Virus record (IMG/VR): IMGVR_UViG_3300000350_000001
Location: 1-27,175 of that record
Reading direction: 5' to 3' (one strand)
DNA: 27,175 nt
Source: a virus
Shown: piece by piece, positions 1 to 27,175 of the stretch
How positions within the stretch are numbered: position 1 is the stretch's first letter
How the letters are laid out: the number at the start of each line of letters is the position of its first letter
Translations under genes and position numbers: made by a program
The notes under the pieces: model-generated
What the model was told of the DNA's origin: nothing
Database searches by the model: none
Seen by the model: only the letters and a program-made list of their open reading frames with translations

Positions 1-1194
1 AAGCCGATCTTCGATAATTCTCTGGAACGTTTCGCCCGGACCAGTACGGTCCATAACCACGTAATCAATACCGTATTTTCTGTAAACCTGAGAAATGCGT
101 TCTGCGACGTGGTTTGCATTTCCCCGATCTGGGTTCTGGACGCCTGATCGTGCTAACAGATCGTCCGTCACTACCTCTTGGTGAATTTGAACACGACGGT
201 CGCCAATATGATTCCATATTGAAATTACTGTGTCGTCGTGGTCAATACCAATGTCGCAAGCAAGAACGTTATATCCGTTCTTATCCCACACGTTCTCTCT
301 TGCCATCGAACGCTCAATGGAATCTTCGCAGAAGAACGAGTAGGTATCATCAATAGGCTGGCACAGATACTCCTGTGCAAAGCCTTTCGGATCTTTGGAA
401 CGCTCCTCCTCAACTGCCTGTAGGTCAATATCCGGTCGAACCGGGTGAACCGTCTGTTCAAACAGCGATTTGTTAATATCTATGTCGTCGCCGTTGTAAA
501 ACGTCGGCTGTCGGATTGAAAGCGTACCAGACTCCCCTTTCGGGTCGCCGTCCTTGTGTGTACGCATGAAAAGATCGTTCGAAACCTTTGGCGTACTAAC
601 TTGGACCATTTTCCGGTTATTTCCAAGCATAACGAACGCTCGGAAAGCCCGCGAGACGGCTTCTTGGTCCTCATAAAAGGCCATCTCGTCTAACAGAACG
701 GCTTTCGCGGATTCATCACCACGAGAACTGTCCGGCGCACCGGAATAAGCCACAAATTTAGAGCCATTCCACAACTCGATCTTCCCTTTGTTATCAACAA
801 CAACTGGAATTTCGACTTTTGCGTGATTGATTAGCTTCCGAATATCGCTAATACGAGACTCTGCACCGTCCTGTTTCACTCCAACCACGGGGTAAACCGA
901 GTTGGGATTCATCATCGCGTCCAGCAAAAAAGCCAAACAGACGATAAATGAATAACCAATACGCCGACCCTTGTATAAATTCAGGGTTTTGGCGTCCGAA
1001 TAAAAATATGCGTCAAGAACTTTTTCCTGAATCGGCTTAAATAGAGTCAAATCCCGATATTGGCCGGTATCTATGTCTTGAATTTGAAAGAGGTCTTCTG
1101 CGATCTGTGTTGGGTTTCCGGCCCACCGTTTTGCAACGGATTCCGGGTCAAGACCCTCACTTTTCGCAAATTCTTCGACTATCTCCGTATTCAT
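1..1194 (-). CDS. terL: Terminase large subunit (TerL), 3' end outside window
   Basis: DNA-packaging motor ATPase and nuclease that pumps viral DNA into the prohead and cuts concatemers. Translating the minus strand from ATG at 1194 gives 398 residues with no stop before the window edge. Seen: a terminase-type Walker A, KGRRIGYS (about residues 75-82), in which R-rich residues replace the classical GxGKT; Walker B VLLDE (166-170); a coupling motif QVSTP (198-202); and the first acidic residue of the RNase H-like nuclease domain in LACDIGIDHDD (D314). This order is that of the TerL family. The C-terminal rest of the nuclease is beyond the left edge. The gene lies 30 nt downstream of the putative small subunit, apparently in one minus-strand operon. 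Family identity is secure. Confidence 0.93.
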   Translation of the reverse strand, partial: MNTEIVEEFAKSEGLDPESVAKRWAGNPTQIAEDLFQIQDIDTGQYRDLTLFKPIQEKVLDAYFYSDAKTLNLYKGRRIGYSFIVCLAFLLDAMMNPNSVYPVVGVKQDGAESRISDIRKLINHAKVEIPVVVDNKGKIELWNGSKFVAYSGAPDSSRGDESAKAVLLDEMAFYEDQEAVSRAFRAFVMLGNNRKMVQVSTPKVSNDLFMRTHKDGDPKGESGTLSIRQPTFYNGDDIDINKSLFEQTVHPVRPDIDLQAVEEERSKDPKGFAQEYLCQPIDDTYSFFCEDSIERSMARENVWDKNGYNVLACDIGIDHDDTVISIWNHIGDRRVQIHQEVVTDDLLARSGVQNPDRGNANHVAERISQVYRKYGIDYVVMDRTGPGETFQRIIEDRL

Positions 1195-1224
1195 AGACAA
1201 AATCGCTTACCAGCAAGAACGGGG

Positions 1225-1968
1225 CTATTCGTCAGCCTCAAACTCGTAGTTATCAGGCTCGTATTCCTTATCTGAGCCGCCTACAAGCTCGCTCATGGCC
1301 TCAGAAAGACCTTTGACACTATCTGAAACGTCGTCCAGATTTTCTTGTTTCATTCGCTCCTTCCGAGTCAGTCCTAAGTCTCTCTTGAGACTCATTACCA
1401 TACTTTTCAGGCGTCGGTGTTCTTCCGATAGAACGTTCGGAGCGTCTTCGTTCTCAACAAAGTTGCCTTCCGCGTCGAAAATGGGCTTCTCTCGTGTCTC
1501 GCCCTCAGTCAACATCCACTTGGAAGTTCGATACACACGAACCCGCTCAACGGCGAGCATTTTGAGATCGTCCCAAACGGACGGCTCGTTTACCGGGTCA
1601 ATATAGTAGGTTTCAGCCCACGATAAGACCTCGTTGTATAGCTCGATCTCGTCGTCTTCCAACTTTTCGAGCAGGTGTTCGTCTGTAGCGTACATTCCGT
1701 GTTTTAGATTTGCCAATTTATCGAGATTTTCGGGCATTGGCTTGCCCATAGTCTTGTGAACATGGCACCTGTGATAGTTCGAACTACCTTGTGCCGTCTT
1801 CCCGCACCACCGATCTGGACCGTCATAGTCCTCGGGTTGGTGGGGAATTTTGTGTAAACAGTAGCGTTCTTCGAATTCGTACCACTCTGAAGCAGGCGAT
1901 TCTTCGAATTCCGCTCTCAATTCTTCGATTTCTTCTTTCGTCTTACCAGCTACGTCTTTGAATCCCAT
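1225..1968 (-). CDS. Putative terminase small subunit (TerS)
   Basis: 247-residue acidic protein directly upstream of terL in the same operon, the usual place for the DNA-recognition subunit of the packaging complex. Seen: an N-terminal cysteine/histidine cluster (YCLHKIP, WCGKTAQGSSNYHRCHVHK, about residues 36-71) that could bind zinc, a LKHGMYA segment often seen near the start of small-terminase-like proteins, then a mostly helical region ending in a charged coiled-coil-like segment and an acidic tail. The start fits a TATA-like element about 24 nt upstream (minus-strand TTTTTATA), so the mRNA may be leaderless. The assignment rests on context plus the weak LKHGMYA and Cys/His signatures. 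A terminase-associated zinc protein is the alternative. Confidence 0.6.
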   Translation of the reverse strand: MGFKDVAGKTKEEIEELRAEFEESPASEWYEFEERYCLHKIPHQPEDYDGPDRWCGKTAQGSSNYHRCHVHKTMGKPMPENLDKLANLKHGMYATDEHLLEKLEDDEIELYNEVLSWAETYYIDPVNEPSVWDDLKMLAVERVRVYRTSKWMLTEGETREKPIFDAEGNFVENEDAPNVLSEEHRRLKSMVMSLKRDLGLTRKERMKQENLDDVSDSVKGLSEAMSELVGGSDKEYEPDNYEFEADE

Positions 1969-1984
1969 TTTTGATCTGTTGTTG

Positions 1985-1992
1985 TATAAAAA
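1985..1992 (-). promoter_or_regulatory. TATA box of the terminase operon
   Basis: Minus-strand TTTTTATA starts 24 nt upstream of the ATG at 1968. With the usual archaeal TATA-to-start distance, transcription would begin at or next to the start codon, giving a leaderless mRNA. Inferred from spacing and composition only. Confidence 0.5.
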
Positions 1993-2053
1993 GGTCTGTA
2001 ATCAGTGGTCTTTGAACAACAGCCGAAAACGGAACATAAAAAGACTGAAAAAT

Positions 2054-2116
2054 CGCCGTTCTCAGCCTGAAAGAAGGAAATTGTTAACAGTATAGTTGTT
2101 AACGGCGAGAACGGCG
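2054..2116. repeat. 10-bp inverted repeat enclosing a paired GTTAAC element (E1)
   Basis: CGCCGTTCTC (2054-2063) is exactly complementary to GAGAACGGCG (2107-2116). Inside lie two GTTAAC palindromes (2083-2088, 2098-2103) separated by AGTATAGTT. The right half matches repeats at 7473-7517 and 15931-15962 (TAACAGTATRnn...TTAACRGCRAGAASG). It may be a protein-binding site, part of an RNA leader or a replication signal; the sequence does not decide. Confidence 0.55.
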
Positions 2117-2127
2117 GTTCCTATATA

Positions 2128-2171
2128 CACCACTAATGGCTCTTTAAAAGATAGAAAATCCATTAATGGTG
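2128..2171. repeat. Imperfect 12-bp inverted repeat
   Basis: CACCACTAATGG (2128-2139) faces CCATTAATGGTG (2160-2171); 11 of 12 positions pair. It is one of several successive hairpins in the 1969-2443 region, which otherwise holds no convincing gene. Confidence 0.45.
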
Positions 2172-2184
2172 TCTTGTGAATGGT

Positions 2185-2203
2185 GGTTCCCGACCAAGGA
2201 ACC
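2185..2203. repeat. Hairpin GGTTCC/GGAACC
   Basis: A 6-bp perfect stem (2185-2190 with 2198-2203) with a 7-nt loop CGACCAA, directly before a copy of the conserved leader motif at 2204-2221. Confidence 0.4.
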
Positions 2204-2221
2204 GACCAAGAACATTCGACC
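2204..2221 (+). promoter_or_regulatory. Leader motif copy, GACCAAGAACATTCGACC
   Basis: An exact copy of the motif found just upstream of several start codons farther right. The next ATG here (2237) opens only a 21-codon frame ending at 2302, within a nested hairpin (GAGAG 2222-2226 with CTCTC 2246-2250; GTTC 2230-2233 with GAAC 2240-2243). This may be a short leader peptide or a relic of a leader that lost its gene. Confidence 0.5.
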
Positions 2222-2264
2222 GAGAGAAGGTTCTTAATGGAACTCCTCTCAACCTTATTACTAC

Positions 2265-2285
2265 ACAAGGGTATATATACCTTGT
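2265..2285. repeat. AT-centred hairpin ACAAGG/CCTTGT
   Basis: A 6-bp stem (2265-2270 with 2280-2285) around GTATATATA. It could be a terminator-like hairpin for one strand or an AT-rich operator. Confidence 0.35.
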
Positions 2286-2346
2286 CGGGGGTTTATAAGT
2301 GACCTCCCCAAAATAGTTCATGTCAATATTAATTATAAGCAAGTTC

Positions 2347-2383
2347 GTGTATAGAATGGGCCAAAATCTGCCAATCTATACAC
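2347..2383. repeat. Perfect 8-bp inverted repeat GTGTATAG/CTATACAC
   Basis: The arms at 2347-2354 and 2376-2383 enclose 21 nt. It lies about 60 nt beyond the 3' end of the HalOD1-like minus-strand gene, so it could act in termination, or as an operator for the plus strand. Confidence 0.4.
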
Positions 2384-2443
2384 AAACATGGATATATCTG
2401 TGGTCAGCTATTTCTCGTGCGCGGTCTGTGGTCAACGTCCGAT

Positions 2444-2725
2444 CTACTCCAATACTTGTAGTTCCATCTTGTCCCGGTAGAACACTGCTCGGTAGTTTTC
2501 TAACCGCAAGGTCATGGATATGAAGCCGTTCTCGATCACATCATTGCACAGTTGCTCCTCAGAGTCTTTTAGCACATCGTTTATTTTAGGCCCGAACACC
2601 TTATCCAGATCGTCAACCTCAACGTCCTCAAACTCTGAAAGTGCCCGGCCCAAAGCCTCACACGGTCGCGTCTCGTTCCAGTCGTGGTCGTAGGTTTTCG
2701 ACTTCACGACATTATATTCAGACAT
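2444..2725 (-). CDS. HalOD1-like output-domain protein
   Basis: 93-residue acidic protein whose pattern resembles the haloarchaeal HalOD1 domain: a TRPCEALGRALSEF helix, then a DLDKVFGPKINDVL segment, then a predicted beta-rich C-terminus (GFISMTLRLENYRAVFYRDK). HalOD1 domains usually stand alone or follow response-regulator receivers in haloarchaea, and their exact role is unclear. I prefer ATG 2725 to the TTG at 2731 because a TATA-like element (minus TTATTATAA, plus 2749-2757) lies about 32 nt upstream and would give a very short leader. The gene has no operon partner. Family call by eye, moderate confidence. Confidence 0.6.
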   Translation of the reverse strand: MSEYNVVKSKTYDHDWNETRPCEALGRALSEFEDVEVDDLDKVFGPKINDVLKDSEEQLCNDVIENGFISMTLRLENYRAVFYRDKMELQVLE

Positions 2726-2748
2726 AACCAAATGACATTACCTGATGC

Positions 2749-2757
2749 TTATAATAA
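2749..2757 (-). promoter_or_regulatory. TATA-like element of the HalOD1-like gene
   Basis: Minus-strand TTATTATAA lies about 32 nt upstream of ATG 2725, suiting a short-leader or leaderless archaeal transcript. Confidence 0.45.
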
Positions 2758-2842
2758 CCCTTTCGACTCGCCAAAATTTGAAAAATTTCTGAGACAGTTA
2801 CCTCCCAAAACGCAAACCTTAACGAATCCTCATGTCACAACC

Positions 2843-2877
2843 GGGGTACCCCGTAGGTGGGTCTTTGGGTACCCACC
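2843..2877. repeat. GGGGTACCCC palindrome plus 7-bp hairpin
   Basis: GGGGTACCCC (2843-2852) is self-complementary. It is followed by GGTGGGT (2856-2862) pairing with ACCCACC (2871-2877) across an 8-nt loop. It lies between the HalOD1-like gene's upstream region and the large structured region, and could be a terminator, an operator or the 5' end of the structured RNA. Confidence 0.45.
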
Positions 2878-3957
2878 AGATTCCATTTCAAGGCCCTTGA
2901 TAAGCCCATACTCGGCCTTTTGATTTTTACGACTGTGTTACTACGTTTTTAGGGGTAAAACGTCGTGTTGAGCTAACTGTGGCGACTGACAGGGTACGAC
3001 CCTTTTTTGCCGGTATTTATTCACTGACTTACGTATTTCAGTAGTTTGTACTAAAGTAGTAAAGTAGACTTGTGTTTGATGTAAGTTTGGTTGTGTTCGG
3101 GATCTCCGAGTTTACCGAGTTACGTAATAAAGTAGTGACGTGCTTAACACAAGTGCGCTTGTATATCCCTCACGCGGGTATAGCACCTAACCGACGTTCT
3201 CGGTTGTTTCCGACCCATAGGCCACACCCACACCAGAGGGTCACACAGGAGCCACACAAGGCCCATACAGCTACCATACAGGGGCCTACGTAGATCTAAC
3301 CCATACACCGCAGTTATCCCCTAATACGCCGGTTATATTTTCAAGGTTAAAGGTGTTGGAAAAAGCCGTAAAGTAACACCTACAACCCTCATACCCACCG
3401 TATAGCCATAGCTCACACACAGGTACCCCACACAAGGGCCATATACAGGGTTAGATATGGGTACCTTAGCCAGTTTACATAACAGTTTACTTTTGTTACT
3501 CAGGGCTTAGGAGGCTTGAGACAGCCAAGAACACCACTTTAGCACCCAAAAACTGAAATCGACAAGTATATATGTACCCCACTCATCTGGTAGAATGTTG
3601 AAGGCAGTCAGGCAGTGCGGTGCCTTCGAAGTAAGCCCCTGTCCGGATGGTTCCGAAGGTGAATTAACACCTTTGAGGGTTGTAACCTCAAATACCAAAC
3701 CCGCCGGGCGTTACTCCCTGATAGGCAGTTGTTGAGGTGGCCTAAGACCCATCGAACGGGTAAACCCGGAAAGCGGTTTTTCGGAACCCGGTGGCTCAGA
3801 AGGGAAAGAGGGAATACCTAACCCGTAATATTTGGGTCGTAGGACGGTCTTACGGCTCGAAATCCTGAAAGGGACTATTCGCTTAATGGTTCGATAGAAT
3901 ATAACGGTCGGAACCCGGCATTGCGGGGGTTAACGGTGTTAGGTGGGTAAAGCGAAT

Positions 3958-3977
3958 TCAAGCCCGAAAGGGCTTGA
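3958..3977 (+). other. GAAA-capped 8-bp hairpin inside the putative large RNA
   Basis: TCAAGCCC-GAAA-GGGCTTGA: a perfect 8-bp stem closed by a GNRA tetraloop. The minus strand would have a TTTC loop, so this favours a functional plus-strand RNA. Confidence 0.7.
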
Positions 3978-4307
3978 GGGACATCTCATACAGGCATACT
4001 TTCAGTCGGTTATGCAATGGTGTGTCAAAGTGCAAAGCGTGAAAGGATTCGGATCTTCTGAATCACAGTCTTACACAAGGTCCAAATACGGATATTTGGC
4101 CCTATGAGTAGGCCAACGGGGTACTGCTCGGATGACTTAAAACCGGTTTCTAATAACCGTGTTACTTCTTAACAAGCGGTAAGACAAAACTGTGAAGTGG
4201 AGCATTGAAGCCTGTGGTACTAATTTGCGGGGTATCAGGGTGAAAAATTTGGCTAACTCCCTGAAAAGGGCCAAAGCATTCGGAAAACCCCTTGTGTTCA
4301 GTAATGA

Positions 4308-4319
4308 GGGATACCCCGG
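4308..4319 (+). repeat. GGGATACCCCGG, copy 1
   Basis: Identical to 4612-4623. In this copy GATACCCC (4310-4317) can pair with GGGGTATC at 4229-4236 (8 bp). In the second copy the same letters form the mini-hairpin of the tRNA-like structure, so the two copies could compete for one partner. Confidence 0.5.
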
Positions 4320-4589
4320 CGAGTAGGTTTAAAGTAGTTAACAACTTCTTGAAAAGTGGTTCCAATGATTGCGTAAAATCCCCATAGGAACCCCAGTATT
4401 GAAGGCTTGAATGAAACAAACTGAAACCCGAACGGTGGGTATAGACATCGACGTTTACGGCCTAACTGGTAACAGCGAAAACACGGTTTCAACGAATACT
4501 GTGGACTTGAATAAGAGGTTTAGGATACCGACCCTAAGCCCATAACAACCCACAGGAAAACACAAGATCCGGGGGTAATAACTCGGATA

Positions 4590-4647
4590 GGATAGTCTTT
4601 AGTTGGTAAGCGGGATACCCCGGTAAGTTCGAACCTTACACTATTCT
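4590..4647 (+). ncRNA. tRNA-like structure TLS0 with reduced anticodon arm
   Basis: 7-bp acceptor GGATAGT (4590-4596) with ACTATTC (4640-4646; one G-U pair); 3-bp D-like stem CTT (4597-4599) with AAG (4608-4610) around TAGTTGGT, a D-loop-like sequence; mini-hairpin CGGG-ATAC-CCCG (4611-4622) where the anticodon arm would be; then a canonical T-arm, GTAAG-TTCGAAC-CTTAC (4623-4639). The T-loop fits TTCRANY. There is no 7-nt anticodon loop, so it cannot decode. No CCA is encoded, as is normal in haloarchaea. It ends the large structured region and lies 49 nt before ATG 4696. Probable substrate for tRNase Z and/or RNase P. Confidence 0.75.
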
Positions 4648-4677
4648 TTGCGGTGTGGTATAGGGCGGTAAATAAAC

Positions 4678-4695
4678 GACCAAGAACTAAGACCT
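4678..4695 (+). promoter_or_regulatory. Degenerate leader motif before the 336-aa gene
   Basis: GACCAAGAACTAAGACCT ends immediately before ATG 4696. It matches the first ten bases of the consensus GACCAAGAACATTCGACC and then diverges. Confidence 0.45.
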
Positions 4696-5706
4696 ATGCT
4701 AAGTTTTGACATAGACACAGACGACAGTACAAACACGGAAAACAATGCGGAAACCCGGAAAGAAGGTGTGGATTTCATAGAATACAACGGTGTTGAATAT
4801 GAAAATTTCATCGAATGCAGTGACGGCGAAAAGGTTCCAAAAATCGACGACCGAATGGAATCAGCGGAAAAATACCGGTTGGCTGTCGTCCTGAATTACA
4901 AATTAGGTCCGGAAATCGGAAATTCCGAATTCACATCGAAAGCCTACAAAAAGGGATCTGACGCATTTCCAAATGAGGCTATAGGCCAATTTGAAGGCAT
5001 GGAAAACCACGAGGACATTTCACTGGAAAAGGCATTCTCGAAAGGCCATTACTACTACAGAGAAATGGGTAATGGAAAAATCAAATCGGTGATGAAAGAC
5101 GCATTCCATGCTGAATGTGAAAAGCTCGGAGTTCCTAAGAATCTCGAAGTCTACAAGCGGAATTTCCCGGTTGCTCAAAACTGGATTACCGGCGATGATA
5201 TGGTAACAATTGAGGAAAACGACGAAAAACCGTGGGAAAACATTCAGATTCCACAGGAATGGGTGAATGAATACGGTGGATTGCCACAAGTTGTCATGGA
5301 TGAATCGGAATTGGAATCGGAACCCGAACCAGAAACCACGAATTCCGGTGCAAAACTGAATGTCCCTGACGAATTCGAAGACGAATACAAGAATACGACC
5401 AAAGACCGCGATAAAATGCGAATTCTGCTCAAATGCAACCCGGAATTCGCCAAGCTGGAAAAGAAAGACAAAGTGGAAATCTTCACCTCGGCACCATTCG
5501 AATTCGGTCAGTCGAATGTCTACGGTGTTCTGAAAGAATGGAATGAGGAAAAAGAGGAATCGGAATCCGAACCAGAACCCGAACCAGAACCGGAAACAAC
5601 CGAGAATGGCGATTCTGATACCGTCGAGATCGACGCTGGTGAATTGGCCGATCTCCGAATGAAGGCACAGAAATACGACGAGATTCAGGCGGCACTCAAC
5701 TTCTAA
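4696..5706 (+). CDS. Acidic protein of unknown function with EPEPE linkers
   Basis: 336 residues, first gene of the plus-strand array. Seen: a hydrophilic N-terminus, a central folded-looking region (about 60-200), an acidic linker with ESELESEPEPE (about 203-213), a compact segment (about 220-285), a second Glu-Pro-rich linker (about 287-303) and a C-terminal helical segment. Codons strongly favour GAA and AAT and many codons end in AATTC, like the following small genes. The ATG follows TLS0 by 49 nt and is preceded by a degenerate leader motif. I do not recognise a domain. Its position and size would suit an abundant nucleic-acid-binding or structural accessory protein, but that is a guess. 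Confidence 0.75.
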   Translation: MLSFDIDTDDSTNTENNAETRKEGVDFIEYNGVEYENFIECSDGEKVPKIDDRMESAEKYRLAVVLNYKLGPEIGNSEFTSKAYKKGSDAFPNEAIGQFEGMENHEDISLEKAFSKGHYYYREMGNGKIKSVMKDAFHAECEKLGVPKNLEVYKRNFPVAQNWITGDDMVTIEENDEKPWENIQIPQEWVNEYGGLPQVVMDESELESEPEPETTNSGAKLNVPDEFEDEYKNTTKDRDKMRILLKCNPEFAKLEKKDKVEIFTSAPFEFGQSNVYGVLKEWNEEKEESESEPEPEPEPETTENGDSDTVEIDAGELADLRMKAQKYDEIQAALNF

Positions 5707-5708
5707 AA

Positions 5709-5867
5709 ATGTACGGAAACAACGCTTACGGATTCAACAGCGAAACCGGCGAGGCGAAAAGCTCGGACATTCAAGCCGACCGAACAACCAGAGACGAACG
5801 AGATTCCGACGAGGAATGGAATCCTGACGAGGAAACATGGAAACAATTCATGGCGAGGACTCAATAG
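5709..5867 (+). CDS. Small acidic protein (52 aa)
   Basis: ATG two bases after the previous stop. Sequence MYGNNAYGFNSETGEAKSS..., then an Arg/Asp/Glu-rich middle and WNPDEETWKQFMART near the end. No cysteines or membrane segment. Tight spacing and shared codon use support co-expression with the 336-aa gene. Function unknown. Confidence 0.6.
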   Translation: MYGNNAYGFNSETGEAKSSDIQADRTTRDERDSDEEWNPDEETWKQFMARTQ

Positions 5868-5898
5868 CTGAATAGCTAACAACATTCCACACTCTTTC

Positions 5899-5937
5899 GA
5901 CTGAATGGGCGGCTCGCGGTTCGATTCCGCGACAGTC
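5899..5937 (+). ncRNA. Minimal tRNA-like element TLS1
   Basis: Acceptor-like stem GACTG (5899-5903) with CAGTC (5933-5937); linker AATGGGCGGCT; T-stem CGCGG (5915-5919) with CCGCG (5927-5931); T-loop TTCGATT. D and anticodon arms are absent, but the linker keeps GG that could contact the T-loop as in a tRNA elbow. It lies between genes ending at 5867 and starting at 5998. A second hairpin, ATTCCAA/TTGGAAT, follows at about 5952-5972. Confidence 0.75.
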
Positions 5938-5979
5938 AATTTGTATAGCTCAATTCCAATTAGATTTGGAATCCGAACC

Positions 5980-5997
5980 GACCAGAACATTCGACCA
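5980..5997 (+). promoter_or_regulatory. Conserved leader motif, one-base deletion
   Basis: GACCAGAACATTCGACCA ends directly before ATG 5998. It helps place that start, since the reading frame is open farther upstream. Confidence 0.6.
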
Positions 5998-6300
5998 ATG
6001 GAAAGACATTCCATAGACCCAAACGACGTAGTACAGGAAATCAAACACGAATTCAATAACAATCCGGGCCTCGGAGAATCCGGAATCCGCGAATCGGTTG
6101 TGGAATTCCAAAACACGGATCTCCATAATCACGGATACCAAATCAAAAACTGCCCTCATTGTGGATACGACCGGGCCAAAGTTACCCACGACTACAATCC
6201 GGTGTTTCCAACTCCATTCGAATACGAATGCATGAATCCGAATTGTGGATGGAAAGAAAACGAGGAATTCAGCGATGAATTTGAGGATAAATACTGCTGA
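5998..6300 (+). CDS. Zinc-ribbon protein (100 aa)
   Basis: N-terminal half is helical and charged (DPNDVVQEIKHEF). The C-terminal half is a zinc ribbon: CPHCGYDRAKV, about 26 residues, then CMNPNCGWKE, and an acidic tail. The frame is open upstream to 5905, but ATG 5998 follows the conserved leader motif and is the better start. Zinc ribbons of this size usually bind nucleic acid or polymerase partners; the specific role is unknown. Confidence 0.75.
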   Translation: MERHSIDPNDVVQEIKHEFNNNPGLGESGIRESVVEFQNTDLHNHGYQIKNCPHCGYDRAKVTHDYNPVFPTPFEYECMNPNCGWKENEEFSDEFEDKYC

Positions 6301-6377
6301 TGATTACAGAAATCGCCTTCTCAGTTGTTGCAATGCTGATTTCGCTTTGGTTGGCAAACAGAATGGCGGGATTATGA
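6300..6377 (+). CDS. Single-helix membrane peptide (25 aa)
   Basis: Starts in the stop of the zinc-ribbon gene (TGATG overlap). MITEIAFSVVAMLISLWLAN, then RMAGL: one hydrophobic helix spanning nearly the whole peptide with a positive end. It recurs as a type with the peptides at 10073 and 18770. Translation is inferred from the tight overlap and from the next gene starting directly after its stop. Confidence 0.5.
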   Translation: MITEIAFSVVAMLISLWLANRMAGL

Positions 6378-6497
6378 ATGGCGGGCTGTCATTATTGCTC
6401 TGGAACTGACGCCGATCTCCGGCCATTCCATAAAATGAACAACGGCTACGTAATGTACAAACTGAAATGCGGAAAATGCGGGAGATTACAACCATGA
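6378..6497 (+). CDS. Mini zinc ribbon (39 aa)
   Basis: ATG abuts the previous stop. MAGCHYCSG... then KLKCGKCGRLQP: two CxxC knuckles about 26 residues apart, a complete minimal zinc ribbon and nothing else. Possibly a nucleic-acid or protein-interaction module; function unknown. Confidence 0.65.
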   Translation: MAGCHYCSGTDADLRPFHKMNNGYVMYKLKCGKCGRLQP

Positions 6498-6598
6498 TTG
6501 ACGGAAACCGATACGGAAATGTGCTGGAATCGAGCGGCGAATACGAACTGGAATTCCTTTACGATGATAGGGATGTAACACTGGAACCCGAATTATGA
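6494..6598 (+). CDS. Small protein (34 aa)
   Basis: Overlaps its neighbours by 4 nt on both sides (ATGA). MIDGNRYGNVLESSGEYELEF then an acidic end. No cysteines. The double overlap is the main evidence that it is a gene. Confidence 0.55.
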   Translation: MIDGNRYGNVLESSGEYELEFLYDDRDVTLEPEL

Positions 6599-6699
6599 AA
6601 TGTTTGGATTGTGGTCATGATGAATTCGGACAATTCGCTGACCCAAACAATCCGAAAGTGGCACTGTCATACTGTAAAAAATGCGGCGAGGTTCAATAA
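6595..6699 (+). CDS. Mini zinc ribbon (34 aa)
   Basis: ATGA overlap with the preceding gene. MKCLDCGHDEFG... SYCKKCGEVQ: CxxC, about 20 residues, CxxC. A bare zinc ribbon like those at 6378 and 10664. Function unknown. Confidence 0.65.
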   Translation: MKCLDCGHDEFGQFADPNNPKVALSYCKKCGEVQ

Positions 6700-6932
6700 T
6701 GAGCAAAGCACTAAAAGACCTGAAAGAATGGGCGGAATCGAGCAGTCGAATTGAAACAGCAGAAATGAGAGAAGGGACATTACATTTGATTGGACGAGAT
6801 TCCGATATGCCATTCGGGTTTTGGCAAAAACTGAACAACAGCGACGATCTCGGAATTTACAATACCTACGGAATTACGGTTGATGGAATTCCGAAAGTAG
6901 AACACATCGTAATTGATTGGGAAGGAAACTAA
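6699..6932 (+). CDS. Hypothetical protein (77 aa)
   Basis: ATG shares one base with the preceding stop (TAATG). An N-terminal amphipathic helix (MSKALKDLKEWAESSSRIE) is followed by beta-like segments and HIVIDWEGN at the end. The frame is open to 6681, but the overlap start is preferred. No known domain recognised. Confidence 0.7.
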   Translation: MSKALKDLKEWAESSSRIETAEMREGTLHLIGRDSDMPFGFWQKLNNSDDLGIYNTYGITVDGIPKVEHIVIDWEGN

Positions 6933-7147
6933 TGGGAATTTACGACGATGAATGGCGGTCGAAACCGGCGGGGTATTACGCTGATAACAAAGTCAAAAAC
7001 CGATTCCACAAACGACAGCGAGAAGAACAAGAATTCAGAAAGCTCGTCGAGGAAATTCTGGAACGAATGGGATACGAAACCCACGAGATTCCGGAACCCG
7101 AAGACGTGAAAGAAGCGGAAAACAAAGCACGAGAGATCCTACAATGA
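6932..7147 (+). CDS. Hypothetical charged helical protein (71 aa)
   Basis: TAATG overlap with the preceding gene. Rich in Lys, Arg and Glu, with a probable long helix at about residues 20-46 (NKVKNRFHKRQREEQEFRKL and onward) and a second C-terminal helix. No cysteines or membrane segment. Possibly an oligomeric or adaptor protein. Unrecognised. Confidence 0.7.
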   Translation: MGIYDDEWRSKPAGYYADNKVKNRFHKRQREEQEFRKLVEEILERMGYETHEIPEPEDVKEAENKAREILQ

Positions 7148-7365
7148 GCAAAACTTGGGAAGAAGTTGTCAACATCGCAATGGGAGAAACGTATTACAGC
7201 TATCAGAATCGGAATCCGACACAAGAAGAATTCGTAGAAACCTTCATGGAGTTTTACAACGAAGAAATCGCAACAACCAGAATCCTGAGTTGGCCTGTTG
7301 ACCCTCCGAGTTCTCACAGAATGGCAAAAGGGAGGGCAACAGTAGAATACGCTGACGAATTCTGA
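7144..7365 (+). CDS. Hypothetical protein (73 aa)
   Basis: ATGA overlap with the previous gene; last gene before the TLS2 leader. MSKTWEEVVNIAMGETYYSY, a helical middle with EEFVETFMEFYNEE, then a proline-containing tail. Unrecognised. Confidence 0.7.
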   Translation: MSKTWEEVVNIAMGETYYSYQNRNPTQEEFVETFMEFYNEEIATTRILSWPVDPPSSHRMAKGRATVEYADEF

Positions 7366-7383
7366 CAACCTCCTTCACTTTTC

Positions 7384-7424
7384 GGACTGATTGGTATAAT
7401 TGGAGTTCGATTCTCCAACAGTCC
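7384..7424 (+). ncRNA. Minimal tRNA-like element TLS2
   Basis: Acceptor-like stem GGACTG (7384-7389) with CAGTCC (7419-7424), with an A-A mismatch at the position of pair 7; linker TTGGTATAAT, which resembles a D-loop; T-stem TGGAG (7401-7405) with CTCCA (7413-7417); T-loop TTCGATT. It starts 18 nt after the preceding stop. It is followed by a perfect 8-bp hairpin TTCACAAC/GTTGTGAA (7426-7433 with 7441-7448). Confidence 0.8.
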
Positions 7425-7462
7425 ATTCACAACCTGACCAGTTGTGAACGTTAGCAGTACCA

Positions 7463-7517
7463 TACAGCTACCGTTAACAGTATGATAAGCTGTACTTGTT
7501 AACAGCAAGAAGGCGGC
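7463..7517 (+). repeat. Repeat element E2 with inverted repeat
   Basis: TACAGCT (7463-7469) pairs with AGCTGTA (7488-7494). GTTAAC occurs at 7473-7478 and 7498-7503, followed by AGCAAGAAGGCGG. This matches elements at 2083-2117 and 15931-15962. It lies in the leader of the gene at 7536. Confidence 0.55.
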
Positions 7518-7535
7518 TTATTACAGGATGTAACA

Positions 7536-7856
7536 ATGTCCGTTCAAGAACATTCGACAGGCTTTGAGACGAATCGCCCACTGCTTCCAAACAACCCTTC
7601 GGAATACATTCCGACCGATCACTTCATGGATAACAAGAAATGGCGGCACATTTCCGGTGAAATCATTCGGGAAGTGATCGAGACAGGAATCGTCAAACCT
7701 GCAAAGGATGGCTGTTACAAATTCGTGAAAATCGTTAACGGATTTGAATGGTGGTTCGTGGTGAAACACATTCCCGGCGACAAAAACAAGCTAATTACAG
7801 CTTACATTCCGGAATTTATGGACGACAAGGAGAAATACGACAGATACATCAAATAA
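7536..7856 (+). CDS. Hypothetical protein, DUF4258/BrnT-like fold possible
   Basis: 106 residues. The part after about residue 37 reads like a small ribonuclease-toxin-type fold: helix HISGEIIREVIETG, then strands with KIVNGFEWWFVVKH and KLITAYIPEF, a pattern seen in DUF4258 and BrnT-like proteins. No antitoxin partner is evident next to it. The conserved leader motif falls inside the first codons (7543-7560), unlike other genes, so translation could instead start at ATG 7626 (76 aa). Family call is weak. Confidence 0.6.
   Translation: MSVQEHSTGFETNRPLLPNNPSEYIPTDHFMDNKKWRHISGEIIREVIETGIVKPAKDGCYKFVKIVNGFEWWFVVKHIPGDKNKLITAYIPEFMDDKEKYDRYIK
7543..7560 (+). promoter_or_regulatory. Conserved leader motif, here overlapping a gene start
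   Basis: TTCAAGAACATTCGACAG. It lies 7 nt inside the open frame that begins at 7536, whereas other copies end 0-7 nt before the start codon, which casts doubt on the 7536 start. Confidence 0.5.
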
Positions 7857-7880
7857 CATTCGCTGAATCAAACCGATACA

Positions 7881-7916
7881 GATATATCAACACACCGTGT
7901 CTGTAAAAGAGGGAAG
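7881..7916 (+). promoter_or_regulatory. Promoter P4 (TATA plus conserved initial transcribed sequence)
   Basis: TATA-like GATATATC at 7881 with GTAAAAGAGGGAAG at 7903, the same 22-nt offset as in promoters P1, P2 and P3. The AAAGAGGGAAG segment (7906-7916) can pair with CTTCTCTCTTT (7944-7954) over 11 bp with one G-U, so the transcript would begin with a strong hairpin before the gene at 7976. Confidence 0.55.
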
Positions 7917-7960
7917 TCCGGAACTGACCAATCCGAAAGACCAGCTTCTCTCTTTGATTG

Positions 7961-7975
7961 CGGAACATTCGACCC
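7961..7975 (+). promoter_or_regulatory. Conserved leader motif, short form
   Basis: CGGAACATTCGACCC ends immediately before ATG 7976 and supports that start over the upstream in-frame start at 7958. Confidence 0.5.
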
Positions 7976-8281
7976 ATGACATTCGACGAACGAAAACACC
8001 TACACAAATCAGCAGTATCGCTCGCAAATAAACTCGAAGACGAATCCACGACGGTTTCCGACATTGAGCCATTCGATATTACAGTAGAAACCACAATCGA
8101 CGGACGGATTACTGAAATTCGATTGGCCGATGGACAAGGACCACACACAGAAATCGAACTCGGAAGCGAAATGATTGCGGCTTACAGTCATGGTGAATCT
8201 GTTCGTGTTCATTTCGACAATTCGGAACTGGCCGATGAGCTGTGGAATTACTACACCGATCTGTACGAGGACAACCAATGA
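7976..8281 (+). CDS. Hypothetical acidic protein (101 aa)
   Basis: N-terminal helix (MTFDERKHLHKSAVSLANKL), then an alternating beta-like region (PFDITVETTIDGRITEIRLA, HTEIELG, SVRVHF) and a C-terminal helix. Start chosen at the ATG right after the leader motif. First gene of a four-gene overlapping set that includes the SprT-like protein. Unrecognised. Confidence 0.7.
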   Translation: MTFDERKHLHKSAVSLANKLEDESTTVSDIEPFDITVETTIDGRITEIRLADGQGPHTEIELGSEMIAAYSHGESVRVHFDNSELADELWNYYTDLYEDNQ

Positions 8282-8382
8282 ACATTCTTGAAATCGCAAT
8301 CCGAGAAGTGGAAAACGAACAATCGACCGAAGAAGACCCTAACGTGGAAGTCACAAAAAACGGAAACTACGTGGTACAATGA
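8278..8382 (+). CDS. Small acidic protein (34 aa)
   Basis: ATGA overlaps at both ends. MNILEIAIREVENEQSTEED then VEVTKNGNYVVQ. A short helix plus a beta hairpin is possible. Accepted because of the two-sided overlap. Confidence 0.55.
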   Translation: MNILEIAIREVENEQSTEEDPNVEVTKNGNYVVQ

Positions 8383-9002
8383 GCCTTACATTCAAAATCC
8401 CCGGATACGATTCCAACCTGAATCCAATTCAAAAAACGGAATCGAGTTACGATCCAGATAAGATTATTCCTGAAACAGACGAAAACGACGAGCCTCAATT
8501 CGACGATAACATGATTAAAGCTGAATTGGAAGCCGCAATTCAGTTGTATTCAGAATGGGCAGTCGAAAATCTCGAACCGCTGTCCGAAGTGGATCTGGAA
8601 AACGTGGAGATCGAGGTCGGCAGTATGAAACGCCAAGCTGGAAAAGCAATGGCGAGAGGTTCGAAAGACAATCTGAATCTGACCACGAAATACTCATACA
8701 GAGCTTACGACAAATGGGGTTGGGAGAAATTCACTTCCACAATTCGGCACGAACTGATCCACATTTGGCAAATGCAGAAGCTCGGAGAATGGGACCACGG
8801 CCCGAGCTTCAAAGCGAAAGCCCGAAAACTGGATTGCTCTGTGAAATGTGAGAACTTCCACGACGAATACAAATACGAATTGTACTGCCAAGAATGTGGA
8901 GATTTCATAGCTGGTCGCCACAAGAAATCGAAGACCGTCAAATACCCCGGAGCTTACAATTCCAAATGTTGCGGTGCCCCATTGAGAGTTGAACACAAAT
9001 GA
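8379..9002 (+). CDS. SprT-like zinc metalloprotease
   Basis: 207 residues. Zincin signature HELIH (124-128), third ligand in DHGPSFK (H140), then a C-terminal zinc ribbon (C170-x2-C173 and C197-C198). This order, HExxH, then H-G-x-x-F, then a four-cysteine ribbon, is that of the SprT/SPRTN family; the eukaryotic members cleave DNA-protein crosslinks during replication. An N-terminal extension of about 40 acidic residues is extra. In a virus it might remove proteins trapped on DNA or process virion proteins. Joined by ATGA overlaps to genes on both sides. Family call is strong; substrate unknown. Confidence 0.85.
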   Translation: MSLTFKIPGYDSNLNPIQKTESSYDPDKIIPETDENDEPQFDDNMIKAELEAAIQLYSEWAVENLEPLSEVDLENVEIEVGSMKRQAGKAMARGSKDNLNLTTKYSYRAYDKWGWEKFTSTIRHELIHIWQMQKLGEWDHGPSFKAKARKLDCSVKCENFHDEYKYELYCQECGDFIAGRHKKSKTVKYPGAYNSKCCGAPLRVEHK

Positions 9003-9202
9003 TACACATAACCACAGACGGAATGATCTGCGAAAAAACCGAAAACCACCCTGCTCGATTCCGACAATTCGGCGGCAGTGAGGTTGGATTTACAGGCGAA
9101 CTACACGAAATCACGCTGGACATTGTGTTCCAACATTGCACGAATCCGCCGCTCGGGTTGGTTCAAGTGAATGGAGAAAGTCTACTGGCATTCTCAACGT
9201 AG
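8999..9202 (+). CDS. Hypothetical protein (67 aa)
   Basis: ATGA overlap with the SprT-like gene. Beta-rich pattern (MIHITTDGMIC, EVGFTGELHEITLDIVF, LGLVQVNGESLLAF) with isolated cysteines but no zinc motif. Ends 41 nt before TLS3. Unrecognised. Confidence 0.65.
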   Translation: MIHITTDGMICEKTENHPARFRQFGGSEVGFTGELHEITLDIVFQHCTNPPLGLVQVNGESLLAFST

Positions 9203-9220
9203 CCTCGTTCTCGCCGTTTG
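9202..9220 (-). repeat. E-type repeat core, reverse orientation (E5)
   Basis: The minus strand reads CAAACGGCGAGAACGAGGC, matching the core of E1 and the inverted copy just before the tRNA at 17438. It lies 23 nt upstream of TLS3. Confidence 0.45.
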
Positions 9221-9243
9221 CAATCTTCATTTCTAATGCGGTT

Positions 9244-9282
9244 CCCCGATTGGTATAACTCTGGTTCGATTCCAGATCGGGG
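9244..9282 (+). ncRNA. Minimal tRNA-like element TLS3
   Basis: Stem CCCCGA (9244-9249) with TCGGGG (9277-9282); linker TTGGTATAAC, identical to TLS2 in nine of ten bases; T-stem TCTGG (9260-9264) with CCAGA (9272-9276); T-loop TTCGATT. Here the two stems stack without any intervening base. It lies 48 nt before ATG 9331. Stem sequences differ from TLS2 while loop and linker are kept, as expected if the RNA fold is selected. Confidence 0.82.
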
Positions 9283-9306
9283 TCTTCGGTGTGGAATAGC
9301 GAGATT

Positions 9307-9324
9307 GACCAAGAACATTCGACC
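9307..9324 (+). promoter_or_regulatory. Conserved leader motif
   Basis: GACCAAGAACATTCGACC, a perfect consensus copy, 6 nt before ATG 9331. Confidence 0.6.
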
Positions 9325-9330
9325 AAAAAC

Positions 9331-10062
9331 ATGAGTGTCTACAAACAGAAACCGACCAAGGAATTCACGTACCGAGTCCACATTGACGACGACCGAGCAA
9401 TGCGGAAAGTTAACCGGCTTCAGTCGCTCGATTCCGGGTATGACATTACGAAAATCCCCAAACAGAAAGTCCCAAACGGAAATGCTGTCAAGCATTGGAA
9501 CTACGTTTTCTACCGAAGCAAAGAGATCCGCGATCTCCACGGAAACGTAACCGGCGGAACGATCCCCGGTTTCCATAAATACCGCTACTCGCTGGAATGG
9601 GAACGAACCCCGGAAAGCGAGCTTCTGGAAATGAGACACGCAAACGTTGGCGGAACCAGAATCAAAGGCGAAGCATTTGTCGGAACCCATGACCCACGGA
9701 TTTCCGATTACGTGGAAGTGAATACAGTAGTTCCGTGGACTCCGAAAGAAATCAAGGAGATGTTTAACGGCGAGAAGGTGTCCGATAAGGTGAATTACAG
9801 CTACGATCCACCAATGATCGAAGCGAAAGAAGCCCGCGAGGAATACCGGAAGATCATCGAACAGGCGAAAGACGACGGATTCCGGAAAGCAATGGCCGAT
9901 CTCCACGAATTCATGGAGAATTGCGACCACGACCACGTTGTTCTAACTGGACGTGAATACGGCGACGTTGCCTATTGTGAAGATTGCGGAAAGCAATGGG
10001 ACAGCGACGAATTCGAACACGACAAAGAGAATGACGAGCTAACAGTCGTTGGGTATTTCTGA
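9331..10062 (+). CDS. Hypothetical protein (243 aa)
   Basis: Basic and beta-rich N-terminal half (MSVYKQKPTKEFTYRVHIDD, HWNYVFYRSKEIR), a middle helix rich in Glu and Lys (about 160-200), and a C-terminal segment with H and C residues (NCDHDHVVLTG, VAYCEDCGKQW) that may form a small zinc site. The frame is open upstream to 9289, but ATG 9331 follows the leader motif. No domain recognised. It is the first and largest gene of its segment, so it may be the main product of the TLS3-led mRNA. Confidence 0.75.
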   Translation: MSVYKQKPTKEFTYRVHIDDDRAMRKVNRLQSLDSGYDITKIPKQKVPNGNAVKHWNYVFYRSKEIRDLHGNVTGGTIPGFHKYRYSLEWERTPESELLEMRHANVGGTRIKGEAFVGTHDPRISDYVEVNTVVPWTPKEIKEMFNGEKVSDKVNYSYDPPMIEAKEAREEYRKIIEQAKDDGFRKAMADLHEFMENCDHDHVVLTGREYGDVAYCEDCGKQWDSDEFEHDKENDELTVVGYF

Positions 10063-10072
10063 ATAAAGTAAA

Positions 10073-10177
10073 ATGAAATATCTATTGTTAGATTTTCTTT
10101 CAATGATTATCGTAATTATGATTGTTGGAAGTATCGGAAGTACATTCCTGCTGTGGCTAAACTGGTTAATATTATAA
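10073..10177 (+). CDS. Single-helix membrane peptide (34 aa)
   Basis: MKYLLLDFLSMIIVIMIVGS followed by IGSTFLLWLNWLIL: almost entirely hydrophobic, one or two short helices. It sits 10 nt after one gene and 4 nt before the next. Similar in kind to 6300-6377 and 18770-18880. It may act at the host membrane, as small holin-like or exclusion peptides do, but nothing in the sequence proves that. Confidence 0.5.
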   Translation: MKYLLLDFLSMIIVIMIVGSIGSTFLLWLNWLIL

Positions 10178-10181
10178 AACA

Positions 10182-10667
10182 ATGAGTCAAACACTACACG
10201 AAAATCGAACCCGAATGGAGAGAGACATTCAACTAATCGAAGAAAATCCATACTATCCAAACGAAACACCCGGTGTTCCAAATACGGAAATGCGGTGGAG
10301 AAGTCATTATGAAATTGAAGAATGGAGTTACGATCAAGGATACGATTGTGGGGTTTCCGAGCTGTGGAAAATCCTTCCGACAGATATTGTGAAAGATATT
10401 GGAATGGTCTTCATTCGAGAAGGACCGGAAGCCGCTGAGGTAGTCATGGAAGAAGAAATAACGCAAACAGTTGACGTTATCACCAATGAATATCTATCAT
10501 CCTATGTTGACGGTCAAATGAGACTGGTCGCCGGATATGATGTGGCCGAGAATGGTGATACATTGGGAGAAGGTGATTACGGAATTTGGGAAGACCTTCG
10601 AATCATGTGGGAAGCCGGATTCCGTGATAAACTCCGAGGAGACGAGAGATATTCAAGTATCTCATGA
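10182..10667 (+). CDS. Hypothetical acidic protein (161 aa)
   Basis: Mostly helical, very acidic, with aromatic clusters (NPYYPNETP, EMRWRSHYEIEEWSYDQGYD) and FIREGPEAAEVVMEEE in the middle. No cysteine motif or P-loop. Next gene starts in its stop codon (ATGA). Unrecognised. Confidence 0.72.
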   Translation: MSQTLHENRTRMERDIQLIEENPYYPNETPGVPNTEMRWRSHYEIEEWSYDQGYDCGVSELWKILPTDIVKDIGMVFIREGPEAAEVVMEEEITQTVDVITNEYLSSYVDGQMRLVAGYDVAENGDTLGEGDYGIWEDLRIMWEAGFRDKLRGDERYSSIS

Positions 10668-10765
10668 GATGTTGTGATTGCGGTACAACCGATTCCGGAA
10701 TGGTTTATCTGAACTATCACGGTGCAATGGTTTGTGAGAATTGCTGGCAACGAGGTTCGTACTAA
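10664..10765 (+). CDS. Mini zinc ribbon (33 aa)
   Basis: ATGA overlap. MRCCDCGTTDSG... MVCENCWQRGSY: two CxxC pairs about 18 residues apart. Bare zinc ribbon, third of its kind in this array. Confidence 0.65.
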   Translation: MRCCDCGTTDSGMVYLNYHGAMVCENCWQRGSY

Positions 10766-10890
10766 TGGGAAATCCAAATAATCGCTGTGATCGGTGTGGA
10801 ATGGACGTTCGACATGATGTTAGCGATTGGGAATATTACGTTTGTGGAAGGTGTGAAAGAGACGGATTTGTAGGATTAAGCAGACGGTAA
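10765..10890 (+). CDS. Mini zinc ribbon (41 aa)
   Basis: TAATG overlap with the preceding ribbon gene. NRCDRCGMDVR... YVCGRCERDGF: CxxC, 16 residues, CxxC. The tandem pair of ribbon genes suggests duplication or a heterodimer. Ends only 2 nt before TLS4. Confidence 0.65.
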   Translation: MGNPNNRCDRCGMDVRHDVSDWEYYVCGRCERDGFVGLSRR

Positions 10891-10892
10891 TC

Positions 10893-10934
10893 CTCTGACT
10901 GGTAGTTAACTCGGAATTCAATTTTCCGACAGAG
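10893..10934 (+). ncRNA. Minimal tRNA-like element TLS4
   Basis: Stem CTCTG (10893-10897) with CAGAG (10930-10934); linker ACTGGTAGTTAAC; T-stem CGGAA (10912-10916) with TTCCG (10924-10928), extended by a T-A pair; T-loop TTCAATT, the A variant of the TTCRANY consensus. It lies 62 nt before ATG 10997, with small hairpins between. Confidence 0.75.
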
Positions 10935-10973
10935 AATGGGCTATGTCCCACATTGGCGAGGAACCGAGCGACC

Positions 10974-10990
10974 GACCAAAACATTCGACC
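10974..10990 (+). promoter_or_regulatory. Conserved leader motif
   Basis: GACCAAAACATTCGACC, 6 nt before ATG 10997; it supports that start over the in-frame upstream start at 10943. Confidence 0.55.
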
Positions 10991-10996
10991 AAAACA

Positions 10997-11359
10997 ATGT
11001 CAAGCGCAACTGCAAACAATGACGACGGCGAGCGACAGATTCCAGAACACATCATTCGAGAGCTTCGAGAAAGTGGAGCAAGCGATCTGTTCCTGAAAGT
11101 CATTCAGACTCCAACCAGTGAGGTTCCCGGTGTTGAACGAAACTCGGCCCGTCAAGAAGTCCTGAAATACATGGATTGGGGTGCAAGTTCCAACAAAAAC
11201 GTCTCTAACTACCTCCATTACGGTGGTGGATACTTCCAGAGTCTCTACAATGGAAACCCGGACGCTCACGCCGATCCCAACAACGTGAAAATCCTAAACC
11301 ACGTTCGACAGGGAACTTCAACCGGGCCACAAAACCTTCTCACCGGAGAATCATTGTGA
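10997..11359 (+). CDS. Hypothetical protein (120 aa)
   Basis: Helical N-terminal half (IPEHIIRELRESGASDLFLKV) and a Gly/Asn/Tyr-rich C-terminal half (NYLHYGGGYFQSLYNGNPD). No recognised domain. Start selected by the leader motif. Its stop is overlapped by the GTG of the next gene. Confidence 0.72.
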   Translation: MSSATANNDDGERQIPEHIIRELRESGASDLFLKVIQTPTSEVPGVERNSARQEVLKYMDWGASSNKNVSNYLHYGGGYFQSLYNGNPDAHADPNNVKILNHVRQGTSTGPQNLLTGESL

Positions 11360-11628
11360 GTATCTGGTTCGTCTTCTCAGAATCCGAATTGGGGGCAATG
11401 GAACAATCGGGCTACGAGAAACTGGAATCGCTAACTGTTGAACTACGAGATCGAGGAGAATGGACAGACGACGGCACACTTCTCGTAAAGACAACTGGTG
11501 TTGAAGCAACCGGACTCGCGGCGGCTGGAAAACTACCGAGAAAAATGGGCCGCGACCCCGACCCACCAATGGACACCTCGGAATCGTGGGAATCCCGAAA
11601 CGGAAGTTCACAGTGGATGGCTCAATGA
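11356..11628 (+). CDS. Hypothetical protein (90 aa, GTG start)
   Basis: GTGA overlap with the preceding stop. VSIWFVFSESELGAMEQSGY, then a possible ligand-binding or winged-helix-like small fold, ending in a polar Pro/Ser/Trp-rich tail. An internal ATG 14 codons in is the alternative start. Unrecognised. Confidence 0.65.
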   Translation: MSIWFVFSESELGAMEQSGYEKLESLTVELRDRGEWTDDGTLLVKTTGVEATGLAAAGKLPRKMGRDPDPPMDTSESWESRNGSSQWMAQ

Positions 11629-12038
11629 TTGACCCACGAACCAAAATAGCCCACACCATTGAGGTAGGGCAAATATACAAAGACGAAAGAACCGGAACGC
11701 GATACCTTGTTATCTTTCTGGATAACAAACGCGCTCTCCTTGAAGATCAATCAAGCGGTGCGGCCCGTCTTGAACGCCGGAGAGAATTTGAAGCGGGGGT
11801 GGGTTCTCGCCGGTTCAAACTTCAAGGAGAAGTGGCGGTTCAATCGAAAACCGCTCCGCAATACCAGCAAATAGACTTTACAAAAGTCTCTGGTGTCGGA
11901 CAGGGAACAGCAACAGCTCTGCAAAAATCTGGTTACACAACCGCACAAGATATTGAGAGAGCTTCGGATAGTGAACTTCTCGAAATACGCGGTGTTGGAG
12001 AAGGGAATCTGGAACGAATTCGAGAATATATTAAATGA
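11625..12038 (+). CDS. Helix-hairpin-helix DNA-binding protein (137 aa)
   Basis: N-terminal half is a small beta domain (HTIEVGQIYKDERTGTRYLV). C-terminal about 55 residues form tandem helix-hairpin-helix motifs: FTKVSGVGQGTATALQKSGY and ELLEIRGVGEGNLERIREYI, each with the G-V-G hairpin. Such domains bind DNA backbone nonspecifically and occur in nucleases, topoisomerases and RadA-type proteins. ATG 11625 gives an ATGA overlap and is preferred to GTG 11586. Probably a DNA repair or recombination accessory factor. Confidence 0.8.
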   Translation: MIDPRTKIAHTIEVGQIYKDERTGTRYLVIFLDNKRALLEDQSSGAARLERRREFEAGVGSRRFKLQGEVAVQSKTAPQYQQIDFTKVSGVGQGTATALQKSGYTTAQDIERASDSELLEIRGVGEGNLERIREYIK

Positions 12039-12045
12039 ACATTCA

Positions 12046-12207
12046 ATGAGATATACAATAAAAATCCGAGACGAGCTTGGCGATCTGAAAAGCGAAGCTG
12101 AGTTTGATGGTGACAATATCGAACTTGAAACTACAATCAGTGTTCTGGAAACTCTGGTAATGAAATACCACTGGACAATTGAAATACAGGTGTTTTACAG
12201 TGAGTAG
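12046..12207 (+). CDS. Hypothetical protein (53 aa)
   Basis: ATG directly after GAACATTCA, a fragment of the leader motif. MRYTIKIRDELGDLKSEAEF, then a helix and a strand TIEIQVFYSE: a beta-alpha-beta pattern. The frame is open far upstream, but that overlaps the HhH gene. Unrecognised. Confidence 0.55.
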   Translation: MRYTIKIRDELGDLKSEAEFDGDNIELETTISVLETLVMKYHWTIEIQVFYSE

Positions 12208-12463
12208 TTGGTTTCAGGTAGCCGACTTTGAGGATTTCAAGAAGTGGGCTTACAAAGACAGTCCGTACAGAGTGATTGCCGATCTCGGAGACAGAGGCCA
12301 CCACCGAGTTCTCTTTACGAGTTCCTACGGCCCACCAAACAAGCTGGTGCGTGGAAACCTCGGCGGTGGAACACTCGGAATGTCGAAAGCAACGGCGATA
12401 GCAAACGAATTCATGGAAGACAACAAATACGGCTGTCCTCCACCTGCGGAAATCGAACTATAG
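12200..12463 (+). CDS. Hypothetical protein (87 aa, GTG start)
   Basis: Overlaps the preceding stop by 8 nt if GTG 12200 is used (VSSWFQVADFEDFKKW); TTG 12179 is the alternative. Contains GDRGHHRVLFTSS and a Gly-rich turn (RGNLGGGTLGMSK). Basic in the middle. Unrecognised. Confidence 0.6.
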   Translation: MSSWFQVADFEDFKKWAYKDSPYRVIADLGDRGHHRVLFTSSYGPPNKLVRGNLGGGTLGMSKATAIANEFMEDNKYGCPPPAEIEL

Positions 12464-12474
12464 GTTAAACTACA

Positions 12475-12987
12475 ATGAGTGCAACAATCGAAACCGGCGA
12501 GAACGGCAATGTACCAACAACCGAATCCCGAATTATGGAGTTTATTGATGTATTCGGAGTACGCAAGAAATTCACTGCGGTATATGAAGTCGAAATAAAA
12601 TCAACTGACACATTCACTGGTGACATTGATTCAATTGACACAGAATTGAATTTCATTCACAATCCAGCAATGACGGTTGGGCTGTACTTCAATGAAGACG
12701 AGACGGAGAAGTATCATGGATACAGCTTCATTGAAGACGTGCAAGAAATTCCTGATGGGGCTTACCCACACGGACACCAAGGAAGCTCGGTTGTTACATT
12801 CAAAAAGAATGGATACAACAATGGAATAGTAGACCGTGATTGGTTAGACAAAGCAATGACCATGTTCGGAGTAGATCTGAATGACATGGAAAATTTCAGA
12901 GTACACGGGGAACAATACTACCCGGTTAAGATCATTGATCCCCACACGGATTCCTTCATTCTAATTGCTCCCCGTCTCAAGGAATAG
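12475..12987 (+). CDS. Hypothetical acidic beta-rich protein (170 aa)
   Basis: Extended acidic segments with alternating hydrophobics (KKFTAVYEVEIKSTDTFTGD, MTVGLYFNEDE, YPVKIIDPHTDSFILIAP) suggest a beta fold. The first codons overlap a GGCGAGAACGG sequence resembling the E repeat core. No catalytic motif seen. Last gene of its segment; a U-rich hairpin follows. Confidence 0.72.
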   Translation: MSATIETGENGNVPTTESRIMEFIDVFGVRKKFTAVYEVEIKSTDTFTGDIDSIDTELNFIHNPAMTVGLYFNEDETEKYHGYSFIEDVQEIPDGAYPHGHQGSSVVTFKKNGYNNGIVDRDWLDKAMTMFGVDLNDMENFRVHGEQYYPVKIIDPHTDSFILIAPRLKE

Positions 12988-13007
12988 GAATTAACCCCTA
13001 AAGTTCC

Positions 13008-13029
13008 TCAAAAATTTAAAATTTTTTGA
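13008..13029 (+). terminator. AT-rich hairpin, candidate terminator
   Basis: TCAAAAATTT-AA-AATTTTTTGA pairs over 10 positions with one mismatch and includes a T-run. It lies 21 nt after a stop and before a new leader. Archaeal termination depends mainly on T-runs, so it may terminate transcription weakly. Confidence 0.4.
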
Positions 13030-13053
13030 AACGGCTAATCGGAAATTGTCAAA

Positions 13054-13086
13054 CCGGCTTCAGTCACATTCGGGTGATTGAGCCGG
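13054..13086 (+). ncRNA. Leader hairpin resembling a TLS without linker
   Basis: CCGGCT (13054-13059) pairs with AGCCGG (13081-13086), and CAGTCAC (13061-13067) with GTGATTG (13074-13080, one G-U), leaving T13060 bulged and loop ATTCGG. It occupies the TLS position of other leaders but lacks the linker and true T-loop, so it may be a degenerate or functional substitute. A second hairpin, TGACTG/CAGTCA, follows before the leader motif. Confidence 0.55.
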
Positions 13087-13112
13087 GGCAACGTCTGACT
13101 GTGCGTTAATCA

Positions 13113-13130
13113 GTCAAGAACATTCGACCA
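13113..13130 (+). promoter_or_regulatory. Conserved leader motif
   Basis: GTCAAGAACATTCGACCA ends immediately before ATG 13131. Confidence 0.6.
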
Positions 13131-13592
13131 ATGGCTTCAAACTATCCGCCCGGAGTGTCAGCTAACACTCGAAATGCACCGTGGAATCAACCCGACCCCG
13201 CCGACCGAGAAGTGGTTGACGTGGAAGATGAACTAATACTGGAAGATGAAGCGGCGATCTTCTATCGAACTACGTATTTGGCATACGTAGTCGGAGTTCA
13301 TCAAGGGTACAGAGAAACGATTACAGAATACGGACCAGAAGATTCGGAAACAGAAGCGATCCGTCTTGATGTTGACCGAGTAATTGTCCGGCGAGAAGGT
13401 CAGCCCGACATAACATATTTGGCAAGCTCGGATGATTTCGAATACTTGTTCGACACCGCAATCAATGAAGTGGAAGTGGAGTTCATGAATGATGAAATAG
13501 CCACGATTATTGATTGTGACCCGCCAAATAATCGAGACGACGGATTCGTGAGTGCAAAAGCAAACGAATATGAGGTTTGGTATACCCAATAG
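13131..13592 (+). CDS. Hypothetical acidic protein (153 aa)
   Basis: Starts MASNYPPGVSANTRNAPWNQ, a proline-rich N-terminus of a kind I associate with short haloarchaeal and haloviral proteins. The middle is strand-rich (ETEAIRLDVDRVIVRREGQ) and the end carries DCDPPNNRDDG. No catalytic motif. First gene of a six-to-seven-gene overlapping segment running to 14917. Confidence 0.72.
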   Translation: MASNYPPGVSANTRNAPWNQPDPADREVVDVEDELILEDEAAIFYRTTYLAYVVGVHQGYRETITEYGPEDSETEAIRLDVDRVIVRREGQPDITYLASSDDFEYLFDTAINEVEVEFMNDEIATIIDCDPPNNRDDGFVSAKANEYEVWYTQ

Positions 13593-13598
13593 ATTCTG

Positions 13599-13874
13599 AT
13601 GAGTCTAAAATCAACAGCGTTTGTTCTCCTAATTTTTGGTGCATTGTTGTTCAGCGTCGGATTCACGATTGACCAAGACTACCAAGAATGGGAAGACAAC
13701 AGAGATCAATTGAAAAGTGAATGTCTGTCAATGTATACAACTTGGCAATCGTGTAGTCACATCGACAACTTGGAAAATCCAAACGACAGTGGTGGTCCAT
13801 ACATGAACTTTGGATTTGGTCTGATAGGAGTTGGAATGATACTGTTAATATACGATGAATGGGATTTAACGTGA
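13599..13874 (+). CDS. Two-helix membrane protein (91 aa)
   Basis: Hydrophobic helix at residues 5-24 (STAFVLLIFGALLFSVGF), a polar loop with two cysteines (ECLSMYTTWQSC, possibly disulfide-linked outside the cell), and a second helix at about 68-84 (FGFGLIGVGMILLIY). Positive residues are few, so topology is uncertain. Possibly an envelope or host-membrane modifying protein. Confidence 0.7.
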   Translation: MSLKSTAFVLLIFGALLFSVGFTIDQDYQEWEDNRDQLKSECLSMYTTWQSCSHIDNLENPNDSGGPYMNFGFGLIGVGMILLIYDEWDLT

Positions 13875-14062
13875 GACAACCACCGCCAAATAATAAACCG
13901 TGCCCGGAATGTGATAGTCTCGATACAGAAAAAATAACAGAAGAAGTCGAATACGGTTCTCCGGTAAATTGGAACAGTAGAGGGTTGCAAGCTCCTCGGT
14001 ATAAAACAAAAACGCTGAGTTACTACTATTGTAATCAGTGTGACTGGAACGAAAAATACTAA
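13859..14062 (+). CDS. Zinc-ribbon protein (67 aa)
   Basis: PCPECDSLDTEKI, about 38 residues, then YYCNQCDWNEKY: a zinc ribbon with a long insert containing SPVNWNSRGLQAP. ATG 13859 overlaps the membrane gene by 16 nt. GTG 13871 would give the 4-nt GTGA overlap typical of this array and is a good alternative. Confidence 0.68.
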   Translation: MGFNVRQPPPNNKPCPECDSLDTEKITEEVEYGSPVNWNSRGLQAPRYKTKTLSYYYCNQCDWNEKY

Positions 14063-14361
14063 TGATTCAACAAAAAAAGAAAACAGCAATAGAAACATTC
14101 GTAGATAATCTAAAAAAATACGGAATCCACGACGATTATATACAGATAGAAGATTACTTCGATGGAACCGGGAAGGTCTACCTTCACGCAAACAAAAGCG
14201 GTTGGGGAATACCGTCTGATTGCTACGATGATGTTGACGCTCGGTTAATAGAATCATGTAGCATGAAAGCACTCGGAAAAAACCACTGGATGAAAGAGGA
14301 AAATCGTGACCACGTTTTAATATTCAGTGTTACCTACAAAGAAAACAATGACGCTAACTGA
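14062..14361 (+). CDS. Hypothetical protein (99 aa)
   Basis: TAATG overlap. Basic N-terminus (MIQQKKKTAIETFVDNLKKY), then IEDYFDGTGKVYLHANKSGW and a C-terminal strand VLIFSVTYKEN. Unrecognised. Confidence 0.65.
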   Translation: MIQQKKKTAIETFVDNLKKYGIHDDYIQIEDYFDGTGKVYLHANKSGWGIPSDCYDDVDARLIESCSMKALGKNHWMKEENRDHVLIFSVTYKENNDAN

Positions 14362-14494
14362 ATTCGGCTACTGTCCAAAGTGCGACATTGACCGCGTAGA
14401 ACTAACACCATTCGACGGCGGGATTCTCGGCTGTCACAAGTGCGGGAATCTCTCTGTATACAACAACAAAAATGAGTACGAACAACAACAGTAG
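14348..14494 (+). CDS. Mini zinc ribbon (48 aa)
   Basis: Overlaps the previous gene by 14 nt and the next by 23 nt. FGYCPKCDIDRVEL... LGCHKCGNLSVY: two CxxC pairs 17 residues apart, then a polar Asn/Gln tail. Typical free-standing ribbon. Confidence 0.6.
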   Translation: MTLTEFGYCPKCDIDRVELTPFDGGILGCHKCGNLSVYNNKNEYEQQQ

Positions 14495-14711
14495 AGTACC
14501 ACAACCCGGCGATCTTCTGGAATTTTTTGACGGAGAAGGATTCGTGTCGGGAACGATGATGGATACTGGAAAAGACGAGAGAGGCAGTCACTATGTTCTA
14601 CAGGTTGGAAACAACCGACAACGTGTTCACTATCAGGATGTAGTAGCCATTCTCAAAACCAAGGAACAGCGAAGCGACGTTCCATTGTTAGAAGAACGAT
14701 TCAGCAAATGA
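14472..14711 (+). CDS. Hypothetical small beta-barrel-like protein (79 aa)
   Basis: PQPGDLLEFFDGEGFVSGTM, then SHYVLQVGNNRQRVHYQDVV reads like a small SH3-like or Tudor-like barrel, with a charged helical tail. No catalytic motif. Unrecognised beyond that. Confidence 0.62.
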   Translation: MSTNNNSRVPQPGDLLEFFDGEGFVSGTMMDTGKDERGSHYVLQVGNNRQRVHYQDVVAILKTKEQRSDVPLLEERFSK

Positions 14712-14917
14712 ATTATATAAAAGTAAAAGTTGACGACGTAGCTAATGCTCTCGAAAAAAATTACAGATCAATCCCATATCATCAGGAAGATGGGGTTTGG
14801 TTTGTGAATTCCGAGAACGTTGATGGAAAAGAAGGGATGAGGCAATACGCAGGTCCAAAAGCAAAGGAGCGCGATCTGCGTCAATTGTTGCTAAAAGAGT
14901 ACGACATTCGCTATTGA
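14708..14917 (+). CDS. Hypothetical protein (69 aa)
   Basis: ATGA overlap. MNYIKVKVDDVANALEKNYR then HQEDGVWFVNSEN and a basic helix (GPKAKERDLRQLLLKEYDIR). Last gene of the array. Its end overlaps the convergent ERCC4-type gene by 7 nt. Confidence 0.65.
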   Translation: MNYIKVKVDDVANALEKNYRSIPYHQEDGVWFVNSENVDGKEGMRQYAGPKAKERDLRQLLLKEYDIRY

Positions 14918-15363
14918 TATTTCTCGTACCAATTTTGAAGCAGTTGATGTGTTCGGGCTTTCGCTCCGGCCCGATCTCCGGCCCATTCAAATTCGAGAAC
15001 GTCGTATTTATCGGGCCACTTCTCAACTGTTCCAATAATTGAGTTCGGATGAATTTTAGAATAGTAGTGAATGCAGTGACCACGACCGTCTCGATCATAC
15101 AGCATAGATTTCTCAGCTTCAATGACAACAACAAATTCTTCAAAGTTTTGGGCACGTTGGATTTCACGTTCAAACCGTTCTCGACCGGCACCGAGTGTGT
15201 TAGCGAGATCATCAAGGGACTTACGTTCGACGGCGAATACGCCTTCGAATCCTTCAATGGTATAATCACCAGTCTCAAGACCGGTGCGAATTACGTCCGT
15301 ATCGTAGAATGAGTACGGTTTCTTCTCACGACTATCAATAACAACGACCGGTTCTACGGTCAT
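14911..15363 (-). CDS. ERCC4-type (XPF/Mus81-like) nuclease
   Basis: 150 residues, essentially one nuclease domain. Seen: VVVIDSREKKPY (D10), TGDYTI (32-36), and the signature VERKSLDDL (ERK at 46-48, D at 51), the active site of XPF, Mus81 and Hef nucleases, which cut branched or flap DNA. No helicase or helix-hairpin-helix domain is attached, so a partner may supply DNA binding. ATGA overlap with the upstream cyclin-like gene shows co-translation. Likely role: resolving replication or recombination intermediates, or trimming ends before packaging. Confidence 0.88.
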   Translation of the reverse strand: MTVEPVVVIDSREKKPYSFYDTDVIRTGLETGDYTIEGFEGVFAVERKSLDDLANTLGAGRERFEREIQRAQNFEEFVVVIEAEKSMLYDRDGRGHCIHYYSKIHPNSIIGTVEKWPDKYDVLEFEWAGDRAGAKARTHQLLQNWYEKYQ

Positions 15364-15851
15364 AGAATATCCTCAACGCGGTTTAAATATCCATGAATTT
15401 CAGAAACATTCCAATTAAATTCGTCTGCAACCTTTACAAACAATTCACAGTTGTTCTCGTCCTTACGACGTGGGTGGTATACCCTCTCGGAACGGGTGTC
15501 CTCTCTAACAACGTGAGAGGCCACACAGAAGCACGCAAGAAACAGACGCCCCCCAAGTCGTCGAAGGTCAATATCTTCGATCAGGCGGCGTCCTTCGGCT
15601 TTCTGGTAGTCAGTTAGATCAAGATTGTTTTCACCAGCAATGGCGTCCCATGAAGCGAGTCGATCTTGAAGACGAGATGTAGCTTCATCCCGATTCCCGA
15701 ATGAGTCGGCGGCTCCGGTGTTTACAAGCGAAAGACGTTTCCATTTGTATGGGTCGTCGGAAGGGTTAGTCCCTTCAAAAGCATGAAATTTAGTATTATT
15801 TTCAGTATCCAATTCAGTCAGCGGTTCACTTTCAGATTCATCATATGGCAT
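15360..15851 (-). CDS. Possible cyclin-fold (TFB-core-like) protein
   Basis: 163 residues. After an acidic N-terminus (MPYDESESEPLTELD), the C-terminal about 100 residues follow the helical pattern of a TFIIB/TFB cyclin repeat: RLASWDAIAGENNLDLTDYQ, then a GGRLFLACFCVASHVV core helix, then a helix pair ending WNVSEIHGYLNRVEDIL. TFB core repeats have a comparable helix, Ala/Cys-rich core helix and recognition-helix order. No zinc ribbon is attached. If real, it could redirect host RNA polymerase. Evidence is pattern-level only. Confidence 0.5.
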   Translation of the reverse strand: MPYDESESEPLTELDTENNTKFHAFEGTNPSDDPYKWKRLSLVNTGAADSFGNRDEATSRLQDRLASWDAIAGENNLDLTDYQKAEGRRLIEDIDLRRLGGRLFLACFCVASHVVREDTRSERVYHPRRKDENNCELFVKVADEFNWNVSEIHGYLNRVEDIL

Positions 15852-15890
15852 ATATAATCAAATATTATACAAAGAGGAGAACAGTACCAG

Positions 15891-15930
15891 TACAGTATAG
15901 TACAGTATAGTACAGTATAGTACAGTACAG
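15891..15930. repeat. Tandem 10-bp repeats (TACAGTATAG)
   Basis: Three exact copies of TACAGTATAG at 15891-15920 and a partial fourth (TACAGTACAG). The period matches one DNA helical turn, so bound proteins would line up on one face. Iteron-like or operator array. Confidence 0.75.
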
Positions 15931-15962
15931 TAACAGTATAGTTGTTAACAGCAAGAAGGTGT
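15931..15962 (+). repeat. Repeat element E3
   Basis: TAACAGTATAGTTGTTAACA then GCAAGAAGGTG: nearly identical to E1 (2084-2117) and related to E2 (7473-7517). Confidence 0.6.
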
Positions 15963-16029
15963 CCTATAATGGATATACAGATAACATCTATACTGTTGTT
16001 ATAGATAACAGTAACAGTATAGTACAACT

Positions 16030-16063
16030 CCCCTCTTTAACAGAGGTGGGGTGATAATATAAA
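16030..16063 (-). promoter_or_regulatory. Promoter P2 (TATA plus conserved initial transcribed sequence)
   Basis: The minus strand reads AGATTTATATT, with TTTATA starting at 16063, and GTTAAAGAGGGG starting at 16041, exactly 22 nt later. It matches P1 closely from the bases before the TATA box through GTTAAAGAGGG. It would drive the cyclin-like/ERCC4 operon with a leader of about 190 nt that includes E3 and the tandem repeats. Confidence 0.65.
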
Positions 16064-16078
16064 TCTATCGGTACAAAC

Positions 16079-16086
16079 TATAAATA
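16079..16086 (+). promoter_or_regulatory. TATA box of the LAGLIDADG-like gene
   Basis: TATAAATA starts 31 nt upstream of ATG 16110 and 19 nt upstream of ATG 16098. This favours 16110 as the translated start on a very short leader. Confidence 0.5.
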
Positions 16087-16109
16087 CCCATGATACAATG
16101 GTAGCTATA

Positions 16110-16619
16110 ATGAGCGATAACGCAGATGAGTTGAATCAGCAGATCGAAGAAGAAATGACAAAAGCGTACATTGGCGGCCTGATGGACGGCTCCGGTACGG
16201 TTGTAGCCCAAGTTCGAAAAGACGACGATTACGCTCTTGGATATACAATTCAAACTCGTATACAACTTGTTCGCAAGAAGCCATTCTCTATCCAGATGAT
16301 TGACGACTGGACCGCAAAGAACGGTATCTATGCAACAATCCGGCAGTACGAGGAAAAGTATGAATTTGAGATTAGTCGATTGCGAGACGTGTCCATGTTT
16401 TGTGAAAAAATGGCTCCGTATGTTCAAGATCGGCTCTACGAATTTGAGCTAATGTCTGAGGAAATCATTCCCCGAATGAAAGAGGAAGTTCATCTCTCAG
16501 ATGAAGAAGGATTCGTTGAAGTTGTGGAGCTGATCGACGAACTCCGAGAGGAAAGTATCTCACCAATTGGGAATACGAAATACACAGCAGAATACTTTAA
16601 GGACTTATGGGACTTATAA
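16110..16619 (+). CDS. LAGLIDADG-like homing-endonuclease-family protein
   Basis: 169 residues from ATG 16110 (ATG 16098 adds four). AYIGGLMDGSGTV (about 19-31) matches the LAGLIDADG helix with the acidic catalytic position, followed by a predicted beta-beta-alpha pattern (YTIQTRIQLVRKKPFSIQMI, YEKY-type strands) as in single-motif homodimeric enzymes. The C-terminal 60 residues are acidic and helical. It is free-standing, not inside an obvious intron or intein in this window. It may be an active selfish endonuclease or a domesticated DNA-binding regulator; WhiA-type proteins show the latter occurs. Confidence 0.72.
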   Translation: MSDNADELNQQIEEEMTKAYIGGLMDGSGTVVAQVRKDDDYALGYTIQTRIQLVRKKPFSIQMIDDWTAKNGIYATIRQYEEKYEFEISRLRDVSMFCEKMAPYVQDRLYEFELMSEEIIPRMKEEVHLSDEEGFVEVVELIDELREESISPIGNTKYTAEYFKDLWDL

Positions 16620-16621
16620 AA

Positions 16622-17263
16622 TTAGAACGAATACGTTTCGAATTCTTTCTGTTCGTTGTACATTTCAACTCCTTCTCTAAAATCCTCATCCGAGCAAGAG
16701 AAGATGTTCTTAACGCGATTTGGTTCCTCTTGCATTTGAGGGTAGATTGAAAACAATGTAGCAATTTGCTCTGCTACATCATCTGAAACATTGTGAACTG
16801 GTCGGTTGATATTGTCAGTCACAATCTTACCCCGGTTTCGACGGCGTTCTTGCAGTTTATAGATTTGTTCTAAATCCATGAAGGGGTTCCAATCATCATC
16901 ACAAGGAATCAATGTGTACTCCTGATCTTCGATAGAAGCACCTTCCGGGTGTAGAATGTCACCCTTGGATTTACTAATGTGAATTTTGTAGCCACGTTCT
17001 CCCTTACAAAGCTGGTTACACCAGTTGCAAAGATAGAGATGATTGGTGGCTTTCTTTGATTTTGATTTAGATACGTTGAACTTCTGGTTTTTGTTAATCG
17101 GCTTCAAGCTACTAACATCGAAATCCTCTGGAACTTCAATGTGGGGGCCGTGTCCACCACCAACACTCCGTAGTACGTGGGTGTATATTCCTTGAGAAGA
17201 ACAAATCTTCCCACAGTAAGGACATTCCTTCTTTTCATCTTGGTCGGTGTCACTGGCAGACAT
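16622..17263 (-). CDS. C2H2-type zinc-finger protein (213 aa)
   Basis: Two Cys/His clusters: CPYCGKICSSQGIYTHVLRS...H (about 14-41) and LCNWCNQLCKGERGYKIHIS...H (about 78-106). Both have CxxC followed by histidines at 11-20 residues, an enlarged C2H2 finger. A basic linker (KSKSKKATN) separates them; the rest is acidic. Likely a viral DNA- or RNA-binding regulator. It is transcribed away from the replication module from a TATA-like TTTAATA about 34 nt upstream, and is convergent with the LAGLIDADG-like gene. Confidence 0.75.
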   Translation of the reverse strand: MSASDTDQDEKKECPYCGKICSSQGIYTHVLRSVGGGHGPHIEVPEDFDVSSLKPINKNQKFNVSKSKSKKATNHLYLCNWCNQLCKGERGYKIHISKSKGDILHPEGASIEDQEYTLIPCDDDWNPFMDLEQIYKLQERRRNRGKIVTDNINRPVHNVSDDVAEQIATLFSIYPQMQEEPNRVKNIFSCSDEDFREGVEMYNEQKEFETYSF

Positions 17264-17293
17264 TGTACTATATTAATGTAGTAAACTAAACTC

Positions 17294-17301
17294 TATTAAA
17301 T
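17294..17301 (-). promoter_or_regulatory. TATA-like element of the zinc-finger gene
   Basis: Minus-strand ATTTAATA about 34 nt upstream of ATG 17263, consistent with a short leader. Confidence 0.4.
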
Positions 17302-17368
17302 ATTTCTCAAGTTTTTCCAAAGGTTTTTATTATCCATCATATTCAGACATAGGGGGTATATCGGTAGA

Positions 17369-17403
17369 TTTATATTGTTACCACTCGTTTGTTAAAGAGG
17401 GAA
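17369..17403 (+). promoter_or_regulatory. Promoter P1 of the tRNA/replication transcript
   Basis: TTTATATT at 17369 and GTTAAAGAGGGAAG at 17391, the 22-nt offset of the family. The initial sequence can fold, with CGTTT (17386-17390) against AAGCG (17402-17406). Downstream lie the tRNA, the hairpin cluster, TLS5 and the replication genes. Confidence 0.65.
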
Positions 17404-17417
17404 GCGGTGTTTTAGAA

Positions 17418-17437
17418 GCCCCCGTTCTCGCTGTTTA
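17418..17437 (-). repeat. E-type repeat core, reverse orientation (E4)
   Basis: The minus strand reads TAAACAGCGAGAACGGGGGC, matching E1 and E5 cores. It abuts the 5' end of the tRNA gene exactly. Confidence 0.5.
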
Positions 17438-17511
17438 GGATTTATAGCTCAATCAGGTAGAGCGCACTGCTCATAACGGTGTGGTTCGGGGTTCGAGTCC
17501 CTGTAGATCCA
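17438..17511 (+). tRNA. tRNA with CAT anticodon (Met elongator or Ile2)
   Basis: Full cloverleaf: acceptor GGATTTA (17438-17444) with TAGATCC (17504-17510), one G-U; D-stem GCTC/GAGC with D-loop AATCAGGTA; anticodon stem CACTG/CGGTG with loop CTCATAA (17470-17476, anticodon CAT at 17472-17474); variable loop TGGTT; T-stem CGGGG/CCCTG, loop TTCGAGT; discriminator A17511; no encoded CCA. A CAT anticodon reads AUG, or AUA if C34 is modified as in archaeal tRNA-Ile2; I cannot tell which from the sequence. It probably supplements host decoding of viral codons. Confidence 0.92.
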
Positions 17512-17512
17512 C

Positions 17513-17639
17513 TTCGGGCATAAGGGTCGCCCGAACGGATATTGCTTCCACAAAAGTAATGCAAGCTCCGCTACGGAGCAATGGTACTACGCTACGTAGG
17601 TTTCTCGCAAGGGACAGCCTCGGCTTTACACCGGGGCTG
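17513..17639 (+). ncRNA. Row of five hairpins between tRNA and TLS5
   Basis: TTCGGGC/GCCCGAA (17513-17519, 17529-17535); ATTGCTT/AAGTAAT (17541-17547, 17554-17560, one G-U); GCTCCG/CGGAGC (17565-17570, 17574-17579); CTACG/CGTAG (17587-17591, 17595-17599); CAGCCTCGG/CCGGGGCTG (17615-17623, 17631-17639, one U-G) with 7-nt loop CTTTACA. Almost every base is in or next to a stem, and there is no reading frame of note. The last hairpin resembles an anticodon arm, but no matching cloverleaf exists. Probably a structured spacer or small RNA co-transcribed with the tRNA. Confidence 0.65.
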
Positions 17640-17642
17640 AAA

Positions 17643-17684
17643 GCACCCAATGGTGGTCAGGGAGGTTCGATTCCTTCCGGGTGC
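17643..17684 (+). ncRNA. Minimal tRNA-like element TLS5
   Basis: Stem GCACCC (17643-17648) with GGGTGC (17679-17684), with an A-C mismatch at pair 7; linker ATGGTGGTCAG; T-stem GGAGG (17661-17665) with CCTTC (17673-17677), one G-U; T-loop TTCGATT. Same architecture as TLS1-4. It lies 105 nt before ATG 17790 and downstream of a real tRNA on the same transcript. Confidence 0.8.
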
Positions 17685-17729
17685 ATTTCGAAGCCCTACA
17701 ACGGGCCTCTCGATCAATGAACCGATTTC

Positions 17730-17742
17730 AGAACATCGACCT
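17730..17742 (+). promoter_or_regulatory. Degenerate leader motif before the 324-aa gene
   Basis: AGAACATCGACCT resembles AGAACATTCGACC minus one base, 47 nt before ATG 17790. Hairpin AGTGG/CCACT (17749-17753, 17761-17765) follows. Confidence 0.35.
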
Positions 17743-17789
17743 AAAACCAGTGGCCGTTGACCACTCAAAACCTCAACAGAAAAACAACA

Positions 17790-18764
17790 ATGAGTTCCAA
17801 ATACGACTTTGGCGGAAGTTCGAGCGGCAACAACGGCGGCAACAGCGCAGACCGTGGCTATGCACCGTCCTACAAAATCGCCCCGTTCATCAAGCTGTTC
17901 GGTGAACTGTCGCACATCTCGGTCGGCAACAGCGATTGGGGTCAGTCAATCTCTGTGACCTACGACAACGGAAAGCTGTACGACGGCATTCTGACCACCC
18001 GACAGGACAAAGACGAGTACAAGGTGTTCTCGTGGAACGACGCTCCGGTTCTGGAAGACGAAACTCTGTCGTGCGACCAGCTTCCTCCGGTTCTCAACAA
18101 GAGCTACGGTGGAACCTCGTACAAATACGAAATCCTCGCGGCCCGTCTTGAGGGAGATGAAGAAGTTGGCTACGCCGACGACGCTTTCATCAAAGGACAG
18201 GAGTACGACGGAACCGACCCGATTCCACTGATGGATGTGGTTGGCGACGACCGCTTCACCGTGTGGGAATCGGCCTCGGAATACGGTCCAAATTCCTGTG
18301 CAAAGACTACGGCAAAGTGCCTGACCAACTTCGGGAACGACGCAGTGGTTGACCCCGACCACCAGTTCAAATGGCTGGCAGACGGTGTGAGCCTCCGAGA
18401 AGAACTGGAAGGCATGGGTATCATCTACGCGAAGGTACAGCGTGAGTCCAACAACTCGGACCACAAGTTCTACCACCCGATCTTCATTGACGCCGAGACT
18501 CACAACCAGATTCTCCCCGGTGAGTCTAACGCCTCAAGCCCGGCTCCTGAGCCTTCCGGGTCGTCGGCTACCGAAACTGCCACGGACGGCGGAAAAGTTG
18601 ATGACAGCCCTGTTGACGAGTTCTACGCGACGTGCAAAGAACTGTCCATTGACTCGGAACCCGCTGTCCTCGGCCTGCTCGAAGACATGATTGGTGACGA
18701 CGACAACGACCTGACCGAAGACATGGTTGACCGAGACAAAGTTGTGGCCGATCTCGTCCAGTAG
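17790..18764 (+). CDS. Acidic protein leading the replication operon (324 aa)
   Basis: Gly/Ser/Asn-rich N-terminus (MSSKYDFGGSSSGNNGGN), a beta-rich middle (about 25-240, with KIAPFIKLFGELSHISVG near its start), a Pro/Ser/Thr linker (about 245-270) and a very acidic helical C-terminus (EDMIGDDDNDLTEDMVD). Codons are visibly more GC-ending than in the small-gene array, suggesting high expression or different origin. ATG 17790 is chosen over TTG 17757. An abundant beta-rich protein with an acidic tail before helicase and primase genes would suit a single-strand-DNA-binding protein. That is inference; no OB-fold signature is clear. Confidence 0.78.
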   Translation: MSSKYDFGGSSSGNNGGNSADRGYAPSYKIAPFIKLFGELSHISVGNSDWGQSISVTYDNGKLYDGILTTRQDKDEYKVFSWNDAPVLEDETLSCDQLPPVLNKSYGGTSYKYEILAARLEGDEEVGYADDAFIKGQEYDGTDPIPLMDVVGDDRFTVWESASEYGPNSCAKTTAKCLTNFGNDAVVDPDHQFKWLADGVSLREELEGMGIIYAKVQRESNNSDHKFYHPIFIDAETHNQILPGESNASSPAPEPSGSSATETATDGGKVDDSPVDEFYATCKELSIDSEPAVLGLLEDMIGDDDNDLTEDMVDRDKVVADLVQ

Positions 18765-18769
18765 GGAAT

Positions 18770-18880
18770 ATGATTTCCCTGATCGAGTTTTTCTTGCTTG
18801 TTATTGCGTTCAATCTAACAGCAATTAACTACAACATTGCAAAGCTCGCGTTGAGAATGCGTAGTACGGAGTTACAATGA
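18770..18880 (+). CDS. Single-helix membrane peptide (36 aa)
   Basis: MISLIEFFLLVIAFNLTAIN, then YNIAKLALRMRSTELQ: one hydrophobic helix with a positive C-terminal end. It starts 5 nt after the preceding stop and overlaps the next gene (ATGA). Function unknown. Confidence 0.5.
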   Translation: MISLIEFFLLVIAFNLTAINYNIAKLALRMRSTELQ

Positions 18881-19098
18881 AACGAAAAGAAGTTACAGCA
18901 ACATTCCACAAGACGGTGCAGATCGAACAGTACGAACCAGAAAAAATCGGCGTTAGTCAAACCGTCGAACTGGAAGACGGTGACGACCCCGATGAAGTTC
19001 TGGATGATCTTCACGGCGAGAACGTGGCCTTTGTCGGACGAGAGATTACCAGCCGAATGGCGGCCAAAAGAATGAAAGACGGCAAAGGCGACAACTAA
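18877..19098 (+). CDS. Hypothetical protein (73 aa)
   Basis: ATGA overlap. MKRKEVTATFHKTVQIEQYE, then EKIGVSQTVELEDGDDPDEV and a basic C-terminal helix: a strand-helix pattern seen in small proteins beside replication genes of haloarchaeal elements. A role with the neighbouring ATPase and primase is possible but not shown. Confidence 0.7.
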   Translation: MKRKEVTATFHKTVQIEQYEPEKIGVSQTVELEDGDDPDEVLDDLHGENVAFVGREITSRMAAKRMKDGKGDN

Positions 19099-19103
19099 CA
19101 GAG

Positions 19104-19217
19104 TTGCCCGCTCTGTTTGTACGCGAGATTCTACGACTCATAGGGGTAATCCTGAGAATCTTGTTAGTCGGCCTGCTGATAGCGTGGAAAAAACTGAAAA
19201 AGCATTACTTATGGTAG
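19104..19217 (+). CDS. Possible membrane peptide (37 aa, TTG start)
   Basis: LPALFVREILRLIGVILRIL, then LVGLLIAWKKLKKHYLW: a hydrophobic helix with a Lys-rich end. Its stop (TAG 19215-19217) overlaps ATG 19211 of the ATPase gene (ATGGTAG), as in coupled genes. The TTG lies in the loop of a CAG AG/CTCTG hairpin (19099-19103, 19111-19115), which could control its translation. Uncertain because of the start codon. Confidence 0.4.
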   Translation: MPALFVREILRLIGVILRILLVGLLIAWKKLKKHYLW

Positions 19218-20698
19218 AAAAAAACGCGCCTTCTCTTTACGAAATAAAGGAGGCCACACGCGACGACGGACTGGTAGGAGAGGAATCGAATGTACTCACA
19301 TTCTACCTCGGCACTCTCAATGGAAACTACCTGTTGTTCCTTGGACCTTCGGGGTCCGGTAAAACACAGGTCATTGAGTCTGCACTGTTCCTATTGGACG
19401 ACCCGGAGTTGATCGAAAAAGGGGAATCCGATTTGGTTCACTACTGGACCACGATTTCCAGTCCAAAGGCACCGTTCTATAATCATCGTAAGCTCAACTC
19501 AAAGCCGATTCATGTTATCAACGATAAGGTAGCAATGAGCGACGACTTTGAGGGAATCATCAAAGCGTGGGGTGAGGGAAAACCAGCAACTCACGAAAAG
19601 GTGGACATTACGAAAAGCGACGAGCAAGGCCCGGAACAGCAGTTGGAGTCCATGAAGTTGGACGTTCCTCGCTGTATTGGAATGTCGGTTGCACGCGACA
19701 ACAAGAAGATCGACATGAAGGACTTGGCCGAAACCGATTCGCGTGCGTTCACTCAAACACCGGACGCAAGCGAAGAACAGACCCGTCGAATTAATGCACG
19801 TCAAGTTGCAATGCGTGATGGTTCGTACCAGCAACGTGTTGACGACGAGCGGCTTGCTGAGATTCGACAGTATTACCGTGACATTCCGATTAAGAAGTTC
19901 ACGGAATCTAAAGCTGGAACCATTGTCCCGCTTCCAATGTCAGGGGTACAGGAACAGGAACCACTTCCACCGAAATTCGTGAAAGCGCGGCGCGATCTTC
20001 CCCGCCTCATGGATTTCATTGACGCTGTGGCCCTGTATCACCACACTGACCGAATGATTATCGAAGACGAATACCCACAGAAATTGCTGGTCGCACCAGC
20101 CGACGTGTGGTATGGATTCAAAATCTTCGGAGAGGAGCTGATAATGAGTGCGCTGAACCTTCGACCGCTGGACCGAAAGATTCTGAGCTTCCTTCGGAGT
20201 CGTCCCGGTCGGAAATACTCGGCAATGGAGCTACAGAGTAAAATGTCGGAGCCTGAATACGGCGAGAACCGAGGCATTTCAGAGATCCGTAGTGCGCTTG
20301 AAGATATGATTGAGAAGATGTATCTGGAACGGCACGACGAGTCACCGATTGCATACTCTGCGAGTTCGTTTGGGAAATCCATTGATGTGGCTAATCAGGC
20401 CAAGCTCGATTGGGAACGAGTTGTTGAAGCGACCAAGGAGAAAGCCCGCGAAGTGCTGACCGAAGAACAGGCAGAAGAATACATTCGGGATTACTGTGAA
20501 GGAAACGGCCTGCTCGTAACCCACCCGATCACTGGTGAAACGCTGAACATCGTGGAAGACACGGAGTTCGAAGAAAAACTGGACGAGGCACAAGACGCTC
20601 TCGACGAGGAATTCGAAGATAGTCTGTGGGCTGGCCCGTCCGATAACTCCGCCGAAGCGATTGCCTCTGATGGGGGTGAAAGTTCCGGTACATTGTAG
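19211..20698 (+). CDS. P-loop (AAA+-like) ATPase, probable replicative helicase or loader
   Basis: 495 residues from ATG 19211 (GTG 19184 would add nine). Walker A GPSGSGKT at about residues 45-52; a following segment with HYWTTISSPKAPF and PIHVINDKVAMSDDF may carry Walker B and sensor elements in divergent form. The middle contains ARG-rich helices (EEQTRRINARQVAMRDGSYQ), followed by a winged-helix-like region (LDRKILSFLRSRPGRKYSAM) and an acidic tail. Placed directly before a PriS-like primase, it is most likely the virus's replication ATPase, though a precise helicase family cannot be named. Start chosen by overlap with the peptide gene. Confidence 0.75.
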   Translation: MVEKNAPSLYEIKEATRDDGLVGEESNVLTFYLGTLNGNYLLFLGPSGSGKTQVIESALFLLDDPELIEKGESDLVHYWTTISSPKAPFYNHRKLNSKPIHVINDKVAMSDDFEGIIKAWGEGKPATHEKVDITKSDEQGPEQQLESMKLDVPRCIGMSVARDNKKIDMKDLAETDSRAFTQTPDASEEQTRRINARQVAMRDGSYQQRVDDERLAEIRQYYRDIPIKKFTESKAGTIVPLPMSGVQEQEPLPPKFVKARRDLPRLMDFIDAVALYHHTDRMIIEDEYPQKLLVAPADVWYGFKIFGEELIMSALNLRPLDRKILSFLRSRPGRKYSAMELQSKMSEPEYGENRGISEIRSALEDMIEKMYLERHDESPIAYSASSFGKSIDVANQAKLDWERVVEATKEKAREVLTEEQAEEYIRDYCEGNGLLVTHPITGETLNIVEDTEFEEKLDEAQDALDEEFEDSLWAGPSDNSAEAIASDGGESSGTL

Positions 20699-20704
20699 AC
20701 ATGA

Positions 20705-21877
20705 ATGAGTTACAACGATCTACTAACCGAAACAGTCGAAGTATGGTGTCCGAATTACCCTCGCCGTTGTTCTGGAAAGATGAACAACCAGCGCGGTTGG
20801 GGCCAAGTAAGTACGTATTCTAACGAACAGCTAATACAGCACGTAAATTCCATTCGGAAAGTTGGGCCGGGATACGTTTCTGTGTATTCTTTTCCACAAG
20901 GTCACACGTCCCAAAGCAATGAGAACATCCCGTTGATAGACACGTTGATGTTTGATTTGGATTTTGAGGGAGAGAAAAACGCCTCAACCTCAGATTGGGC
21001 GCGAGATATGAGTGCCCTTCTCGTCCGAACCCGGATGATTGCCAAAGAGCTAATCAAAGCAGATCGGGCGAAATACTGGCGGGCTTCCCTTTCCGGTCAC
21101 AAAGGGGTTCACCTGTATTTGGATTTCCCGGCTATTGATCTGCGGGAAGGCACAGCTAACCAGTTTAGAAATGGAGTAAAGAATTTCACAGAAAATCTCA
21201 TTGAGACAATCAAAAACGAAACCGGGCTGAGTAATCTGGACGAGTACATTGACGTGGTTTCGGGTAAGGATTTTGCCCGTCTCACTCGTCTTCCAAATAC
21301 GATTCACGATGGAGCCACCGAGCGGTTCGGAGAGACACGATTCTGTGTCCCGGTTTCTATCGAAGAACTTGCCAATATAACGACAACCGATTATATCAAT
21401 TTCACTCGTCGTCCTCGGAAAGTTCCAGAATCTTGTCGTCGCATTCCTAATCAGAAGACTCACGATCTGCTGGTTAAGGAAATCAGAATGGCAAAAGACA
21501 GTGCCGTTCTCGCCGGTAACTACTCGTCGGCTACGAAAAATACGGCTCTGGTAAAGAAATATAAAAACGATATTGCTAACGACGCAGTTGATTTCAACCG
21601 TCTAAAATTGTATCTTCGGCCCTGTTGTTGGGAATTCCATGAACGCGATGACCGGTTCGCACACGGCCACCAATCGCACATGATGGAATTGAACTGTATT
21701 GCCGAGATGGTTTCACAGAAAGCTCCGATTGATACGATGGTCAAATTCTTCGAAGTAGACGACAATTTCAGTGAGCCATATACACGTCAGAAAATTCACG
21801 ACGTGATCTCATATTCTTATTCACCGTTTACTGACGAAAAACTGCGAAAGAGTGCAAGTGTGTTCTTTGACAACTAA
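20705..21877 (+). CDS. Archaeo-eukaryotic-type DNA primase (PriS-like)
   Basis: 390 residues. Synthesises primers for replication. Seen: metal-binding DLD in LMFDLDFEGE (84-86); SGHKGVH (130-136), the conserved Ser/His nucleotide-binding motif of AEP primases; and YIDVVSGKDFARLTRLPNTIH (181-201), containing the third acidic residue and R..R pattern. N-terminal cysteines (C15, C22) may hold a structural zinc. The C-terminal about 120 residues (YLRPCCWEFHERD onward) are helical and resemble the helical domain following AEP cores. The next gene overlaps its last base (TAATG). Confidence 0.88.
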   Translation: MSYNDLLTETVEVWCPNYPRRCSGKMNNQRGWGQVSTYSNEQLIQHVNSIRKVGPGYVSVYSFPQGHTSQSNENIPLIDTLMFDLDFEGEKNASTSDWARDMSALLVRTRMIAKELIKADRAKYWRASLSGHKGVHLYLDFPAIDLREGTANQFRNGVKNFTENLIETIKNETGLSNLDEYIDVVSGKDFARLTRLPNTIHDGATERFGETRFCVPVSIEELANITTTDYINFTRRPRKVPESCRRIPNQKTHDLLVKEIRMAKDSAVLAGNYSSATKNTALVKKYKNDIANDAVDFNRLKLYLRPCCWEFHERDDRFAHGHQSHMMELNCIAEMVSQKAPIDTMVKFFEVDDNFSEPYTRQKIHDVISYSYSPFTDEKLRKSASVFFDN

Positions 21878-23133
21878 TGAAAGATAATCTAACAAAAACG
21901 CAAGCAGAAATTCTTGACATTTTCCCTGCTACGGCAGACGAAATTGCTCTTGAAAGAGGATACAGCAGTACAAGCACGGTCTATGACCACATCAAAGGAA
22001 TCCGAGGTCGGGGAGTAGATGTTGGTCAAGATGTAGACGGTCGCTATTACGAGATCGTTCCTGATGGTGGAACACGGTCAGTTACGGGGGTAACAAACCA
22101 TGTCGAACCACGGCGTCAATCAATAGCTTCCAAGGCAACTATCACTCGGAAGGCCAACGAGTTTATGACCGAGCTGGAATCGGAAATCAAATCGGTAGCC
22201 AAAGAGATCGGCCCGGCGGTTGCTTATGGTGGTCTTCAAAATACAGACGGTGGGATTGATGTAGTCATTCCACGGTCAGACGACCACTTCGGAGATGTTG
22301 TAAAAGACATTGATGGCAACGTAGTTTTCAACAGCGATATTGCAGAATCCCGCGTTCGGAGTGTCTTCGATAACGCTATTGACACCATTGAAATGCGGAA
22401 AGCAATGGGAGATACCGTAGATACAGTCCACGTTGTCATGCACGGCGACCACGTTACCAATGAGGCGATCTTCAACTCACAGCCTTGGGAAGTAGATTCG
22501 ACGATCAAGGAGCAGTTGAATCGCGCAACCCGTGTCTATGATGATGAAATCGAACGGCTCTCCGGTATGTACCCCTCGGTTCAGGTAGTATGTATCGGCG
22601 GGAACCACGGTGAATTCAGAATTGATGGGTCTTCCAATGAGGCCAATGCTGACGATTTCCTCTTTGATCGGTTGGAAATGTTGGCAGTCAAAGCTGACTA
22701 CGGAAATGTTCAGTTCGTTAAATCTGACCGCAAGGATTTCGTTAACTTCCGAATGCGGGTAGATGAAAACTACGACGCTGACTTAGCCGCTCGTCTCGGT
22801 AAAGAGATCCAAGAACTGACGCCGAGAGAAAGATCCGGTTGGACTGGTCACGCCCGACACGGACAATTTGTAGGGCCTCACATCGGGACAAATTCGCGGA
22901 TGAATGATTGGCGCGGCTTCCTGATCGAGAACGAATTCGACGTGGCCTACCGTGGTCACTACCACAACATGAAGATCGAACACGTCAATGGCCGACCGGT
23001 CATTATGAACGGCTCGATCAAGGACGCCGGAGAATACGCTAACTCAATCGGGATGTTCGGCAATCCGACGAACTACATTCACGGTGTGACCGACGAAACG
23101 CCTCTGGATTGGGCAGAATTCCTATACTACTAA
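21877..23133 (+). CDS. wHTH plus calcineurin-like metallophosphoesterase
   Basis: 418 residues. N-terminal 65 residues form a winged helix (TKTQAEILDIFPATADEIAL, STSTVYDHIKGIRGRG). The rest is a two-metal phosphoesterase: DDHFG (D135, H137), HGDH (GD 190-191), GGNHGEF (GNH 242-244), GHARHG (around 324-329) and GHYHN (360-364). This is the Mre11/calcineurin-like motif order, so it could act on DNA ends, nucleotides or phosphoproteins. The winged helix suggests DNA or promoter targeting. Last large gene of the replication module. Confidence 0.85.
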   Translation: MKDNLTKTQAEILDIFPATADEIALERGYSSTSTVYDHIKGIRGRGVDVGQDVDGRYYEIVPDGGTRSVTGVTNHVEPRRQSIASKATITRKANEFMTELESEIKSVAKEIGPAVAYGGLQNTDGGIDVVIPRSDDHFGDVVKDIDGNVVFNSDIAESRVRSVFDNAIDTIEMRKAMGDTVDTVHVVMHGDHVTNEAIFNSQPWEVDSTIKEQLNRATRVYDDEIERLSGMYPSVQVVCIGGNHGEFRIDGSSNEANADDFLFDRLEMLAVKADYGNVQFVKSDRKDFVNFRMRVDENYDADLAARLGKEIQELTPRERSGWTGHARHGQFVGPHIGTNSRMNDWRGFLIENEFDVAYRGHYHNMKIEHVNGRPVIMNGSIKDAGEYANSIGMFGNPTNYIHGVTDETPLDWAEFLYY

Positions 23134-23139
23134 CGAAAA

Positions 23140-23394
23140 ATGAACCATCTTACTGTAAACGTTGACGTTGATGTGCCGGATGATTTTGAATATGAAGAAC
23201 CCGAAGAATACGATTGGGACGTATGGCTTTTCACAGAGCTTGGTGATTACAAAACCGGGCTTTCGGTAATAGCAAGCAACGAGGAAAACGCACTCTCAAA
23301 AGCCGAAATGGGATTGCTACGTGTTGAAGAAGCTCTCGGCACCGAGTTGCATTCTAATTGGTATGAGGTTGGCGTTCAGAGGCTCATGGTGTGA
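23140..23394 (+). CDS. Hypothetical acidic protein (84 aa)
   Basis: MNHLTVNVDVDVPDDFEYEE, an acidic stretch, then DWDVWLFTELGDY and a helix (ASNEENALSKAEMGLLRVEE). Follows the phosphoesterase by 6 nt; promoter P5 follows it. Unrecognised. Confidence 0.7.
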   Translation: MNHLTVNVDVDVPDDFEYEEPEEYDWDVWLFTELGDYKTGLSVIASNEENALSKAEMGLLRVEEALGTELHSNWYEVGVQRLMV

Positions 23395-23416
23395 CAATAC
23401 ATACCAAATAAAAAGG

Positions 23417-23448
23417 TTTATTACAACACCCGGTATCTCACATTGTGG
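23417..23448 (+). promoter_or_regulatory. Promoter P5 (weaker family member)
   Basis: TTTATTACAACACCC at 23417 resembles the P3 segment TTTAATACAACACCC at 25998 almost exactly. The downstream part (CACATTGTGGGAAC from 23439) retains GGGAAC but not GTTAAAG. It would serve the zinc-ribbon gene at 23500 with a leader of about 60 nt. Confidence 0.5.
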
Positions 23449-23499
23449 GAACACGAAAATGTCCCCAATCGAAACAGAACTTGCGGTTATAAAATATAC

Positions 23500-23883
23500 A
23501 TGAGCAGAATCAACAGAACTGGAATGAGGGCTGACACATTCGAAATTCTCGGAGTTTCTAATATGATCCGTTCGGACGGAACTCCTATTATAAACCCTGA
23601 AGACATGGGAAAGCTGAGAAAGATCGTCAAACGGACGACAATCTGCTGTCCTGAGTGTGGTGAAATAGGTCGTATTGATGAAAAAGGAGAGGCTGTTTGC
23701 GACGACGATTCTTGTGGTGTAGTCCTAAGCAAAGAAGACGAGCCGCTGGTCTACCCCGAAGACGGGCACGGAAACCCGAAATCTATGGGGAGCAATCAGA
23801 ACAGTGGACAGGCGAACAGTGACCCCCACTTTCGCGCCCCTGCTTTGAACCCTGCTGGGCCTGCTGTTGACGGCGGCCTGTAA
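23500..23883 (+). CDS. TFB-like zinc-ribbon protein (127 aa)
   Basis: ICCPECGEIGRIDEKGEAVC (C50, C53, C67), then DDDSCGVVLSKED (C72): spacing and the CGVVL ending follow the N-terminal ribbon of TFIIB/TFB, with two extra residues in the second knuckle. The cyclin core of TFB is absent; the C-terminus is instead Pro/Asn/Gly-rich. It might mimic or compete with TFB for RNA polymerase. A possible TFB-core-like gene lies at 15360-15851, so a split factor is conceivable. ATG 23500 is preferred; the frame is open to 23443. Confidence 0.7.
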   Translation: MSRINRTGMRADTFEILGVSNMIRSDGTPIINPEDMGKLRKIVKRTTICCPECGEIGRIDEKGEAVCDDDSCGVVLSKEDEPLVYPEDGHGNPKSMGSNQNSGQANSDPHFRAPALNPAGPAVDGGL

Positions 23884-23892
23884 ACACGCCGT
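23870..23892 (+). terminator. Hairpin over the stop codon, possible terminator
   Basis: ACGGCG (23870-23875) pairs with CGCCGT (23887-23892), with the TAA stop in the loop. No strong T-run follows, so a role in termination or mRNA stability is only possible. Confidence 0.3.
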
Positions 23893-23919
23893 TCCTGCTG
23901 TTATGAGGTTTGCTAAATT

Positions 23920-24201
23920 ATGACAGATACATCTACAGATAATGACGAAACTGGAAATGAACATGAACATGAACATGAAAATAATCTTGATCTTGATGAA
24001 GTAGAGGTTCGAATCAACAACCTCCACAACACTCTCGATCAAATCAAAAATTCTGGAACTAACATCGGGACTCAGCTATCAATCAAAGCTGGTGAAGCCG
24101 AACCAGATGAAAAAGAACGGTACAACCACCTAATCTACCGCGCCAATCTTCTGAGTAAGAGATTGGAATTCGGTGATCGAGCAATCGTTAGAGGAGAATG
24201 A
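23920..24201 (+). CDS. Hypothetical protein with His/Glu-rich N-terminus (93 aa)
   Basis: MTDTSTDNDETGNEHEHEHE, a His-Glu repeat that could bind metal, followed by a likely coiled coil (DEVEVRINNLHNTLDQIKNS) and a second helix. The HEHEHE comes from a GAACAT repeat in the DNA. ATGATG overlap with the next gene. Confidence 0.68.
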   Translation: MTDTSTDNDETGNEHEHEHENNLDLDEVEVRINNLHNTLDQIKNSGTNIGTQLSIKAGEAEPDEKERYNHLIYRANLLSKRLEFGDRAIVRGE

Positions 24202-24479
24202 TGACCCGATATGTATTTCAAACGATTGAGAGTATGGGCACATCGAACCCATTTGACATTGAGGGGAAAATCGTTCAAACCTACGGTTCTCGGCCTTATA
24301 GCTCGCGGTTTGTGGCATTGGTGGAATTGGAAGATGGAGTTGAAGGTGACGTACAACCAGCTACGGAGTTTTCCGAAGGAGTGACTTGTGCAGGAAAGGA
24401 CGGTACGTGTTCTCGAACTGTAGACAAACCCGGCGATTACTGCTGGCAACACGAACCAGATGAAGATGAGAGGAACTGA
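24198..24479 (+). CDS. Hypothetical zinc-binding protein (93 aa)
   Basis: Beta-rich N-terminus (IEGKIVQTYGSRPYSSRFVA), then TCAGKDGTCSRTVDKPGDYC-WQH: a C-x6-C-x9-C-x2-H cluster typical of short zinc fingers in haloarchaeal and phage proteins, including some terminase-associated ones. Function unknown. Confidence 0.7.
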   Translation: MMTRYVFQTIESMGTSNPFDIEGKIVQTYGSRPYSSRFVALVELEDGVEGDVQPATEFSEGVTCAGKDGTCSRTVDKPGDYCWQHEPDEDERN

Positions 24480-24663
24480 TTACGAGCTACCTGCTGATTG
24501 GAATGCGTTAACTGACGAGGAAAAGTCAGACTGGTATACCGAAGAACGGGTTCGTCGGCAAGCGATGAATCAACGAACACCGTTCCGAGATCAAGTCAAA
24601 GCAGAAGAAGAACGGATTAGATTTTTACAGCGCATTAGAAAATTTGTGAAATTAGGTAAATGA
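24466..24663 (+). CDS. Hypothetical charged helical protein (65 aa)
   Basis: ATG 24466 (24460 is in frame and equally possible). ELPADWNALTDEEKSDWYTE, then a strongly basic helix (FRDQVKAEEERIRFLQRIRK). Overlaps the previous gene by 14 nt. Could bind nucleic acid. Unrecognised. Confidence 0.62.
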   Translation: MRGTDYELPADWNALTDEEKSDWYTEERVRRQAMNQRTPFRDQVKAEEERIRFLQRIRKFVKLGK

Positions 24664-24881
24664 ACGGAAAAGAACTCAAAGAGAAGATCGAGAATTCGGG
24701 TGAATTGATTGTAAAAGTAGAGGAGATCGACGCTCCATTAGAATTACACGTCCATGATACAACGGTGTTCAAAGACGCTGTTATTCTGGAACTTTCTGAC
24801 GGAGAAATTCAGTTTGAAATTGATCGTATCGCCGCGACGTGGAAGCATTACCACTCGCTGTCTGATTACGGTTTAGAGTAA
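24660..24881 (+). CDS. Hypothetical protein (73 aa)
   Basis: ATGA overlap. MNGKELKEKIENSGELIVKV then alternating strands (APLELHVHDTTVFKDAVILE, GEIQFEIDRIAATW). A small alpha-beta or LSm-like barrel is possible. Ends just before a leader. Confidence 0.65.
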   Translation: MNGKELKEKIENSGELIVKVEEIDAPLELHVHDTTVFKDAVILELSDGEIQFEIDRIAATWKHYHSLSDYGLE

Positions 24882-24888
24882 GCGACGA

Positions 24889-24940
24889 TTGTAGCCCATG
24901 AAATAGGAGTCTGAAACCGCGAGAACGCGGGCAATTACAA
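24889..24940 (+). other. Leader hairpins without T-loop
   Basis: TTGTA (24890-24894) can pair with TACAA (24936-24940), and CCGCG with CGCGG around AGAA (24917-24930). Same position as a TLS, but no T-arm signature. The loop region CGAGAACGCGG resembles the E repeat core. Confidence 0.4.
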
Positions 24941-24953
24941 GAACATTCGACAG
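24936..24953 (+). promoter_or_regulatory. Conserved leader motif
   Basis: TACAAGAACATTCGACAG, 4 nt before ATG 24958. Confidence 0.55.
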
Positions 24954-24957
24954 AACA

Positions 24958-25284
24958 ATGAAAATTGAATTAGACCACGGAACGCACATTGAGTCACGAC
25001 CAGACATTGCTGATGTAATGGTAGTTGGGGGAAACCTTCGATATGCTACAATGAAAGGACAGCCCAACAAGATCGACGGCGGATGTGTGACAAAAGCAGT
25101 CTCAAACGAATATCTGACTGTTGGCGTCAAAGCTCTCGCCACTGGAAAGACAAAGAAGTTTGACGATGTACGATTTGTAGCACACGACCCGGACGAAAAA
25201 ATGGTGTACGTTTCTGGTCCGGGGATGATTGATCGAGTCGTTGGAGAGATTGTACGAGTACGGCGACAAAACCTACCACAATGA
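24958..25284 (+). CDS. Hypothetical beta-rich protein (108 aa)
   Basis: Alternating strands throughout (MKIELDHGTHIESRPDIADV, RYATMKGQPNKIDGG, DVRFVAHDPDEKMVYVSGPG) with a basic end (VRVRRQNLPQ). No cysteine pair or catalytic motif. The start is fixed by the leader motif. ATGA overlap with the next gene. Confidence 0.7.
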   Translation: MKIELDHGTHIESRPDIADVMVVGGNLRYATMKGQPNKIDGGCVTKAVSNEYLTVGVKALATGKTKKFDDVRFVAHDPDEKMVYVSGPGMIDRVVGEIVRVRRQNLPQ

Positions 25285-25565
25285 AAGTAGAAGAAGTTGA
25301 AACAGAAGTTCTCAGAGAAGCCGCAGAAGTAGTGTACGAAAGACCGGACACCCACGGAAGACCAGAAGATTCATTCAGGAAAATAGCCGGTCTGTGGAAC
25401 GCCTACATGGGATTTGACGAACCGTATTTTGACGCCGAAGACGTAGCCAACATGATGATTCTATTGAAAGTGGCCCGAAACTCGGAAGGCCATTATCACA
25501 AGGATAACTACGTTGACATTGCGGGATACTCAGAGTGTGGAGCAAAATTAAATGATAGCAACTAA
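25281..25565 (+). CDS. DUF6378-like phage protein (94 aa)
   Basis: LREAAEVVYERPDTHGRPED, then SFRKIAGLWNAYMG, then FDAEDVANMMILLKVARNSE and DIAGYSECGAK: the pattern R-x-x-x-Y/H-G-x-P...F..IA.LW..Y......DVA.MMILLK.AR......D...DIAGY.. is that of DUF6378 proteins in many phages, of unknown function and with a MazG-like look. A nucleotide-metabolism role is a reasonable guess. Overlaps the HNH gene by 14 nt. Confidence 0.72.
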   Translation: MKVEEVETEVLREAAEVVYERPDTHGRPEDSFRKIAGLWNAYMGFDEPYFDAEDVANMMILLKVARNSEGHYHKDNYVDIAGYSECGAKLNDSN

Positions 25566-25980
25566 AGCAAAGAAACCCGGAAATCGTTCTGGTAAAGCCC
25601 AATTTAGAACTCTACCACAAGGATACGAAGCGTGGCGTTCTTGGAACAAAGACGGAGAGGAATTGATGTACGTTCATAGACTTCTCGCCATTTCAGAATT
25701 TGGAGTCGAAGAAGTAGCAGGAAATCACGTACATCATAAAAATAAAATTCCGTGGGACAATCGACCAGAAAATATAGAAGTAAAAAACGAAAAACAACAT
25801 CTTGGCGACCATACTCCTAATGGTGTTGTTACTCAATTTGATAAAATAAAAATGTATATTCTCCGAAATGAATCTGGAGCAAGTTACAAAATTTTAGGGG
25901 AACATTTTGGACGGGCACAATCTACGGTGTATAATGCTGTCAAAGAAATAGAAAACGGAGCGATGCTCAACAATGATTGA
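25552..25980 (+). CDS. HNH endonuclease with C-terminal HTH
   Basis: 142 residues. HNH_3-type core: YVHRLLAISEFG, then GNHVHHKNKIPWDNRPENIE (HHKN 61-64, N70, N74) and KQHLGDH (H83). The C-terminal about 45 residues form a helix-turn-helix (SYKILGEHFGRAQSTVYNAV) that would select the target. This layout is typical of free-standing homing endonucleases in phages. A-rich codon use at its centre differs from its neighbours and suggests mobility. Second homing-type nuclease in the window. Confidence 0.82.
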   Translation: MIATKAKKPGNRSGKAQFRTLPQGYEAWRSWNKDGEELMYVHRLLAISEFGVEEVAGNHVHHKNKIPWDNRPENIEVKNEKQHLGDHTPNGVVTQFDKIKMYILRNESGASYKILGEHFGRAQSTVYNAVKEIENGAMLNND

Positions 25981-25997
25981 AAAACACTATCATAACA

Positions 25998-26032
25998 TTT
26001 AATACAACACCCCGCGTTTGTTAAAGAGGGAA
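25998..26032 (+). promoter_or_regulatory. Promoter P3 (TATA plus conserved initial transcribed sequence)
   Basis: TTTAATAC at 25998 and GTTAAAGAGGGAAC at 26020, the 22-nt family offset. The segment CGCGTTTGTT (26013-26022) can pair with AACAAGCGTG (26031-26040) over 10 bp with two wobbles, leaving AAAGAGGG in the loop. The stem includes the GTG start at 26038, and GAGG in the loop could act as a ribosome-binding site. Confidence 0.6.
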
Positions 26033-26037
26033 CAAGC

Positions 26038-26178
26038 GTGGAACTTGATGAACTAATCGACCGAGCGAATACAGTTATTACTCACAATCGTCAAACATTA
26101 GACTATTGTGAAAATCAAGAGGTTCTGCGAAACGCAGATCTGACCTACTTAGAAGTACATGGAGAACCACGACAATAA
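26038..26178 (+). CDS. Small protein (46 aa, GTG start)
   Basis: VELDELIDRANTVITHNRQT, then LDYCENQEVLRNADLTYLEV: mostly helical. It begins within the P3 hairpin, with GAGG about 10 nt upstream, and overlaps the following gene by 20 nt. An internal ATG (26049) is an alternative start. Confidence 0.5.
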   Translation: MELDELIDRANTVITHNRQTLDYCENQEVLRNADLTYLEVHGEPRQ

Positions 26179-26341
26179 ACCAGTAGACCCGCAATCGGAG
26201 AAAGGATTATCAATTCTAAAACACGCCTTTTCTGAGGGCGGCAAAGTATTAGAATTTAAAAACAACAACGGCGATCTTACTGTTCTCGATATTACGGAAC
26301 ACCACCGGGAGTTGCAAGCAATGGCCGACCAAGAACAATGA
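26159..26341 (+). CDS. Hypothetical protein (60 aa)
   Basis: MENHDNKPVDPQSEKGLSIL, a Gly-containing middle with KVLEFKNNNGDLTVLDITEH, then a helical end. ATGA overlap with the next gene. Unrecognised. Confidence 0.62.
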   Translation: MENHDNKPVDPQSEKGLSILKHAFSEGGKVLEFKNNNGDLTVLDITEHHRELQAMADQEQ

Positions 26342-26772
26342 GTTCCCTATACGATTTTGAAAATGTAGAGAGTCCAGTAATTGACGAAATAAAACCGTAC
26401 CTTCATCCTACTCGGAAAGATGTGATTCTCGGTTTTATCGGGCTATGTCAAACAAGAGATAACCCGAAATGTATGAACATTCTCCGACACCGCTACGGAA
26501 GTAGTAGTGAGACTCAGGACTACTACCGAAAAGTCGGCGGTTATTCAATGCCAAAGCGAACGATCAAGCGTCTTGTGAAAGAGAGTTGTGGATACCTTTT
26601 TGTTGAGGAAGTAGACAACGACCGCCTGATCGAGTATCAAGTAGCTCAATTCCCACAAGTAGGAGTTGAAGTCGAAGACCATTTAGGAGAACCGCAGTGG
26701 TGTGTACCAGTTGAGAACGCGATTCACACATGGAAGCGTGGTGAATTTACGGTCAACCATGTCAAAGAATAA
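26338..26772 (+). CDS. Hypothetical protein, possibly winged-helix (144 aa)
   Basis: DEIKPYLHPTRKDVILGFIG and CMNILRHRYGSSSETQDYYR, followed by SMPKRTIKRLVKESCGYLFV and strands, could form a winged-helix DNA-binding domain. The C-terminal half is acidic. Directly upstream of, and overlapping (TAATG), the PD-(D/E)XK nuclease, so it may work with it. Assignment is weak. Confidence 0.65.
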   Translation: MSSLYDFENVESPVIDEIKPYLHPTRKDVILGFIGLCQTRDNPKCMNILRHRYGSSSETQDYYRKVGGYSMPKRTIKRLVKESCGYLFVEEVDNDRLIEYQVAQFPQVGVEVEDHLGEPQWCVPVENAIHTWKRGEFTVNHVKE

Positions 26773-27175
26773 TGCCAACAGCAACAGAGCGGATAACGGA
26801 GCTACGTGAGAACGCCGACGACGGCGAACTGCCCTATATTTCTAAATCTCGTCTAAAGACATACGTTTCATGCCCGCGAAAATTTTACTATAATTATATT
26901 CTCGGTATTCGTGGTCCTGAGAACTGGCACATGAAGAAGGGGACGCGAATCCACTATACTTTTGAAGAATATTATCACAATGTCTGCGATTTTTACGGCG
27001 AGAACCCCGACGCCGATCTACCTTCTATTCCAGACGATCTCGTTCAATTTCTGCCCGACGACGGCCTTCTATATATTGATTGGGCAAAACCGTACATTGG
27101 TTCGTTTATTGCTTGGGAACTTAGTCGGGCTGAAGCCGCTGGATCTGTAGAAAAGTGGCTTCCCGCCGGTATCGA
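26772..27175 (+). CDS. PD-(D/E)XK nuclease, Cas4/RecB-like, 5' part
   Basis: 134 codons before the right edge, no stop. YISKSRLKTYVSCPRKFYYN, then YILGIRGPENWHMKKGTRIH and TFEEYYH: the S-x-S-x-L/I-x-x-Y/F-x-x-C-P-x-K/R-F/Y and G-x-x-x-H motifs of the RecB/Cas4 PDDEXK_1 family. The first cysteine (C37) is the one that in Cas4-type enzymes can belong to an iron-sulfur cluster. The catalytic D/ExK lies beyond the window. Likely a DNA-end-processing exonuclease for recombination. Confidence 0.82.
   Translation, partial: MPTATERITELRENADDGELPYISKSRLKTYVSCPRKFYYNYILGIRGPENWHMKKGTRIHYTFEEYYHNVCDFYGENPDADLPSIPDDLVQFLPDDGLLYIDWAKPYIGSFIAWELSRAEAAGSVEKWLPAGI

Follow-up and report, generated by a model that had tools for sequence, protein, structure and literature searches.

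The question raised by this locus is what a viral genome keeps in a stretch of more than 1 kb, located between the packaging genes and a small-gene array, in which no plausible gene can be recognised. The window, i.e., the whole stretch of DNA that was analysed (27,175 nt), is a 27-kb viral contig, whose TerL, TerS, and primase put the virus near Hafunaviridae. Its TerL is 55% identical to that of HRTV-25 (Halorubrum tailed virus 25) and 44-45% identical to those of the HF1/HF2 group, and its primase shares 41% identity with that of HRTV-25. On these protein similarities, this salt-lake archaeal virus is a distant Hafunaviridae relative. Scans of IMG/VR with TerL, P0001, and the metallophosphatase as single proteins gave a single match, a fragment with 97% identical TerL from sample 3300000350 (L002/L052), which stops short of the locus in question; contig L051 (TerL 76%) likewise ends before it. 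P0001 (4696-5706, plus strand), with which the small-gene array begins, is an open frame for an acidic protein of 336 aa, for which no significant match was found in Pfam or PHROGs.

The sequence-only reading proposed a structured non-coding region of about 1.7 kb at 2943-4647, with more short-loop stems than expected by chance. The excess of stems is confirmed. Counting stems of at least 7 bp with loops of 3-8 nt, G-U pairs allowed and overlapping registers included in real and shuffled sequence alike, we found 33 in this region vs. 12.4 in dinucleotide shuffles, and none of 300 shuffles reached 33. The proposed extent, however, is too long. The part at 3590-4690 contains 23 such stems vs. 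8.3 in shuffles (P 0.003) and just 11 on the reverse strand, whereas at 2943-3589 the excess is weaker (10 vs. 4.2, P 0.03) and is surpassed on the reverse strand (20 stems), and the local folding z is about 0; the region 2943-3560 is without an RNA signature. The RNA is likely of about 1.06 kb, spanning approximately 3592-4650 of the plus strand, from a TATA-like box, whose spacing gives the putative 5' end, to a tRNA-like element just before the gene at 4696, which gives the putative 3' end. Folding energy alone is a weak guide to RNA here, and in this respect the RNA region is only mildly unusual: z of 3590-4690 is -2.25 on the plus strand and -0.46 on the minus strand, and the unrelated region 2001-3100 reaches -3.09.

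The absence of a plausible gene, also noted from the sequence, holds for the shortened region as well, since the longest stop-free runs in 3592-4650 comprise 54 codons on the plus strand and 99 codons on the minus strand. A protein-coding region missed due to frameshifts, splicing, or the tiny size of its ORFs might be suspected from GenBank records of relatives, in which small CDSs overlap the corresponding region (HRTV-25_gp108-112, HRTV-24_gp131-134, and HRTV-11_gp105-108). Against this, no frame of the window stays open for long here, most indels in the relatives of HF2 type are not multiples of three (132/163), and the small ORFs show no conservation among the relatives and lie on different strands. 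A coding function is thus scarcely credible, and these annotated CDSs are probably spurious, which means that in halovirus genomes the RNA stretch is annotated with doubtful small ORFs.

The predicted RNA can be described part by part. The TATA-box-like element TATATATG, a putative promoter, lies at 3567-3574 (plus strand, as all features below). It is followed at 3598-3629 by a 5' hairpin UUGAAGGCA/UGCCUUCGA (pair probability 0.93), which carries the start motif UGUUGAAGG, and at 3631-3640 by the motif GUAAGCCCCU. Further downstream, a 14-bp hairpin with G-U pairs is predicted at 3831-3861 (pair probability 0.94). The three hairpins named in the sequence-only reading are all present as described, with pair probabilities between 0.88 and 1.00: the 8-bp hairpin with a GAAA loop at 3958-3977 (0.99), the 7-bp hairpin with a CGGA loop at 4082-4099 (0.92), and the nested hairpins at 4499-4555, the outer CUGUGG/CCACAG (0.88) and the inner GGUUUAGG/CCUAAGCC (1.00). 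Between them, at 4203-4413, a single-sequence fold predicts a closed domain with the long helices AAGCCU/AGGCUU, GGGGUAUC/GAUACCCC, and GGUUCC/GGAACC (pair probabilities of 0.97-0.99).

No Rfam family accounts for this RNA. A search of Rfam 15, one of the checks proposed with the sequence-only reading, gave nothing for the window RNA at the gathering threshold and a single chance match at a permissive cut-off; no covariance model, whether of GOLLD, ROOL, OLE, or any other Rfam family, matched it above the gathering score. For nine loci with related RNAs, Rfam returned only Hammerhead_II, apart from the tRNA in the window. The window RNA had no BLASTn match in phage and plasmid records, and no alignable close relative was found there or in IMG/VR. 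A scan of IMG/VR with the pattern CCGGCRTTGCGGGGGNTTNA returned contig L049 and two coding contigs, which we rejected as chance matches; a scan by alignment of P0001 with its L049 counterpart returned L049 again and nothing else. L049 is the sole, distant relative of the window RNA found. It also encodes, downstream of its RNA, a relative of P0001 (34%, tblastn E 3e-15).

The window RNA lies on the strand of the early array, flanked by the TerS side and by the array's first gene. A stretch of 0.7-1.7 kb without a plausible gene occupies this position in viruses of four isolate genera, in metagenomic contigs, and in proviruses of haloarchaea and Actinarchaeum. In HF2, HRTV-5, HRTV-24, HSTV-2, HRTV-25, and HRTV-27, about 0.7-1.5 kb without a plausible gene was found at this locus, and the stretches of the isolate viruses begin at a TATA-like box and extend to the first early gene or to its vicinity. 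In HF2, the RNA spans roughly 0.55-1.97 kb. Among the metagenomic contigs, retrieved in searches with TerS and TerL alignments, three are readable across the locus (L027, L049, and L054) and are ORF-poor there, as are the proviruses L030, L127, L129, L142, L143, L144, and L150. A genome scan revealed the proviruses of Natronorubrum sulfidifaciens (identical in sequence to L030), Halospeciosus flavus (L127), and Actinarchaeum halophilum (L129); TerS was present in 11 of the 391 genomes of the class that were surveyed, and further proviruses with a recognisable RNA locus are L142 (HF2/HRTV-24-type), L143 and L144 (HRTV-25-type), and L150. In the relatives L032, L034, and L051, which have other genes inserted beside TerS, no RNA locus was located.

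In these relatives, the covariation analysis proposed with the sequence-only reading could be carried out, and it was strongly positive for two types of RNA at the same locus. The consensus fold of the HF2-type alignment (16 copies, representing few lineages) has 430 pairs, with 93% of cells paired and 136 pairs changed on both sides, compared with a mean of 47 (maximum 56) such pairs in 24 column-shuffled and refolded alignments; its energy is -829 vs. a shuffle mean of -569 (z -32). When partners were slid by 1-3 columns, 25-45 double-change pairs remained. Helix 738-746/1274-1282 of HF2 covaries as CUUCAAACG/CGUUUGAAG, CUUACGACG/CGUCGUAAG, or CCUACGACG/CGUCGUAGG, helix 759-767/1086-1094, whose partners lie hundreds of nucleotides apart, occurs in four forms, and helices 1197-1204/1242-1249 and 1188-1195/1258-1265 covary likewise. 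In the case of the HRTV-25 type (n=4), 84 double-change pairs were found vs. 36 (maximum 51) in shuffles (energy z -24), and in the case of the HSTV-2 type (n=2), 19 vs. 4. The L030/L027 pair is too diverged for covariation (84 pairs vs. 76 in shuffles). These column shuffles ignore phylogeny and recombination, and these viruses do recombine. The structure of the HF2-type and HRTV-25-type RNAs is real and is kept by compensatory change.

Covariation could also be a property of DNA, for instance of inverted repeats near the genome ends that serve packaging, replication, or the cutting of concatemers. The linear genomes of hafunaviruses have their ends between TerS and the small-gene array, which runs in the opposite direction, and it is there that the HF2 record has an annotated 306-bp terminal repeat with a putative nick site beside it, and the reverse strand of the relatives folds almost as well as the forward one, with similar energies. 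The helices, however, are nested, with partners hundreds of nucleotides apart in one defined order, the structure extends from the TATA box to the gene start and contains hairpins with GNRA and UUCG loops, and the terminal repeat lies outside it. Moreover, cells with G-U outnumber those with A-C (88:67 in the HF2 type and 17:8 in the HRTV-25 type), which mildly favours the plus strand, and the promoter and the gene order agree with this. We consider an element acting at the DNA level most improbable.

The link between these RNAs and that of the window involves short motifs. The segment TATATATGTACCCC..CATCTGGTAGAATGTTGAAGG of the window resembles HF2-type viruses at the same place (about 74% over 42 nt), with E of 0.07-0.6 as computed against the fetched loci only. 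It also resembles L049, which reads TATATGTACCCCGTGCATTTGTAGTAATGTGAAGG there, and TATATATG(TACC) of the window is followed by ..TGTTGAAGG, as in L049. The start motif, CGAUGAARG in the relatives, is located 30-72 nt into the extracted RNA region in the window, HRTV-25, L127, L129, L143, L144, L150, and HRTV-27. At the DNA level, CGATGAARG is common to HRTV-25, L127, L143, L144, and L150, and the L129 variant is CTGATGAAGG. A TATA box with (C/T)(G/T)(A/T)TGAARG about 20-30 nt later is present in the window, this generalised motif having been derived with the window included. The 9-mer GTAAGCCCC from the region of 3631-3640 is common to the RNAs of the window, L049, L030, and HRTV-25, and the 13-mer CGAAGTAAGCCCC to those of the window and HRTV-25. 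Across all RNAs, 9-mers common to three or four groups exceed shuffles; 9-mers that the window shares with each other RNA do not rise above the maximum of 50 shuffles, which HRTV-25 equals. A covariance model of one HRTV-25-type domain (GCCCCCUU...GAGACCG...AAGGG) matches L127, L144, and L054, and weakly, at the syntenic spot and with all core stems formed, the Actinarchaeum provirus L129 (E 0.04); it has no match in the window. The supposed new large RNA has no match in Rfam and is one among several RNAs of dissimilar sequence that share a conserved position. Judged by position and style, the window RNA belongs to the class found at this locus, a membership that does not imply homology to the RNAs of HF2 type or HRTV-25 type.

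Since no close relative is available for covariation, the case for structure in the window rests on synteny, the promoter and 5' motif, the lack of ORFs, the hairpin excess, and the tRNA-like end. For the same reason it might be supposed that only the relatives have a functional RNA and that the window carries a decayed or ordinary spacer, to which the energy z of only -2.25 and the failure of the HRTV-25-type domain model would also conform. A spacer would hardly be expected to show an excess of hairpins on one strand, an intact promoter and 5' motif, and an acceptor stem with a T-arm at the right place, and 1.1 kb of non-functional DNA is unusual for a compact viral genome; this explanation appears very improbable.

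The tRNA-like element, identified by a pattern scan at 4590-4646 just before the first array gene, comprises a 7-bp acceptor stem GGATAGT/ACTATTC, a T-arm GTAAG-TTCGAAC-CTTAC, and a D-loop-like TTAGTTGGTAAG, and has no anticodon arm. A strict pattern scan of the window gave five matches on the plus strand, one of them being the real tRNA-Met, and none on the minus strand, with 0.02 per strand in shuffles; the remaining four (4590-4646, 7384-7424, 9243-9283, and 17643-17684) are intergenic and combine an acceptor stem with a T-arm (TTCRANY loop) without an anticodon arm. RNase P and tRNase Z would cleave such elements on both sides, as in the case of MALAT1/mascRNA. By analogy, we propose that the element at 4590-4646 is a processing site of these enzymes that forms the 3' end of the RNA. 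An element immediately precedes the first gene in the window, L027, and HRTV-27. The nearest one follows the first gene in HRTV-25, the second gene in L127 and L129, an ORF of 101 aa in L049, and the first or second ORF in HF2, and therefore the RNA would not in general be released directly ahead of the first ORF.

These observations bear on the main rival of a free RNA, namely, a giant structured 5' leader that stays on the first early mRNA and acts in cis on its stability or translation. The first gene follows the promoter and the RNA collinearly, and apart from TAAATA at 4669 nothing in between resembles a second promoter. The last conserved stretch of HF2-type RNAs, GTGACACCCAACGAACTATG, leads directly into the start codon, and pairing within the RNA is predicted for its GUGACAC. 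The first genes of HRTV-25-type viruses, L150, and L129 are homologous, and thus the RNA and the gene travel together; in the HF1/HF2 group, one hammerhead ribozyme is also placed just upstream of a gene, that of the helicase (PMC3088659). Yet the putative cleavage site separates the RNA from the ORF in the window, L027, and HRTV-27, and a length of >1 kb far exceeds that of known cis-regulatory leaders. In addition, no homology is detectable between the first gene of the window and those of HRTV-25-type viruses: P0001 had no profile match to the latter, and no homology of first genes was found between window/L049 and the HRTV-25 type, because of which we do not claim a conserved pair of RNA and partner protein across the family. 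A leader acting in cis is a serious alternative, which we nevertheless consider unlikely.

The explanation that we favour, with a probability of about 60%, is a single immediate-early folded RNA of about 1.06 kb, which is freed at the tRNA-like element and acts in trans in the manner of GOLLD and ROOL. The ORF-free stretch with its hairpin excess, the syntenic position shared with the covarying RNAs of relatives, and the tRNA-like element argue for an RNA. Host RNA polymerase would transcribe 3592-4650 immediate-early from the TATA box at 3567, the RNA would fold into a multi-domain structure, and host RNase P and tRNase Z would cut the element at 4590-4646 and thereby detach the RNA from the small-gene operon mRNA. 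By analogy to GOLLD and ROOL, the free RNA might then be trans-acting, forming an RNA-based scaffold or assembly inside the infected cell. The first 5 kb of HF2 are immediate-early, with transcription at 0-1 h after infection (PMC7230728); they include the HF2 RNA. The immediate-early position points to a role during the first hour after infection. The sequence-only reading was largely right: a large plus-strand RNA of a haloarchaeal virus between the packaging genes and the small-gene array is supported, with its extent corrected to about 1.06 kb and a TATA start and tRNA-like end added. Whether the scheme extends to a whole class, i.e., fast-evolving immediate-early RNAs of 0.7-1.7 kb throughout one family of archaeal tailed viruses with haloarchaea and Actinarchaeum as hosts, with position and fold type kept and sequence turned over almost completely, released at tRNA-like elements and acting as trans-acting machines in host takeover, is a more tentative matter, to which we give somewhat less than an even chance.

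Among known systems, GOLLD and ROOL are the closest in kind. To our knowledge, no function is known for large ornate RNAs of the GOLLD/ROOL type from bacteria and phages. They are encoded by phages and prophages, and cryo-EM has shown them to form nanocages (PMC12286853). Like them, the halovirus RNAs are encoded by viruses, have a large size (0.6-0.9 kb or more) and a high content of structure, and are recognised by covariation in relatives, and GOLLD also has a variable part and a possible linkage to tRNAs. In contrast to them, the halovirus RNAs have no Rfam match, are located at the immediate-early end of archaeal tailed viruses, include several sequence-dissimilar RNAs at one locus, and are associated with a tRNA-like 3' element without an anticodon arm. 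At most, the halovirus RNA may work like GOLLD or ROOL; it is a member of neither. MALAT1/mascRNA and plant mitochondrial t-elements are cases of tRNA-like punctuation, in which a long non-coding RNA is bordered on its 3' side by a tRNA-like fold without a decoding role; the present case differs from these in that it concerns an archaeal virus, processing is putative, and not every relative has an element directly at the RNA end. Bacterial OLE RNA is similar as a large RNA adjoining a conserved protein gene, in its case that of its partner protein (PMC12286853 and general knowledge), but it is cellular and shows no sequence relation, and we do not claim RNA binding by the neighbouring protein here. 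In the HF1/HF2 group, a hammerhead ribozyme and tRNA-like sequences have already been reported (PMC3088659, PMC7230728), and those tRNA-like sequences, coming from the same virus group, may overlap with the elements described here. In the searched papers on the HF1/HF2 group and other archaeal tailed viruses, among which the first genome paper of HF2 and one of 2004 on HF1/HF2 were not included, we found no description of a large RNA in the first 2 kb. The large viral RNA gene is new to catalogues of RNA families, the general kind of large ornate viral RNA being known, and the cultivated archaeal viruses of this group (HF1, HF2, and HRTV-25) offer a system for asking directly about the part that such an RNA plays during infection.

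Several further features of these loci deserve mention. The miniature tRNA-like elements in the small-gene array of the window (7384-7424, 9243-9283, and 17643-17684) consist of an acceptor stem, a TTGGTATAAT-like linker, and a T-arm, and a weaker one lies near 5908-5942. Elements of the same type occur in HRTV-25, HF2, L127, L129, L049, L054, and L065, and ARAGORN reports none of them. They possibly serve as transcript-cutting punctuation, in which case haloviruses may cut polycistronic transcripts by means of tRNA-like elements. Downstream of the RNA, on the array strand (minus in the three sequences named here), type II hammerhead ribozymes (Rfam RF02276) were found, up to three per provirus: at 1131-1199 in L127, at 4534-4599, 4906-4970, and 3021-3087 in L129, and at 3242-3308 and 2285-2355 in the contig L054. 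The acidic first gene after the RNA is homologous in L127 (6178-6756), L054 (5317-5904), L144 (3725-4339), L150 (3783-4406), L129 (6505-7203), and HRTV-25 (gp107); the C-terminus of its product has a helix-hairpin-helix-like motif, GIGDATAxEALEALKEAG, and the product is possibly a nucleic-acid binder.

On the other side of the RNA, the imperfect direct repeats CACACAGG..CCACACAAGGCCCATACA at 3242-3270 and 3416-3446 of the window sit where the genome ends of relatives lie and could be part of terminal repeats or of a packaging site. A promoter-like element, GTCGGGGGTTTATAAGTGACCTCC, is located upstream of TerS at about 2250-2315 and is near-identical in HRTV-25, L027, L127, and L129. In L051 (1-2972), as well as upstream of TerS in L032 and L034, long tail- or adhesin-like genes are inserted beside the terminase genes, one of them encoding a beta-propeller-like protein and one a Ser/Ala/Val-rich repeat protein.

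Follow-up and report, generated by a model that had tools for sequence, protein, structure and literature searches.

Mini-tRNA elements between genes of haloarchaeal tailed viruses as predicted cut sites for host tRNase Z

Introduction

The locus analyzed here raises the question of why a viral genome should carry, ahead of several of its genes, short non-coding sites that resemble one half of a tRNA. The window, i.e., the whole stretch of 27,175 nt that was analyzed (positions 1 to 27,175 of IMG/VR record IMGVR_UViG_3300000350_000001), comes from a virus related to Hafunaviridae, a family of tailed viruses of haloarchaea. An initial annotation had described six such sites and proposed that they are mini-tRNA signals for host tRNA-processing enzymes, naming organellar t-elements as the precedent. 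In mitochondrial tRNA punctuation, as with plant mitochondrial t-elements, RNase P and RNase Z are directed to mRNA ends by intergenic tRNAs or by structures resembling them; that system differs in being organellar, in using complete or otherwise shaped elements, and in belonging to an unrelated lineage. The t-element preceding host 5S rRNA is a closer precedent for the viral elements than the organellar ones. Based on sequence comparison, we propose that the sites are probably natural t-elements (mini-tRNAs), which would act as punctuation, with host tRNase Z, and perhaps RNase P as well, making the cut. The proposal of the initial annotation is thus the reading best supported by covariation, placement, and the match to the host 5S element.

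tRNA-like Sites in the Window

We searched the window with a strict descriptor consisting of an acceptor-like stem of at least 5 bp, a linker of 7–16 nt containing GG, a T-stem of 5 bp, and the loop TTCRANY. On the plus strand it matched exactly the five short sites (sites 2–6, Table 1), and it had no match on the minus strand, while dinucleotide shuffles gave 0.015 and 0.010 expected matches per strand. Site 1 has a 26-nt linker and was therefore missed; a long-linker descriptor (0.007 matches expected per window) picked out site 1 and the tRNA-Met at 17438 and nothing else, so that this site, although the least typical of the six, is also tRNA-like above chance. A covariance model trained on 18 viral elements only (R1) scored the five short sites at 38.5–50.7 bits and nothing else in the window above 15.5 bits (the T-arm of the tRNA-Met) when run unfiltered. 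Because all five are in the training set, these scores are not independent evidence, whereas the descriptor scan is.

The Rfam tRNA model (RF00005) and ARAGORN scored none of the six sites as a tRNA, their sole call in the window being the complete tRNA-Met, and no Rfam family reported the mini-tRNA elements in the stretches scanned. Searching the window with Hammerhead_II (RF02276) gave nothing at E ≤ 5. A match to Plastid-ycf2 5′UTR RNA (RF04354) was rejected, as it reached 26.7 bits against a gathering threshold of 65.7 and lay on the antisense strand. Folding of the ORF-free region 2740–4580 gave a mean z of about −0.6 to −0.8, which lends no support to a structured RNA there, and a protein search of viral contigs with the gene downstream of site 6 found no relative.

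Table 1. Mini-tRNA sites, predicted cuts, and neighboring features of the window.
Feature	Position	Strand	Description
tRNA-like site 1	4590..4646	+	acceptor of 7 bp, then a D-arm-like and a very short anticodon-like part; T-stem of 5 bp with loop TTCGAAC
Site 1, predicted tRNase Z cut	after 4647	+	T at nt 14 past T-loop
Gene after site 1	4696..5706	+	
Mini-tRNA site 2	5899..5937	+	5+6 bp, linker AATGGGCGGC, 50.7 bits (training member), predicted cut after 5939
Gene after site 2	5998..6300	+	likely start 5998; ATG 5905 falls within element
Mini-tRNA site 3	7384..7424	+	6+6 bp, linker ATTGGTATAA, predicted cut after 7425
Gene after site 3	7536..7856	+	
Mini-tRNA site 4	9244..9282	+	6+5 bp, linker TTGGTATAAC, predicted cut after 9284
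Leader motif GACCAAGAACATTCGACCAA, downstream of site 4 and ahead of ATG 9331	9307..9326	+	
Gene after site 4	9331..10062	+	PHROG 19267
Mini-tRNA site 5	10893..10934	+	5+6 bp, loop TTCAATT, predicted cut after 10936
Gene after site 5	10997..11359	+	
Complete tRNA-Met (CAT), upstream of site 6	17438..17512	+	ARAGORN; Rfam 63.2 bits
Mini-tRNA site 6	17643..17684	+	6+6 bp, predicted cut after 17685
Gene after site 6	17790..18764	+	PHROG 12260

The distance of 48–111 nt from element to likely ATG held as annotated. The statement that each site lies directly past the previous gene is true of sites 2–5, but what precedes site 1 is a long stretch free of ORFs, and what precedes site 6 is the tRNA-Met and about 130 nt. 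Close versions of the leader motif found downstream of site 4 occur at 2204–2223 and 13112–13131 and, by eye, also before ATG 5998 and ATG 10997.

Architecture and Covariation

The elements consist of an acceptor-like stem stacked on a T-arm, without a D or anticodon arm, site 1 with its extra arms being atypical. A T-stem of 5 bp, as annotated for all six, is present in sites 1 and 4; in the other four it is 6 bp, and acceptor and T-stem together give 11–12 bp, near the 12 of a tRNA. The GG of the linker begins about 3 nt past the acceptor in nearly all elements. Site 1 is also the weakest member, as its thermodynamic fold does not favor the T-arm. Minimum-free-energy z-scores of individual elements are weak, and the case for the elements is built on comparison, not on energies.

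In the alignment of the 18 viral elements, which were chosen by a descriptor that itself requires pairing and come from related sequences, 99% of the base-pair cells are paired, vs. 65% when shuffled and 41–55% when slid. Compensatory (double) changes, set beforehand as the test of the structure, were found in 12 of the 13 pairs. At one orthologous locus, upstream of the same haloferacalesvirus gene, GCTCCG/CGGAGC changes to GCCCCG/CGGGGC and to GCTCTG/CAGAGC. The stem sequences also differ among the sites of the window, as first described. A second hairpin lies beyond the element in 21 of 27 cases vs. 8.2 in shuffled sequence; at site 3 an 8-bp hairpin begins exactly at the predicted cut.

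Distribution and Placement in Related Viruses

Elements were found with R1 in every isolated member of Hafunaviridae searched. Of 19 further related contigs, often mere fragments, 15 carried elements too, with a maximum of eight matches in one 31-kb contig. Outside the training set they are present in HCTV-2 and HHTV-2 (Saparoviridae) and in HFTV1 and HRTV-4 (Haloferuviridae). Weak matches in HSTV-1 (inside a CDS) and HGTV-1 were left out of the counts. Of two exact pattern scans of viral contigs, one gave three loci, at none of which the match fell on a verified mini element, and the other mostly ordinary tRNA T-arms plus several haloviruses. Since R1 reached up to 31.4 bits on these contigs as a control, a score under about 32 bits counted only if placement and a U at nucleotide 14 past the T-loop supported it.

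The viral elements lie nearly always between co-directional genes, sometimes 0–1 nt past the stop codon, and 14–110 nt ahead of the next start. In HRTV-27, four of five elements are wholly outside annotated genes, as 4.8% of placements would be, and three of these are 0 nt from the preceding gene; elements start directly after the stop codon in HRTV-27 and HRTV-4. The element of HFTV1 is 1 nt past gp62 and 14 nt ahead of gp63. Recurrence at gene boundaries in relatives thus bears out the initial annotation, and neither the placement in HRTV-27 nor the empty minus strand of the window fits elements scattered at random on either strand. An AAAGACT motif, similar to the HF2 promoter motif, precedes the haloferacalesvirus elements.

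Host t-Elements and the Register of the Predicted Cut

Ahead of haloarchaeal 5S rRNA lies a t-element at which tRNase Z cuts at the 5S 5′ end, as related in PMC3296008 and PMC4326828, which cite Hoelzle et al. (2008) for this cleavage in Haloferax volcanii. When run on whole haloarchaeal genomes, the virus-only model recovered the mini-tRNA of the 23S-5S spacer at about 25–45 bits, and at 41–43 bits where the 5S gene follows directly. The H. volcanii element shares with the viral ones its stems (5+6 bp), the T-loop, the start of the linker (A-N-Y-GG), and a U at the released 5′ end, which in the viral elements is the predicted end. It differs in freeing an rRNA within an rRNA operon, whereas the viral elements occur several times per genome, between protein genes, and often have a second hairpin after them; viral cleavage is a prediction. 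In hosts, the mini-tRNA element occurs not only ahead of 5S rRNA but also within operons for surface proteins.

Nucleotide 14 past the T-loop, which is outside the model, is the 5′ end of 5S rRNA in the host 5S elements. It is U in 46 of 50 viral elements, 15 of 15 host 5S elements, and 11 of 11 host leader elements (counts drawn from related sequences); all six sites of the window have it as well. Nucleotides 13 and 15 are mixed, unlike nucleotide 14. In tRNAs called in the same loci, nucleotide 14 is T or C in 27 of 27.

Proposed Mechanism and Alternatives

Since the viral elements are built like the signal that releases host 5S rRNA, the host tRNA-trimming enzyme is very probably used on viral messages too. 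In the proposed mechanism, elements would separate cistrons within long viral transcripts, each folding into an 11–12-bp acceptor/T-stem helix capped by a tRNA T-loop, with the linker GG placed where the D-loop GG of a tRNA would contact that loop. Host tRNase Z would measure from the T-loop and cut after the 13th nucleotide past it, so that the downstream mRNA would gain a defined 5′ end beginning with U, often with a hairpin directly after. RNase P may cut the 5′ side, and the upstream mRNA would then end at or near its stop codon. The benefit may be separate stability and expression of gene modules. For HF2, long transcripts were seen by RT-PCR, yet Northern bands were mostly 1–2.5 kb, and the authors suggested processing without naming a signal (PMC8707807). 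For the step from long polycistronic haloarchaeal virus transcripts to short mRNAs, the mini-tRNAs offer a candidate signal together with a likely enzyme and exact positions for the predicted ends; HFTV1 and HHTV-2 are among the model viruses in which these predictions can be tested.

Some observations count against cleavage. A 2012 Biochimie study in Haloferax reportedly found many t-element-like structures by computer, of which those tested were uncleaved in vitro. The 5′ end T-4384 mapped by primer extension in HF2, which the authors assigned to a promoter (PMC8707807), sits inside the element at 4375–4414, with the predicted cut (4415/4416) lying 31 nt downstream of it, and RNA-seq of HFTV1 was read as continuous across gp62–gp65 (PMC12542753). 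The elements might instead be uncut structured 5′ leaders made from local promoters, serving stability or translation, perhaps with a tRNA-binding protein. The HF2 end with its upstream promoter motif (PMC8707807), the similar AAAGACT motif ahead of haloferacalesvirus elements, the short distance to the start codon, and the frequent second hairpin would all suit such leaders, but we consider them unlikely, as elements of HRTV-27 and HRTV-4 begin immediately past a stop codon, that of HFTV1 lies within a reported operon (PMC12542753), and the U at nucleotide 14 is exactly in register with the 5S 5′ end. Moreover, a start at T-4384 strips the 5′ strand of the acceptor, and the covarying stem would therefore have no role in that transcript.

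It is very improbable that the mini-tRNAs, excised or uncut, are decoys that tie up tRNase Z, RNase P, or enzymes of tRNA modification while infection proceeds: the tRNA-like T-loop, the elbow GG, and the up to eight matches in one contig would be expected of decoys, but a fixed stop-to-start placement is not needed for titration, and hosts use the same element in their own operons. We give slightly less credence still to decayed viral tRNA genes or attachment-site remnants, despite the real tRNAs nearby and the truncated tRNA-Thr attP in HF2 (PMC8707807). This reading is rejected because compensatory changes maintain both stems; one linker design is also kept across many loci and families, while the window sites differ in sequence and are not scored as tRNAs. 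Chance inverted repeats flanking TTCRANY motifs, of which the plus strand of the window has 58, are refuted by the excess in the descriptor scan, and the elements recur in relatives.

Relation to Other Haloarchaeal RNA Signals

The t-element itself was already known; what is new is its proposed use in viruses and in the surface-protein operons of hosts. If cleavage occurs as predicted, tRNA punctuation, known in mitochondria, would reach archaeal viruses and host operons, and the 5S t-element would be one member of a wider class. We lean, with some reserve, toward a broader view in which haloarchaea and their tailed viruses share an RNA punctuation: tRNase Z-cut mini-tRNAs would part cistrons in viral operons and in host surface-fiber (SipW-type, TafE-like) operons, and in viruses a mini-tRNA, a complete tRNA, or a hammerhead ribozyme would serve interchangeably as a cut site.

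That a t-element within a longer transcript can free an adjacent RNA in vivo is known from engineered Haloferax constructs, in which t-elements on either side release a crRNA (PMC3296008, PMC4326828); these are synthetic and act on both ends of one small RNA, whereas the viral elements are natural. The intergenic repeats of HF2 (PMC8707807) likewise lie ahead of gene modules, and in a virus of the same family, but they are DNA promoters with TATA boxes rather than conserved RNA stems, and their positions differ. The type II hammerheads (RF02276) of haloferacalesviruses, unrelated in fold, self-cleaving, and independent of a host enzyme, occupy the same kind of slot as the viral elements, directly past a stop codon and just ahead of the next gene, in HF2, HCTV-8, HRTV-10, HRTV-25, and a Halospeciosus provirus.

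Mini-tRNA Elements in the Window and in Related Viruses

On sequence grounds, the viral sites appear to be haloarchaeal t-elements (an acceptor-like stem and a T-arm joined by a GG-bearing linker) placed between protein genes and predicted to be cleaved there; the t-element itself is known, and its viral use is new. All six sites of the initial annotation were borne out, five by a strict structural descriptor that matched the window on the + strand only (0.015 sites expected per strand), and the sixth (4590-4646), a longer tRNA-like form, by a variant allowing long linkers (0.007 expected per window). In most elements a T-stem of 6 bp and an acceptor of 5-6 bp sum to 11-12 bp, compared with 7+5=12 bp in tRNA. 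The linker opens with A-N-Y-GG in nearly all elements, and the T-loop is TTCRANY.

The compensatory changes in relatives that the initial annotation had named as a test are present. Among 18 elements chosen by a descriptor that demands pairing, standard pairs fill 99% of base-pair cells and both-sided changes occur at 12 of 13 pairs, while sliding the partner by 1-3 columns lowers pairing to 41-55%. Because of that choice, the stronger point is one orthologous locus, preceding the same gene, with an acceptor that varies among viruses (GCTCCG/CGGAGC, GCCCCG/CGGGGC, and GCTCTG/CAGAGC).

The 27-kb virus record (GC 46%) is related to Hafunaviridae, a family of haloarchaeal tailed viruses: its primase-like protein (20705-21877) matches 53 halovirus records in a protein search (~37-41% identity in the best rows), and genes near it have PHROG matches to terminase small subunit, exonuclease, and HNH endonuclease. 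The proposed covariance-model scan of related viral genomes, performed with a model built from 18 viral elements only (R1; five window sites in training), found elements in Hafunaviridae and two further families. R1 matched whole Hafunaviridae records (HF2, HCTV-8, HRTV-10, HJTV-1, HRTV-25, HRTV-27, HSTV-2, HRTV-7, and HRTV-11), three related contigs, and 15 out of another 19 contigs, many fragmentary, that encode a related primase. It also matched HCTV-2 (50.1 bits) and HHTV-2 (54.1 bits) in Saparoviridae and HFTV1 (33.8 bits) in Haloferuviridae. As control viral contigs selected for tRNA-type T-arms (0.87 Mb) reached 31.4 bits at best, matches scoring below this were counted only with other support, such as HRTV-4 (Haloferuviridae, 26.6 bits), which is backed by placement. 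No R1 match was found in Druskaviridae HVTV-1, HCTV-1, and HCTV-5, or in phiCh1, HHTV-1, BJ1, HATV-2, and HATV-3.

Host Counterparts and Predicted Cut Register

In seven haloarchaeal genomes, the best R1 matches outside proviruses fell in the 23S-5S spacer and were followed, 3-4 nt past the matched part, by the start of 5S rRNA, and in 79 further genomes of the order many top loci were again upstream of 5S. The Halospeciosus element, CCGAC-ATTGGTAGGA-TCGCGG-TTCGATT-CCGCGA-GTCGG, has a linker start identical to those of window sites 3 and 4. In Hfx. volcanii, tRNase Z reportedly cuts the spacer element, yielding the 5S 5' end, and a crRNA flanked on both sides by the 5S t-element was set free in vivo in Haloferax (PMC3296008, PMC4326828).

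The first base downstream of the predicted cut, nt 14 after the T-loop, is not covered by R1. Of 50 distinct viral elements, 46 carry T there, as do 15/15 host 5S elements and 11/11 host leader elements; nt 13 and nt 15 are mixed. The six window sites all have this T. As the elements are akin to one another, the counts do not represent independent events. In host 5S elements nt 14 coincides with the first 5S base, give or take one base, judged by the Rfam boundary and by alignment. The register is unchanged between 11- and 12-bp helices, as expected if the enzyme measures from the T-loop. In the 27 tRNAs called in the same loci, two of which are the host 5S element itself, nt 14 is T (19) or C (8); the viral elements thus obey the trailer rule for tRNase Z substrates.

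In host genomes, mini-tRNAs also lie 14-26 nt ahead of genes for SipW-dependent-type (VWA or camelysin-like) or TafE-like fimbrial proteins, and several of these elements come directly after a related gene of that type. A putative t-element use by hosts before such surface protein genes is likewise supported.

Placement and Predicted Cleavage

The viral elements sit between co-directional genes. In HRTV-27, where only 4.8% of possible placements are intergenic, three elements start 0 nt past the upstream gene and stop 31-36 nt ahead of the next. A fourth also lies between genes, and a fifth is contained in the 5' part of gp109 as annotated, a gene that probably starts further in. Both HF2 elements occupy two of seven gaps of at least 40 nt (intergenic placements, 2.1%). 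The HFTV1 element begins 1 nt past gp62 and ends 14 nt ahead of gp63 (PCNA), in a cluster, gp62-gp65, published as one early operon (PMC12542753). A hairpin with a stem of at least 5 bp lies between element and ATG in 21 of 27 cases, vs. 8.2 in shuffles; HFTV1 has no such hairpin. Start codons fall inside mini-tRNAs in a window ORF called from 5905 and in annotated genes of three related records (L010 gp109, L009 gp109, and L007 gp106), the true starts probably being downstream.

Similar slots hold type II hammerheads in HF2 (flanking genes end at 10290 and start at 10371), HCTV-8, HRTV-10 (two), HRTV-25, and a Halospeciosus provirus, in which the hammerhead and a mini-tRNA are ~0.9 kb apart. 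That slots of one kind are occupied by two unrelated types of RNA-cleavage element points to cleavage as the task they have in common. Complete tRNAs likewise lie directly ahead of genes in these haloviruses.

Some observations weigh against cleavage. Reportedly, t-elements found by computer showed no in vitro cutting in a study of Hfx. volcanii. The HF2 end T-4384, read in publication as a promoter start (PMC8707807), falls in the linker of the element at 4375-4414, 31 nt upstream of the predicted cut; it may thus mark promoter-driven initiation inside the element or an RNA end with a different origin. A promoter start could be compatible with cutting if read-through transcripts were cut and the local transcript were spared. 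For HFTV1, operons were described as having continuous RNA coverage (PMC12542753).

Coordinates of mini-tRNAs, hammerheads, and nearby features
Feature	Record	Positions
Mini-tRNA, sites 1-6	window	4590-4646, 5899-5937, 7384-7424, 9244-9282, 10893-10934, 17643-17684
Type II hammerhead, gene-boundary slot	L006 (HF2)	10292-10359
Type II hammerhead, gene-boundary slot	L010	15499-15566
Type II hammerhead, gene-boundary slot	L011	14588-14653, 18729-18796
Type II hammerhead, gene-boundary slot	L007	10623-10696
Type II hammerhead, gene-boundary slot	L240	2456-2524
Host surface-gene mini-tRNA	L250, L258, L261, L281, L284, L266, L277	~1500
ORF-poor region	window	2740-4690
GACCAAGAACATTCGACC(A/G)A motif	window	2204-2223, 9307-9326, 13112-13131
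Strong hairpin	window	13035-13110
TTGTTAACRGCRAGAA stretches	window	~2093-2130, 7497-7535, 15940-15975
Tandem repeat array, AGTACAGTAT	window	15881-15942

Other Repeats and Structures

Just under 2 kb directly ahead of the first rightward gene contains no credible ORF, and similar regions occur in HF2 and HSTV-2. Local folding of the window region is no better than shuffles (z ~-0.6); that of the HF2 counterpart is better (z ~-2.9). Partial copies of the GACCAAGAACATTCGACC(A/G)A motif precede ATG 5998 and ATG 10997. The gene boundary that holds the strong hairpin (z -4.6) has the GACCAAGAACATTCGACC(A/G)A leader motif and no mini-tRNA; the hairpin may represent a different type of element for processing or termination. 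Three stretches around TTGTTAACRGCRAGAA, alike by eye, are possible promoter or replication repeats, and the short tandem repeat array, with consensus AGTACAGTAT, sits in the gap of two divergent genes.

Follow-up and report, generated by a model that had tools for sequence, protein, structure and literature searches.

What does a tRNA-like fold without an anticodon loop do between a structured non-coding RNA and the first gene of a viral operon? The fold lies at positions 4590–4647 of a 27-kb IMG/VR virus record, the analysed stretch of which (27,175 nt) is here called the window, and its region was read base by base. The acceptor pairs GGATAGT (4590–4596) with ACTATTC (4640–4646) at 7/7 positions, one of them G-U, and encloses a 3-bp D-like arm (CTT-TAGTTGGT-AAG, 4597–4610, with the loop at 4600–4607), a 4-bp mini-hairpin (CGGG-ATAC-CCCG, 4611–4622), and a 5-bp T arm (GTAAG-TTCGAAC-CTTAC, 4623–4639). 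The 7-nt anticodon loop on a 5-bp stem, the inter-arm linker, and the variable loop are all absent. This direct reading confirms the preliminary description, which had listed an acceptor, a D-like arm, a mini-hairpin, and a T arm carrying TTCGAAC, but no anticodon loop.

A descriptor requiring a T arm with 5/5 pairs, a TTCRANY loop, a directly adjacent 7-bp acceptor, and a gap of 20–50 matches the window only at the 4590 element and at the true tRNA-Met. Among dinucleotide shuffles scanned on both strands it matched in 1 of 400 (0.0025 per shuffled window), which rules out a chance fold. The element receives no call from ARAGORN or from Rfam, including the Rfam tRNA model; a known Rfam RNA is ruled out by this lack of a match, and a functional tRNA by the absence of the anticodon loop. 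Thermodynamic folding alone does not single it out (z −0.93). By nearest-neighbour energy, the cloverleaf has −13.2 kcal/mol against a minimum free energy of −14.3 kcal/mol, placing it 1.1 kcal/mol above the minimum, with pairing probabilities of p > 0.9 for the acceptor and mini-arm and about 0.16 for the T arm. Since energy alone does not favour the T arm, tertiary contacts like those of tRNA would be needed for the T and D arms to form.

The virus that carries this element is closest to Hafunaviridae, with a TerL 55% identical to that of HRTV-25 and 44% to those of HF1/HF2, and its replication proteins likewise find their nearest relatives there. Judged by these proteins, the window is from a Hafunaviridae-like haloarchaeal virus. 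Its terminase genes run leftward and its early genes rightward, with a long non-coding stretch between both sets. A TATA-like element in this stretch (Table 1) has a counterpart in HF2, TTTATATGTAACC, at the same relative place (about 520–533), and the usual TATA spacing of ~26 nt would put the start of the leader RNA near 3595. From there to 4589 the fold z-score is −4.24, with 0/20 shuffles equally stable, against −0.13 for the preceding 995 nt; the placement of the element at the end of the structured region, as described earlier, is thus borne out, with the stable leader directly 5′ of 4590. The element is flanked by the leader RNA on its 5′ side and by the first early gene (4696), 49 nt away, on its 3′ side. 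The pre-start motif CGACCAAGAACATTCGACCAA is repeated at 4677, 5979, 9307, about 10970, and 26326, directly before start codons, and in several cases this leader before ATG lies downstream of a t-element of the window. In HF2, the pre-start motif is GTGACACC in place of CGACCAAGAACATTCGACCAA.

No match to the leader RNA was found among Rfam covariance models, which include large phage RNAs such as GOLLD and ROOL, and nothing related to this RNA or to the 4590 element turned up in a nucleotide search against phages. When window positions 2701–5800 were compared by blastn with the collected related loci, only four overlapping 39-nt matches to one locus were obtained; in the closest TerL relatives (L150 and L151), the available sequence stops short of the leader RNA region. 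As a counterpart to the leader region, HF2 has about 1.4 kb of non-coding sequence upstream of its first gene at 1970. Positions 540–1960 of this genome (L004), together with HRTV-5, Serpecor1, and HRTV-21, hold a conserved, unannotated 1.4-kb structured non-coding leader RNA, and in an alifold comparison of four haloferacalesviruses, 39/406 pairs of the HF2-group leader region are doubly changed and 15 are broken in at least one sequence. The idea that the HF2-group leader also ends in a t-element was dropped, as none was seen at its 3′ end.

The 4590 element has companions in the window. A T-arm scan found five further elements besides it and the tRNA-Met, all on the + strand and none on the − strand (Table 1). 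These minimal elements consist of a 5–6-bp acceptor, an invariant A, a short GG loop, and a T arm, with no arm at the anticodon position; as in the 4590 element, the acceptor helix stacks directly on a T arm with a TTCRANY loop. A covariance model of 41 positions, R1, was built from 16 hafunaviral minimal elements only, and the GG of the D-loop-like segment is invariant in 16/16 of these seeds; the D-like loop of the 4590 element, TAGTTGGT, contains GG as well. The preliminary description had also called the 4590 element the most complete member of a tRNA-like series, and it is indeed the sole copy with D-like and anticodon-position arms. The series itself exists, but it is not limited to the large RNA with which it had been associated, for it spans the whole early operon and recurs across the virus family.

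Table 1. Predicted features of the early region of the window, with positions counted from its first letter.
Feature	Coordinates	Strand	Basis or remark
TATA-like promoter element TATATATGTA of leader RNA	3567–3576	+	Read from sequence
Structured non-coding leader RNA, ~1 kb	3595–4589	+	Fold z against shuffles
tRNA-like element (t-element) with reduced anticodon-position arm	4590–4647	+	4647 is the discriminator position
Leader motif CGACCAAGAAC and start codon	4677–4698	+	Also present at other genes that follow t-elements
First early gene, 336 aa	4696–5706	+	No family match
Minimal t-element GACTG-A-..GGGCGG..-CGCGG TTCGATT CCGCG-A-CAGTC	5899–5937	+	R1 E 2.7e-9, model seed
Minimal t-element GGACTG-A-TTGGTATAAT-TGGAG TTCGATT CTCCA-A-CAGTCC	7384–7424	+	R1 E 7.6e-12, model seed
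Minimal t-element CCCCGA..TCGGGG, then leader motif at 9307	9244–9282	+	R1 E 1.5e-9, model seed
Minimal t-element CTCTG..CAGAG	10893–10934	+	R1 E 2.7e-7, model seed
Minimal t-element GCACCC..GGGTGC, about 130 nt past tRNA-Met gene	17643–17684	+	R1 E 5.1e-10, model seed

Related loci were gathered through alignments of hafunaviral proteins. Among the hafuna-like records, R1 matches in 31 of 35, the window included, at E ≤ 0.01, and at E ≤ 0.001 it gives 70 matches in 29 records, 23 of which have several matches and none of which (0/23) mixes strands; these counts include related genomes and the records that supplied seeds, hence they are not independent. The descriptor for minimal elements found 20 distinct copies in hafuna-like loci, against 1.4 expected from shuffles. 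Minimal elements also occur in HF2 (2905–2945 and 4375–4414), HRTV-5, Serpecor1, HSTV-2, and HRTV-25, mostly between annotated genes. In general the t-elements are in sense orientation at gene borders, with a few (in HSTV-1, and some in naive ORF calls) inside ORFs. Among orthologues of the HF2 4375 element in eight viruses, the acceptor is maintained by compensatory change, a U-A pair being replaced by C-G in three and a C-G pair by U-A in one, with one wobble; the hairpin that follows this element covaries too, and orthologues of the second HF2 element were compared likewise. Covariation on the seed alignment (A4) is partly circular, the seeds having been chosen by base pairing, and the less selected alignment (A5) is small.

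The 4590 copy is unmatched by R1 at E ≤ 0.01 because its D-like and mini-arm sequence is absent from the 41-position model and the extra arms count as insertions. Nor was an orthologue found among the related viruses searched. The family evidence therefore reaches 4590 by architecture and position only, and this copy is called t-element-like by its layout, position, and companions, not as an R1 member.

A control for the model came from the hosts. When R1 was run on 246 Halobacteriota genomes, only 37 matches in 28 genomes were returned, the filters being stricter in such large searches. The multi-copy matches lie behind 23S rRNA and stop about 2 nt short of 5S rRNA: in each of five examples the element occupies 1501–1541, with the 5S starting at 1544 (L326, L306, L310, and L305) or 1543 (L311). 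One such copy reads CCGAG-A-CTGGTAGTTT-CGCGG-TTCGATT-CCGTG-A-CTCGG, which is the viral layout, including the A/A mismatch beside the T stem. By position, the element before 5S is the haloarchaeal t-element cut by tRNase Z. According to the portion of PMC3296008 that cites Hoelzle 2008, Haloferax volcanii tRNase Z cuts a tRNA-like structure before 5S and thereby makes the 5S 5′ end, and in vivo, RNase P and tRNase Z free a guide RNA that has the 5S t-element on both sides (PMC4326828). A model trained on viral elements alone has thus rediscovered a biochemically proven host processing signal. Beside the non-5S matches in cellular genomes, 1/10 neighbouring proteins had a virion-type PHROG match.

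R1 was also run on six other haloarchaeal tailed viruses, from outside Hafunaviridae. Strong matches, intergenic and in sense, were obtained in HHTV-2 (E 4e-11) and HFTV1 (E 2e-7), weak matches in HSTV-1 and HGTV-1, and none in HVTV-1 and phiCh1. The minimal t-element of HHTV-2 (KC292024) lies in sense between genes at 37666–37706, and that of HFTV1 (MG550112), at 35057–35097, fills most of the gap between gp62, which ends at 35056, and the PCNA gene, which starts at 35111. Published RNA-seq places the gp62-PCNA region in an early operon (PMC12542753).

Related tRNA-like layouts were noted in other viruses. Single minimal elements (acceptor, TGGTATAA loop, T arm) occur in IMG/VR contigs L021, L065, L072, L087, L109, L125, L079, L027, and others; these contigs are of low GC, some with bacterial-phage genes such as GroEL, and the elements have the same layout. 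Loci from the loose pattern TGGTATAA..GTTCGANTC were not counted as support, since chance matches and a group of full-length tRNA-Leu-like RNAs are among them. A widespread tRNA-Leu-like phage RNA with acceptor TAGTCAGG/CCTGACTA is present in L030 (about 1600–1735), L029, L018, L036, and L063, has an abnormal, long anticodon region, and is missed by ARAGORN. In the crAss-like phage cr130_1 (L064), a predicted permuted tmRNA at 3148–3538 overlaps a self-contained mini tRNA-like element, and the tmRNA call may be wrong there.

Our proposal, which we consider probable, is that the viral t-elements act as tRNA-style punctuation, with the 4590 element separating the leader RNA from the first mRNA. 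By mimicking the acceptor/T half of a tRNA, the 4590 fold would be recognised in the long early transcript by the host nucleases of tRNA maturation. The 3′ end of the ~1-kb leader RNA would be produced by an RNase P cut at about 4589/4590. A tRNase Z cut immediately past the acceptor, at about 4647–4649, would leave the first mRNA with a short 5′ leader ahead of 4696. Between later genes, the remaining five t-elements would be cut likewise. Cleavage itself, its exact positions, and a behaviour of the 4590 variant like that of the minimal copies are inferred.

The preliminary description had made the element both the 3′ end of the large RNA and a possible start of the first mRNA. Comparative evidence favours the part that makes it a boundary processing signal; the RNA end itself would depend on the enzyme, falling at about 4589 if RNase P cuts and at about 4647–4649 if tRNase Z acts alone. 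The protective role suggested for it fares less well, since with a 5′ cut possible at 4589 the element more likely removes itself than shields the leader RNA.

Published HF2 transcript data bear on this proposal. Transcripts of up to ~35 kb were detected by RT-PCR versus 0.5–9 kb on Northern blots, and the authors suggested processing (PMC8707807); the size gap fits cleavage at t-elements. A published primer-extension 5′ end, T-4384, which its authors called a start site, is in the loop of the element at 4375–4414 and at neither predicted cut, and does not fit simply with such cleavage. HF2 also carries an "aberrant tRNA-Pro" upstream of TerL (74631–74702; orthologues in L187, L191–L193, L215, and L216), in the sense of the late operon, whose 7–8-bp acceptor is kept via multiple paired changes, and which may be a late-operon t-element.

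Other explanations have been weighed against the same observations. Hafunaviruses carry true tRNAs and an attP from partial tRNA-Thr (PMC7230728, PMC8707807), and the 4590 copy resembles a tRNA minus most of its anticodon arm, both of which would suit decayed viral tRNA genes or attP fragments, that is, leftovers of tRNA genes or integration sites that play no part in RNA processing. Decay is nonetheless unlikely, given that compensatory changes preserve the acceptor pairing of the HF2-group orthologues, that many unrelated acceptor sequences have one reduced layout in common, that a single strand is used per genome, and that the layout equals that of the functional 5S t-element. The last point also tells against an uncut, stable tRNA-like cap, which would protect 3′ ends or block exonucleases and recruit tRNA-binding proteins or the CCA-adding enzyme: the host counterpart serves as a signal for cleavage, and minimal elements stand between closely spaced genes on polycistronic transcripts, where any end needs a cut. 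Although the location of the 4590 element at the end of a structured RNA agrees with a cap, and plant mitochondrial t-elements gain CCA and are not aminoacylated (PMC11658184), we regard this explanation as very unlikely.

Least probable of all, and hard to credit, is a cis-acting translational or transcriptional control element, such as an operator or attenuator, bound without cleavage by a tRNA-binding protein, for example hafunaviral RtcB. RtcB is encoded by HF2, and start codons and repeated leader motifs follow the elements; however, the distance to the next gene ranges between less than 10 nt and more than 100 nt, and conservation falls on the tRNA half recognised by RNase P and tRNase Z. 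Punctuation by cleavage is the reading retained here.

More broadly, we lean slightly towards the view that an archaeal DNA virus family and some unrelated haloarchaeal viruses base early expression on host tRNA-maturation enzymes, with purpose-built minimal t-elements punctuating polycistronic transcripts and one t-element excising a structured leader RNA of ~1 kb that forms a new class. If true, these viruses would have an equivalent of mitochondrial tRNA punctuation that uses no real tRNAs. t-elements are known in hosts, and their use as viral operon punctuation is apparently unreported: no report of t-elements in prokaryotic viruses was found in the open-access literature searched. How haloarchaeal viruses make short RNAs from very long primary transcripts has stood as an open remark in the HF2 literature (35-kb RT-PCR products versus 0.5–9-kb Northern bands), and for this step t-elements offer a concrete and testable mechanism in which no viral nuclease is required. 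HFTV1 combines a genetically tractable host, published RNA-seq, and an early-operon t-element, which makes the idea checkable on existing reads. Haloarchaeal genetics, which already uses the 5S t-element for guide RNA expression, would also gain ready-made processing signals in the viral t-elements.

Several known systems share features with the viral elements. The aminoacylatable tRNA-like structures of plant RNA viruses are likewise viral RNA mimicking tRNA, but they are 3′ genome ends that rely on aminoacylation, whereas here a DNA virus has an internal element with no anticodon loop. Plant mitochondrial t-elements form tRNA-like structures at the ends of mRNAs and are cleaved by RNase P and RNase Z (PMC11658184); they differ in being organellar homologues of tRNA genes with near-complete tRNA folds, and shared ancestry is not implied. 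MALAT1 mascRNA, which according to the passages of PMC11658184 that cite others has a divergent anticodon region, is carried on a long non-coding RNA, and recruits RNase P and RNase Z, resembles the 4590 element, where a long structured RNA is followed directly by a tRNA-like fold whose anticodon arm is reduced. This is a likeness of layout only, with no claim of homology; mascRNA belongs to a human nuclear RNA, while the 4590 element has an mRNA following in the same transcript. The 5S t-element of Haloferax volcanii (Hoelzle 2008, 2012; Maier 2015) has the same acceptor, A, GG loop, TTCGATT T arm, and A/A mismatch as the viral elements, and occurs in the class to which the hosts of these viruses belong. 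The host copy precedes 5S rRNA, whereas the viral copies, several per genome, punctuate protein-coding operons, and the 4590 copy differs further from the 5S t-element in its extra D-like and mini arms.
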